Source: Siphonodentalium dalli
Taxonomy: Eukaryota > Mollusca > Scaphopoda > Gadilida > Siphonodentaliidae
DNA length: 64,000 nucleotides
Direction of reading: 5' to 3'
NCBI GenBank assembly: GCA_032622095.1
Contig: CP136067.1
Span: 178,160,556 to 178,224,555 of the forward strand
The translations under genes and the position numbers were made by a program. This document shows, in pieces, positions 1-64,000 of the stretch (the stretch's first letter is position 1; each line of letters begins with the position of its first letter). The notes below the pieces were generated by a model. The model searched no databases. It saw only the letters and a list, made by a program, of their open reading frames with translations, and was not told the origin of the DNA.

Positions 1-190
1 AATTGAAACCATGCAGGAAACCATTGACTAGGAAATTAACTTGCTGTTGATCATAGCCTTGAAGAAGAAAAGCTAGTGCTGGAACATTGATTGGTGTGAC
101 TACTGTACAATTAGATCGAAGTGCATGTAAATTGCCAGGGTTGCAGTGGATCACAACATTGTTCAGTGACTCACGATCGAGAGCCGGGGC
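1..190 (-). pseudogene. Start of pol (reverse-transcriptase) ORF of a DIRS-like retroelement, cut by the window edge
   Basis: Read on the minus strand, this stretch translates without a stop into a segment containing TPINV, LLQGYD and FLVNGF. I recognise this as the region just before the reverse transcriptase in DIRS-like elements of aquatic invertebrates. It is in a different frame from the gag-like ORF upstream and overlaps its end, so pol is expressed by frameshifting or from a separate start. The catalytic YXDD region would lie beyond position 1 and is not visible. Assignment is from recalled family patterns; the element class is an inference. Confidence 0.55.
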
Positions 191-1262
191 ATTTTTGCAA
201 GGAATGGTCCTTGTCGCACACCAGACATTTATGTGGGAATTCACATCCATCGCAGGACCCTGACCCATGAAATTTAAAACACGTTCCGTGAGGAAATCGA
301 CGTCGTTGTGTTGGCATTGAATTTGGAGCAGTTGAATTTGGAGCGGTGCGTCGAAAAGTGTTGCCACGCTGAGATTGCGTGAATATGGCGAGGTTTGTTG
401 GCTCTCGTATAGAGTATGGAATGTAATGAATCCCAGGTCAGATTCTCATCAGACTGGCGGAAAAGCCGAAATTGCCTGTCATACCAAGCCCAATTGGCGC
501 CGTCCCTGGCCATTGATCGAATGAAGCTTTAGAAGTGGATGGATATTTTGTGAGATAGATATCCTTAAAAATCTCAAATGCAGTGAGCCACTGGTCTATA
601 TCATTAATTTGGCGAACCGGTTTGGGAACGCAAATTAGAGGTGAGCCCTCCCCAGACGGATTGACATCAATGGTATATTGTGTCTGAGAACTGCCATGGT
701 CAAGCAGTGTGGAGAATTCCACATATTCATCGGCCCATACTTTTCTTTTCAATGCTGGTGTAACATGGGCTGCCAATGGAATTGCGGAATTCAGTACATT
801 TGAGGGACCAGCCCCATTGGCCAAAGACGGCAAGCATATCAAAGAAGAGGGGCCCGCATTGGATGTGTCTTCCATTATAGGACCCTGGCTACCCGCGGAT
901 ATCAGAGAGGGCATAATGTCCTCACCAAAGTCAACAGCTGTTGGCATCAACTGCATCTGAAACAACTTCTGCTGCAGCTCTACAATCACCTGTTTTGTTT
1001 GGGCTGGCGAAAGAATGTCTGGAATGCACACTAAATCGTGTGTCTGAGTTTGCCTGCGTGAGTTCAAGGTCATTGTATGGTTTGCCTGATTGTCACTCTG
1101 ATTACATGTCATATGCGTTAGGCCATCCCCAATTGTGTCAGCTGCATTAGCACTGCGACCCCGTCTGCCACTCGTTGAAGGCAGACCTCGTCCTCTGCGT
1201 GCAGGGGTGGTCATGCTGGATTGCGGGCCCCGATCGGCACGTTTCGCTTTAGCTTTTGGCAT
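172..1262 (-). pseudogene. Gag-like ORF with C-terminal zinc motif, DIRS-like retroelement, frameshifted
   Basis: This would be the nucleic-acid-binding structural protein of the element. The likely start is the ATG at 1262, giving MPKAKAK and a basic, serine-rich head; an ATG at 1310 is less likely because a splice-acceptor-like sequence ends at 1263. The middle carries an acidic/aromatic block (VWADEYVEF) and INDIDQWLTAFEIF, typical of these ORFs. A TGA at 438-440 closes the main frame, but a neighbouring frame carries the expected continuation (ANWAWYDRQFR) across about 390-510. The original frame then resumes with GTCFKFH and a Cys/His cluster at 189-254 (C-x2-C-x5-H-x-C-x2-C-x4-H-x4-C). 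This implies two compensating 1-nt indels, so the copy is dead unless sequencing errors are involved. Confidence 0.68.
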
Positions 1263-2134
1263 CTGAAAGCAAACAACAATGAAGCGAGTAACAGAGTTCT
1301 GATGAGCCACCGCTCCCCGAGTGGATACGAAATATTACACTCTACATCCTACGGTATCTGCTTAAATTAATTTGTGTACTTATGATGTGTTTAAATAAAT
1401 TAATCAAAAAATTACACTGAAAGATAATAGTTCATTGGAACCCTGTATAGCATGGATATTATTCATATCATCCGAACAAACTCTGCATGGCAGGGATAAG
1501 TACAATATTAAGAATTATGGTCTTCTAATGAATAGCAAATAAATGGCAAATAATTCAATATTAACAATCATAACCCCAAAAGCACACTGAAAGATAACAG
1601 TTCATTGATAACCCTGCACTGCAGAGATCAGTGACACTACTCATAACAGTGAAAACTGATACATATAATTTAAAAGTGCACTGAGATATATCACCCCATG
1701 AATAACCCTGCAGAGCAGAGATCAGTGGTGTTAGAGGAGAGGTGTTTACAAGTTAGAGAAACATTGATCATGAAATTTGACCCAGGCATAATAGAGGCAT
1801 GGAATCTAAGCACCAGAACACAGCAATGATAAATAACTCCCACAAGTACACTGACAGATAACAAGACATGTAGTAAATAACCCTGCAAAGCAGAGATCAG
1901 CGGCAGGAGAGATGTGTTCGGTAGAGGCCTATGATATTGGTAATTAATACTAGCCTTAAAACACAGTGAACCCTTAAGGCTTGTCAACATATAGAAACAC
2001 CACACCACTGCAGGTTGATGAACGAGCAACTTAACCACCATAATTCTTTCAACCGGACACATAGAGAGACTGCACCCCAGATATGAAATTGTGGGGGAAA
2101 ACAAAAAACATCCTGTGAGTGAACATTCACTTAC
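1263..2134 (-). other. Putative spliceosomal intron between the SGNH-like and gag-like ORFs, with internal repeats
   Basis: On the minus strand the SGNH ORF runs into a consensus donor (GTAAGT at 2134-2129). The gag ATG at 1262 is directly preceded by a pyrimidine-rich tract ending in CAG at 1263. No coding potential is seen between them. The stretch holds four imperfect copies of a block beginning CACTGAAAGATAA and ending CAGAGATCAGTG, near 1415, 1585, 1678 and 1849. Spacing alternates about 170, 93 and 171 bp, so the unit is about 263 bp and duplicated. Splicing does not fuse the two ORFs in frame in this copy (a stop follows within a few codons), so it may place the gag ATG downstream rather than create a fusion. 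Confidence 0.5.
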
Positions 2135-2798
2135 CAGTATTGCCCCCTGGGGCCAACTCAAATTCCCGAAGTGCGTGAACAATGGCTTGTTTGACATTGC
2201 GACGCAAACGCTGGTTGCCTGCTGCATTTAGGTGAACATCATCATCCAAGAGGTCTTTGGCCATGGTAGCAAGGCGACGCAATGGCCAATAAAAAGCCAA
2301 CCGAGAATTACGACTCAAGCGGTTCCTGAGAGCAATATTAAGTTCCATGACTTTGGCATTAAAAGCTGCCACAGCTCCCGGGTCCTTCGTATTGATCCTG
2401 TCGGGACCGGGCAGACGTACCTGGAGGCGCGCAAGAACCTCAAACACGAAGATGCGGACCAAATTTGAGCCCAAAATTTCCTCCAAGTGTTAAACCAGAC
2501 CAAGCAGACATTGAAACACATGATCAGGTGACTGATCAGAAAGATCATTTCCTCCACACATAACAAGGAGGACATCCGGTTTAAAACCTCGAATACGCCC
2601 CCGAATTCCCTCCGTGATGTCGCTGATTCGAAAACCTGATACTCCAAAACATTTCACCACCACGCTAGAACTGTCTAATTGCAAAGGCAAACGACAATCC
2701 CGCTTAAATGGATGCGATGCCGCTCGATCCCCATCGAATAACTCCCTCACAAAATGTGAAACATGACTCGACCCAAAAATCAAGACTTTGACCGGCAT
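2127..2798 (-). pseudogene. SGNH/GDSL-hydrolase-like ORF of the DIRS-like retroelement, one in-frame stop
   Basis: An ATG at 2798 opens MPVKVLIFGSSHV, matching SGNH block I with the nucleophile serine in GSS. Block III (GGNDL) follows about 75 residues later, and block V (DDVHLN, with a D-x-x-H pair) lies near the C-terminus, so all catalytic elements are present. A TAA at 2490-2492 interrupts the frame just after block III; the same frame continues beyond it to the end, so this is a simple nonsense change. SGNH-like ORFs are known in several invertebrate retroelements, where an esterase role has been suggested but not settled. It lies upstream of the gag-like ORF on the same strand. Confidence 0.7.
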
Positions 2799-2889
2799 TC
2801 TCAACAGAAATGAAAACAAAAACGAACGCAAACTGAATTTGAAAACAGTCTGAGACAAAAGTTCTCCGCGAATTCCAAGACACCACAAA

Positions 2890-3512
2890 TCGAAACTCTT
2901 ATATTAAGTTCTAAACAGTCAGAAACTGTAGGTAAACTCACCTTTATAAAATGACAGTCGGTGAATATTAAATATTATTCAGTTGTCCTGGTGAAGATCT
3001 TCGCAGAAAGATAATAAGTTAGCCGGAAAGAATATAAAAACGGAAAAAGAAAATTATATATTTTGGATTGTTGTTTTGTCCGTATTGTGTATTCCTGGAA
3101 GTGATGAATAATAATTAGCGTCCTGACGCTAAGTTACAAAATGCGCTTTCTAACGCGTGATACGATTGGTTAAGCCAACACTGTTAAGCAACGCGCCCTG
3201 TGATTGGTTAAATATGCACACCTCACTTACACTCAGCAAAATCGGAGGCCGTATAGGTATCATGGAGTGCCTACGGAGGTCTTTGGTAGTCCAGAGCACC
3301 AAACTGACGCTGCGCTGGTATCCCAGGATCACACAGAGGTCTGTAATACCAACAGATCTGTGCAGTTAGCATAATACGACTCGCAATCGTATCGATTACA
3401 TGTTGGAAGTTTCAAAGCGCTGTTATCTAGAGTTACGGTTCCTGCGATCGCAGCGCCATTCGCACTTCTTTCTTTGTTTTCAAATCATCCGGACGAAAAA
3501 TAATACCATCAA
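2890..3512 (+). promoter_or_regulatory. Spacer and possible promoter of the SAM-domain gene
   Basis: No gene is seen. About 300-350 bp upstream of the SAM-gene ATG lie two inverted CCAAT boxes, each inside GATTGGTTAA-like context (about 3164-3171 and 3201-3208). A short palindrome (TTAGCGTCCTGACGCTAA, about 3115-3132) precedes them. No TATA box is obvious. Promoter function is inferred from position and the paired CCAAT motifs only. Confidence 0.3.
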
Positions 3513-3603
3513 ATGGCGGTCCTTGTGGACAAATGGACTTTGACGGATGTGTGTAATTGGCTCACTGACTGCGGTTTGGAGGAATTAGTTGATTCATTTA
3601 AAG
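3513..3603 (+). CDS. First coding exon of a SAM-domain protein
   Basis: The ATG at 3513 starts a peptide with WTLTDVCNWL, GLEELVDSF and related spacing. This is the first two helices of a sterile alpha motif (SAM) domain, a protein-interaction fold. The exon ends at an AAAG|GTTTGT donor after 91 nt (phase 1). An AG-ended tract at about 3679 could be the next acceptor, but its downstream reading does not look like the second half of a SAM domain. The third to fifth SAM helices were not found before the terminal exon. Either they sit in an exon I cannot recognise or this copy has lost its middle. Confidence 0.55.
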
Positions 3604-4827
3604 GTTTGTCTTATATCATTATTTCTTTTCGCCAATTTCGGGCAGTTTTTAATTTTACTATGATTTCACTGTTTTCAGACTCGGCGACCAGAGGAGTGTG
3701 TTCGACACTCAGACAATATGTCTTGGAGATCCACAAACCGATGTAAATTAGATCGTTCGGGTTAAAATAGATAAATCTGACTATTTCCTAGTCTGGGCAA
3801 GTTTATAGAAGGACTATTTTACAAGTACGGTATCAAGCAATAAAAGAGTGAGATTATCAAAAAAGATCACTAATTATGATTCGTACAAAATAATTCGGTT
3901 TCAAAATATATACATGTAATTATTCTATTGATAAATTAAGTTCAATCTTTTATTAACCCTTATCAGTAGAGTGACTTTTGGTATTTTGATATTTTCCTAA
4001 AAATACACCCGATAGTGAGGGTAGGGTACGAGTATGAGTACGTCCGACACCGACCATTGAAGGCACCCACAAACATTATAGAAATACAGTATTATACACA
4101 CAAACTGAATATTATTATTTCTAAAAGATTGAGCATAATTCAACATTTTAGAATAAAATACTAGTAGGTACAGATATTCGCCCCAGCGTAAAAGATTCAG
4201 CCAAATATGTTGTCCGAAGAGTACATCCGAAACCGTGGAATTGCCCACCTGTGGTCAGGTCACTACTCCCAATACGATCTCAGTTAATGAGCAATTCGCA
4301 CATGCGCGGCATGATGTCGTCTGAAGCTTTGATTTTGCGAGATTTTATACCCCTGCTTCTGTCCGAGACGATAATTAATCATGTATTCGCTATTTGCTTC
4401 AATGGTGCGATCTCATTGTGATATAACTGTTGTGTCAGTATAAATCGGCGCGTTTGTTTTAATTCAGCGCTCATCAATGTTACGATTCTGGAATTTCAAA
4501 TTCCTGCACCAGTAAAAGGGCATCGTTTTCCTTCGGGTACCACTCAGTTACATAACGTAATCTGTTTATGGCTCCTCTCCTTTGTGAGGGGCGTGTGGCA
4601 TTTATATGGCTGAATAGAATTAACCATATGGTTCCGAACCGGGTACTGGCTTATTGCTAGTGTCCGAGTTCAAACAATTATTTTGTTTGTTTGTCAAGCG
4701 TTTTTTGACAAAATTTCACCCATTTGCATTCTTAGTCAATAGTCAGACAGTGCTTATTTACGAGATATTGTCAGAACAGAGGTAATTTAAACAAATTTTA
4801 TTAACTCATATTCAATCTCATTCACAG
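3604..4827 (+). other. Intronic region of the SAM-domain gene
   Basis: No recognisable coding exon. Only a short candidate exon (about 3680-3744) is bounded by splice-like signals, and its product is not SAM-like. The rest is AT-rich unique-looking sequence. The region ends in a good acceptor (pyrimidine tract plus CACAG at 4827). Confidence 0.35.
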
Positions 4828-5106
4828 GTTCCACTTGGACCAACACCGGCACAGGTGCTAAAAGGGTGTGTTTGTGGGCACCTCTTCTCATGTGACAAGA
4901 TAGCCATTGTGATGGACGAAATGGAGATTTGTGACATGACGCTGGCAATATCTCTACTGATGTCGACCTACTTCGTGTTTGGGATACAATATTCACGGAA
5001 GGTCAAGAATACAATGATATTTCTGGAAAAGCATGTCATGAAACTAGATGGCGTTAGTGCACTAACCAACGGAGTCATCAGATTTCACAACATGATAATG
5101 AAATAG
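4828..5106 (+). CDS. Terminal coding exon of the SAM-domain protein
   Basis: A consensus acceptor ends at 4827 and the frame opens with VPLGPTPAQVLKG. It continues through VMDEMEICDMTLAISLLMSTYFVFGIQYS and ends FHNMIMK at TAG 5104-5106. I recognise this as the conserved C-terminal region of short SAM-domain proteins expanded in fish, amphioxus and bivalves. It has a strand-helix pattern around a YxVFxxxY core, and its function is unknown. The exon opens in phase 0, which does not fit direct joining to the phase-1 first exon, so at least one internal exon is missing or unseen. An AATAAA 346 nt downstream fits a 3' UTR. Confidence 0.5.
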   Translation, partial: VPLGPTPAQVLKGCVCGHLFSCDKIAIVMDEMEICDMTLAISLLMSTYFVFGIQYSRKVKNTMIFLEKHVMKLDGVSALTNGVIRFHNMIMK

Positions 5107-5860
5107 GGTTATCATTTAAAAGGATATACTGTTGATACATGGAGTCGTAAAGACAGAATCGACCATTCTAAGATCAAAGGTGCCGTTAATTTCGAGGGCT
5201 GTAGTGGAAATCTTATGGATAGATAGATATATATTAGTTTGCAGAAAACAATTCTTATTCATTCCATAATAACGATTTAAATTTTGTTTACAAAATTACA
5301 TTTGACCTTAAAATTGACGATTCTGACTTTGCGAATCCGTGTAATGATTTACATGTGTAAATCCATGTAGTGACTCAGTTGGTACATGTAAATTTCTTTG
5401 ATCAGTGTGTATATATATACATTCCATGTTATCACATTAACTGTTGAATTTAATAAATGATTTAACTAGTTTCTTCTTTTTCTCAAATGATAGCAACATG
5501 GGTATGAATTGTCCAGATCTAAAAACATGTATAATGCAGAGCTGATAGTTATCTGCCTTGAGTGGAATGTTGTACATGAATAAAAATGCTGTATCAGTTG
5601 GATGCTAATAGTATTTTGAGTGCATAGCTCTATTAGATCACCTTCTGTGTGGTACACTTCTGTTTTCCTAGCCACTATCCGAGGAAATAGCCCAGGGATG
5701 ATTTGGCACCAGCCCTTCGAATAACTCTCTATATCTACTCTCTAGTCACGTTACATATTCATGTTCGTGATCCCACCGATGGCAACAGTTACACTCTGGT
5801 GAATCTTGTCGTCAGTAGAATATCAGGCTGGATTATTGGATGCGACTCGTGTAGTACCAA
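5107..5860. other. 3' flank of the SAM-domain gene
   Basis: No gene. It contains the AATAAA at 5452-5457, then AT-rich sequence leading into the palindrome array. Confidence 0.4.
5452..5457 (+). terminator. Polyadenylation signal, probably of the SAM-domain gene
   Basis: AATAAA on the plus strand 346 nt after the stop codon, followed by T-rich sequence. Confidence 0.4.
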
Positions 5861-5867
5861 CATTAGG

Positions 5868-6127
5868 TTGGTAGTCTGGAGTACCAAATATATTTTGGTA
5901 TTGTGGAGTGCCAAAACAGGTTGGCAGTCTGGAGTACCAAATATATGGAGTACCTAATTTGGCACTCCAGAGTACCAAATACGAAGTACCAAAAGTGTTG
6001 TGGTACTCCGGAGTACCATTCAGGTTTGGTACTCTGGAGTACCAAAACCTCATTTGGTACTCTGGAGTACCACAATTTTGGTACTCCGTGTGGGACAGCC
6101 GGAGTACCAAATTTGGTACTCCAGAGT
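5868..6127. repeat. Array of GGTACTC/GAGTACC palindromes
   Basis: About ten copies of a 16-22 bp inverted-repeat motif (GGTACTCYRGAGTACC with flanking AAAT/ATTT). They alternate in orientation and are separated by 5-20 bp. Each unit is self-complementary and the array could form cruciforms. The right edge reads TTTTTAGAGTGTACT, similar to the TTTTAAGAGTGT edge of the related array at 25.8-26.2 kb, so both may be the same palindrome-rich element. Confidence 0.7.
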
Positions 6128-6289
6128 AGCTGGAGTTTTTAGAGTGTACTATGCACACGGTACTTCGTTGTGTCTTTTATACCATGTGATGTTTACATTC
6201 TGTCGACCCCTAGCGGAAAGAACGGCCCTGTGTGGCCTGCAGCAGAATGAATTGATACTGGTTCGTCCTGACATAAATAGTTTTACTTT

Positions 6290-7335
6290 GTAAATATCTT
6301 TTAGCTTTGCGTCCTGATCCGAGTACCATTATTTTTGATTTTGATATGTTAACGATAAGTTTCCAAAGTATTTAATAGCTCGCCTCATTTCTTTCATGTA
6401 ATCTGCGAAAATAACCATGTCATCAGCGTATAAAAGCACAAACAATCTAAGATACTTAGTTCATCTTCAAGCATATTCTCAATCGTACTCAGTCCGGTTG
6501 CGGAATTTGTCGTTAAAAATTGTTGAAGAGTAAATAGGAATGAAGAAATATTTCTCCCTGCAACTCCAGTAGTGCAAGGGCATGTGCTTGAAACACATCC
6601 GTCGACTTTAAAGGGGTGCTGTACACTAAATCGGGGCATTTATTGGACCATCTCCTTTTATACTCAACAGCATATATATAACAAATGAATGAATTTGAGC
6701 CATGGATAAGTGCAAAACACACTCATATGATTTACGAACGATTTGGAAACAACAGGGCACATGCTTGTAATTATAATGAAAATGAATAAATGGCTGGATT
6801 CATACATTCATTTTCATTATAATTACCATGTTGTTTGCATCATTCATATAGCACATGTGTGTATTTTGCACTAACCCATTGCTCAAATTCTTTCATTTGT
6901 TGCATATATTCTCGGATTTAGTGTACACACACAGTCCCCCTTTAACCACGGATTTGACAAAGCTATACATTGTTTGAATGAATCTAAACATATCCCGTTA
7001 TACCAGCAGAAATCCTTGTGTCGTGGGCTCCATACCGTGTCAAAAGCTTGCTTAAAATCGACAAATGTGCAAAACAGTTTGCGATTGAGTTGTTTATATA
7101 TACTTGATAGTAAATGAAGTGTAATTATGTGATCGGTTGCAGAGAAATTCCTTCGAAATCCTGCTTGATTTTGATATATGAGTTCTATCGATTCTGTGTA
7201 ATTGCTCAGTCTAGTATTCAGGATACGAGTAAAACTTTCCCAGAACAACTCATGATCGTTGTTGGCCTGTAATTTCCTGTATTCTTATAAATAGGCACAA
7301 CTATATAATCCATTCGTCAGGAACATGTCCTGTCA
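6290..7335 (-). pseudogene. LINE reverse-transcriptase fragment, split by a MITE
   Basis: The minus strand encodes successive RT motifs in several frames: VPIYKN and NYRPTTIMSCSGK near the right end, RILNTRLSNY, QAGFRR, FVDFKQAFDTVW, then FRFIQTMYSFVKSVV. After the inserted element come VDG, ISSFLFTL and the catalytic YADD at 6430-6419. This is the order of a non-LTR retrotransposon RT. At least three frameshifts are needed to read it through. The endonuclease, the rest of the polyprotein and the 3' tail are absent or unrecognised. A TTAA-flanked MITE (6612-6941) sits between the finger/palm segment and the YADD segment. Confidence 0.8.
6612..6941. mobile_element. TTAA-flanked foldback MITE (T2/Kolobok-like) nested in the LINE
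   Basis: A 330-bp element flanked by TTAA (6608-6611 and 6942-6945). The ends are AGGGGTGCTGTACACTAAATC and its imperfect inverse, and most of the two halves are complementary, so the whole is a large hairpin. The terminus TTAAAGGGG fits the TTAAAGGRR terminus described for T2 MITEs, which are linked to Kolobok transposases. There is no coding capacity. A half-copy lies at 28623-28787. Confidence 0.85.
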
Positions 7336-7378
7336 CAAATATAAGGTTAAACATTTCACATTGTGGCAGAACCTATGT

Positions 7379-7650
7379 TGGAGACAGGTCCTCCGGGCTT
7401 CATGTTGGAGATAGGTCCTCCGGGCTTCACGTTGGAGATATGTCCTCCGGGCTTCACGTTGTAGATAGGTCCTCTGGGCTTCACGTTGTAGATAGGTCCT
7501 CCGGGCTTCACGTTGTAGATAGGTCCTCCGGGCGTCACGTTGTAGATAGGTCCTCCGGGCTTCACGTTGTAGATAGGTCCTCCGGGCTTCACGTTGTAGA
7601 TAGGTCCTCCGGGCTTCACGTTGTAGATAGGTCCTCCGGGCTTCACGTTG
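7379..7650. repeat. 27-bp minisatellite, about ten units
   Basis: Near-perfect head-to-tail units containing GGTCCTCCGGGCTTCACGTT. The period of 27 keeps all frames open, so both strands translate into spurious nine-residue repeats. Units at the left edge are more diverged (GGAGA instead of GTAGA). Nothing supports it being a gene. Confidence 0.9.
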
Positions 7651-8278
7651 TGTACTTTGTTGTTTGGTCACGACAACTCATGGAACCATAGATCAGTTGA
7701 TTTCTTTGTTTAAACATAACTTCGCTAGGCAGTAAAAGATAGCCGGTGCTGGCTTCTCAGGTCTTATTTCCTTGGGATCAGTTAGTTGTCAAAAGAGCGA
7801 AATCATTTTGGAATTTAGTCGACTGATCGATGAGAGAAAACGTTCATCGCTTATATTGGAAAATGGTGACCTGCTTTTCCAAAATCATGTGACAATGTTA
7901 TTGGCCAGGTTGTCAACAGCTCGTCACTAAAGGTAGTTTTCATATATCATGAACAGTGCAGTGTACCAAAAGAAACCATAAATTTATATCACTGCACTGG
8001 TTTGACTGACTGACTGACGGTTTCCTGAGAACCAGCATCGAATGATCTCGTCGGCATGTTAAGTACGACTGGTCGACTAACAAATCATGCCTGTTTCGTG
8101 CATCGTATGACGAAATAATCCATGATGCAATAGTGCAGTCAGGGATGTGACTCAGGTATGGGTGCCCATCGTTATGTTCAACGTTTTCCAGTTTACCCAT
8201 CAGAGAGTGTATGCCTTTCAGAACATTTACAACAGTTATGCCAATGCTGTCTTCGGTGCATTTGCAGCGCTGTCATTG
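7651..8278. other. Spacer between minisatellite and Harbinger element
   Basis: No gene recognised in either strand; only short open frames without family signal. Confidence 0.4.
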
Positions 8279-9519
8279 TTAGGCCCGTTCCAAACGACGG
8301 ATTTTTGTTGACTCGAATCTAATACCAGACACACAATTGTAATAAATGCGTCAAAGATGCGACGTTTGAAACAATTAGATCCATGTCAGTCGCACCACAA
8401 ACGAATCTCGGTCCAATTCAGACGAATCTTCGTCGGTGATGCGTCTGAAATCCGTCTTGGTTTCAAACGACGGATTTTTGACAACTCGAATCTGATACAT
8501 GTTACGAGAAAAGTCGAAAGTTGCTGAAAAACGAATGCAAATGATATGATAATGATATGATAAGGAGGGAGTTCCCCATTTCTGCCGAAATACACACATT
8601 TTGTCATTTGTCGCAGCCCTCTTTCTCAAGGTTAAATAAAGCGGACACACACACACTGACAATTATTTATAATTATTATCATTTAATCGTTTAATATTTC
8701 TAATAATTTACTACTAGCACAACAGCTACTAATACTGTATTGTCACTGGCAGTACACGGTATACTATCGGGATCCAAATAATGGTATAGTACACTGCATC
8801 ACAAAATGCTCTTTATTATAATATTAAATATTACAAACAGAACAAGGAGCATATAAATAGTTTTGAAGTGACTGATTTAATCATTGTTAGGGATTTGTAA
8901 CTATAGGCTACATATGTCCCAGATTGTGGGGATATATATAATTTCCCACATATTTCTACATACAGTAACATATTATTCCAGAAATAACTTGTGTCTAAGT
9001 GCTCCATATAAAGAATAATCCGGGTTTTAAAGCGCCCGTGTTCGTTGGCATTTAATAACGACTATGGAAGTACTTAATCTGTGTGTATTATAAAATCAAT
9101 ATATTAAACAGCCAAAATTAAAGGCCAAAATAAAAAAAATGTGTATTTGGGGTCTCCCTGCCTACTCTATCTTAAAGGTGCCTAAACTTTATATTGGGCA
9201 TCAAGTAAATTTACATCACCTCTATGCCCAGATATTGAGTTTTTGTCAAATAAAATGATCAAATTAATATATTTTGACACTCTATCGGATTACATACTTT
9301 AACTGTACATTGATACATGTATAATTGTATCACCCTAAGTATTTTGAGATCTAATACAATTTCAATGTCCACAGTATTTCAGAAAAAATATTATTTTTTT
9401 TAATCTACCTATCTACCCTAATTCTCAGAGATGGTGGGGCCCCAAACACAGGTATAATTTTTTTTGGCCTAATTCTCATTGTACCAATATATTTATTTTG
9501 CATTTAGTTTCTAATTTCA

Positions 9520-10870
9520 GGGATACCTCCACTTTACTTTACTCAGATTCTGAAGATGATGAAGTTGAAGAAGATCTTGCACAAAATTCCAAGAAAAGAA
9601 AAAAAACCAGCCGGACGGAAATCCCATGGAACGACAAAGAAATCGAAGATATGGTAGACATCATCATCGAAGACGATAAATAAAAAATAAATTAATATTC
9701 CAAAAAAAATGGCCAACTGTACTGTGAAGTTCAAAATCGCCTTAAATAAAGACACCCGTATCTCATATATGGCATTCCTCAAATGAGAACACGATTAAAA
9801 AAATGCATAAGATTATGCAAACAACCGTCAATGACTATCAAAACAGGTTCAGGGATCAAGCGATTCCGGGACGACAAAGGCTATGGGTCCTGGTTCAATA
9901 AGTTGTTCCCTATCGTAAGTTCCAGAGATTCCTGTAATACTGACCTGGTTGTGGAGCCTTCATCCGAAGATAGTGTCGACACTGTGGAATCCCAGTGTGT
10001 TGAGTTTTTTGTCCCGGTACCACACAAGTAAAAGAAAAAAGTATCAAAGATGGATGAAGTAGTTGACCGAATGAACAGGTCTGGCAATTCCCAAATATAG
10101 CTATAATAGCCATATGTAGCTATAGTAGCTACATATGGCTATTGATGATGGGTGGATCTGGTTGAAGAGAGATAACCCAATCCAACAAACAATCATTTAA
10201 ATATACAAAAACATGGTTTTATTATACTCTTAGTAAATAAATATTGTTTGCCATTTTCATGTACAATTAACAAAATTGTTACTTTTTCCCGATAGTTGTA
10301 CCTAAATAGAAAAATAGATCATATATTGATGGAACTGAGTCCCATATCACATATCATAACCATTTTCTAAACAGGCATGTGCTTAGCTATGCTTCTCGTA
10401 TATTCGGCAAGCTGGTAAAACCGAAATGTCATCCGCAGTGGTTTCATAAGTTGTAACAACATAATACCCTCACCCTTAGTTACACAGCTCATGGTAATGC
10501 TTGCATGCAATGAAAATTGGGAAAATATTGTTTTACGATAGTCAAATGTAGCTACAATAGCTACATATAGCTATTGTAGCTATAATTGGGAATTGCTAGA
10601 CCTGATGAAGGAAACATTGGCTGATGATCCCACGGACAAACTGATATCATCTTCAAGGAAGAACTGGAAATGATAAAAATGTTTAATGAAGTGCCAAGAA
10701 CAGCAAGCAGCACCCCCCACCACAACCACCAAACAACATACCTGCATCATATGGACCAGGGTGTGGTCAACATATGCTCAGTATCAACACCAACATACCA
10801 AGGAGAGTATTCCTCTGCAAATTACACCGGGCCATCCTATATGCAGCTTTAACAATTGGGTTTGAGCTGT
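9520..10870 (+). pseudogene. Myb/SANT-like second protein of the Harbinger element, nonsense-riddled and interrupted
   Basis: This protein binds the transposon ends and aids nuclear import of the transposase. A TTTCAG acceptor at about 9510-9520 precedes an acidic, lysine-rich head. The Myb-like domain follows: WNDKEIEDMVDIIIEDD, then YCEVQNRLK, then MTIKTGSGIKRFRDDKGYGSWFNKLFPIVSSRDSC, all recognisable family blocks in one frame (longer stretches split here only for description). That frame carries TAA stops at 9681, 9693, 9747 and 10029. A MITE (10085-10595) interrupts the coiled-coil tail, which resumes with LMKETLADDPTDKLI and a His/Pro/Gln-rich end near 10850. Confidence 0.75.
10085..10595. 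mobile_element. CAATTCCCAA-ended MITE nested in the Harbinger Myb ORF
   Basis: A 511-bp insertion with long inverted ends (CAATTCCCAAATATAGCTAT and inverse, extending about 40 bp), rich in TAGCTA motifs. The flanks are CTGG on the left and CTAG on the right, consistent with a 4-bp target duplication carrying one substitution. Host ORF sequence is recognisable on both sides, which proves insertion. No coding capacity; superfamily not assigned. Confidence 0.8.
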
Positions 10871-11699
10871 GTCTTAAATGTGGACATTGAAATCATGTAT
10901 TGCTATTACTATACATTATTGGAGTAATTTATTGTTCATCAAATATCTTTGACTTGATCAAATGAATGTTCTGTCACTGACTCATAAACTGTTTCCATGA
11001 TCGTATTCACCTCTTCAGATAAGAGTTACCCCCTCCCAAATCATCCCAAATCCCATATATTTCAAATAAACATGGCAACATATTCATCCACTTGATGACA
11101 GAAAAATCAGGTTAATCGATAGCTGACTTGATTCGCAGAAACCAATATGTTTAGTTCAGCACATTCCAAAGTGACTGCCAGCGGTCATTAAGTTAGCCGA
11201 AACAGTTATTAGATAATTTAATATATATAGAAACTACTTGGAATGTTAGCATATGCACCGGGAATAAAATGATAATTCACATCTATATATGCACACTACA
11301 TATATCTATTTTATACATATATTTATACCTCATTGTCTTCCAGGTGCCTGTGTTAACATTCAAATTCAGAAAATGGTATATGTAGGGTTTGTGGAAATTT
11401 AGATGACACAGTAATACATACATATACCGGTATAGCATTCATATAGAACACACATTAAAGTGACATATCTCATAAATGCATGAAATACACATTATATTTT
11501 TGCTAAATAAGTATATGTCCATTCGGCAGTGTCCTGGCTAGTTTTCAACACTCGTTCTTTCCACCCACAAGTTATCCTTTAGCACATTCCAAATAGGAGC
11601 CCCTCCTTCATTCCGACTGGTTTGAATCCCAAGATTGTCGACATTGGAAAGCAGAGACATTATCTGTTTCCTTGGTATCCTGCTATTTTAACTGAAGTT

Positions 11700-12640
11700 T
11701 GTTCCCCCCCCCTTGAACAAACATATGTTGTGCATCATTGAACTTGCCAACGCGCCATACTTCACGGTTGCTGGGGTACATTCACTCTTCCTCAAAAATT
11801 ATCTCCATCTTCCCTCCATTTGTCCAAACACACTTTCCGTCACCATACGGGCTCGACTTAACCGATAGTTGAAGTTCTTCTGTTCATCGTCTAGATCAGC
11901 GTTGCCATAGAGTTTCATCAACCACCCTTTGCGTGAAAACGCCGAATCTCCCAATACAATTGGTTTAATGCTTTGGCCGTCGATATATGTGGAAACATTT
12001 GGATACAACGACCCCTCAGACAACTTGTTGTATATTCAAGTGGATTGGAATATCATGGAATCGTTTGAATTTCCCGGGTATCCACAAGAAGCCCACACAA
12101 ATCGGTACTTGGTGTCAACCATTGCCATTAGCACAATAGAATAACAGTTCTTGAAGTTATAATCTTTTCGGGCTTCATCGCCCCCCCCCCCCGATTGACT
12201 TGTTAATGGAATATGACATCCATCGAGGGCTGCCCAAAGGGAACTGTCACTTCTCTTCCATATGTAGCATTTTATCGCGCACACTGTCGACATCTGTGGG
12301 AAGAAGAGACGTCTCTTCCACAGGCATTCCACTAGAGCCACATTCACTTCCTGAGATATGTTGCACGCCGTTGAAAGTCCACCAATCATTCCACTTACTG
12401 TAAAGAAATAATCACCTCTTGACAATCGATAAAGCCGATCCCCAGCCTTTCTCTCGGTGAAATTTGGGCTTCTGTTACAGTTTCCCTTTCATGTAGCATG
12501 GGTCCTAGCGCTTCGAAGATGTAATAACACGTATTTATACTAACCCTGAATATTTTTCTGAACTGACGTTCAGTTTTGAGAATGTGGTTCAACCACCCTT
12601 GATTCCTACGTCGCGTTCTACATTCACAACCGTGTTTAGA
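11700..12640 (-). pseudogene. PIF/Harbinger DDE transposase (HARBI1-like nuclease), inactivated
   Basis: Minus-strand blocks in order: RQFRKIFRVS (N-terminal helix), then after a frameshift near 12440 RLSRGDYFFTVSG. Next come LWAALDGCHIPL (first catalytic Asp), KYRFVWASCGYPGNSNDS, VLGDSAF (second Asp), NFNYRLSRARMVTESVFGQ (catalytic Glu) and MMHNICLF. An in-frame TGA lies at 12036-12038 and an in-frame TAA at 11799-11801. The family order and the DDE residues are intact, so the copy is a relatively young dead element. A poly-C run near 12180 falls in the coding region and could be a further indel site. Confidence 0.85.
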
Positions 12641-13285
12641 GATCTGCTATTTCTCAAACAATGAGTTAGTAGTATTAAGAATGCAGGAAATAATTACCGA
12701 CGTTCGCTTCCTCGACGCTCGAAGCATATTCAAAATAAACAAAATGTGCTGACGTTTTAATATTGCCACCATCTTTGATCAACCTCAATCGTAACAGTTG
12801 ATCACGAAACAGAATTATCAATCTTACAATTGGCCATGAATTAGAGTTATCAATCTTTGATCACGATTCAACAACTAATATATACATGCATGGAATACAC
12901 ATACATGACAATTTGTTGCACGATAACATTGATATGTAGCGCCTATTATAGTATATATACCTATATGTACTATATATTCATACCCTCATATACATTCGCA
13001 TATAAATATTCGCGTGCAATCGCGCACATACACATACATAATTTATACTGTATTTTAATATGTATAATATACCGGTATATGTAGGCCTCTATATCTACAT
13101 GTGGCCATTCTGTGACGGTAACAGTGAATGCACCTTTAAATAAATCGACCGATGTATTAGATTCGACGCGACGTAGATGCGTCCGTCTGAAACAAAATTG
13201 ACCGGAGTCGCATCACCGACGGATTTAATACAATTAGAATCGAGTCGACAAAAACCCGTCGTTTGAAACGGGCCTTAGTGGAGAA

Positions 13286-13475
13286 GGATCTGTCAATTTC
13301 TAGTGAGGCGAGTATACCAGTGTACGGCGTGAGGCGAGTATACCAGTGTACGGCGTGAGGCGAGTATACCAGTGTACGGTCAGGCGAGTATACCAGTGTA
13401 CGGTCAGGCGAGTATACCAGTGTACGGCACGTTTCCATTAAACCAGTATACCCGTGTACGGCACGTTTCCATTAA
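13286..13475. repeat. 26-bp minisatellite with GTATACCAGTGTACGG core
   Basis: Five units of GAGGCGAGTATACCAGTGTACGG (the last with shortened spacers), then two units joined to CACGTTTCCATTAAA. It starts about 10 bp outside the right end of the Harbinger element. No coding signal. Confidence 0.85.
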
Positions 13476-14169
13476 ATTAACCATATGCGATAGCGATTTT
13501 GCCATAGTTGATTGACATTTCAATGCAGTACAATACGGTGGAGTGTGTGTGTTCCGCTTGACACTCATTAGTTGTCAAGATTGGTCCCCTCTACTCGCGA
13601 TAACTAATCTCAGTTCATTTGACTCATCCGTCTTATTCGTGGCGATAGATATCCGGGAGCACTTTTCTTTTAATTGGGCTACGGCTTTCTGGCCATCATC
13701 TACACCAATTTTTTTTGTAGGCGTGGCTTCTTTTGGGCGTACTTGTAATGACGACTTATAACACTTATACGACGACAATTCGGTTTTTAAACTCAAAAGT
13801 CTCAATGAGGCATTGTGTACTTTCCTCTTTCAAGTTCCAAGCAGCAGGTATAGTGGTGGCTGTTTTTTTCCGATGACACGGCTGTTTTTGTTCATGTGTA
13901 GAAATTGTGTAGTAGTTGTTTTAAAGACTTTTAGTGGAGCAGTAGAATATTGGTGTTTACTAACTCACACCAACGCCCAACCCCAACCAGTGTGTCTATG
14001 GGCACCCTCATTCATGTTTATATGGACCTTTCCACAGCTGTCAATTAAACATTAATCAACAGTTAAAATCCAGCTCCGTTGTTCTACTTGGACCTTCTAT
14101 TGCTCACCATGGGCACTTTGCACTATGCTTTAAACCACATCAACACCACAAGTCGCTATTCGTAATATA
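13476..14169. other. Intergenic stretch without recognisable gene
   Basis: Open frames of 60-80 codons exist on both strands, but none matches a family or has splice and start context. Confidence 0.4.
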
Positions 14170-14400
14170 GAATTAACATGTCTCCAAATTTTATGCACAG
14201 CGAGCTCTCACGAGGACCTCTATCCGAGAAATACTTCGATGTTTTGTGTGCACCCATCCACGGTAACAAACATCTGCATATTATCTGTGAACTCCATGTA
14301 ATACATTTCCTAGCCAGTGGAGGCGTCCTACTAATTTGCATACCATATATCACATTGAAACATTCGAGACTCCACTAATAGAGTTACTGTTCTTCTGGAA
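14170..14400. repeat. Dispersed repeat, copy 1 (pair with 28797-29020)
   Basis: About 230 bp shared with 28797-29020 in the same orientation. Landmarks are GGACCTCTATCCGAGAAATA here (AAACCTCTATTAGAGAAATA there), ACTAATTTGCATACCA, and AATAGAGTTACTGTTCTT at the right edge. Diverged and non-coding. Confidence 0.65.
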
Positions 14401-15142
14401 TCAATAATGACATTGAGTCAAACATATAATAAAATATAGATACATGTAATTGGATCGACACAATATATTACGTATATATACTATGTTATGTACATCACAA
14501 AACAAACAGTGTATCATTGCGCACATCGACGTTTATTTTCGAACAAAGTTGTACCGCGTTGTATTGTGAACATTGTGTTCACGACAAAATACACATGCAA
14601 TTTCCACTCACACGATCCGTGTCAATGGGCGTGGTTTTGCGGTCAGCCAAGGACTGTTTTTTTCCCACAGAAAGCTTTCGTATACGTCTCATTTATCGAG
14701 ATTTATCGGAAATCTTTCATTGTATTAATGCAATTTCTCATTGAATATTATAAAACTGTATTTTTAGTTGGTTAATGGACTTGCAACTGGCCATGTGTAA
14801 ACTAAATAGTCTCGGACCACGGCCTCGGCCTTCTAGTTTTCGAATGTCCAGTACGTTGCTCGTCCATTAACCCTGACATAATTTCAACCAATCAGCGTCT
14901 AAGCCGGTCGGTCGCTGCATTGAAATTATGTGTTCACTCTAATTTTTACTCTAATTGTTACCGTCCAAGTTTCGGAACCAACGATTTAAGGCTGCCATGA
15001 AATCGCTGATTATATATCAAATAGGACCTTTAACGATACTTTAACTTTGTTCATGTGGAAATTTTAATAATAACTTTTATTTCTAAATTATAACCTATAT
15101 ACAAACAAAGTCGGATATCGTGCCTTTAAATACAACATTAAT
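14401..15142. other. Intergenic AT-rich stretch
   Basis: No gene. It ends with a short candidate element (about 14988-15130) whose right edge reads TTTAAAGGCACGATATCC on the minus strand, similar to other TTAAAGG termini in the window. Confidence 0.35.
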
Positions 15143-15879
15143 GGCGCGTCCACATGACGGGCAAGAAAATATCAGGTATGTCCCATGTGACTTACTTGAC
15201 TAATGAAAAAAATAATAGAGGAAAATATCCGATGCAGGCAGTGAACTGCTATGTTATCGCCTGTGTGTGATATGTGTTCACCTTGATTGGTGGCCATCGG
15301 AATCCGATAAATAATCCCTCGGGGATACGCTGATAACCGTTCACGCACTTTAGTTATGATTCATCAATATTATCGCATGTTTCAACAACTGACTTCGTAA
15401 TTCCATTTTAGATCGGATGGCAGAATTGCTGACGTATTGTATGGATATGTGTGTAGGGGGCGAATAACTATAGAGGATTTCCATTGACGGGGGAAGGCCA
15501 TGTGTAATTTCCAACTGCACACCCCCTTGAACCACGCCAAACTCCCAATAGCGCATAATTCAATTTGCACCCTCCCCTCGCCTTAGAATTTTCCACCTGG
15601 TACCTCATCTGCCTTGTTTTTTTTAAATTGAATTTTTGACTGGACCCCGGGGAGGGAGGGACCTAGAGTAAATGTCAAACCAAAGTAGGGAGAAATGCAA
15701 ATGTTGATCTAAAACAACAAATTCCATATACATTACTGGTTGGAAAATGAGACTACCAGAACAATCTCAACCCATTGTTGGTGTAATATTGTGTCAGATA
15801 TAAAATGTCCAACTATGAACACTTTGGGGGTCCCATGTCCCCACATTCACCCCTGTATGTTTGGTAACGTAATATACAC

Positions 15880-16022
15880 CACAGCCCCACGAACCAAGCT
15901 AAATCCACAACTCTAGAACACTTCAGTTGGGGTCTCAGTGGGGTGGGGTCATTCGATTTGCCACAACACAGCCCCATGCATGTACAAAGCCAAATCCACA
16001 ACTCTAGAAAACTTCATATTGG
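15880..16022. repeat. Two diverged ~90-bp tandem units
   Basis: Each unit runs ACAGCCCCAC/T, CAAATCCACAACTCTAGAA, TTGGGGTCTCAGT, GTCATTCGATTTGC. The second unit is interrupted by the foldback element at its TCTCAGT. Confidence 0.65.
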
Positions 16023-16030
16023 GTCTCAGT

Positions 16031-16181
16031 CAAGCCTTGAAATAGGGTGCCTGTCATTTGCAGAATGAGGTCCCCAGAGGGAGAATTTAGTGATGCTACC
16101 CCGCATAGCGGGGTAGCATCACTAAATTCACCCTCTGGGGACCTCATTATGCCAATGACAGACACACTATTTCAAGGCTTG
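16031..16181. mobile_element. Foldback MITE with hAT-like 8-bp target duplication
   Basis: A 151-bp near-perfect hairpin from CAAGCCTTGAAATAG to its inverse, with only about 5 bp between the arms at the centre. Flanks are GTCTCAGT and ATCTCAGT, an 8-bp duplication with one difference, which is the size made by hAT transposases. The uninterrupted version of the site is visible in the adjacent tandem unit near 15932. Related copies lie at 31979, 34605 and 34908. No coding capacity. Confidence 0.75.
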
Positions 16182-17301
16182 ATCTCAGTGGGGGTGTGTT
16201 TTCATTCGATTTGCAACAAAACAATAATAACTTTTGTCACCCACACATGCGTGTACTATGAAATTATAACATATGCGTGTTACCGCGTGTACCTGTTTCT
16301 AAATAACGTGACCACTTTCTCATTATATTGGTCTTTATGAACGAGAGCAGCAACGTGGTTACATGTCGGTGATTACTTCATATCACCGACTCTACGTGTC
16401 TGGGACAGTGGTTGGAACAAATATATGAAGATAAGAGAGCTGACCCATCTGTATCAGAATTGCGGTGAGCAGAGTTATATTTAAACCGTATTTGCAGGGA
16501 CGTGTCTATAATGTCTTGGTTGGGGTGTAATACTTGGAATTGATAAGTGCGCCTCCTTTGAATAATATTCTTATCTTGGGAACTTCTATTTACAGCCTCT
16601 ATACACATGTTGGAAATTTCTAATTACTAACCGGGCACAACCGTATGGTTAGGAATTTCCAACTGATGCCAATTTAGTCACGACCAATTTCACACCACTA
16701 TAAATAGTGGTTGAATTGTTAAACTATGAAATCAAATTGCAACTTATTTGCGAAATCTCCAACTGATGGTGTGTTAGGCTTGAAACTTCCAATCAAATGT
16801 TGAATATTTTTTACCAAAGTTTGGGGAGGGGCGTATCGCCGCATCCATGGGTAATTAGAACTCATTTCGTCAATGTTACAATGTTTCTCCCGCTGCAGCA
16901 TACATGTAAGTTGCATGGAGGGGTGTGCCCACTCACTATATTGTTCAGCCCAATAGCAGAACATTCTGCAAACATATAATTTGTATTCATTTATGCGTGA
17001 GAAAACGAAGTGATATTAACGAAATTAGTTCTGTATACAGCATTTTCATCGAAATTATTTTATGTTTTATTATTGTTCGACCCCCCCCCATTTCCCCATA
17101 CGGACGAATGTCAATTGCAACAAAATCGTGTTGTGGTTAAGACAGTCGCGCTTGCGTTATGTGTTTAAGAAATCAACAGACAACCGGATCACTTGAGCCT
17201 CGGTACAACTCGCACCTACTTTGTAATTGTCTGTTGCTCAATGCTCTAATGCTGGTTCGTTGATTTCTTGGTAAGACAACACAAGCGGAGTGTCTTAGCC
17301 A
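16182..17301. other. Spacer, no gene
   Basis: AT-rich sequence with short palindromes (for example around 16350-16388 and 16692-16712). No coding region recognised. Confidence 0.35.
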
Positions 17302-17305
17302 TTAA

Positions 17306-17698
17306 CCCTTTACCCAACAGAAGGGCCCTGTGCCAATGCATTCTCTTATATATGCGAGTCGACCATAGGTCGCCTCGCATATATAAGAGAATGCATTGGC
17401 TTAACACATTAAAAATTATAAAATTGTTAAAGAATGTAAGAAAAAATGGTAAAAAGTGTTAAAAAAAAGATTTTTTTTAGGCCAATGCATTCTCTTATAT
17501 ATGCGAGGCGACCTATGGTCGACTCGCATATATAAGAGAATGCATTGGCACAGGGTATAACTGTAACTATCACAATGTGGTCAAGGAGCCGGTTCCAATG
17601 ATATCCATATTTGTATGGTTCTATTGAGACAGACCGAAGATATTTTAGGCTGTTGAAGATTTATTTGGCCGGTTTTGGCCGGTTTGTTGGGTAAAGGG
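17306..17698. mobile_element. piggyBac-like MITE, copy 1
   Basis: A 393-bp element flanked by TTAA on both sides (17302-17305, 17699-17702). Termini CCCTTTACCCAACA and TGTTGGGTAAAGGG are perfect inverts of 14 bp. A CCC...GGG end at a TTAA target is the piggyBac signature. Inside are two 67-68 bp hairpins (17333-17399 and 17482-17549), each built on CCAATGCATTCTCTTATATA and its complement, on either side of an A/T-rich core. No coding capacity. Confidence 0.85.
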
Positions 17699-17907
17699 TT
17701 AAGAACACCAAAAGAATGTAGGTTCTGTATCGGACCCATTCACTTGAACCAGCACGACTAATACTGTTCTGATTGAGCGCAATCAACGCTATGTAAACCA
17801 CCGCGTTCTCACGGGCCTAATCTTTGCAGCAAGAAAATATCAGGGTACAATTGTATAAGATATTGTCTTGCAGATATTTTCTTGCAGGTACATGTGGACG
17901 CGCCATA

Positions 17908-18423
17908 AGGTGTAAGGCGAGTAAGACAGTGAGTAACACCACACATCACCCTATTACAGATACGTGTACGAATACACCCGTTCAATGATAGGCTTAATTA
18001 GCTAAGATAATCAGTACAAATTCAAAATATCATAATATGTATCTATGGAGCAATAATTGTATTCCGTATTCAATTACTGTATTTAAAAATGAATTGCTAG
18101 TGGTGGTGTGTGGTTTTAAGTACGCATGTGATGGCACTGGGCCCTACCTGATTATCAGCTGCCATGTGTCGCAAAACGACACTGGAAGGGATAGTCAGTG
18201 GGGGCCCAGATCGTTTTTGGAAAGTCAGGATGCTTGGTGTGATCGTTATGGTGGCGCGTGCGTGATATATTTTGATTTTGTATTTTGTCTTGTATGTCAT
18301 AAATTTTCTCGACGAAGGCAATAAAACTATTGAATAAATAGACGAGATATTTTTTGCGTAACATTCACACTCGGTGTTGTGGAATTTATCAACACGATCT
18401 CTCGCCACACCGTGACGTATAGT
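17908..18423. other. Upstream of the Apple-lectin gene, no confirmed gene
   Basis: An open plus-strand frame at 18037-18324 contains paired cysteines (KYACDGT, WCDRYGGAC) and is followed by AATAAA at about 18320. It has no recognised family and no splice evidence, so I do not call it. Confidence 0.3.
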
Positions 18424-18540
18424 ATGATGTTCCTGGGCTGCATGGCGGTATATTATGATGTTCCTGGGCTGGCGGTATAGTATGGTGTTCCTGGACTGGC
18501 GGTATAGTATGATGTTCCTGGACTGGCGAAATTATAAGTG
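18424..18540. repeat. 27-bp minisatellite, about four units
   Basis: Units of GGCGGTATAGTATGATGTTC followed by CTGGACT or CTGGGCT; the first unit carries an extra short insert. Confidence 0.85.
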
Positions 18541-18995
18541 TTAAATATAATCCTCTCTACTGAGAGTTCAGAACAGATGTTCCACTTTAAGTGTGGTCCG
18601 TACACAGAACATGCAGCGATGTTGTTCATCCCGCCCGATCAAACACAATTGAATATTAATTATATAGGTGTTTATGCTAGAACGGGCACAATATGTTTAT
18701 CTTCGTGCGCTCACTTTGTCATCCAACGAAAACGACCGATCGATCCCATTATGTCGGTATCAAGTTTGAATTTTCAGTGGTTTGTAAATATCGGGAGATC
18801 TTTGTGCTCTGGCACGATCGTGCGGCTGTTAACAACACATTTTATAGCATTTGAACTGATTCCGTAACATGGTAACTTGCAGAAAGTAAATTGACGCAGC
18901 GCGATCAGTTTCCGATAACTGCCGACGATACTGAAAGCTATATGCTCTGATATCAACAGCATGGTCAGCATACGGTTCCTAATATTTCACAAGCA
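18541..18995. promoter_or_regulatory. 5' flank of the Apple-lectin gene
   Basis: No gene call. This would contain the promoter of the gene starting at 18996, but I see no convincing TATA or initiator motif. Confidence 0.25.
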
Positions 18996-19284
18996 ATGTT
19001 GAGGTTGGAACTTTTATTGTGGGTGGTCGCTATGCAGCTCGGATATATTCACGACGGAATGTGTACACAGATAAGGACGAACTATAAACGAATGAGGTGG
19101 AATTATACTATTTTTCGAACCCCAGAAATACTGAAATCTAATTCTAGGATTCAATGTGCAGGATATTGTAGTATTGACAATCTTTGCTGCCTTTTCGAAC
19201 TCGACGCCAGAAATGGAACATGTACATTAAATCCCAGAGAGGGGGATAACCTTCGGACGTGGATATCAAAAGAGAAAATCTCAG
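18996..19284 (+). CDS. Apple/PAN-C-type lectin gene, exon 1 (signal peptide and Apple/PAN-like region)
   Basis: The ATG at 18996 opens MLRLELLLWVVAMQLGYI, a typical signal peptide, so the product is secreted or membrane-exported. About 70 residues of an Apple/PAN-like module follow, with the spacing IQCAGYCSIDNLCCLF and a later GTCTL. These are adhesion modules stabilised by disulfides. The exon ends at TCAG|GTAACT after 289 nt (phase 1), matching the phase of exon 2. Without splicing the frame would run only to a TGA at 19317-19319. The three exons total 729 nt, a protein of 242 residues. Exon calls are by eye, and extra phase-1 exons in the long introns cannot be excluded. Confidence 0.65.
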
Positions 19285-19614
19285 GTAACTCTAATTGTTA
19301 TCTCATATACCCACGATGAAAGGCAAATATTCATGTACTTTTTCACTTTTTCCAGACCAAAGAATTGTCTGTATGGTATGTTTGCCAACTCTGGTTAAAT
19401 AATCTCGATAAATTTATGATGTTGGCTACTGTTTAATATCGTTATGATGGTGGTGCAGAAAAAAAGCGAGGCTGTTAAGAACAAGTGTCGTTATTTTTCT
19501 CAAATAGTTATCCCGCTCTTTTGAGAATCTGAAAAAAAAAGACAAATAGGTGATTATCTGCTGGAATCATTTAAGTGCACAATTCAAAATGCGGCATTCA
19601 CATACTTTGTTTAA

Positions 19615-20063
19615 ACGGACATGGCTCATTCGAACCTCTATTTTTTTTCTACGTATAGTAATTTGGAGCGACGGATACCATAGGTCTATGAATGACCATA
19701 GGTCTATGAATGAACGAACTATTGACATACCGGTTTCATGTGCTCTGAAAAAACACGGCCATTTTTCAACCGTTTTCAACTTTTCACCAGAAGTCAGACA
19801 ACCGCTCTTTATTGTTACCATATCAGGAATAGATTACCACGGAACGCTCTTTTCTGTTCCATGTCGTATAAATGGCTGTTTTGTGTTTGGGACACAAACA
19901 CCGTATTCACAGTTGTATTTGTCATTACTTCAATGCGTCTTTTTGGGTCACATAATGCTCGTAGAAAGGTAGGTCAGATATTTATCGGCCTATTTTGATA
20001 CTGAGAAAAATTCAAAAGCGAATAATATTATTTGTATTTTGGAGCGCAAACCGCCATGTGGCT
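19615..20063. mobile_element. TTAA-flanked MITE, ACGGACATGGC family, copy 1
   Basis: It starts after TTAA (19611-19614) with ACGGACATGGCTCATTCG and ends GCCATGTGGCT at 20063, followed by TTAT, a probable mutated TTAA. The ends share the inverted core ACATGGC. The right-hand target is also the left target of the piggyBac-like MITE that follows. Contains an internal tandem ATAGGTCTATGAATGA(A/C)C. Related copies: 33892-34308, 35774-36155 and 51824-51945. Confidence 0.7.
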
Positions 20064-20067
20064 TTAT

Positions 20068-20439
20068 CCCTTTACCCACCAAACCGGCCAAAACCGGCCA
20101 AATAAAGCTTCAACAGCCTAAAATATCTTCGGTCTGTCTCAATAGAACCATACAAATATGGATATCATTGGAACCGGCTCCTTGACCACATTGTGATAGT
20201 TACAGTTATGCCCTGTGCCAATGCATTCTCTTATATATGCGAGTCGACCATAGAGAATGCATTGGCCTAAAAAAAATCTTTTTTTAACACTTTTTACCAT
20301 TTTTTCTTACATTCTTTAACAATTTTATAATATTTAATGTTTAAGCCAATGCATTCTCTTATATATGCGAGGCGACCTATGGTCGACTCGCATATATAAG
20401 AGAATGCATTGGCACAGGGCCCTTCTGTTGGGTAAAGGG
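20068..20439. mobile_element. piggyBac-like MITE, copy 2, reverse orientation
   Basis: CCCTTTACCCACCAAACC at 20068 to TGTTGGGTAAAGGG at 20439, flanked by TTAT and TTAA. Same family as 17306-17698 but inverted. One internal hairpin is intact and the other has lost about half its sequence. Confidence 0.8.
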
Positions 20440-20548
20440 TTAATTACTCTGCCGGTCAAAATCCAATGAACCCAATCGATCTCCAAGTCATTTCTTATAA
20501 TCCTATAATCTTATAATCCTATACCAATAAATGTTAATAGAACATTAA

Positions 20549-21041
20549 AGGCACGTGAGGCCTTAGTTGTCGAAAATATTCATATTTGTTCCAATCACCG
20601 TAAACATAAAACATTAAAGCGCATACAGTTTCGTTCATATATACCATGACCATCGCGTAAACAGCATGTTATCCTAAAGATTTACTATATTTTACCTAAG
20701 CAAGAGTCTGTTTGTGTTACAGAAGACAGCACAATGCTGCTGGCTAATCACACACAAATGGCATAAACGCTCTTTATTCGTTCCATATCAGGAATTCACC
20801 AACAAAGAACGCTCTTTATGTTTACCATCATAATATAAACAAACACCAGAAAAGTAACTTTTTACGCTTTTGTTTACATAACAATGGTCAAATATATGAC
20901 AATAACATACTGTTTATGCAATATTTCTTATTTGTATACGGACAAAGTCTATCTACTTTTTGTTGTTCTTTCTGTTTGTGGCGGTTTTTGACGGGTGGAC
21001 ATATTTTCACAGGATACCCACCGCCAAGGCCAACCGTACCT
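20549..21041. mobile_element. 493-bp TTAA MITE (family K), copy A
   Basis: Flanked by TTAA (20545-20548, 21042-21045). Left terminus AGGCACGTGAGGCCTTAG; right terminus, read inward, AGGTACGGTTGGCCTTGG. Its length equals copy D (45412-45904). TTAAAGG termini are characteristic of T2/Kolobok-type MITEs. Conserved inner motifs include GCTCTTTAT and TGTGGCGGTTTTTGACGG. Non-coding. Confidence 0.85.
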
Positions 21042-22404
21042 TTAATACAATGAACAACTTTCCAAAACTATGAAAAGAATTGTAAGTAAGTCTCCAAATA
21101 GCACAAATGATCGGCTCGAAATGACGTACATGTATGTGGTTCGGCGCTTTTTATGCAGTCGAGGCTGCAGACATTGCTTGATAAACCTGGGAAACGTTCG
21201 GGTAAACCGAATGGCGATATTTGCTGGTTCGTACGGGCGCTAACTGAGTGAATGTAGAGGGTGTGCGATTATTGAAACAAATGCGTCATCCGTGGCGGCT
21301 TTGCCGATAGGTATATGATGCATGTAAGTGCAATTTCAAGTGTTCCCTATCATCGTACACTCTTAGATATAACAATCCGTATAGGTACTTCAGAGTACCT
21401 ATATGTCTCTTAGTTTCAAAGCAATATGTATCGAGAAGCATTAGGTGCTATATAATGATGCAATACATACGAGCATTAGGTACTAGTCAATCTCGAAACC
21501 AAATGGTGACGATACAATTCCACGAGAACATGGCGGCGTCCGGCCACTTGAGGCGATTGAGTTGTTTACAATATATACAAATGGAGAAGACACAAACTAA
21601 TAGCAGGCTTACACATTTTATGTTGGAATCGCCCTCGGCTTACATGTTATAGCGTGTGCCCAATTAGGTACAGTGTACTCTGACAGGAGGTATTTAAGAA
21701 TACGGAAGTGACCGTTGTCGGAAATATATCAACATATTGTTTTGTGTGAAATTGGACCTAACTTGCTTCTTAATAACCTGGAATATTGTTAGCACTGTCT
21801 GGATTATGTTTGAATACCAAAGGGACAAGATGTTATAACCTCCGAAAATTAACTGGGGCTAATCATTGATATTTTCCTATGCAAGAGTGCAGCAATTTCC
21901 AGTGATCTGAGACAGACCAAATTCAAACAGCAACAGGCTGAGTCAGTGAGTGCAGTGGGATTACACTTGACATGCACGACATTGTTGTGAATTTCAAAAG
22001 ACAGAAACTTAAGTTTCAAAAAATTATAAACCGCCCAATTACGAGACATAGAACAATTGTAGAAATTAGTTGGATTTATATATTCACATATCAATCCTGA
22101 TTAATTCGCAAGTTTGTTGGCTACATCGTACAATTACCTGTACAAAGGACTATGGATCATATTCTTCAATTTTCACCGAAACGTGATTTGAGAACCATCA
22201 CATATCGCACAGTTACGGAGTCTGCTATTCTTATGATCGAAACGCCGGTGACGCTGTGATATTGTTGTGATATATTTATGGAATGACGGATAATCTCGGA
22301 GACACGGATCCAATTATGGGACGCACAGTATCACTGAATCCGCCACAAGCTTTTATTAGAAGTTGACTTTGTTCACTCTAACGTACTACTGTACAGCTAT
22401 GTAT

Positions 22405-22512
22405 AGGATAATGGCTGAAACCTGCACATTATTTCAGGGAATGGATCGATCGAGGCCGTAGGCCGAGATCGTTCCATTCGCTAAAATAATGTACAGTTTG
22501 AAGCTATTATCT
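22405..22512. repeat. Foldback, ~50-bp imperfect arms
   Basis: Arms GATAATGGCT / TGCACATTATTT / GGAATGGATCGAT and their complements surround GGCCGTAGGCC. A related sequence with ATCCATTATCCTATA lies near 23300-23355. Confidence 0.65.
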
Positions 22513-22799
22513 GACTTAAAACATGGCTGAGTCCATATGGTTGATGCATCACCTATTATCAGCATGGATTAACCCGAAATTGGATCAAGACACCTGAGTT
22601 GTACCATGTGTTCGGCCTTATCCACTCGCTCATTGGCTGCACGGATGGCGTGATATCTTGACCCATTGTCAACTTAATGGACAGGCAGTTCCACATTGCG
22701 TCCCGACCGTTGAATGAACACGGCGTACCGACAATGAGCTACTTCTGCGATAGATTTACGAATATCATGGAGAGTTTTGCCCTTACATTTCGGCATTTG

Positions 22800-23095
22800 T
22801 ATTCCATTATTTATGCGGCATATTTCCAATTTTGCGGATAATTATACAGTGAATGGCAGATTGGTGCGAACGCTATGCATAATCGGAGATGTGTCGATCT
22901 TGTAGTTTGAGATCGCGCGTAATACTGAAGATCGAAGGACGACATATATATTACTACATTAGTTTTGGTTTTACCGTGAGGGGTGCTGCAACATGCCACC
23001 CGGGAACGTAATTAGATTCGAGAAAATTCAATGCTTATTCGTGAAACGACATGCCTGGAATTTGAAGTTATACCCCCAAGCTCACATCAACCCGA
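22800..23095. repeat. Dispersed repeat, copy 1 (pair with 31645-31975)
   Basis: About 300 bp shared in the same orientation with 31645-31975. Landmarks: ATTACTACATTAGTTTT, GTGAGGGGTG, CAACATGCCACCCGGGA, ATTAGATTCGAGAAA. Edges not defined. Confidence 0.65.
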
Positions 23096-24559
23096 GTGAC
23101 GAGGCTCTATATATCGATATGTCCCTGTCTGTCATGTTCTAGCAATCAATCTGAGCGATGTTATACTCGAATAGCGTTGTCTATAGATAGCTCCGTGCAT
23201 ACATTATGGTATCATACATGGAAGTCATATAAAATGAAATCGCCCACAGTAAAATAACCGTTGATTAAATTGGATACTGAGCGTCCGTTATTAAAATAAT
23301 GGATCGTTGTTTGTAAAATAATGTACGATCTCGACAATAATCATCCATTATCCTATAAACTGGACTCGATTAACAAAGGAGTGACGTCATAGCCATGTTT
23401 AAGCTCTAATTAATCGTCCCATTTAAAAAGGTTGTAGGGCATTAAGGACACCGGCTATACCATACCGTCGTTCAACCACGGTGGTTGACATGTGGCAACC
23501 GCAGGTAATCTTTCTACGGTACTAGTAATAATATTTTGCGCCCACTGTACTCCGCATTAATTTTTCACATGGCCACCTTACACCCAGTCCAGCTGTTCGT
23601 GAGCGCAATGCACCGTGTTAGCTATACACAAAACAATATTTCAATTAACAATTTGTTTACGGTTTAATCAACATTCGAAGTTGGTCACTGCATGACCGAC
23701 ATTTGCAACTGCGTCATCAATGCAGCGTCAAGCCATGCCAGAAATATACACTATGTGGTGGTTATAATGCTGAAGGTACGAAAGTCGGCCATGGTAGGAT
23801 TGATAATGGTTAATAGCATCAACGCAGTCGAGTAACGCGGTAATATCGGTGGTCAACGTCGTTAAGTGGGGGGGGGGGGTCACTTAGAGCTTAGCTGTAT
23901 ACATACATGTACATGTAGGCCATCACGATGTCCAGATGCATCATGTTCTTATCAAAACACGTGTGGCTATCATTCTGAACGATTCGGCCATTTCCGCTTT
24001 GCTAGGAAATAACCTCTTCCATAATTGGAAACCATATTCGCGAAATTCTACATTACATGGCTCCGGTGATCATGCAATGACATTGACTCGATGAGACGAG
24101 GACACATGGCTGCGATGGAGAATAATTTATTCACTGTAGCTGTACCAAACTGGATTATGTATTAAATACATTAAACTCTCTTTGTGTGAGCTTTGTTTGT
24201 TTGTTCATACACCGATACAGCACAGTGTAAGTGTATGATAAGCAAAACACTCAACACCGTGGCGATTTTTTTTGGGAGAGTGATTCCGGTGACCCATTCA
24301 ACGCCAAAATCTTGTGGCGAGGACTAGTGAGCGCTATAACAGTAATTTGCAAACAACTTGGTGCCAGTTTTAATTAACCAAAGTTCGTTAGTGTGGTCTC
24401 CCCATTGTTGAGTATGTTGCTTATTGCACGCTATTTACATGTACACAACAATTATATACTATTTACGCGATATTTATTATGGTATAAAGAATTAAAGGTC
24501 TGAGTGAACCACAGATTAACTATAATATTCTGATCGGGTTAAAACTCTAAATTTCTTGA

Positions 24560-25510
24560 CTATTGAAATTATGTTTGTTTGAATATTTGCTTATGCTTAA
24601 TTTGAATATTCTCAGTTTGCGATTTAACGTAAAGATGCTTGAGATTTATTGGGAAGGTTTGCGAGTTATCGTAAAGATGTTTGTGATTTATTGCAAAGTT
24701 GTTTTTGTGATTTATCGCAAAGGTTTGCTCCCTTTATCCCATATGCATGCTTACTGTGAAAGACCGATCGGTCTATTTTAGCCTGACCCGACAATTATAG
24801 ATTGATAGGTTGTTCACTCAGACCTGTTTAAGATGTCTGATTTATAATGTTTACTTTAATTACACACAAATTAAGAATTTACGACGATTATTTCAGACAA
24901 TAAGACAAATTTTACTCCACGTGCAGGCAACAGGTCAGGGAAATGCTGACCCAGATCTATTTAAGATGTCTGATTTTTAATGTTTGTGCAGAAGCCCATT
25001 AGCGCCAAAAAACCTTTGCGACAAATATCAAACATCTTTGCGATAAATCGCAAAGTATAGTCACCCAGTACGCAGTCTGAGAGTTATCGTAAAGATGTTT
25101 GAGATTATCGTAAAGGTTTGCTCCTCTTATCCCACATGCATGCTGGCTGTGAAAGACCGATCGGTCTATTTGAGCCCGACCGTGCTATTATAGATCGATT
25201 GGTGGTTTACACAGACCTGTTGAAGATGTCTGATTTATATTTATACGGTTCAAGCCCATTAGTGCCAACGCATGAAAATATATCTGCGATAAATCACAAA
25301 CCATTGCGATTAATCGCAAACCTTTGTGATCAATCGAAAACCTTTGCACTGAATCGCATATAATTATTGCAAGATAGTTTGCGATTCGCAAAGATTTGCG
25401 ATTTATCGCAAGGTAGTTTTTTATTTATCGGGTTATTTATAGATCGATTGGTGTTTCACCCAGACCTGTTTAAGATGTTTTATTTATAATGTTTGCTTTA
25501 ATATTATTGC
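24560..25510. repeat. ~394-bp repeat units rich in TTTGCGATAAATCGCAAA palindromes
   Basis: Two full units and a partial third. Each carries several TTTGCGATTTATCGCAAA-like palindromes, then GAAAGACCGATCGGTCTATTT (24763, 25158), then CAGACCTGTTTAAGATG. The palindromes cluster at 24616-24735 and 25010-25425. No coding signal. Confidence 0.75.
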
Positions 25511-25804
25511 ACACAATATTAGACTAATTTAGACATTAAGACATTTTACTCTACATGCAGGGAACAGTTAAGTACGAAAACACGATCAAGGTTCTATACT
25601 AATAAAAGAAATATAATTCGGATTATTTCATTTTGCACTATGCCAGGGAGTCCATGTAATTGTTAACATGATCTCGAAGAACCTCGTCGTGGCTTTGTAC
25701 TTAATTCGATGTTTAAACGCCGTAACATCATTTGGAACCTAACAAGCCACCTTGTTAAATTTGCCGTCGGCCATTTTTCGTAATTACGAGTGCTCGGTAT
25801 CTGG

Positions 25805-26216
25805 GCAGATTCTCCACATAGTACCTATATATTTGGTTCTCTGGAGTACCAAATTGCTAGGTACTATGCATAGTACCTAAATATTTGGTACAATAGAGAA
25901 TTTGGTATTCCACACGGGACAAGTTCAGTACCTACGTAGGTACTCTGGAGTACCTATTGTTTTAAGAGTGTGTATAATGCCAGGATAGGTACTCCACATA
26001 ACCTAAATATAGGCACTCTTGAGAACCTAAATATTGGTACTACACAGAACCTATATACAGGTACTCCAGAGAACCTATATATAGATAATATAGAGTACCT
26101 GAATATTTGGTAGGTACTCTAGAGTACCAACAAATTATGTACTCCCCTGGTACAAAGCTCAGAACCTACGTAGGTACTCCAGAGTACCTATTGTTTTAAG
26201 AGTGTATTGTCAATGC
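25805..26216. repeat. GGTACT/AGTACC palindrome array, second locus
   Basis: Two tandem units of about 237 bp, each ending in ACGTAGGTACTC, a palindrome and TATTGTTTTAAGAGTGT. Related to the array at 5868-6127 and to a short copy at 21358-21410. Confidence 0.7.
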
Positions 26217-26820
26217 TATACTCTTAAAGGGTTGTTTTCCGATTTCAGAACTCCACAAAATCAAAAAACTTCTGTTGTAAGCGTTGTTTGTATATACGTG
26301 TGCTTGTTCGCGTTATTTGAGGGCGTTTTTTCCAATAACCATTCTATAACGACATACTTGTGGTCCGCCTGGTAACTATGTACAGTGTGATTGCATGCTC
26401 ATCTCAACGAATAATCTAGCAACTGAACGACAAGAAACGACCCATCAGACCCGGGTTGTCTAGACCGTCAATGTTTGGTTAAATCCAGTTTAAGGCGCCA
26501 CATTCGTGAATTTTCAAAAAAATATCAATTTAGAACTATCAATTTGAAGGTACAAAATATTTTCCCTGATAACCAATGTATGTTATAGAAATTTATTACA
26601 CTCCTATGCGCGATTTCCATTGAAAACGCTGTTAATTAAAATTGGTAATGTCACTAGTGAATTATGTCATTTCCCGTGACGTCATTGACGTTACGTCGCT
26701 TACTGATCTAGACTGAATTTTCTATGGTTGATCTTTATCCATATCGGGACTTTTAAGCATTCATTCTGTGTGTTTTAATCATATTTGGCGAACCAAATTG
26801 ATGCAGAAGTGTAATAAATA

Positions 26821-26979
26821 GAGTAATCAATTAGTTCCGAGAATTACGTTCAATAATTCACTCGAGGCGAGAGACGTTTGTGTAAGAAACTCGTGCGCTA
26901 ACGCGCACTCGTTTCTTACCGACGTCTCTCACCTCTCGTGAATTATTTAACGTAATTCTCGGAACCAATTGATTACTCT
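26821..26979. repeat. 159-bp near-perfect foldback
   Basis: Arms of about 77 bp (GAGTAATCAATTAGTTCCGAG and onward, including AAGAAACTCGTGCGC) meet at a 4-bp loop TAAC. It lies in a larger interval starting TTAAAGGGTTGTTTTCC (26223) that may be a TTAA MITE, but the right end is not convincing. Confidence 0.75.
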
Positions 26980-27763
26980 CTATATAACAACAACTCTTTA
27001 CCCTCGCAATATGAGAGATATTTTTGAATTATCAGAAAGCCGTTTAAAAAGAAAAGACACATTTGTTCATTTAGGTCGATAGACAGTTTAACAGGAAATA
27101 TTTTCAAAGAACACACTGGGTTATTATATCTAGACTATGAACACAACTAGGGTATGCGCTCAGTCTAGTGAGTCTACCATCTGAAATCATGACTGTCTGC
27201 AAGAAAGCAAATAAAACATTTATCATTTCATATTTCATACCCGATGAAAACATAGTCCTGAAAATAGCTGAATTTTCGTGTCATACCTGTTGATCAATGC
27301 AAATTTCGGCTGAGTTATGGGTCATGTGTTCATAACCAAGTTAAAGCTGACCACGATATTTATCCCTACTTGAGTGGAACACAATGCATATCGACATTTG
27401 TTTTCATTGGGCCGGAATATTTGTGACATCTTTATACTTCATATGACCACAAGTATATCATCTGCGTTCACATTGGCTGGAACATTATTTTGGCCAAAGT
27501 ATTGGCCAGCCAAAGTATTGGCCATTTCTGATTTCTTGATTTGCCATTTTTTAGGAAACTTAGCGAGAAAACCAAAAACAAATAAAATACAAGGATGCAT
27601 ATAAAAACATTACTGATACATTTCGAGTTTGACAAAAGTTATAAAGGAAATGTGCACAGTAACGTATGTCAACATAAATGCGCACTGATTTACATGCATT
27701 GTCTTGTTGTGAAACAACAAAGCAGTAACGTATTGTTACTTTATTATGATTTCATTGAAACAG

Positions 27764-27949
27764 ATATGGAGGTGGATTCTCGCTATACATTCAACTGTGA
27801 GTGGAATATCCTCTATCGAATTGGTACGGATGACGGAGGAACTTGGATGGATCATCAGGAAATCTGCCGGTCCGAAGGTGGTCACCTCATCACGCTCACG
27901 ACACGGGAAATGTATGATTGGCTTCAGATTGTCATCGCGTCATCACCAG
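27764..27949 (+). CDS. Apple/PAN-C-type lectin gene, exon 2 (N-terminal half of the lectin domain)
   Basis: The acceptor (T-rich, AACAG) ends at 27763 and the exon is 186 nt, phase 1 at both ends. It closes at CCAG|GTCAGT. It encodes YTFNCEWNILYRI followed by TWMDHQEICRSEGGHLITL and EMYDWLQIVIAS. That is strand 1, helix 1 with the conserved W...C...GG.L pattern, and helix 2 of a C-type lectin-like domain. The GT donor falls between helix 2 and the long loop region. The reading frame is open upstream of the acceptor too, but that extension has no lectin features. Confidence 0.8.
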
Positions 27950-28622
27950 GTCAGTCATCAGTCACCATAAAGGGACGCGGTCCGGTTTGACGCCAATTTT
28001 ATACAATTTCCTAAGCTAATTTTAAGCTTACCATTCAAAACAATAACTGAAATCAAAATGATTCGTATGCTACAGGCATGGCCAAAATCCACAAATCATT
28101 CACGAGTATGATACATTGAAAACGATAATAAAAGTGACATAACGGTCTTATCACCTGCCGCCTTTGGGCGATAGAAGCATGGTCCATGACACAACTTCAA
28201 ATTAATTATTATTAAAATTCGTTATTTGGAAAGTCGATAACTGGCCATCAAAGGCTCATATTTTTGGGTTAATGTGTACGATCAAATTATTCTCTAATAT
28301 TGAAAACGTGCAAATTATGTTTTATGGCGTCACATCTGACAGGACTTCCTTACAAAGCTTATCGAAAGTTGTAACTGGTTCTAGCGTATACGACTCTTTC
28401 TATGCCGTTTTAAATGAGCGCGAAAGTGTTGTTATTGTGTTAAGCATGTAATTTTATACTTACTGTGAGAATCTGTGAGATTCCAGATCATATCTCATTG
28501 CTATGCGCATTGTTCTTGTTGATGACGAAACAGCTTACATGTACATGTATTGTCAGGCGGAATCCAATCTCATTAAAATCGACCGAAAATTACAAACACA
28601 GCTTCGTGATTTGTTTTATTAA

Positions 28623-28787
28623 AAGGGGGCTTTACACTAAATCTGGTCATTTATGGGACCATCTCCTTATATACTCATAATAATATATGCAACAAATGAA
28701 TGAATTTGAGCCATGGATTAGTGCAAAATGCACTCATGTGCTCCGTGAACGATGCAAACAACATGTTAATTATAATGGAGTTTATGA
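28623..28787. mobile_element. Half-copy of the 6612-6941 foldback MITE
   Basis: Begins after TTAA (28619-28622) with AAGGGGGCTTTACACTAAATC and follows the left half of the 6.6-kb element (GGACCATCTCC, AATGAATTTGAGCCATGG). It stops at about the hairpin centre and the other arm is missing. It is followed directly by the dispersed repeat at 28797. Confidence 0.75.
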
Positions 28788-28796
28788 CTCGAGTCA

Positions 28797-29020
28797 TGTC
28801 TCCTAGATTATGCATAACAAACTACCAAGGAAACCTCTATTAGAGAAATAGTTCGCTTCTTGCAATCTCCCACGTTAACAAACATCTTCATGGTACTTAT
28901 GCACCCCACATAATATATGTTGTAGTCAGTAGAGGTGTCCTGTTAATTTGCATACCAGGGGGTACAATATATCTATCACATTGACGCGCTCACGCTCCAG
29001 TAATAGAGTTACTGTTCTTA
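28797..29020. repeat. Dispersed repeat, copy 2 (pair with 14170-14400)
   Basis: Same order of landmarks as copy 1, ending AATAGAGTTACTGTTCTT. Confidence 0.65.
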
Positions 29021-31188
29021 TGGAAGCAGCCAGGGACCATAAAAACGTTTTTAAACGGCTCATTTATCGATGTTTGGTCGATCCTGCATAGAAAGGGGAA
29101 GCATCTTAACGAATTCAAACATGAGTTCAGCGTATTCGGAAAGGGGTACAATCAAACAACGCAATACAAGTTTCAGTGTGCTTCTCATGTGAAACTAGCG
29201 CTTTGCTACTTTTAAATCTGCTGGATCGAAGATGCACATGACATCAGTACATGAGTCGAAAAATGACATTTCGTGCGAAACATGCAGCAGGTCTGTTAGT
29301 AGTATAAACAATTATTTTGGCGGAACACACACAAGGAATACACATGGAATCGAGTTTCATATGCGATCGATGCAGTAAACAATATAAATCGAGCCTCAAT
29401 TGTGCACAAGAACGTTTCCAAACATTGACAGAGTGTCCCGCATGCATAATTGTATATGTAACTATGTATGCTATAGCGCATGCGTGTCATGCGATACACT
29501 GTTTTGTTTATTTACAATGAATTCATTTCCGTTGTGCCATGATACCAGTCCATCCTAATTGGGGGAAGTTCAGTGGTTCTACTTCCAAGCTTCCAAGCAT
29601 GATAGTAGATGTTTGGAATATTGCAGATAAAGCTACTTTTTTGTATTTTTGCTTAAGATGTAAGTTATTCTGGGCTCCAGGATAATATTTATGAAAATTA
29701 TTTTACTTCTTATTAGGAGTATAGTGTTTAAAATGCTTTTTGAAACTAGAAGTGCAACATGTCTTGGTATATTGAATTGTTTTCGATCCATTTATTTCAT
29801 TAAATTTTATATTTAGAGGAACAACAATATCTTGTTCACTATTTCCCAATAAGAAAATAACATATTTATATATAAGACTATTTTATATGTTACATTTGGT
29901 TTGCATCATTTTTCAACAGAAAAAAGGCCAAAATTTAATAAATCGGATGTTTGTCGTCGTTGTAATTGGAATACTAAATACAAACTAAACCACATGGCCA
30001 AAACAATGAGGACCATTTTCTGGAAATACAATTCAAACTTGTTCCAAGACTGCCATATTCTGCTTTTGTTACAGCAATCTCCAACAACATATGTTCTTAC
30101 TCTGCATGATGGCCGTGACTTTGCGAACTGATTCCCTATTCTGTATTCGAAATAAATTCGAGAATTGTTCGTTTCGCTTAATTTGACCTCATACCAGGTG
30201 TCGTTTCGATAGGATAACTTGAATTGGAGTTAAGTGCAGACAAGGAATCGGACGCCCCCATGAACGTCATACGGACGGACGGACGGACGGACGCAGATAA
30301 TTACAACAGTCTTCCGACCATTTTGGGGGACAATAAATAAACATGAAAGTGAGGTGTGTATCACTAATACATGTGTTTTTGCATTTTCTCGAGCTCTCCT
30401 ATGCAAGACAATTTTTATTTAAAACTAAACATCCACCTGTTCTTTTCATCAATATATAATGCAGATGTTGAAGATGTGCTCTGGCTAAATACTTGTATAT
30501 AACACCAAGACATCCTTCTTCGCATCACAATTTATTTTGCGTCTATAAAACCACTGTTTGCACGTGGTTACTAACCAGATGTTCTGTTGTATGAAGTCAT
30601 AATGGGTCAAAACTAAGATTGACCTCGAACATTAGTTAATGGGATGTATGTAATCAATAATGATCATTGTAATGTTTGGCGTTTCGGGGAAACATGTTTC
30701 ATAGCCATCGTCATATGGGATAGCCGGTGTTAAATTTCACAGAGGACTCAAATGAGCTGGAAATCAACAGAATGACAAAATCGTCACCATAATGATGTCT
30801 AAAGACATGACTATCATTTTAAGACGATTATTTGCCTACAATTGGCAGATATTGTTTTCGGCTTGCAATATGCCGACAGTAACAAAACATGCGAACTGCA
30901 ATTTGCACGTGATGTTGCAATTCGCCGTACACCAAATAGTTAAGTCTTTCTGCAATAATTTTAACAAACAGCTGAAAAACTCATGATTGGTGCCATATAC
31001 GTCATTGTGGACGGGACGTACGTCAAGTGTTTAGCAAAATTTGTACATACAGACCTTTAAATTATAAGTTTTCGGTTTTGATCAGACCGTGTTGCTGACG
31101 ATCCTTGGAATTTAACATAATAATCGTGATTTATCAGGACGTAATTTATGTCCATAATGTATAGATAGTAGATTTTAGAAGTAAATTA

Positions 31189-31577
31189 GAGACCTTTCGC
31201 AAAATCACGATTACGATTACGGATATGGACAATATAGCCTGCCATTATGAGGCCAAAAGTTCTATATTTACGTACGGGGCTTCTCATGTGAGACGAAATA
31301 TACCCCACGCAGTTACATTATGTGCAGATGTGTCAAATATATGTGCCATCGGTCCTGCTTGGGGTCTAACATTATCCGTGTGCTGTATTACATGCGGATA
31401 AGAACATGGGATCGGAAAGAGACACCCATTACTTTTTCCATCAAATATATGTATAACTGAATATAGTGGGGCATGTGCCGTCTCGCCAATTAACCATATT
31501 ATGTAATTTGTGGTGGTGTCCATCTTACTAGGATATCTCATATCCGTAATCATAAACGTTATTTTGTGAAAGGTCTC
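31189..31577. mobile_element. 389-bp MITE with ~40-bp inverted ends and TA target
   Basis: Termini GAGACCTTTCGCAAAATCAC and, read inward from the right, GAGACCTTTCACAAAATAAC, continuing through GATTACGGATATG. Flanked by TA on both sides (31187-31188, 31578-31579). This resembles Tc1/mariner-type targeting. No transposase inside. Confidence 0.75.
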
Positions 31578-31644
31578 TAGTATACTCACCAATTAGTATT
31601 CAGATGGACTTGATCTTCATGTTGGGTCCTGGTTTTTAACAATC

Positions 31645-31975
31645 ATGAATACTTTGTGAAAAATCTCGGCATATTGTGTAAATAAATGGAATTTTCCAGC
31701 ACAATTTCCGGCGTCGGATTTACACGTTATGAATGCCTGATTGGTGTGCGCGGTATACCTACTCGGAGATTTGGCGATATTGTAGATTTTGATCGTTATA
31801 CTGAAGATCAAATGACTGCATTTACATGTAAATTACTACATTAGTTTTTGTTTTGTCGTGAGGGGTGTTACAACATGCCACCCGGGACGAAATTAGATTC
31901 GAGAAATGTTAATAGTTGAAAATTAAATGCCTATACGCGAAACAACATGCCTGACATTCGAAGTTTGACACACCT
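31645..31975. repeat. Dispersed repeat, copy 2 (pair with 22800-23095)
   Basis: Shares CATGCCACCCGGGA, ATTAGATTCGAGAAA and flanking sequence with copy 1. It runs directly into a CAAGCC foldback fragment. Confidence 0.65.
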
Positions 31976-31978
31976 CCA

Positions 31979-32051
31979 CCAAGCCTTGAAATAGGGTGTC
32001 TGTCATAGTGGGCTAGCATCACCAAATTCACCCTCTGTGGACCTCATTCTG
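31979..32051. mobile_element. Deleted copy of the CAAGCC foldback MITE
   Basis: CAAGCCTTGAAATAGGGTG on the left and CACCCTCTGTGGACCTCATT on the right are joined after loss of most of one arm. Confidence 0.6.
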
Positions 32052-32068
32052 CTTACACCCCATATCCA

Positions 32069-32230
32069 CTGAAAAGGTGTGGTTTATTATATACTTTTGT
32101 TACTTGCCTATGGCCCCCAATGAATGTCAATACATCAAACATTTCAAGCTGATATCACTGACTAGTGGGATATTACTTATATCTCACTGCTAAAACCTTA
32201 TAATTCATGGGCAAGTATATAATAAACCAA
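32069..32230. repeat. Short inverted-end element
   Basis: TGGTTTATTATATAC at 32069 and its complement GTATATAATAAACCA near 32213-32228 bound about 160 bp of unique sequence. Confidence 0.5.
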
Positions 32231-32257
32231 TATGTACTATAACAGTGACAAGGTTCA

Positions 32258-32885
32258 CAAGTCCGATTTTGGGGGAAACACACCATCTATCATATTCCTC
32301 ATAGATTCTCAAAATATTTCTTCTCAGTCACAATATATTTCATTGTGTCTTATTGGCAATGAAATTTTTCTTTTGATATATAACTCGATAAAGGTATCAA
32401 ATGAAGGGAAGTCGAGATATCGTATCGAAAACTAGCAAAACCTACCGACGATAAGTGGTCGTCAGTTTCTCTGTCCGACAAGTAGTGATTATACACGGAT
32501 AGGATACCAATTCAATTATTACGACCACAATTGCCGAACTTGCGAATTCCCCGTGCGATATGTGGACTTTGCTGAAATGGACTTCGTGATGTTATATATC
32601 AAACGAACGAAAATTTTATGCCCTATGACATACACTGGGGCATATTTTGGCTGAGTTTACTATTTTTTAGACCCGTTTTACTCCCAATTTTCCAGTAGAT
32701 ATTGCAAGGTTTCGGTTCGATGTCTCGACTTCCCTTCGTTTGGTATTATGGAAAAATAAAGGACATTTCGCGGGCAATAAGATGCACTGAAATATTTTGT
32801 GACTGAGTTGAACGATATTGAGAATCTATGTGCAATATGTTAGATGGTGTGTATGTCCCAAATCGGACTTGTATATATTTGTATA
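32258..32885. mobile_element. Large foldback element, ~190-bp arms
   Basis: The left arm contains ACAAGTCCGATTTTGGG, ACACACCATCTA, CTCAGTCACAA and GAAGGGAAGTCGAGA. The right arm holds the same blocks in reverse-complement order, and a spacer of about 240 bp separates them. Foldback organisation is clear. Target duplication not identified. Confidence 0.7.
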
Positions 32886-33499
32886 TCTGCCATTTGTTCC
32901 CCAAGGGCCTGTGCTATACACTGGATTCGATGAACAACTCACCACAGCCATGGGCTCATTGTGGACTCGACCATCTAGCTTCCGAATGTACAGTCACTCG
33001 TCCAATAACCCTGACGGAAATCGGAATGATAATTGATTAATGTTGATAACGAAGACCACAAACTGACTTCGTATAAATAATTAACTATTAGCGGGTTTGT
33101 GATACCCGTCCGTTGGGGACGGTGAACTTCGTCACGATCACTTGCGTACTTTCAATACGATAGGGATCTGAAATGGGTGGGTGTGTCCCATTAATTTTTC
33201 ACTAATGTTTTCGCACCCGAAAGTACATGTATTCAGCTATGATTAACCTATTTATTGCAAGATATTATCGGTTAATCTCATTGATAAAGTTGTCATAATG
33301 TGCCAATTCGCGGATTACTATAAAACAATTGATTTTTGTTAAGCCGTTAAGGATAGTTCTCGATAACATTAATCGGGATCCGTCACTCTTCCGGGGAAAC
33401 ACAGATTCGCGCGGACAGCATTTCATTTCGTGTTTGGAACGGCGCCAGTATTGTTAATCGACAAATGAAAATGTTGAAAATTAAGCTTATCTCCAGCTG

Positions 33500-33887
33500 T
33501 GTTTGTTTCCAAGATATAATTGTTGATCGCAAAGAAACACTCCGGTATGGTGATCAAATACAAATGGAGAATAATCTTGTTCAAAGTATTATTTTTTTTA
33601 CAAATAGTATATTCAAATTCACTATACACACATCGTCATTCTTATATAGAAAGTATAGACTCTCGATGGCGAAATCGTTTTCGCTAGTTTATCGCCGATA
33701 GATACGTCCCAAATCGAGTAGTAAATATTTACAATTGAGCGTAGTTCTGACGATGTTTTCTATGCAGTGGTACGATCGATTTGCATACATTTGTCGGCGA
33801 TGTTAGTGTAATGTTACATTCCTCCAGTTAACATAGCGCCTGGGTACTTATCAGTTTCACGCACCCGAACAAGTACATAATATGTCT
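33500..33887 (-). repeat. AGACATA repeat family, inverted copy
   Basis: Read on the minus strand it begins AGACATATTATGTACTTGTTCGGGTGCGTGAAACTGATAAG-like sequence (in pieces) immediately after TTGA (33891-33888), which is shared with the neighbouring MITE. It is homologous to 35175-35560, 50226-50600 and 59304-59590. The far end is not defined. Confidence 0.6.
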
Positions 33888-33891
33888 TCAA

Positions 33892-34308
33892 AGCCACATG
33901 GCGGTTTGCGCTCCAAAATACACATAATATTATTCGCGTTTGAATTTTTCTCAGTATCGATACATAGGTCGATAAATACCTGAACCGCCTTTCTACGAGC
34001 ATTATGTAACCCAAAAAGACTCATTGAAGTAATGAAAAAAAAACAACTATACGGTGTTTGGGTCCCAGACACAAAACAGCCATTTGTGCGACATGAGACA
34101 TAAAGAGCGTTCCGTGGTAGTCTATTCCTGATATGGTAGCAATATAAAGGGCGTTTGTCTGACTTATGGCAAAAAAGTTTAAAATGGCTGTGTTTTCAGA
34201 GCATATGAAGCCGGCATATCAATAGTTCGTTTATGTATCGGCTTATCGAATCCGTCGCTCCAAATTACGTAGGAAATAAAATTGTAGGTTCGAATGAGCC
34301 ATGTCCGT
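33892..34308 (-). mobile_element. TTAA-flanked MITE, ACGGACATGGC family, copy 2
   Basis: On the minus strand it begins after TTAA (34312-34309) with ACGGACATGGCTCATTCGAA and ends GCCATGTGGCT at 33892, next to TTGA. Inner landmarks (TTGCGCTCC complement, ATGCTCGTAGAAAGG) match copy 1. Confidence 0.7.
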
Positions 34309-34604
34309 TTAATTGTGGAAATATAATGGGGGAATATATAGACGTATGTATGGCCCATATTGGGATAACTTATACGAAGTTACTCTGTCATATATAATAT
34401 GTAATATATAATATATAATACTATAAATGTATATAGGTGCCGTGTATATAGCTCTACCGGTCTGTTTTCACGCGTCCTGAAATAAGCATCACTATGTAAG
34501 TATTGTTTGGGATCGCATCTCTTTGTCCTTGCACTACTCGTATATAAAGCAACAAACACGACATCACGGGAATATTAAGGACACGCCTGAGGTTAGTGCG
34601 CCTG

Positions 34605-34707
34605 TAATTTGCAGAATGAGGTCCTCAGAGGGCGAATTTAGTGACACTAGCCCGCATAGCGGCTAGCATCACTATATTCACCCTCTGGGACCTCATTCTG
34701 CTTAGGC
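34605..34707. mobile_element. CAAGCC-family foldback, copy with damaged ends
   Basis: The hairpin core AGAATGAGGTCCTCAGAGGG...CTAGCCCGCATAGCGGCTAG...CCTCATTCT is intact; the outer termini are diverged. Confidence 0.65.
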
Positions 34708-34907
34708 CCCGGCCATCTTATCAGGAATGTTTCTTTATTAACGAATTTGTATAGAAACTTCTTCACAAACATTTTATTTCTTTTTTAGTTCAGTTTCTCT
34801 GTATCCCCAAATTGACAGGCGACACATTGCATAATCGAAGTTCCAAATGACTGTACATCACAATATTCACCATTTGGAAACTTCAATCTGAGTCTATTTC
34901 TCCCATA

Positions 34908-35033
34908 GCAGATGAGGTCCCCAGATGGTGAATTTGGTGATGCTAGCCCGCTATGCGGGATAGCATCACTAAATTCACCCTCTGGAGACCTCATTCTGCG
35001 AAGGACAGGCACACTAACCCCAGCCTTGATTAC
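34908..35033. mobile_element. CAAGCC-family foldback, right side complete
   Basis: Hairpin core around CTAGCCCGCTATGCGGGATAG, with the right terminus running to AGCCTTGA at about 35033. The left terminus is replaced by unrelated sequence. Confidence 0.65.
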
Positions 35034-35174
35034 AGACACTCATTATATGATCGTGTGCCAATCCGGATTGATGATCATTAAAGGAGCTTTATATCTCATT
35101 GGAAACACTTTATGCAACGGCATCATTGTCCTATAAATTCTCTCATCGAAGACACGTTTACTTTATTGTTTTAA

Positions 35175-35560
35175 AGACATAGTATGTACTTATTCTGGTG
35201 CGTGAAACTAATAAGTTGGAGGAATGTAGCATTCTAGTAAAATCGTCGAAAATTTCTAACAAATCGACCTTACCACTTCATAGAAACCATCGTCTGAACT
35301 ACGCACAATTGTAAACATTTACTTCTCGATTCGGGACGCAACTATCTGCGATAAACTAACGAAAACTATTTCGCCATCGAGAGTCACTGTATTTAATTAA
35401 TATATAAGAATTACGGTGCTTGTTGTCAACTTGGATATCATATTTATAAAATTTACTAATTTGAGCAGTATTATTCTCCAATTCTAATTCTGCCGGAGTG
35501 TTTCACATCACTTTCAATATAGCACAGGAAACATCTTGCAATATACAAATTTCACTTGAA
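35175..35560 (+). repeat. AGACATA repeat family, copy 2
   Basis: Preceded by TTAA (35171-35174), begins AGACATAGTATGTACTTATTC. Inner landmarks are GGAGGAATGTA and TCTCGATTCGGGACGCAACT. It is in inverted orientation to 33500-33887, so the two form a 1.3-kb-spaced inverted pair. Confidence 0.6.
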
Positions 35561-35773
35561 TAGTTTGAAGACATTCTCAAGTAAAAATGGTACGATGTTC
35601 TAAATTATTAACATGTTCTGTCCCAGTTCCAATGGATAATTATCTGACTCAATTTATTATTTTATACAGTCATCTAGATAAATACAAACACTCAGGGAAG
35701 AGATATACCATCTTTGGCTTGAATTAAATTTTAGCAAAACATACTTCGCCGGAAAGGCACTCTGTTCAGTTAA

Positions 35774-36155
35774 ACGAACATGGCTCATTCGAACCCCCGA
35801 ATTGTGTCTACGTATTAATATATCGGCATCATATGCTCGGAAAAAACTTGCCAATGTCACAGCCGGTTTCCAGCCGTTTTCAATTTTTCATCAGAAGTCA
35901 GACACATGCTCTTTATTTCTACCATATCAGGAATATACTAACACGAAACACTCTTTTCTGTTCCATGTCGTGCAAACGGCTTTTGGAGGGGGGGTGGGGG
36001 GGGGGGGGGGGCAAAAAACCATGTTCATACATGTAGTTGTATTTTTTATTACCTCAATGCGTCTTTTTGTGTTACAGAATGGCCGTAGTAAGATCGTTCA
36101 GATATGTATCGACCTATTTCGACACATGGACAAATTCAAAAGTGAATAATAGTAT
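35774..36155 (+). mobile_element. ACGGACATGGC-family MITE, copy 3, right end missing
   Basis: Preceded by TTAA (35770-35773). Matches copy 1 through TTCATCAGAAGTCAGAC, AGGAATATACTAACACG and ATGCGTCTTTTTG. Includes a long poly-G expansion (35988-36010). Confidence 0.65.
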
Positions 36156-36289
36156 GTGTCAGAATTGTTCCGCATGATGCGCGATGATTGGTGTCGGTTG
36201 GAATTTAAAATGATCTCTTATTTGTACATCTTAATCGACAATATGGTCGTTGGAATTCATTTATAATTGTAACATCAATACTAAATGTC

Positions 36290-36480
36290 GATATTGTGAA
36301 CCTATATACAGCTTACTTCGAAAGGAGGGAAGATGGAAATGAAATTTCGACGAGACCTATTTCGGGGTGGTTTCAAAATTCCCGGTTACAGAACAACTTA
36401 AATTTCGGTTACCTGAAGATATTTTGTCTACTCTATGCAGATGACATCGTACTTTTTAGTTCAACTTTACTTTGTAAAAG
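36290..36480 (+). pseudogene. LINE reverse-transcriptase fragment with YADD
   Basis: A short plus-strand frame encodes GYLKIFCLLYADDIVLFSST with the catalytic YADD at 36434-36445. Upstream residues do not extend into recognisable palm sequence, and downstream the tandem array begins. The segment is too short to be functional. Confidence 0.65.
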
Positions 36481-36489
36481 GGTCGAACC

Positions 36490-37935
36490 TTTGATCGGAT
36501 CATTATGAAATGTGTCATAGCTGTTGACATTGACATTTAGATGAGAATGAGTCATTTTGGGGTCATTCGGAAAAAAATATATAGCCGCCAGTGGCCATCT
36601 TGGATTTCAAAATTCAATTCATTAGCACGGGCTACAGGTCGTATTGTTCGCCTGATCATCACGGTATTTGTCATGGATGTTAATATTGCCATGCAGATGG
36701 GAATGAGCAATTTTGGGGTCGTTCGGCCAAAAAACATGGCCGCTGGCAGCCATCTTGGATTTTACTCTTTGCATGACTAAATCCTTTGGCACACCTACAG
36801 GTCGTACCTTTGGTCGGATCATCATGAAATTTGTCATGGCTGTTAACATTGACATTTAGATTGGAACGAGTAATTTTGGGTCATTCGGCATAAAAACATG
36901 GCCGCCAGTGGACATCTTGGATTTCAAAATTCAATCCATTAGCACGGGCAACAGGCCGGAGTGTTCGTCCGATCATCATAAAATTTGTTGTGGCCGTTAA
37001 TATGGACATGTAGATGGGATTGAGTCATTTCGGGGTCATTCGGCCGTAAAACATGGCAGCCGGCAGCCATCTTGGATTTTACTCTTTGTATGACTAAATC
37101 CTATGACACAGGCTACAGGTCGTACCTTTTGTCGGATTATCATGAAATTTGTAATGGATGTTAATATTGACATGCAGATGGGAACGAGTCGTTTTGGGGT
37201 CATTCGGCCGTAAAACATGGCCGCCGGCAGCCATCTTGGATTTTACTCTGCATGACTAAATCCTTTGGCACGACTACAGGTCATGCCTTTGGTCGGATCA
37301 TCGTGAAATTTGTCATGGCTGTTAACACTGACCTTTAAATGCGAACGAGTCATTTTGGGCTCATTCGGCATTTCAAAATTCAATCATTAGCACGGTCTAC
37401 AGGCCGGAGTATTCGTCTGTTGATCATAAAATTTGTCGTGGACGTTAATATGGGCATGTAGATGGGAACGAGTCATTTCGGGGTCATTCGGCCATAAAAC
37501 ATGGCAACCGGCAGCCATCTTGGATTTTGCTCTTTGTATGACTAAATTTTATGACACAGGCTACAGATTGTACCTTTGGTCGGATCATCATGCAATTTTT
37601 CATGGATGTTAATATTGACATGTAGATGGGAACGAGTCATTTTGGGGTCATTCGGCCATAAAACATGGCCGCCAGCAACCATCTTGGATTTTACTCTGCA
37701 TGACTAAATCCTTTGGCACGACTACAGGTCATACCTTTGGTCGGATCATCGTGAAATTTGTCATGGCTGTTAACACTGACATGTAGATGGGAAGTTGGGA
37801 ACGAGTCACTTTGAGCTCATTCGGCCATAAAACATGTCCTCTGGCAGCTGTCTTGGATTGTACTCTTTGCATGACTAAATCCTTGGGCAACACTACAGTC
37901 TACTTCCCTCATCCGATCATCACCAAACTTCACAA
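36490..37935. repeat. Tandem array, ~150-165-bp units of two alternating types
   Basis: At least eight units share GGAACGAGTCATTTTGGGGTC, ATTCGGCC, AAAACATGGC and CAGCCATCTTGGATTT. Type 1 continues CAAAATTCAATTCATTAGCA; type 2 continues TACTCTTTGCATGACTAAAT. A fragment in reverse orientation occurs at 39215-39310. No coding potential. Confidence 0.85.
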
Positions 37936-38062
37936 TATGATTACGTCAGTGCGTATGAACAACCCAACACACATCCATATATAAACTGATAAATGCATGT
38001 TTCATGGGAGTGCCTAAACATTTAAGAATGGAGTAATCTTGTGACAAACACGTCCTTGTTAA

Positions 38063-38543
38063 AGGTACGGTTGGCCTTGGTGGTGGGTATCCTGTGAAAA
38101 TATTTCCACCCGTCAAAAACCGCCACAAACAGAAAGAACAACAAAATGTAGACAGACTTTGTCCGTATACAAATAATAAATATCGCATAAACAGTATGTT
38201 ATTGTCATATCTTTGACCATTGTTATGTAAACAAAAGCATAAAAAGTTACTTTTCTGGTGTTTGTTTATATTATGATGGTAAACATAAAGAGCGTTCTTT
38301 GTTGGTGAATTCCTGATATGGAGCGAATAAAGAGCGTTTATGCCATTTGTGTGTGATTAGCCAGCAGCATCGTGCTGTCTTCTGTAACAAAATCAGGTTC
38401 TTGCTTAGGTAAAATATAGTAAATCTTTATGATAACATGGTCATGGTATATATGAACGAAACTGTATGCGTTTTAATGTTTTTATATTTATGGTGATTGG
38501 AACAAATATGAATATTTTCGACAACTAAGGCCTCACGTCCTTG
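38063..38543. mobile_element. TTAA MITE family K, copy B
   Basis: TTAA at 38059-38062, left terminus AGGTACGGTTGGCCTTGG. The right end ...CTAAGGCCTCACGT is followed by CCTTGTTAA instead of GCCTTTAA. ACGTCCTTGTTAA occurs on both sides (38050-38062 and 38535-38547), suggesting conversion or recombination at the right boundary, where the 36-bp array starts. Confidence 0.75.
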
Positions 38544-38752
38544 TTAATTGTAATTGTGGTGCCTCTACCTGATCTTGTTAATTGTAATTTTGGTGCCTCT
38601 ACCTGATCCTTGTTAATTGTAATTGTGGTGCCTCTACCTGATCCTTGTTAATTGTAATTTTGGTGCCTCTACCTGATCCTTGTTAATTGTAATTGTGGTG
38701 CCTCTACCTGATCTTGTTAATTGTAATTGTGGTGCCTCTACCTGATCTGACG
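38538..38752. repeat. 36-bp tandem repeat, six units
   Basis: Units of CTTGTTAATTGTAATTGTGG followed by TGCCTCTACCTGATC, with TTGTGG and TTTTGG variants alternating. It begins exactly at the altered right end of MITE copy B. Confidence 0.85.
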
Positions 38753-38985
38753 GTGCTTTGGCGACTTTGCCGAAAATAATGATATTCCTCATAGCACGGA
38801 GATGCCTGTCTATATAGCACTTTGGACAACACAATTATAATCCTCACACCAAGCAGATGCTTGTCTATTTACATAATTATACAAACTTATTTTCATTAAA
38901 AACAATATTCACGGGCTGAGGCCAACCTTGATCTCTTACATAAGTTACAACGGAATTATGGTGACAGCATTAATTATCTCTTCTC

Positions 38986-39110
38986 ACCAGGGGGGGGTGA
39001 AAAAAAAAATTCCGGCACGTATGCCGGGGTGGGTGGGTGGTCAAAGCCACCAACAAGCAATTTTTTCCGCAACTAAAAAAAAAAATTCCTGTTTGTTTTT
39101 TAGTGTTTTG
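38986..39110. repeat. G-run/A-run repeat, arm 1 of an inverted pair
   Basis: Contains AGGGGGGGGTGAAAAAAAAA and CGGCACGTATGCC. Reverse-complement similarity to 39360-39535 (GGCACGTATGGC next to a C-run). Confidence 0.5.
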
Positions 39111-39359
39111 GCAATGAGTTGGGCTTCAAACCGACTTTGAATGAGAGAAATAATGTAATTCCAACTGTAAACTGACTGCAGGCAGTTATCGTGTTGTATT
39201 TTGTTGCAAATTTTGAAATCCAAGATGGCCGCTGGCAGCCATGTTTTTTTGGCCGAATGACCTCAAAATGACTCATTCCTATTTACATGTCCATGTTAAC
39301 ATCCATGATAAATAGTATGCACAGAAATTCATATACAGCTGTTTACAGAGAATTTCCCC

Positions 39360-39535
39360 CCTCAAATCTCTGTTTTAGTGTTAAAAGGGGGGGTGGGTGT
39401 CAAAAAATGGTCGGAAAAAACTGCCGAAAACGGAAAAAAATTTGGCGGTGGGGGTGGGTGGGTACAAAAAATGATCGAAAGGGAAAAAATGCCATACGTG
39501 CCTGAAATATTTTTCCGACCCCCCCCCTGTTCTCA
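39360..39535. repeat. G-run/A-run repeat, arm 2 of an inverted pair
   Basis: Low-complexity purine-rich sequence ending in CCGACCCCCCCCCTG. Open frames here are artefacts of composition. Confidence 0.5.
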
Positions 39536-42299
39536 CACGAACGTCCCCTATCCAGCCCAGAGATGTTAGCGATGTAAAACATATCTACTATATCTGTTCA
39601 AAATGGCTATCATCTCGTGAAGCTTGAATCTGGCCCAGCGACCAATTATCAAGGCAAAATTAATTAATTTAATTTTACAATGTTTTGGAAAAAAATATCT
39701 TATTGCATAAATTTACATATGATACTGAATACATTTTGATGATGTGAAAGACTGGGATTCGTTGTATACCGGTATTTCACATAGCCACATCTGATTTATT
39801 AATAGAAATGTATATTTGACTTTCAGCGAGTTACATGGGGTGGGGCACACTGACTCAATGAGACACAATTTCGAACCTATGGTAGGATCCAACTTCAGTT
39901 GATGACAGGCACTTCACAAAGGAATGATATAATTTGCCAAATGACTATTGTTTTTGGGCTGGAGTGAATAAATAATTTAGATAAAACAAACTAATGTCAT
40001 TGTGCAATAGTGGTAGCTTCGGGGCATTTCATATACGGTTACTACTCATTAATCAGGCGCGCATGATTTCACCTTAAAACGAAACCACGCCATGACCTAT
40101 TAAAGATAATACCATGTGCAACGATACTATATTTCGATAAATAACAGACTATCGAACCACAAAAAATACTAGATCATGTCTTGGATCTCTACACTAGCTA
40201 TGTCCATAGAGATTACTAGAGATCATATTACACCAATTGCATAGTACAAAACCTGGGAATTGTTTTTTATGTTCTGACCTGTTCTGACACCAAACTTTAT
40301 AAAATTGAGCAAACAAGCAGGGAATATATTTCCCTTTGTTGTTAATACTTGTTCCTCGATAAACTACTACCTGGACCAGTGCGTCTATAACCGAAAGGTT
40401 CCCGCACTGCAATATCTACAGATACAGTAGGGGTGGTCCCAGCTCGAGATTGCATGCTTGTTTGTGACTTTTGTGAGCTGATATCGTACTCACAGGTGCC
40501 TAATCATTGTGATGGTCAATAATAGTGAAAGTGGAGATTTAGGCTGAAATTAATAATAGTGATGGAAATTTAATTATATTTTAATTAGTTCTATATATGT
40601 CTCTGCCAAATAATTGAATGATCGTTGTGAATTTTATCCAAAATTAATAAGTATGCAGCACAATCTGACACTATTGTTAGGCATCTGAGAGTATATACAA
40701 ATTCAAATAATTGCCTGGGTGAAATTACATGAGTGTTAGGGACGCAAGGCAAAATCAACCACAAAGTCACTTAAATCTTGAGAGTGAGAACACAGTGTTA
40801 GAATCATGGAATATTTAATAGGTGAGAATGGTAAAACAAATTACCGTTAATGGTGTTATTAACGGTTAATGCATCATAATTGTTATGTTTAACTTGCTCT
40901 GTCCTTCACAGGAAACATAATTCATAGATGGAAAGTTGGAAGCATATCCTCTCACTAGTCACTACACTCTTCAGTATGCCGAGACCGATACATTGGCGAA
41001 TGTGAGATGTTCTTCTTTTCCTTCACTAACCAAGTTTATAATAATAATGGACTCACTCAATTAGTCATCAGTTCACTAGGCTACACATGTTTATCACGTT
41101 TGTGTGTAGACTAGTCTAGATGGCTAGAATTGTATTCTGACCCGAGTCACAGTGAGTGGGTGAGGCTGAGCCCGATGTCGTCAAGCCTGAAGTCATTGAA
41201 AACTAAATATACTAATATCACTAATGATTAATATTACTAGTAATAGTAATTTAGTAAAAGTAAATGAGTAAATCAGTCAGCTCTAAAGTAAAACTAAAAT
41301 GTCCATTTTCTGATTGCCTTCACCTGACAGTGTCAGCTATTAACAATTAAATTTGGAGAAGTTGAAGGCACAATTTGCTGCTTGCAACACCAACCAGTCC
41401 AGGTGAACACAAACTTAAAATTGAACAGAACGAGTCAAATAACCGTGGTGACCACAGACCAGGCCACTGACCATCATTTTGATTTTCATAATATTTCAGT
41501 CACAGATCCATCATTCAGTTTCTTTCCGACTGACTGAGTTTCACTTTCACTGTTCAACCAGAAGTCTGGAGGCTCCACACACAATGTATGCCCAATCGAT
41601 TGGCTAATACCAATAAAATTCACCACGAGAACAACAACGGAGAATTACGAATATGTACTCGCCGACAACTTCTTGCACCTGGGCGCAGCCATTTTGTAAC
41701 GAAAATTACGTCACCATTTGCAACGTTGCTATGGACCATGGGACGTAATTTCAAACTTAAACGGTTCGGAATCAGACGAGGTTTGCCGAATGCTATGCGC
41801 CTATGTCAACTAAATCCACATTAATCATTTAATTTTGAATAAGGGTGCTTGTGTTTTTCAAATTTAATAGTGTTGCTATTTGGGAGGCTGATCAAAGAAG
41901 TAAAATAAATTCGTTTTGTTAATTTGCCAATTCATTTTACAGGCTGGTTCGAGGTTATTCCAACATGGCGGCCACCATAGGGGCCCATAGATCCGAATCG
42001 CCCGGATGTAAAACAAAATTTGAGGCTGATGAAGTATAGAAATTAGTGACGTCATAACTATACTCACGTCGCTTACGAACTATAGAACAACCTTTGGGTT
42101 GTGATTAATCTTGATCTACTAGATGGAAGCTATCAAATGTTTTTGAATTATATTGGAAAACATAGCTGCCAACAACGATTTTGTTTTACTGTATATATAT
42201 TTCTTCATGTTGATAATCTATTATTACTTAGACCTTTCAACTTTCCGCATTCATAATTGGTCCACTGACTGTAACACATGAAATTATTCCCTTTCCAAG

Positions 42300-42690
42300 T
42301 TGAGCTACATCGTCATTGACACTTTCATTTACAAGGCGCATTCCATTTACAGCATATGCTCAATGATTATGCACAATACTGTAATTACTGGAAGTTATCG
42401 ATTAACAACACCAAAAGTAACGTCGTAGTATGTCGTAATAAATCATATCGAGAAGCAATACCAAATCATTTCACATTAAACAATAGGACTATTAATGTTG
42501 CTGACGAAATAAGTACCTCGGCGTTACGTTTTTACATGATGGTTCATTCCTTAACGAGAAGAAGCTCAGATGTGAGCAGGCTAAGAAGGCAATGTTTGGT
42601 CTATATATGCAAAATGCGAAAACGTACGTTATCGATCCCATCACATGCACTAGAACTTTACCGCACAACGGTTGAACCAATATTAGTATA
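42300..42690 (+). pseudogene. LINE reverse-transcriptase C-terminal fragment
   Basis: A frame starting near 42300 encodes LQHMLNDYAQYCNYWKLSINNTKSNVVV, then FTLNNRTINV, and after a frameshift a thumb-like segment ending ALELYRTTVEPIL. This is the region just after YADD in LINE RTs. Only the final ~45 bp is repeated at 44197, where the 1.55-kb duplication begins. It may be the continuation of the family seen at 36290, but the two are 6 kb apart. Confidence 0.65.
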
Positions 42691-45600
42691 GTTCCTCTTT
42701 AGTTCCTCGCTGTAATAGTAGGGTACGAATCTCCCCCATAATTAATCATTTTTCCAACTTCTCTGTTGAACATTAACAAACCGGCGCATGCGCTGTGATT
42801 ATATCGGCGGACCGATCTCCTTCCAATCACATATATGTCTCTTTGTTATAAAATATTTCCTACTGCACAGAACCACATACCTAAACAACCGTCAGTGCCA
42901 ATCAAGATATAACAACGACGAAATTCAACACATAGTATTCACTTGGCAGTCACTGCCTCTGCTTTTTCTCCGGAACCACTTCTGGGAGGGAATACTGACA
43001 CGTTATGGCATAACCGCTTGCTATTGATGAAATTCATCTGTTTGCTCTTTTTCTTGGCAGTACACTTCAAACACTCACCGATAAATTCTTGGACTGTCTG
43101 CAAGACATACATGTACTTCTGGACGCTGCCACATTTCTGATCATTGCTTGTAAACTCATTCGTACACGGCCTATGTTTTAATGCACCCTGGAAGCTCTGA
43201 TATCATCACGAACTTCGATGCGTTCTCCCTCTATAATAATCACACGTAACTGGTCAAGACGTTCCTATACTGTATATAACTACGACCACATGCGTGCGAC
43301 ATATGTAAATATGACATATGACAATACAGAACACTAATACAGAACACTAATATGTCGTATATCCACAAGCATGTGATATCATGACATAATGTATATACTA
43401 TATAGCGTTATTTTATTTATGTATTGTGTGTGCGTGCGTGATACGCGTCATCGCTTTTTCATAATCCTGTTGTTTCGTCACAAATTCTTAAATCGGAGAA
43501 TTGTATCGACTCATCTTTATTGAAATCAGATCACCTGATCGCGAATATCGATACCCTATTGTACAACGTCGGGACGTTTCAAGTTTTATCTGGGAGAGTT
43601 GTATGAAGACTATATGTTATCCCTGATATTGTATCATATCCAGGTTAAAGGGACATAAGGTATTCGGTCGAAGTGTGTAAATGTTACAAATAAAAAAGTG
43701 TGTAATTCTTTATACCATTAAGATGGACATGTGAATATGGAAAGACTTCGTTCTAATTTGTAATAATGATAACTCTCTAATGTTTCTATTATTAATGATA
43801 GGTTTACAAACTTTTACGAATTTTCACATTTCCCCACTGCGAGGGCCTTATGTCTCTTTAAAGGTACGGTTGACCTTGGCGGTGGGTATCCTGTGAAAAT
43901 ATTTCCACCCGTCAAAAACCGCCACAAACAGAAAGAACAACAAAATGTAGACAGACTTTGTCCGTATACAAATAAGAAATATCGCATAAACAGTATGTTA
44001 TTGTCATATATTTGACCATTGTTATGTAAATAAAAGCATAAAAAGTTACTTTTCTGTTGTTTGTTTATAGTATGATGGTAAACATAAAGAGCGTTCTTTG
44101 TTGGTGAATTCATGATATGGAACGAATAAAGAGCGTTTATGCCATTTGTGTGTGATTAGCCAGCAGCATTGTGCTGTCTTCTTTAACACAATCAGGCACT
44201 AGAACTTTACCGCACAACGGTTGAACCAATATTAGTATAGTTCCTCTTTAGTTCCTCGCTGTAATAGTAGGGTACGAATCTCCCCCATAATTAATCATTT
44301 TTCCAACTTCTCTGTTGAACATTAACAAACCGGCGCATGCGCTGTGATTATATCGGCGGACCGATCTCCTTCCAATCACATATATGTCTCTTTGTTATAA
44401 AATATTTCCTACTGCACAGAACCACATAAATAAACAACCGTCAGTGCCAATCAAGATATAACAACGACGAAATTCAACACATAGTATTCACTTGGCAGTC
44501 ACTGCCTCTGCTTTTTCTCCGGAACCACTTCTGGGAGGGAATACTGACACGTTATGGCATAACCGCTTGCTATTGATGAAATTCATCTGTTTGCTCTTTT
44601 TCTTGGCAGTACACTTCAAACACTCACCGATAAATTCTTGGACTGTCTGCAAGACATACATGTACTTCTGGACGCTGCCACATTTCTGATCATTGCTTGT
44701 AAACTCATTCGTACACGGCCTATGTTTTAATGCACCCTGGAAGCTCTGATATCATCACGAACTTCGATGCGTTCTCCCTCTATAATAATCACACGTAACT
44801 GGTCAAGACGTTCCTATACTGTATATAACTACGACCACATGCGTGCGACATATGTAAATATGACATATGACAATACAGAACACTAATACAGAACACTAAT
44901 ATGTCGTATATCCACACGCATGTGATATAATGACATAATGTATATACTATATAGCGTTATTTTATTTATTTATTGTGTGTGCGTGCGTGATACGCGTCAT
45001 TGATTTTTCATAATCCTGTTGTTTCGTCACAAATTCTTAAATCGGAGAATTGTATCGACTCATCTTTATTGAAATCAGATCACCTGATCGCGAATATCGA
45101 TACCCTATTGTACAACGTCGGGACGTTTCAAGTTTTATCTGGGAGAGTTGTATGAAGACTATATGTTATCCCTGATATTGTATCATATCCAGGTTAAAGG
45201 GACATAAGGTACTCGGTCGAAGTGTGTAAATGTTAAAAATAAAAAAGTGTGTAATTCTTTATACCATTAAGATGGACATGTGAATATGGAAAGACTTCGT
45301 TCTAATTTGTAAAAATGATAACTCTCTAATGTTTCTATTATTAATGATAGGTTTACAAACTTTTTTAGAATTTTCACATTTCCCCACTGCGAGGGCCTTA
45401 TGTCTCTTTAAAGGTACGGTTGACCTTGGCGGTGGGTATCCTGTGAAAATATTTCCACCCGTCAAAAACCGCCACAAACAGAAAGAACAACAAAATGTAG
45501 AGACTATTTCCGTATTCAAATAAGAAATATCGCATAAACAGTATGTTATTGTCATATATTTGACCATTGTTATGTAAACAAAAGCATAAAAAGTTACTTT

Positions 45601-45744
45601 TCTGTTGTTTGTTTATAGTATGATGGTAAACATAAAAAGCGTTCTTTGTTGGTGAATTCCTGATATGGAACGAATAAAGAGTGTTTATGCCATTTGTGTG
45701 TGATTAGCCAGCAGCATTGTGCTGTCTTCTGTAACACAATCAGG
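42648..45744. repeat. Recent 1.55-kb tandem duplication
   Basis: 42648-44196 and 44197-45744 align end to end with only scattered single-base differences, by eye roughly one per 100-150 bp. Each unit begins CACTAGAACTTTACCGCAC and ends inside a family-K MITE at CACAATCAGG. The MITE is therefore truncated in the first unit and complete only after the second. The duplication is younger than the MITE insertion. A collapsed-haplotype assembly artefact is an alternative. Confidence 0.9.
43862..44196. mobile_element. TTAA MITE family K, copy C, truncated by the duplication junction
   Basis: Preceded by TTAA (43858-43861), matches copy D for 335 bp, then stops at the duplication breakpoint. Confidence 0.85.
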
Positions 45745-45904
45745 CTCTTGCTTAGGTAAAATATAGTAAATCTTTATGATAACATGCTGTTTACGCGATG
45801 GTCATGGTATATATGAACGAAACTGTATGCGTTTTAATGTTTTTTCTGTTTACGGTGATTGGAACAAATATGAATATTTTCGACAACTAAGGCCTCACGT
45901 GCCT
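45412..45904. mobile_element. TTAA MITE family K, copy D, complete
   Basis: TTAA at 45408-45411 and 45905-45908; 493 bp; ends AGGTACGGTTGACCTTGG and CTAAGGCCTCACGTGCCT. Opposite orientation to copy A. Its right TTAA is the left TTAA of copy E. Confidence 0.88.
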
Positions 45905-45908
45905 TTAA

Positions 45909-46402
45909 AGGCACGGGCGGTGTTCGTTGCAGAAATAGTTATATTTGTTCAAATTGCCATCAACAGAAGGAACACCAAAATATATACAGTTCCGCTCATA
46001 TGCCAAACATAATCAGCGCGTAAATAGTATATTGTCGTCAAGACGTACGATGGTGTACGTAAACAAGAGCCTGCTCGTGTTACAGAAGTTGTACTTATTG
46101 GTTGCTCACACATAAATGATATAAACGCTCTTAATTATCTCCATATTAGGAAAACAGTAACAAATAACGTTTTTATGTTTACCATATCCGGATCTAAACA
46201 AAAGCCAGGAAACGTAACGTTTTTTGCTTTTGTTTACATAACAAGTGGGAAAAAATTGACAATAACATACTGTTTATGTCATAATTCTTCTGATTGGCAT
46301 AAGAACAAAGTCTGTCTATATCTTACTATTCCTTGTTTATGACGGTTTTTGACGGAGGTGAATATTTTAACAGCATACCCACCGCCAACGCCGCCCGTAT
46401 CT
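45909..46402. mobile_element. TTAA MITE family K, subfamily 2, copy E
   Basis: Starts AGGCACGGGCGGTGTTCG right after the shared TTAA and ends AACGCCGCCCGTATCT, with TTAA at 46403-46406. Inner motifs resemble copies A-D, but the terminal 20 bp differ. Confidence 0.82.
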
Positions 46403-46406
46403 TTAA

Positions 46407-47124
46407 GCGTGAAGAGTGGCCAAGAATTCATCGATTGATTGATTTGTTTATTTATATACTGTAATGCAACAAACGAATTGGTCATTTCATAATATTATGT
46501 GCATGACAATGTACAGCACTAGCAGTAATTATGTTATAATACTCAATGATTGGCGATAAATTTAACAATTTAAGATATAACGTGTGTTCACCCATAACAA
46601 TAAATATATTATTTCACTCATGTATAGAATATTACTCCTTCCTAACTATACATATATTGATAGGCTTATATTTTGTTCTCTGTTATATTTTTTTCTCTGT
46701 TAGGGGTTTTCCAAAAAATATTCGGTAATATATTGTTTTCGGATTTAATCAACATGACTGCAAATAATAACTAAATGTTATTCGTCTCCAAAATATTCAC
46801 CACACATGTCACATATCCTCATTATAAGTTGGATATGTCTTCCATCTTCCGCATTCTGTTGGAAGTTTAGGACTTGCTCTTCTTATCACCAGAAGGTATA
46901 ACGATGGATTAGATAGATATTTTAATATTAAATACAATGCGTCAAAACTAAAATATGAATGTCTTCATTCAGTTATTTCTTCAAAATACGTTCTATTTAG
47001 ACTTATCACTCTTCTGTCAACTGAAGATCCTCTAATAAGTTTTATTGATGGATCCTACAGTAATGCCCTAAGTAATCGACTCCTTAACCAGAGCAGAATT
47101 CTGGGTAACTTTTCAGGATTTAGT
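46407..47124. other. Intronic stretch, no gene
   Basis: AT-rich. A plus-strand reading around 46890-47100 has a protein-like look (RYNDGLDRYFN, FIDGSYSNALSNRLL) but matches nothing I know and carries no motif. Confidence 0.3.
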
Positions 47125-47203
47125 CGGAAATATGGCTTGTTGCCATTCATCGGAAAGCTCTCACCGAGAGCTTTCCGTTGAATGGCAACAAGCCATATTT
47201 CCG
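47125..47203. repeat. 79-bp near-perfect hairpin
   Basis: Arms of about 38 bp (CGGAAATATGGCTTGTTGCC ... GAAAGCTCTC) with a 3-4 bp loop; one mismatch (ATCGG/GTTGA context). Confidence 0.8.
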
Positions 47204-47595
47204 AGGCATTACTGTACCTCGATCGCCATTCCAGCGGAAGATCGCAAGTGCGAAGGGTACTTAAGAAATGCAATAGTGTATGTGTATGGCTCTGTTCTGT
47301 AGAGAGATAACGCGGCGGATAGAAACCATTATCGATTATCGATTTTTTAACTTGACGAATAGAGTGTTGTTTGGACGTGCGATCACCAGAGACGTCGCGC
47401 TGTTGCTAAAGGATATGTCGCGCTCGGCAAACTTTCGGACTTTATATCTGAAGTGTCAGTTCCGAGAAAATAGCACCAATAACAGCACCACTAAACAAAT
47501 ACACTCAGTATTAATACCATATGGATTAATCGAAATGATTGTTTGCAAGATGCTGCACTAACGATTTCAAACAAGACGGGGCAGAAAATGTGATT

Positions 47596-47685
47596 AATGT
47601 GAGAACCTTACGACCTTTTGTAATGAACACTCTGTAATTTAATGTGAGAACCTTACGACCTTTTGTAATGAACACTCTGTCATTT
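47596..47685. repeat. 45-bp direct duplication
   Basis: Two adjacent copies of AATGTGAGAACCTTACGACC... differing at one base near the end; directly precedes the MITE at 47688. Confidence 0.9.
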
Positions 47686-47687
47686 AA

Positions 47688-48116
47688 AGGCCCACTTAAT
47701 TTTCGAATGCCAAGATCACATTACACACAACATAATCCAAAGTATATACCATTTGGAAGAGGAACCATATATATATATTCCACCATAATACGGAACAGAT
47801 GTGGCCTACTAATGTCCAACAAGTGATAGCATTCATCCCAACACTTCCCCCGTTATTTACCGCTATTCATCATAATTCACAACTAAGAGATACACGTATT
47901 CCCCTTCCATTTGGGAATAATAGGCTGGCAGTACATACCAGATCGAAATTGAGCACATAACACAAGTCGGCATCTTGATAAATACAACATGTTCACAGTT
48001 TATTCGACCGAATAAGTTCACTGTACAATGTTTTGGAGCTTCCTTTTTCAAATAGTTTATACTATGAAATATGTTGTACAAAATGTCATCTGGGGTTTCG
48101 AAAATTAAGTGGGCCT
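47688..48116. mobile_element. TTAA MITE, AGGCCCACTTAA family
   Basis: 429 bp between TTAA sites (47684-47687, 48117-48120), with perfect inverted ends of about 21 bp (AGGCCCACTTAATTTTCGAA). The TTAAAGG terminus is again T2-like. Non-coding. A small relative lies at 56223-56365. Confidence 0.85.
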
Positions 48117-48130
48117 TTAAAACACTTTAA

Positions 48131-48656
48131 AGGCACAGGCGGCGTTAGTTGCAGAAATATTCATATTTGTTCAAATCGCCATCAACAGAAGGAATATTAA
48201 AATATGTATAGTTTTGTTCATATGCCAAACATAATCAGCGCGTTAATAGTATATTGTCGTCAAGACGTACGATGGTGTACGCAAACAAGAGCCTGCTCGT
48301 GTTATATCTATAGAAGTTGTACTTCTGTTTACATAACACAACGCAATTATATTGGTTAATAACACACAACATATATAAACGCTCTTTATTATTTCCATAT
48401 CAGGAAAACAGTAACAAATAACGCTCTTTATGTTTACCATATCCGGATCTAAACAAAAGCCAGGAAACGTAACGTTTTTTACTTTTGTTTACATAACAAA
48501 GCAAACAAAATTGACAATAACATACTGTTAATGCCATATTTCTGATTGGTGAAAGAACGAAGTCTGTCTATATTTTACTATTCTTTCTGTTTGTGGCGGT
48601 TTTTGACGGAGCTGAATATCTTAACAGCATACCTATCGCCAACGCCGCCCGTATCT
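48131..48656. mobile_element. TTAA MITE family K, subfamily 2, copy F
   Basis: TTAA at 48127-48130 and 48657-48660; ends AGGCACAGGCGGCGTTAG and AACGCCGCCCGTATCT. Starts only 6 bp after the right TTAA of the preceding MITE. Slightly longer than copy E because of an internal insertion. Confidence 0.82.
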
Positions 48657-49135
48657 TTAAGCTGCATCGGCAAGCACCATCGGCAAGCAGTACGAAGCCT
48701 GTGTATAGTATACACATGTGTATCCACGAGCTATACTCTTATAATACAGACATGGCATTACTTGTGTATCCCTCGTTTTGTGCATATATATCCACGGTTG
48801 GCTGTGATCACGTTGGTTGTGTTGCGGCGTGATTGTTTGATAGGATAATCATTTTCTAACATAGGGTATAAGCTTGGCGGTTTGCGTTGTCGATCCGATG
48901 TTGCCGTTGATTCCATGAGGATTTGGTAAATGGCTGAAATACACGCCCTTTTAATTTTGAATTCTGCTCATTATTGTTCACTCTCGGCATTTTTAATTCT
49001 GGTGTAGTTACATAGACCTTACATACATTCAATCAAGACAACCTTGCAGTCACATTGTCACATTGTTGTTGTTGTTGCTACTGCTGAAACGAATATCTTG
49101 AATAAATAGAGCAACTTAAATATTTTTTGTTACAG

Positions 49136-49389
49136 GAAGTAATCTGGGTACATTTCACGTGGACGGAACGGACACGTCACAAGAAGGGGTATTTCTGGAC
49201 TATTACGGGAATGAGTTTCAACCGTTATGGAGTTCAGGTCAACCAAACAACGTTAATGCCGCAGACTGTGGCATCGCCGCAGTAGGTCAGGACTGTCTCA
49301 CAATCCATACAAACACCGGACTGGCTAATGACCTTGAATGTTGTTTTAACAGATTTCCTCCCACAGGATACATATGTGCCATAGATTAG
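49136..49389 (+). CDS. Apple/PAN-C-type lectin gene, exon 3 (C-terminal half of the lectin domain)
   Basis: The acceptor TTACAG ends at 49135. The frame runs 254 nt to TAG 49387-49389 and joins exon 2 in phase 1. It encodes the long-loop and core of a C-type lectin domain: WSSGQPNN in the position of the EPN/QPD sugar-specificity motif, a cysteine pair, NDLEC in the position of WND-x-x-C, and a final YICAID. QPN with ND suggests calcium and sugar binding may be kept, although the usual Trp of WND is Ala. The terminal cysteine closes the canonical outer disulfide. No obvious AATAAA follows within 300 bp; ATTAAA occurs near 49752. Confidence 0.8.
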
Positions 49390-50100
49390 TGAAAAGTCAC
49401 GGACACCTCATGCTCATTCTTTTTTAATATGGTCACGCTTCGATGTTCGCGCAGCTTGCTGATTTTTTTCTTGGCCAAAATCACATGACCACATTGAAAC
49501 AATTACCATAACTCCTAATCACGAGAGTACCTAGTGCCAAGTATTTACCACTGGTCAAATGGTCCTGCTAAACGGTTATGATTCTGGTAGGTTAAACTGA
49601 TGCTGTTAAGAACGAGTACCGTTATTTTGTTCTCTAAGTTTTGATGTTTTGATAATCTGGACGAATCGAGGAAAAGTATTCAAAAATATATATATTTATT
49701 ACATGATCTTACCCTTATTCCATTCCATAAACCCATTCTATAAATTGTGATATTAAACGTTCGTTTAATAACAGGAGATAGTTCCAGGTTACCTTTGACT
49801 TCCGGTTTGTCGCCTGGTAACATTCCGTACGCTACGTCTCAAAATACTATGGATTCCAATATTTTTCCAACAAACTATCATCAATGAAGAGTTTGAAAAG
49901 TTATGTCATTAAATATACGCCATTAAATGCGCCAAAGATTCGTTATTTATCTGGGACTATTTCTTTACGCGGGAAAACAACGAATAGTTATGTGAAACGT
50001 CATCGCAAGCCTTATAGAAGCCGATGTTAGTTTCGCGTCGCATTTGTTAATTTAAGTGTGTTTTGTCGCTGTTTTCGATCATGTAATAAATATAATCTAC
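49390..50100. other. 3' flank of the Apple-lectin gene
   Basis: No gene. The 3' UTR should lie here; ATTAAA at about 49752 is the best polyadenylation candidate. Confidence 0.35.
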
Positions 50101-50194
50101 AACTCGTCCCCTTTTTATAGCGGAAATTACAAAACTCGTCCAGTAAATTTACTGGACTCGTTTTGTAAATTCCGCTATAAACTGGGGACGCGTT
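50101..50194. repeat. 94-bp hairpin
   Basis: AACTCGTCCCC, TTTATAGCGGAAATTACAAAA and CTCGTCCAGTAAAT pair with the following half; loop essentially absent. Confidence 0.75.
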
Positions 50195-50225
50195 ATATTA
50201 CGTAATATATGGGTGTGTTAGTTAA

Positions 50226-50600
50226 AGACATATTATCGGTTTATTTCATTCAATAAAACCAATCAGTTAGTATACGAACGCTATCCCCATTGGAAGAATG
50301 TAACAATGAACTAAGATTGTCGAAAATTCAAACCACATCGACTGTTTCATTTCAGAGAACATAACGTTGATCTACGCACACATGTAAATATTTACTACAT
50401 TATTCGCGATACATTATTGGGCATAAGCATTATGGCAATGATTGCGCCAATAATAGTTACTGTGGGTAAATCGTGTATTACAATGATGCTGTTTTCTGAC
50501 TATTTGGATATCAAATTTATGAAAATAAATTATTTTGGCATGATTATTTGTTATTTCATTTGGAACACATCAGCGTAGTGTTCCGCATCACTTTAATGCA
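50226..50600 (+). repeat. AGACATA repeat family, copy 3
   Basis: Preceded by TTAA (50222-50225), begins AGACATATTATCGGTTTATT. Inner landmarks are diverged but in the same order as copy 2, ending near GCATCACTTTAATG. Confidence 0.5.
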
Positions 50601-51236
50601 AACTACCATAATCGAGATGGCGATCTCTGTCTTTTTGCAATCACCAGCGCAGCCATTGTATTCTTTTTAATGAACATCTAATATCGGGCGAGATGGCTCC
50701 ACATACATGTAAGCACCTGGCGATTTATTCGCTCTTCTTCTCTCTCAGACTTCATCACATACATTATGTACATGTATACCATTTTGTATATTAATATCAA
50801 TTACTGGGATGAATAAACGATGTTTACACCAAAATATGTACAAAACCCGTCTATGTTGCACTAAATCGTGGTCGGCGATTGTCAACTGCCAATTGGGCCA
50901 TATCCCATATTCATGTCCCAATAACACACATACTCCGATAACACACATACCGTAACACGAATACGATGTCACAAATTGCTCATCGAAACTTACCTAATCA
51001 CTAAAAGAGGTCAGCAGAATAATTGAGCGTGCTTTTCATAGTTCAGCCGAATTACATCTGAAGCCAGTTATTGATATCGATCACGTTTTCGTTGCTGAAT
51101 GCTTGTAATTCTTATACTTGGCTGACTGAATGTGATGCGTGGGCTATTTTCATATTCTCGGCAGATTTTGTGAAAAAACAACGATAGACTCAGGTTTTTT
51201 TGTGAATAAATAATCAAAACGCTATATATATATTAT
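50601..51236. other. Intergenic, no gene
   Basis: No coding or repeat structure recognised. Confidence 0.35.
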
Positions 51237-51383
51237 AAATGAATGTACGGATGTGTGTGTTAGTGTGGGATACGGCGCTATAGTCATTTGAGGCATATTT
51301 AGTGATAACCGTTTCGCTGTTCACACAATGTACCACAACGACTACAGCGCCGGATCCCCTAATCACACGCACTACATTCATTT
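51237..51383. repeat. 147-bp inverted-end element
   Basis: AAATGAATGTACGGATGTGT and GATACGGCGCTATAGTC pair with GACTACAGCGCCGGATC and ACTACATTCATTT. Possible small foldback MITE; target duplication unclear. Confidence 0.6.
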
Positions 51384-51823
51384 CTTAAATGAATGTGGTA
51401 CGTCCGATTTAATTTACAAGCTACGGATGGGGAAACCGATGTTGTCGATGTAAAGTATCGTTATTTATAATTCGTTGTCGTAAGTCCATTTTGGCGGAAA
51501 AATGAGATATTGTATCGTTGGAATCGCCGCGAATTTTCTTTCGTTTGATGTCATGAACCGTACATTCGCCCACAGTCCCCACGGTAAATGCTGTGCAATT
51601 TTGTTTTATGTCCATGTTTGCAAAATTTCTTCGTGCTATAATGTCGTATCACCTTGACCAATTACATCACCCAACATCGTCACGTGGAAAATACAAGAAA
51701 ATAACTTTGTTTCATTATATTATCACACTTGCTAATTAGTGGTTTGCTATTTTTTCTTCGCAAATGTTTAGTCAACTAAATATGCTTGTTTAGACGCATG
51801 GTGTGAGATATGAAGCATCTTAA
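51384..51823. other. Intergenic, no gene
   Basis: Nothing recognised. Confidence 0.35.
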
Positions 51824-51945
51824 ACGGACATGGCCCATTCGAACCTACGAATTGTTTTCTACGTATACTTTCGAGCGGCGGATACGATAGGTCGATACAT
51901 AATAGAACTATTGATAACCGTCTTCATATTCTCTGAAAAAAAATA
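51824..51945 (+). mobile_element. ACGGACATGGC-family MITE, copy 4, left end only
   Basis: After TTAA (51820-51823): ACGGACATGGCCCATTCGAA, then the ATAGGTCGATACAT region, truncated just before the SINE-like repeat. Confidence 0.6.
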
Positions 51946-51948
51946 AAC

Positions 51949-52155
51949 TTACGAAGGAAAATATTTTTATAGACGGTCGACCTTAATGCTGTATCGACCT
52001 GCGATCGGGGTCAGCGGGTTAGAACGTTCGAGGTCAAGTGAACATCTGAGCGCCAAGCACGAGGAGGGCGGGTATCTCGATTGATTGTCCTCGTGGTGAC
52101 GTTGCCGATACCCGACTGCCCATTCATACAAATTCCACACAGGCAAAAAGTTCAA
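51949..52155 (+). repeat. tRNA-derived SINE-like repeat, copy 1
   Basis: Homologous to the last 170 bp of the window. A tRNA-like A box (GGGGTCAGCGGGTTAGAACG, about 52007-52025) is followed about 50 bp later by a degenerate B box (TCTCGATTGA, about 52076-52085). The stretch between resembles tRNA arms (GAGCGCCAAGCACGAGGAGG). It begins at ACTTACGAAGG in both copies. RNA polymerase III origin is inferred from these boxes only. Confidence 0.5.
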
Positions 52156-54239
52156 TAAATTCTTGCTCCTGTTGCGAGATACTTCAGGGTCTACTGATGT
52201 ATTATAACCATCTATGTGTTTGCTATGTGTGCCATCTATTCCAGTCTGTGGATGCTGTCTTGAAATTATTGTCTGTGTTAATGTGATATGCGATGTTAAC
52301 CAGAGCTGTGTTAGGCTTATGCATGAAGTTTGAACAAATGCTATGAAGACTTATACAGGTAATATGAACTTTCCATTGCCCCTGCCCACCATGAATGAGA
52401 ATTCATTGACAGAGCCCCTACTGCCAAAGCGGACTATCTCAATTTCATGTCAAAATGCTCGAGGATAGTTATATTGAAACGAACCCACTATAACCCTCAG
52501 ACAGCTATTTCCCATTTTTCAGGCGATTTCACTAGTTTCTAGGGCTATGTTTGATGATTAAATATTTTCGTCCTTCCAGCCATATTTTTCACAAGTATAT
52601 TTGGATTGAGACATTTAACTTGACATTCAGCTAGGATTCCCGGAGGCGAGAGCCCATCACTGTTTTAGCTCCAAATTCATCGGGTGCATGCACCCTTTAT
52701 CCGTGGCACGCGAATATGTGGTGATTTGCTTTTTATGACTACTTTGTGGTGGGTTGCCAAGTGCGCAGTGAAGTGGGCTGGCTCTTCAGCGGATGGCAAG
52801 TTTGGTCAAGGTGGCCACGGCGGATTTCACCCTACATCCCGATGATCACTAATTACTCACCGGCCATAGAATGGAGGAACTTCATATTTTTCACACATAA
52901 TATTCCATAATCAACACAGTTCTCGTCAGTATAAGCTATATGATTGTATCTGATAACCGACAATTTATCGATTACTTTCTAGTTAAATTTTATTACCCGT
53001 TCCTTTCTTCGCGATGTTTTCTTACAGTGCACCAAACTAGAATTGACCGGAAGCGAACTCCCACCGTGAGTCCGTCGTGAAATATGCCATATTTCGTCGG
53101 AATACGGTACTTTCCCATTTATACATTTGCTTTTTAATATATAGGCTGTTTGATTTTAGTATAGTACACTATTCTGACACATGTAATTTTTCTATTTAAG
53201 TGATTTGGGTAATAATACGACATCTTGTAATCTCACTTTAGACTATAGTAGTAATTCTAAACATAGCGTATCAACATTTTCATCTGTAAACGGCACAAAA
53301 CGTCATAAAACGTGGGCAATCAAGCAATGAAATTAATTCCAACGACTTAAACAAACCGTCCGCATCTATTTCACATCATACATTTGCCCGATTGACGGAT
53401 CGATTTGCTTTCGTGGCAGATTTTCATGTACCTGCCACTAATTCAAAAATGACAAGATCAGGAACATGTGTCTACAATAGAAATATGGCGACTGGCTCCC
53501 CAAGGAAAAACGACTGACAGGTTTTAGCGGACGTTTTTCAAACGATACCTTGCACACTAATCTAAAGAATTGTTCCTTGGCTCTTCATGGTATGTCACTT
53601 TTCATAATGGGCTGCCTTATGATGCTATTGAGGTTATAGTTTTTTCACATTTGACTGCCCAAATGTCGTCATAATATTGCAGAAATACTCTTGTTTCCAA
53701 GTCACTTTTCTGGTACAAAAATCTTTTTACTTCGCATCTATTAGTGCCCCCCCCCCCCTTTACCCCGATGTCTGCTCTATTTTTTCTCCTGTTACGTCTA
53801 TTTCTGTCTGATTTTATGTAGAAAATGGCAATTTTGGCAGCCCGTTTTTTTAGACATTTTGCATGAAACAGACTTTTCCATCCCCTTAATTCAATTCCGT
53901 TGGTTTATTCTGGTCATCATTTAGGATATTAACGATGTTACTATTACAAAATATGTTACATAATATTTATGTATGCGGGAACATAGGTTATGTAGATTGA
54001 GCGGATTTCTACCACACTATGGTCATGTTCAAATTATTATTATTTTAGATTTGATCCAATGTGGTCCAGTAAGTGGGGATTGTGCTATGAGTGCTAATTC
54101 GCCTCAAGTGGACTGAACTCGGTTTGGGTCGTGATTCTTTTGCGATAACTTTAACTCAGACGAGAATCGTCACGAGATTGGTTGCATAACTGCTTACTTT
54201 CCAATGAATTGATAGTCATTTATGCTTTCATTCAAGGTT
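52156..54239. other. Intergenic, no gene
   Basis: About 2 kb without recognisable gene or strong repeat; a C-run at 53748-53758 is the only obvious simple sequence. Confidence 0.4.
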
Positions 54240-54840
54240 GGGGCAGTCCATTTGCCATGGCAGGATTCTCCTCGTGACATTTCATACTATGTGGGTATCA
54301 CCCGCAGTCTTTTAATCTCCTAGGAATTTTGAGTAGATACCACCACATTGCGACCGGTTGCCATAGCAACTTCTTGTCGGAAATTTATGTTTTGGGGGGC
54401 TGTAAGTTCGCTATATGACGTTAGGTTTGAATCAAATATAAATGTTTTTCCTCAGTTAAAGGATCCAGGGCTATGTTGCCAACATATGGAACTAACCTTG
54501 CTCTCAAATCTTCCTTCATACTGAGGGCGCCATTTATAATGGCCACCGAACCATCTTTTCTAATGTTACAATGCTTACTGTTATATAATTTTATAGCCAC
54601 GTATGCGTTAAATTCATGCTGTGTCCGACTATTTGGCATGACAGAATTATCCAGGTGACAACTCATAATATACGGGTCATCAATCGTGGTCTATACATCT
54701 TCCGAAATATTTTGGTCTATGCCACCAAATTGCGTCCGGTTGACAGGGCAACCCATTTTCGGAAAGTTATGCGTTTGGGTGGCTGTAATTGCGCTATATA
54801 CGAGATGTCGGCATGCGACATTTTGAATCAAATGCAATTA
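54240..54840. repeat. Diverged direct repeat, ~385-bp period
   Basis: Two copies (about 54250-54450 and 54630-54840) share GTGACA..TCATA, ACCACATTGCG.CCGGTTG/ACCAAATTGCGTCCGGTTG, GGGTGGCTGTAA and TTTGAATCAAAT. Confidence 0.6.
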
Positions 54841-55612
54841 ATTGCCACAAAGTATGGTCCAGGAATATATTTAAAATGCTCGCGTTTCTTTGTCTTTCCG
54901 CTGAAGTGGTCAAGATTCGCCGCCATGGAGATTTCCAACCGAAATCTTGTCTACGCGTCTACGACTTAGGCTCCTCGGCGCCAACATTTTGGAACAATGA
55001 CGACACGAGGTAAGTCACGCGACCCCCACGTGCCGCCAAAGATAGGTTACATCTTCCTGGACCCCTCGCTGCGTGATCGGCCTATCTACTGACTACCCGA
55101 TACTATGCGCAAACATTTAATTATAACCGATTCAATTCCGCTGATTTCAAGAGCATGAATTGGGAAACGGTAAACAAGTCTCAGCCTTTTCCGACGACAT
55201 TCGTCAAGTTCCTTGTTTCTTTTTGGTTTCGGGACTTACATGATTGCGGGAAGGTCTGCGAGTTTGGTCTTTGAACGAACGTAACAAGGGCGAACATTTC
55301 TATAGCTCGGCTCGTGAATTTGTTGGCACTTAAGTATATCGGGGCATTCATCGCCCAGTTTTACATTCCAGTGGGCACATTGTCGTTCCAAGTAGTCAAC
55401 AATGTACAACAAGCAAACCATATTCAGAAATGGTAACGCCACCAATATCATATTATTAGCCATAAATATACATTGTAATACAATTATTCTAAAAACTGGG
55501 CTTCAAATTTTATGCGGGAAATTTGCATACTTCCACATTTTAAAGTTTTCCCGTTTCTCGTGTTATACATTACTTTCTTCAAACTGTCTACTTTATTACA
55601 CAAGCTGATGGG
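54841..55612. other. Intergenic, no gene
   Basis: Short open frames only; nothing recognised. Confidence 0.35.
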
Positions 55613-56160
55613 CCCGACTTCGTCCGGGCTGTTTCCCATCTGATTTCCGGCGAAAGGCGCGATTTGACCTTCAATTGACTATTTCGAAAGTCAAGGTCAG
55701 GTCAGGGTCATGATTTGACCCGTCCAAAACACCCCCACCCGGAGAGAAGTACCACTAGGTATCAAATTTCCGTCCGTTTTACCCCACTCGACCTTTAATT
55801 AACAATTTTGAAGGTCTAGGTAAGGTCGGAGTCATGATCTGACCCGTCCAAAACACTCCCACAACAAAAGTACCCACATGTATCAAATTTCGTCGAAATC
55901 CATCCGCTTTATCCGATTTGACCTTTGATTGACTACATTGAAGGTCACGGTCACGCCGAGGTCACGTTTTGACCCGTTTAAAACAGTCCCCGGACAAAAG
56001 TATCCCTAGGTATCAAATTTCGCCGGAATTTGTCCGTTTTACCCAAATTGACCACGGCATTGAGATTTAAAGGCCAAGGTCAGGTCGGGGTCATGATTTG
56101 ACCCGGCCAAAACACAAATACCCATAAGTATCAAATTGCGTTGAAATCTATGGAAAGCCG
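55613..56160. repeat. ~125-130-bp tandem repeat, four units
   Basis: Units start near 55663, 55787, 55918 and 56048 with TTGACCTTTAATTGACTA-like sequence. Each then carries AAGGTCAAGGTCAGGTCGGG, TCATGATTTGACCCGTCCAA and GTATCAAATTTCG. Diverged between units. Confidence 0.8.
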
Positions 56161-56222
56161 AAGAGGACATGTTAGTTGCGAATTGCTAGACATACGACGC
56201 ACGACTTGTCGCGGTATTTTAA

Positions 56223-56365
56223 AGGTGTTTCAAACTCGGAGATAGAAGTATTCTGCGTTTCAAATGGTGATGAATTATAGTATTTTATTCAAATTTTATC
56301 GCATAAATTGTCATTAAAACCATATAACTATAAACAAATGAATGACTCGAAACTTAAGTGGGCCT
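56223..56365. mobile_element. Short TTAA-flanked MITE related to 47688-48116
   Basis: TTAA (56219-56222) then AGGTGTTTCAAACTCG; the right end, inward, AGGCCCACTTAAGTTTCGAG, followed by TTAT (56366-56369). 143 bp. Confidence 0.55.
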
Positions 56366-56619
56366 TTATACAAAGTCACAACTGCAGTTAGGCTCATCTC
56401 ATACTAGTCTATTCAGCGATATTCTGCTGCGCAGTTTGTTATAGCCTCCAGTATTTATTGAGCGTTATAGCACCAGTGTTATAAATCGCCTTTAGCAGGC
56501 GTAATCTTGCCTCAGATTATTGAGATATTAGGTCACACGTAAGGATATTACATCGCATGGAAACATAGCAAGTGTGTGGGCTGCTTGGCGTGAATTTGTA
56601 ATGAGAAATAGGGTCATAC

Positions 56620-57150
56620 GTAATGATATTCAACTCAAGAATACCCGCGAAAACAAAACATCATTTAATGTTTTAGGTTGTTTCCTTCGTGATAATGAAC
56701 CCTCTCAAAACTTTAGAATATTGAATTAACCTTAAAATAACAGTACCTTCGGATTGGTGAACCTTCGGAATAGCGAACATTGAGGGAAATTTCGGAATAG
56801 TGGACCTTCGGGATAGTGAACCTTCGGGATAGAGACATGCGCCACAATATTCAAATTATATGCCCAGAGTTCAAAGGAATGGCGGGCCCATAAAATTCTA
56901 ACGTAATCATATTAAATCTCAAGAAAACCCGCGAAAACGACACAAAATCGCATTTAATGTTCTCAGTTAAGTTATTTCCTCCTGTACCTGTGTCACACTC
57001 CATAAAAAGAATCTTTGTAATAATGAACCCTCTCAAATTAATCTCAATACTTTACAATATAGAATTAACATAACAATAACAAAAACCTTCGGAATAGAGA
57101 ACCTTCGGAATAGCGGACCTTCGGGATAGCGAACCTTCATTATAGAAACA
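56620..57150. repeat. Duplicated ~300-bp block with CCTTCGGAATAGTGAA minisatellites
   Basis: Two blocks share CTCAAGAAAACCCGCGAAAAC, CATTTAATGTT, AATAATGAACCCTCTCAAA and then an array of 16-17 bp CCTTCGGRATAGYGAA units (56748-56838 and 57083-57140). Confidence 0.8.
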
Positions 57151-59299
57151 TGTCCCCACAATTACACCGGTGACGTAAACACTCGTGCTAATCTTTGTCG
57201 TCCTATCGTGACTCTATCGGTACGGTTTATACTCAAGTACGAAATAACCATAATACATTCGCCCAGTGGATTATCGATCGACCACAGAATATGAAAAACT
57301 CTACACCAGCTTACACCACAGTGTGGCGTACTGAGGCCTGTTTAACGGGTAGTTTGTGATTTCTTTCTGAACATCAGCCGACTGTGTAAAAATCTGGTGT
57401 GGTCCAGCGATATGTAGTGTTCTCTTTCGGAAGTTGTCTTCATAATTATATAAACTGCGAACTTGCTTGTTTTCGAGAGGGATTCCCCCCCCCTCCTGGA
57501 TAACTCCGTCGCGTACTTTGCGATCGCAGGACGAGGTACAGCGATTGGGCTTTTCACATTCGGCTTGGTCCAGACATTCCTCATCCCAACGAATTGAGTG
57601 TGTTGCGGATCTCCTTCATCCACTTACTGTTCACATATCCAGTGTGCCACAAGGTCATCATTACATCATATAATCTTAGGGTGATTCTGTTTATGGGCAT
57701 ACAAATTAGTCTGGCCCAGTACGATATATAGGAGGCCCGCTTTCATTTTCCCGGTTATAGGGCACATACCCAGTTTGACATACACTTAGGGCGTTGATGT
57801 GGATTCCCCCCACCCCTACTGTGTCTGTCCGAATCCCCTTTTTCTTGCTTTTCGAATCGAGCTAGATTCCCATAGCCCCCCCCCCCATCTCAGATTCGTT
57901 CGACATAATGGGGTTACGAGTAATTGATTTTTCGTAGACTTCCAGAATACTCTTTGCTAAGTTTGTGATTTCTGGCTTTACCGAGTAGTGCATAGGTTGC
58001 GTTTCATTTTCGTTCAATACCCCCAATATCGTTTTCTAACTAATTTGATTTCGCCATGTTTTTGTTGTTTGTTAGTTTGTTTTGCTCGTCGGGGAAGTTG
58101 TACCTGCAGGCAGTTATACTGCCCACATTCAGTTGGCTGCCGGCTGCGCAGTTATATCTAACCGAAGGGGTTACAATGCAATGTTTAATTATCCAGTAGC
58201 TTGTCGAAATAGTAGTTGCGTCATCATACAGAACATTACAGGCAGGGTATACATTACGATGGATAAGATATACCTCTTCATCGGGACAACAATTGTCCCG
58301 CGGTTACACACCTACTGTGGATTCTCTCCCTTGTCAACGGATACCGTGGTTGTTGGTTCCTATCTGCGTCGTCGATTTTGGTAGCATTTTTCCTTTATTT
58401 GGAAGTCTGTGGCAGTCACAGTTTGCGCTGCCACTTGCCATATTTGCCAATGGCAACAATAATTCACATTTGGCAAAAAATATTTTCATTTGGCAAAAGT
58501 TTTGGCAAGTCGCATTTTAATTCCTCAAGCAATTTGAAAAAAAATAAATAGTGGTCAATCAATACCATTAAGTTCAGGAAACTCTTACATCGTAATTATA
58601 TTAGTGGTGTTTTATAAGGTTGAGGGACAGTTAACACCTATTTAGATGCAGTTAATCTCATAACATTAGTACTGATGGTTGGAAGGATTACTAATGTGCC
58701 TACTGCATGATGGAGAAACCGTTCTACCATTGTTTTGTTAAGTGATTGGCTTATTGTTGTATGATAAACCACAACAGAGATGCGAGTGTTTATAATTATT
58801 AACAAACTGCCTCCTATCGATATCAAAATGCGTTCAAATCCGCGAGTGTCGGACACATAAGACTTGATAGCAAATGGTACTATCAGGGATAACATTTGGC
58901 AATTGCTAAAAATAATTCGGCAAAACATATTTTCATTTGGCAGGTTAATTGGCATAAGTAAATTTCGGTCCAGCGCGGACCCTGGTGGAAGTGTTATGGA
59001 TGGCACATTTCCCGGGATGCAAGTATGGATTGTCATTGTCGGGTAAGTTGGGTAGAGTTTGCATACACCTGTCTCATATACAGGTTATAAGTCTGCCTCA
59101 ATGTCCCATATATTCCTTGAAGTTGTTGTAGCGTCACTAGGCAGGAGGGGCTCGAGTTTTCTCCACGTATCAGCACACCGGTGTACCCGATCAGCAGGGC
59201 CATTGGTTTATCAATCGACCATCCCTCCATTCAGTGACCCAGTCTTGTACACGACCATTAGTAAGTCAGGTTATGCCTTTTGATGGTTCCAGTCATGTA
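57151..59299. other. Intergenic, no gene
   Basis: No gene recognised. A diverged direct repeat with ATTTTCATTTGGCA is present near 58470-58510 and 58900-58950. Confidence 0.35.
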
Positions 59300-59303
59300 T
59301 TAA

Positions 59304-59590
59304 AGACATATTTTGGGCTTGTTCGGGTGTCTTAAACTGTTAAGTTAGTATTCATGCAGTCTGCCAACGGGGGAATGTAGAAATCTACTAACTCGCCAAA
59401 ATTCTCAAGCTCATCGGCCGTAGAACTTTATATAAAACATCACCTGCAATACTCTCAATTTACATATTTAATTCTCGATTCGGGACGCGACTATCTGCGA
59501 CTAAGCAACAAAACGATTTGTCATGGAGAGACGCTGGATTTAATTACTATATCATAATGACAGTGTCTTCTATTAGTTGGATTTAAAAAC
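59304..59590 (+). repeat. AGACATA repeat family, copy 4
   Basis: After TTAA (59300-59303): AGACATATTTTGGGCTTGTTC, then GGGGGAATGTAGAAA and TCTCGATTCGGGACGCGACT, matching copy 2. Confidence 0.6.
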
Positions 59591-60392
59591 AAAACAACAA
59601 CAAAACATAACAAAACACAAGATGTCAGCATAAGTCACGTTCTATCAAACGGGTGAGGAGGTACTCACAAGTGTGTCAGCACTTCTCCTTCTTCCCCCGG
59701 GCGGACAGCTCGGGTGGCCCGTGCAATATACAATGATATACTGTAAGTATACGCTTGCAAATATGTTATACCTCTCGTGTTGACAACCCAAATTATTATG
59801 TATCAGTGTTATAACGGCAACTGGGAGAGGGGGTTATGTATAAGTGGATCGCACTTGTCCTCCAATCCCAATCTGTATTGTTATATACTTATTGGTAATA
59901 AATATGTTTCAACCAAACTCGATTAGGTAATATTCCTCGGGGGGAGTGGTGTCGCGGTGATCGTATGGTATACATAGTGTCGTGGTCCGGTTTGACCACT
60001 TGTTATTTGTCCGTCTGTCTGTAGACACTTACGCATGGTGCTATAACTGACCTATTTTCACGCTGATCGGTATCATATGTGGTGTATGAATTTCTCCGCA
60101 CCAAATACAGATCGAAGTCGATTATGGGTTTGATCCGATAAATTTTAAAGGAATTATGGCCCTTTGCCATTGAATTCATGCATGCTTCGAAAATTAAACC
60201 ATTTTTCAACTGTTAGGTTCCATTAACTTGGTCTGAGTTTCTCAACGCACGACTACAGATTGAGTTCGAATATGGTTTGATCCGATATTCTTCATGACGT
60301 TCTGCCCCTTGATTATTTTCTTCATGTCTGACAATATATCTTAGTTACACAGTATGCAATGTCCAGGCAGACTGTTATAAACCCGGTTTCCA
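59591..60392. other. Spacer upstream of the tyrosine-recombinase element
   Basis: No gene. Contains a repeat with GTTTGATCCGATA (60130 and 60272). Confidence 0.35.
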
Positions 60393-60751
60393 ATGTCATG
60401 CAGTTTTTCCCCACATAGAGCCACCGCGATAGTATCAAGTTACAATGACTCTCTTTTGCACTGGGCGAAATACCTGCTAGCGGGTGTGTTGGCCATCAGA
60501 TGCGATATCATTGAGGGGAATGTTTCTGCTATCATTTTACACGCCTGGTTAATTCCATTGCAGCTTAGAGGCCTAATCTGGTTTTTCTGTTTAATAGCAT
60601 TACTGTTGTTGGTTAATGCAGTGATTGGGTTAAGTAGATGGTTGGTTGCCTCAGCTCCCCTGGTTGCTGTGGGCACTCGCCATGATGTACCGGTGAGTTT
60701 TGGTGCTTCATACGGTGGTTTTCTGACCTTAGTACTTGTTTTCTCCTTTTT

Positions 60752-61603
60752 TTGGATGCCAATAACGACAGCAATGACCCGACACCGATTAGTACCCGAT
60801 GTCCCGGTGGAAGTGGTTGGACCATCGCTGGTGACCAGGCATGCCTTACCAGCCGGCATCACTGCCTGTTTCGAAGGGGGTGCCCGCCAGGAGTGGTACA
60901 TATTCTACGGCCGCGCCTACAATTGTTCGTCCCTTACGGCCGTGTGCCTGGCAGTGTGCGGCATAGGTCGGTTCCGTCGACTACAGGTTCATCGGTTGGT
61001 GCGCGATCGCCACGTGGTCGGGCGCGTGCTGTGGTCATGCCCGAGGAGGTTGCATCGGTGGCTCAGCCGGCATCCCTGCCCGTTCGAATGGGGTGCCCGC
61101 CAGGAGTGGTACATATTCTACGTCCGCGCCTACAATTGTTCGTCCCGTACGGCCACGGGTCACGCGTGTGTCTGGCAGTGTGCGTCATAAGTCGGTGCGG
61201 TCGACTACAGTTTCATCGGTTGGTGCGTGATCGTCGCGTGGTCGGGCGCGTGCTGCGGTCACGCCCGAGGAGGTTGCATTGGTGGCTGGTCGGCCGATAT
61301 TCGCGGGGAAGACGAGCAGTGTCTTTTCCGGGCCGGGATAGCGGGCATCTCCTATCAATCCCGCCAGTGCATTCTGCAGAGGACCAGGCGGGTCTGGCTC
61401 CAAAGTTGCAGGACGCGTGGCTGGACTTGGTGGCGTCGTCTCCCGTTGATGGTGCCGCGGGTCCCTCGTCGGCATTAGGACAGCCGCAGACTAACGCTAC
61501 AGTGGCTTCTGATCTCGGAATTCCCCAGCTCGCCCCATGGGCCGACCTGGAACCTACTCCGTTGCCTGCGTCGCTGACCATCGACACCGTGTTGGGACTA
61601 TGA
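60752..61603 (+). pseudogene. Low-complexity N-terminal ORF of the tyrosine-recombinase element, with an internal tandem duplication
   Basis: A GC-rich open frame of 283 codons ends just before the recombinase. It contains two copies of a ~213-225 bp unit (from 60881 and from 61094, marker TGCCCGCCAGGAGTGGTACA). The second copy has a 12-bp insertion and continues in a different frame from the first. The Arg/Ser/Pro-rich text (SVGARSPRGRARA) and the later DAWLDLVASSP segment look like the head of such element proteins. No RT, SGNH or zinc motif was found. The true start is unclear; another open frame begins at 60393. Confidence 0.45.
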
Positions 61604-62416
61604 CTCGTCTCATCGATGCGGCCCTTACCCCTTCATCTCGGACAGGTCCCGTCCGCCACTGGGGTTGGTTTGTTCTGTTTGTTTTCCGCTTTAACGTACG
61701 AGCGTATCCGCCCGTTGACATGAGCACGCTGGGGCTCTTTCTCGCGCATCTTTTCCAGATCGGGTATAGCACCTCCACGTTGCGTAGCGTTTTGTCGGCC
61801 ATCGCCTATCAGCACAACATTCAGGGCTTGGCGACTCCCCCAACACATTTCCGGATTCACAAATTGCTCGCGGGCCGACCCAGTACTCTTCCTATGTTAC
61901 ACTCTATGATCGCTGTTTTGCTTAGTGGCGTGGCAGCACACACTGAACTAGTTCTCTTCCGCGCGCTATTCGTATTCGCGCTCACGCGCTGGCCCGTATC
62001 GACGAAATGTGCACTTCCCTCTCTGTTCATATCTAATGTCCAGCTCGTTCCAATGTTACGGTTACGCCCGCCTCTATATACTTCTGCTTCACACAGTGCT
62101 CATACATTGCCCCAAGTGGTCACCATTGGCAAGTTAGCGGAACCAGCTTTTTGTCCACAACGACTCACTTCAGTCTTCACTAAACATCGCGCTATCCGGG
62201 CGGGCCCCTTCTTCTGCTTACCGGACGATCGGGGGATCACGCGGGAGCATTTCAGTGCCATTCTCCGCCGGTGTTGTCAGTTCTGCGATTGGATGACCGG
62301 GAATTCAAGTCTCATTCCTTTCGGATAGGAGGGGCGTGCTTGGCAGCATCGCGTGGTTACTCCGATGAACAAAGCGGATGCGCGGGCGCTGGAACTCCAT
62401 TGCGTTTCGTTAGTAC
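61537..62416 (+). pseudogene. Tyrosine recombinase (DIRS/Crypton-type), frameshifted
   Basis: This enzyme would integrate circular element DNA. The core-binding domain is clear (STLGLFLAHLFQIGYSTSTL, LSAIAYQHNI, HFRIHKLLAG). The catalytic domain follows, but the first catalytic Arg (ARIDEM, codon 61995) is in another frame from its surroundings. GPFFCLP and ITREHFSAILRR are back in the first frame. The HxxR box (HSFRIGG, 62313-62324) is in a second frame and GRWNS with the expected nucleophile Tyr (TAC 62414-62416) in a third. A TAG lies directly before the Tyr. All key residues survive at the DNA level, but the copy cannot make the enzyme. Confidence 0.8.
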
Positions 62417-62866
62417 TTCCGTCCTCCGCAGTTGACATAACCGCGTTCCCGCGATTGCCAGTTTCCGTTAGTTTTTCTTGCCACCCTCGCATAGCGCAGT
62501 CACAGCGGTCGTGCCGGCACCCTTCCATTATTGCCGGGCGTCATCTACAGTTTCGTCTGCCGATTCGACGGGCACGCATAGTCTGATTTCCCGCGACAGG
62601 GGGGGGGGGGTCTGGTAGGGTTATCCGCCTGTATGTCGTGTCGCAGCACGCGTGGGGGATCTCGCTGCCTGGTCTCTCCCTGCCCAATGTTTTTTTCTGT
62701 TTTCCGACCCCCCCAATTTTCGGTACTTCGTGGCCCGGTTTCCGTTACCTTTCCGGTCGTCATCCGCCCCTGCCTCTGCTGGCGGTGCGCTATGGTTGCG
62801 CCGGTTTCACAGTTCCAGTGATGGTTTTTTGGTTAATTTTTCTTTTCTTTTGGTTATTATTTTTAA
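62417..62866. other. 3' part of the tyrosine-recombinase element, non-coding
   Basis: GC-richer sequence with G and C runs (62601-62611, 62708-62716) and no recognisable gene. It passes into T-rich repeats. Confidence 0.4.
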
Positions 62867-63160
62867 AGGGATACTGTACCCAAAATGCTGTTGTTGGTTT
62901 CTATAGTCTCAAAGTCGGAGAATAAGGTAACAATTTTTCCTTTATTTGAAATTTACCGGATACAAATTGTCGTTGTCGAGTAATTTGTATAGTTATATCT
63001 CACATTTTGAACTTTTAAATTATTAATTTTTAGGATAGCATATTAACCTGAGCGTTTACAGAATACATCGACGACTCAAATTACTTATGTTTCTCTATAT
63101 TATCGATCTTAGATCGGTGTTATTATCGGACATTTATCGAAAATTGCGCACAGTACCCCT
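62867..63160. mobile_element. TTAA-flanked MITE inserted in a T-rich array
   Basis: 294 bp, left end AGGGATACTGTACCCAAAATG after TTAA (62863-62866). The right end, inward, is AGGGGTACTGTGCGCAATTT, followed by TTCA (63161-63164), a one-base variant of TTAA. T2-like TTAAAGGG terminus. No coding capacity. Confidence 0.75.
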
Positions 63161-63164
63161 TTCA

Positions 63165-63470
63165 GCGCTCATCGGTCTCTGGTAGCGCTGGTTCACTGTT
63201 CTAGTGATGGTTTTTTGTTATTTATTTTTCACTGTTCTAGTGATGGTTTTTTGGTGTGTGTTTTTCTGCGCTCATCAGTCCCTGGTAGCGCCGGTTCTCA
63301 CTTTTATAGTGACTGTTTTTTGGTGATTTTTTTTTGGTTTTTGGTTATTTATTTTTCACTGTTCTAGTGATGGTTTTTTGGTGGTTTTTTTTCTGCGCTC
63401 ATCAGTCCCTGGTAGCGCCGGTTCTCACTTTTATAGTGACTGTTTTTTGGTGATTTTTTTTCTCCAGCGC
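63165..63470. repeat. Irregular tandem array with GCGCTCATCAGTCCCTGGTA units
   Basis: Unit starts at 63165, 63268, 63395 and 63467 (spacing 103, 127, 72). Within them CACTGTTCTAGTGATGG and CACTTTTATAGTGACTG alternate, each followed by a T/G-rich run. The CACT..AGTG motif is a small palindrome. Confidence 0.8.
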
Positions 63471-63828
63471 TCTTCAGTCTCTGGGTTGTGGTGGGTCTTT
63501 CTTATTTCCCCGCCCCGGCGTTGCGTAATTTTACAATTTCCCTTTCAGGGTGGGTTATTGCCTCAGTGCCCCCCCTGGTATTTTATTGGCTTCTGGTGGG
63601 TGTATGCCGAGCTCGCGTATGACACTTCACTCGGCAAGTGGCGTGGCACACCCATGTTGTATATGGTTCAAGCGGGGCCGCGCCACATGCCGATGGTTGT
63701 TTTGATTAATTTCGGTAATTCAATAAAAGAATTGCCATTACGCAAATATGTCTTAGTCTTTATTTATTTAGCCCACCAATGGTACCCAGGGAATTGTCTT
63801 AGAGTAGGGAGATAGGATATAAAATACA
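63471..63828. other. Tail of the recombinase element region
   Basis: A plus-strand open frame continues here without recognisable domains. AATAAA at about 63722 may be the element's polyadenylation signal. Confidence 0.35.
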
Positions 63829-64000
63829 CTTTTACGAAGGAAAATATTTTTACTGTATCGACCTGCGATCGGGGTCAGCGGGTTAGAACGTTCGAGGTCA
63901 AGTGAACATCTGAGCGCCAAGCACGAGGAGGGCGGGTATCTCGATTGATTGTCCTCGTGGTGACGTTGTCGATACCCGACTGCCCATTCATACAAATTCC
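63829..64000 (+). repeat. tRNA-derived SINE-like repeat, copy 2, cut by window end
   Basis: Nearly identical to 51949-52155 apart from a ~20-bp deletion after AATATTTTTA. A box about 63871-63890; degenerate B box about 63938-63949. Confidence 0.5.

Follow-up and report, generated by a model that had tools for sequence, protein, structure and literature searches.

How do short elements that insert at TTAA come to stand end to end with a single 4-bp site between them? The stretch of DNA analysed here (64,000 nucleotides; the window) raises this question at several places. At TTAT 20064-20067, an M element (19611-20067, + strand; ends ACGGACATGGC and AGCCACATGGC; TTAA on its left, the decayed TTAT on its right) meets PB, a putative piggyBac-like MITE of the form CCCTTTACCC...GGGTAAAGGG (20064-20443, + strand; other copy at 17302-17702). 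A Q element with end AGACATATTATG (33534-33891, − strand, 33534 being a provisional outer end) terminates at TCAA 33888-33891, a site common to it and a second M copy (33888-34312, − strand; 80.6% identity to the first). TTAA 45905-45908 is shared by two K elements, D (45408-45908, + strand; subfamily Ka, 493 bp without TTAA) and E (45905-46406, − strand in Ka orientation, opposite to D; subfamily Kb, about 74% identity to Ka). The letters of all three sites were read at these places, and in each case the shared 4 bp are where the elements end; the three junctions that a sequence-only reading of the window had pointed out are thus all real. Overlooked by that reading was an S element (AGGGACATAAGG...CCTTATGTCTCT; 45194-45411, + strand) with TTAA at both sides, which abuts D at TTAA 45408-45411, so that S, D and E form a three-element chain with two shared TTAAs. 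A further S-K junction (43645-44195, + strand; TTAA 43858-43861) is not independent, as it is carried by a 1.55-kb tandem duplication (42644-44200 and 44193-45748, 98.4%). The spacing of 6 bp reported for the elements at 47688 and 48131 was borne out: there, a Z element with AGGCCCACTTAA ends (47684-48120, + strand) and a second Kb copy (48127-48660, − strand in Ka orientation) have two separate TTAAs and no common site. A Ka element at 20545-21045 (− strand) is solitary, with TTAA on both sides.

Further copies had been proposed as the means of defining exact ends, and in K, M, Q and PB the ends so defined coincide with the 4 bp. K has TTAA at both sides in 31 of 33 copies, the other two being clipped by 1-2 bases with TTAA just beyond (33 were fetched of the 39 best-matching copies outside the window, with 40 of 1408 candidates scored). 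Left ends of M read TTAA followed by ACGGACATGG at 19615, 34308 and 51824, with TTGA in place of TTAA in locus L062, and a solitary right end in locus L038 reads GGCT followed by TTAA. Q begins with TTAA followed by AGACATA at 59304, at 50226 and in an inverted copy near 35171-35174. The S ends are defined from the two copies known here, both within one duplication. PB ends in the window show TTAA next to CCCTTTACCC at three of four places and TTAT at the fourth. Because these other M, Q and PB ends border TTAA, mutation of an original TTAA is the best reading of the decayed sites, TTAT and TCAA, in two of the three junctions first described.

By target site duplication and termini, K, S and Z are candidate Kolobok-type non-autonomous elements. 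A TTAA duplication is found in K (directly in 31 of 33 copies, after a shift of 1-2 bases in the other two) and, within the window, in S and Z; all three have AG...CT termini, in line with the 5'-RR / YY-3' ends described for this type (PMC9587614). PB, with its TTAA duplication (TTAT at one end of four) and terminal CC[C/T]T motif, would by these two features be a piggyBac-like MITE as described in PMC2872659. Among known Kolobok relatives, the T2-MITEs of Xenopus share the TTAA target and AG termini; the terminal AGGRR given for them in PMC6004289 fits S at one end only (AGGGA), whereas K ends in AGGYA and Z in AGGCC. KolobokP solo LTDRs, described as widespread in molluscs (PMC9587614), resemble K in having units of about 450 bp, short TIRs, RR..YY ends and multimers. 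According to the same source, however, they have mainly 3-5 bp target site duplications without strong target preference and multimers whose units are joined via an internal region, whereas K sits at TTAA and abuts K directly. The assignment of K to the KolobokP solo LTDRs was rejected by the duplication rule, since all 33 K copies that were read lie at TTAA.

Are such junctions more frequent than chance would produce? Four independent shared junctions were seen in the window against 0.35-0.62 expected (P 0.0005-0.004), the inputs being 442 TTAA per 64 kb and 13-17 TTAA elements by our own tally; with 25 elements, unrecognised older ones included, 1.36 would be expected (P 0.05). Since the window was chosen for being striking, genome-wide counts are the better test, and these covered the K and PB families. 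In the 2.2-billion-base genome, the pattern of two K ends at one TTAA occurs at 106 places against 24.9 expected. The latter figure is n_f × n_r / N, with 19,738 + 19,392 matches to the K end TTAAAGGYACG and N of about 15.4 million TTAA from the 442 per 64 kb (the flanks of the 33 K copies give 15.7 million). The reversed K end used as a control has 1,639 + 1,441 matches, the subtraction of which lowers the expectation to 21.1 junctions. BLAST confirmed 13 of 20 sampled K-end matches as true K (every fifth of 100 listed matches from the first 15 Mb of contig C1, and so not a random genome-wide sample); if this share held genome-wide, 10.5 junctions would be expected.

On the observed side, BLAST placed K at both sides of 45 of 50 fetched junctions (the first 50 listed of the 106), and the five without K on both sides stayed unclassified, although one of them, L018, is K-K by eye; a single pair of loci among the 50 is a duplication. 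Scaled accordingly, the total comes to about 93 places, or about 76 minus the nearly identical share (4/22, see below). Relative to an expectation of 24.9 the surplus is then 3.0-3.7 fold, relative to 21.1 it is 3.6-4.4 fold, and relative to 10.5 it is 7-9 fold: after junction checks and correction of end matches, it lies between 3 and 9 fold. In absolute terms the process is small. Only 212 of 39,130 K-end matches (0.54%, or about 0.8% if 13/20 are true K) lie in K-K junctions. At these shares of about 0.5-0.8%, the growth of clusters by accretion that had been proposed from the window is a minor process and does not create large-scale clusters. A point against the reading favoured below is that none of the 33 best-matching copies was seen to share its TTAA with a second recognised K, the expected number being about 0.4-0.5.

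Nor does the surplus extend to the two other combinations counted. Raw counts gave 173 K-PB shared junctions against 119 expected; K stood at the junction in 13 of 20 fetched loci, which brings the number to about 112, with 78-119 expected depending on the correction applied to end matches (0.9-1.45 fold), and K next to PB is therefore near chance. PB-PB junctions fall below expectation (32 against 143, ratio 0.22), although the PB count may be inflated by long tandem arrays, as regular spacings among the listed matches indicate. Avoidance was the first interpretation of this deficit; it was abandoned once PB pairs at separate sites close by proved equally scarce (6 against 31, ratio 0.20). 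The idea that the site left by one insertion serves the next thus holds as the best reading of the junctions, and the genome-wide excess that it predicted is present for K beside K; as a general rule for TTAA elements it fails. Elements do share TTAA sites, but seldom and for the most part in an unremarkable way; K beside itself is the only combination counted that shows a clear surplus.

The reading that we favour, with a probability of roughly 80%, is serial insertion, in which the terminal TTAA of K is used by further K copies above the random rate, part of this being due to clustering and the rest possibly to attraction. The families would consist of short elements that carry no gene and have TTAA as their insertion site; among the sites open to an arriving copy would be the TTAA bordering an older one, and insertion there would leave a single TTAA between the two. 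The junctions between M and PB, Q and M, and S and D would need no special attraction.

The strongest rival is chance together with regional clustering, in which TTAA elements crowd into tolerant regions and the borders of resident copies are struck no more often than any other TTAA nearby. The K-PB numbers and the like ratios of shared and nearby PB pairs speak for it, as do pairs of K copies that occupy different TTAAs no more than 30 bp apart, which are themselves raised: 8 were found against 4.3 expected (1.8 fold, 95% range 0.8-3.6), an excess that grows once non-K end matches are removed. These 8 are what remains of 11 places, 10 of them fetched, after two overlapping minisatellite places and one spacer-identical place were set aside; the expectation of 4.3 assumes a share of 0.57 for CGTGCC-type ends, close to what the 50 fetched junctions show (59 of their 100 ends). 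Measured against such nearby sites, the same-site surplus of K is 1.6-2.2 fold (P 0.02-0.09, depending on the rows dropped), a ratio that is independent of the true number of K ends and has a small nearby sample (8) as its base.

Against this rival stands the difference between the terminal and the internal TTAA of K itself. K has a sole internal TTAA, at position 423 of Ka, of which 10,245 intact sites and 11 with a K-end match give 10,256 in total; all 11 matches were fetched, and 6 are real and 3 independent, loci L086-L089 having been collapsed to one duplicated event. Per site, terminal use exceeds internal use 2.5 fold in the raw counts (106 against 11), 4.1 fold in the checked ones (95 against 6) and 8.1 or 6.6 fold in the independent ones (93 or 76 against 3), with P 0.001 or less in each version. 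Internal insertions are not below random, with 3 independent cases against 6.5 expected (P 0.11). By the internal-site and cross-family controls, the self-surplus of K is specific to its ends; the comparison with nearby sites still allows for local clustering, and the controls do not agree on how large the effect is. Some of the K surplus does stem from clustering; that chance and clustering explain the whole is a serious contender to which we would give somewhat under even odds.

For the portion of the K surplus that remains (about 1.6-2.2 fold relative to nearby sites and 2.5-8 fold relative to the internal one), serial insertion may be supplemented by an attraction of the K machinery to resident K ends. 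In its full form, such a proposal would make these ends the landing sites proper: a transposase held at the end, or the K end plus TTAA as a ready-made target, would draw a new K to the same TTAA. If so, K would start chains of itself with no need for a target preference from outside, and other TTAA families would be unaffected. In piggyBac, the hairpin TTAA of the excised element is held in almost the same shape as the TTAA of the target (PMC7351741), and by extension to K a resident end with its TTAA could be a plausible target. We advance this form tentatively, as possible with the odds against it.

Pairs might also arise when a single K copy is duplicated, in tandem or inverted, much as slippage has been proposed for coral CMITEs (PMC2872659), which are likewise short TTAA elements in arrays; in the coral arrays, however, neighbours and spacers are described as alike, whereas K copies stand in random order and most neighbours are unlike. 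The orientation of K-K pairs is random: 45 classified junctions comprise 19 direct and 26 inverted pairs (17 tail-tail, 9 head-head), and Ka-Ka pairs alone are about equally direct and inverted (16 and 19). In 22 full-length pairs, with L031 left out of this comparison because it duplicates L030, neighbours are 0.959 identical against 0.952 for permuted pairs (P 0.001). This gap is due to four pairs, three direct and one inverted, whose members are each other's best match at an identity of 0.99-1.00; over the remaining 18 pairs the average is 0.952, and these are as different as random copies. The four do point to local duplication or a local hop at some junctions, as may the K-K-K row in locus L004, in which the outer copies are 99.6% identical and the middle one is 94% identical to both. 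Given the random orientation and the 18 of 22 pairs no more alike than unrelated copies, separate insertion seems to apply to about four fifths of the pairs and local copying to about one fifth. Tandem duplication was accordingly rejected on orientation and identity as the main cause, a role in which it is unlikely, and it may account for about a fifth of the pairs. Dimers moving as a unit were rejected as well, since among the 22 full-length pairs there is no case of both partners being more than 0.98 alike between separate loci. Since orientation is random, most pairs have diverged independently and exactly 4 bp are shared, re-use of the terminal TTAA is the best reading.

That the K end simply resembles a preferred target of K, an extended palindrome around TTAA, is very improbable: the junction CCTTTAAAGG is palindromic, but non-K TTAAAGG sites carry K at about the genome average (710 of about 491,000, or 0.145%, a rate that tandem arrays among these sites may dilute, against 0.128% for an average TTAA), and 62 flanks of best-matching K copies (of 66, the other four being without the intact end letters needed by the script) show no preference resembling the K end, with no T or CCT favoured before TTAA. 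A match via the bases AGG or via the flanks was rejected on these numbers, and AGG by itself does not seem to attract K.

Taken with the internal controls, these counts measure the frequency with which a TTAA element inserts again at the site next to a relative: it is low, near chance for K and PB, the sole unrelated pair tested, and several-fold above chance for K beside K. Should the self-preference of K hold against local clustering, K would be an example, accessible to testing, of a TTAA transposase whose targeting is directed by element ends. The MITEs that form multimers in rice belong to superfamilies other than those considered here. Adjacent and nested MITEs are already known in print: 11% of rice MITEs are cited as lying in multimers, with MITEs inserted into or beside MITEs of the same and of other families (Jiang and Wessler 2001, as cited in PMC10664404 and PMC5907723). 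The TTAA elements of the window are like these in that MITE stands beside MITE within and between families. They differ in that insertion into elements is said in these sources to be commoner than insertion next to them, whereas in K the ends are used more commonly than the internal TTAA. Nesting is also seen here, as in locus L057, where a K copy sits inside another K.

The stretch between positions 42644 and 45748 of the window is a tandem segmental duplication with a unit of 1.55 kb (98.4% identity), whose breakpoint lies within an element of the TTAA-site MITE family K. The duplication has copied the junction at which K and S, a further TTAA element, abut at one shared TTAA (43858-43861 and 45408-45411).

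At L004 (74-1560), one of the loci fetched from the genome, three K elements stand in a row, all in direct orientation; the outer copies are 99.6% identical, and the middle copy is 94% identical to each of them. Locus L032 carries a mini-element of ~96 bp (569-664) that consists of two K left ends placed back to back, bordered by TTAA and with K elements on either side.

On contig C1 of the searched genome (G000), the K-end motif recurs on one strand at a spacing of ~196 bp among the K-end matches listed (14801645-14804706), and the start of subfamily Kb recurs ~198 bp apart at locus L140, which suggests a satellite derived from a Kb end. Among the TTAAAGG matches listed for the same contig, spacings that alternate between 926 and 427 bp (445579-489347) suggest a tandem array whose repeat unit measures ~1.35 kb; the regular spacings of ~14.5 kb and ~11.2 kb among the listed matches to the end of the piggyBac-like MITE (735542-915516) suggest that this element is carried in long tandem arrays.

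Within the window, subfamily Ka and the TTAA element M have in common a 54-bp internal stretch, 78% identical and in opposite orientation.
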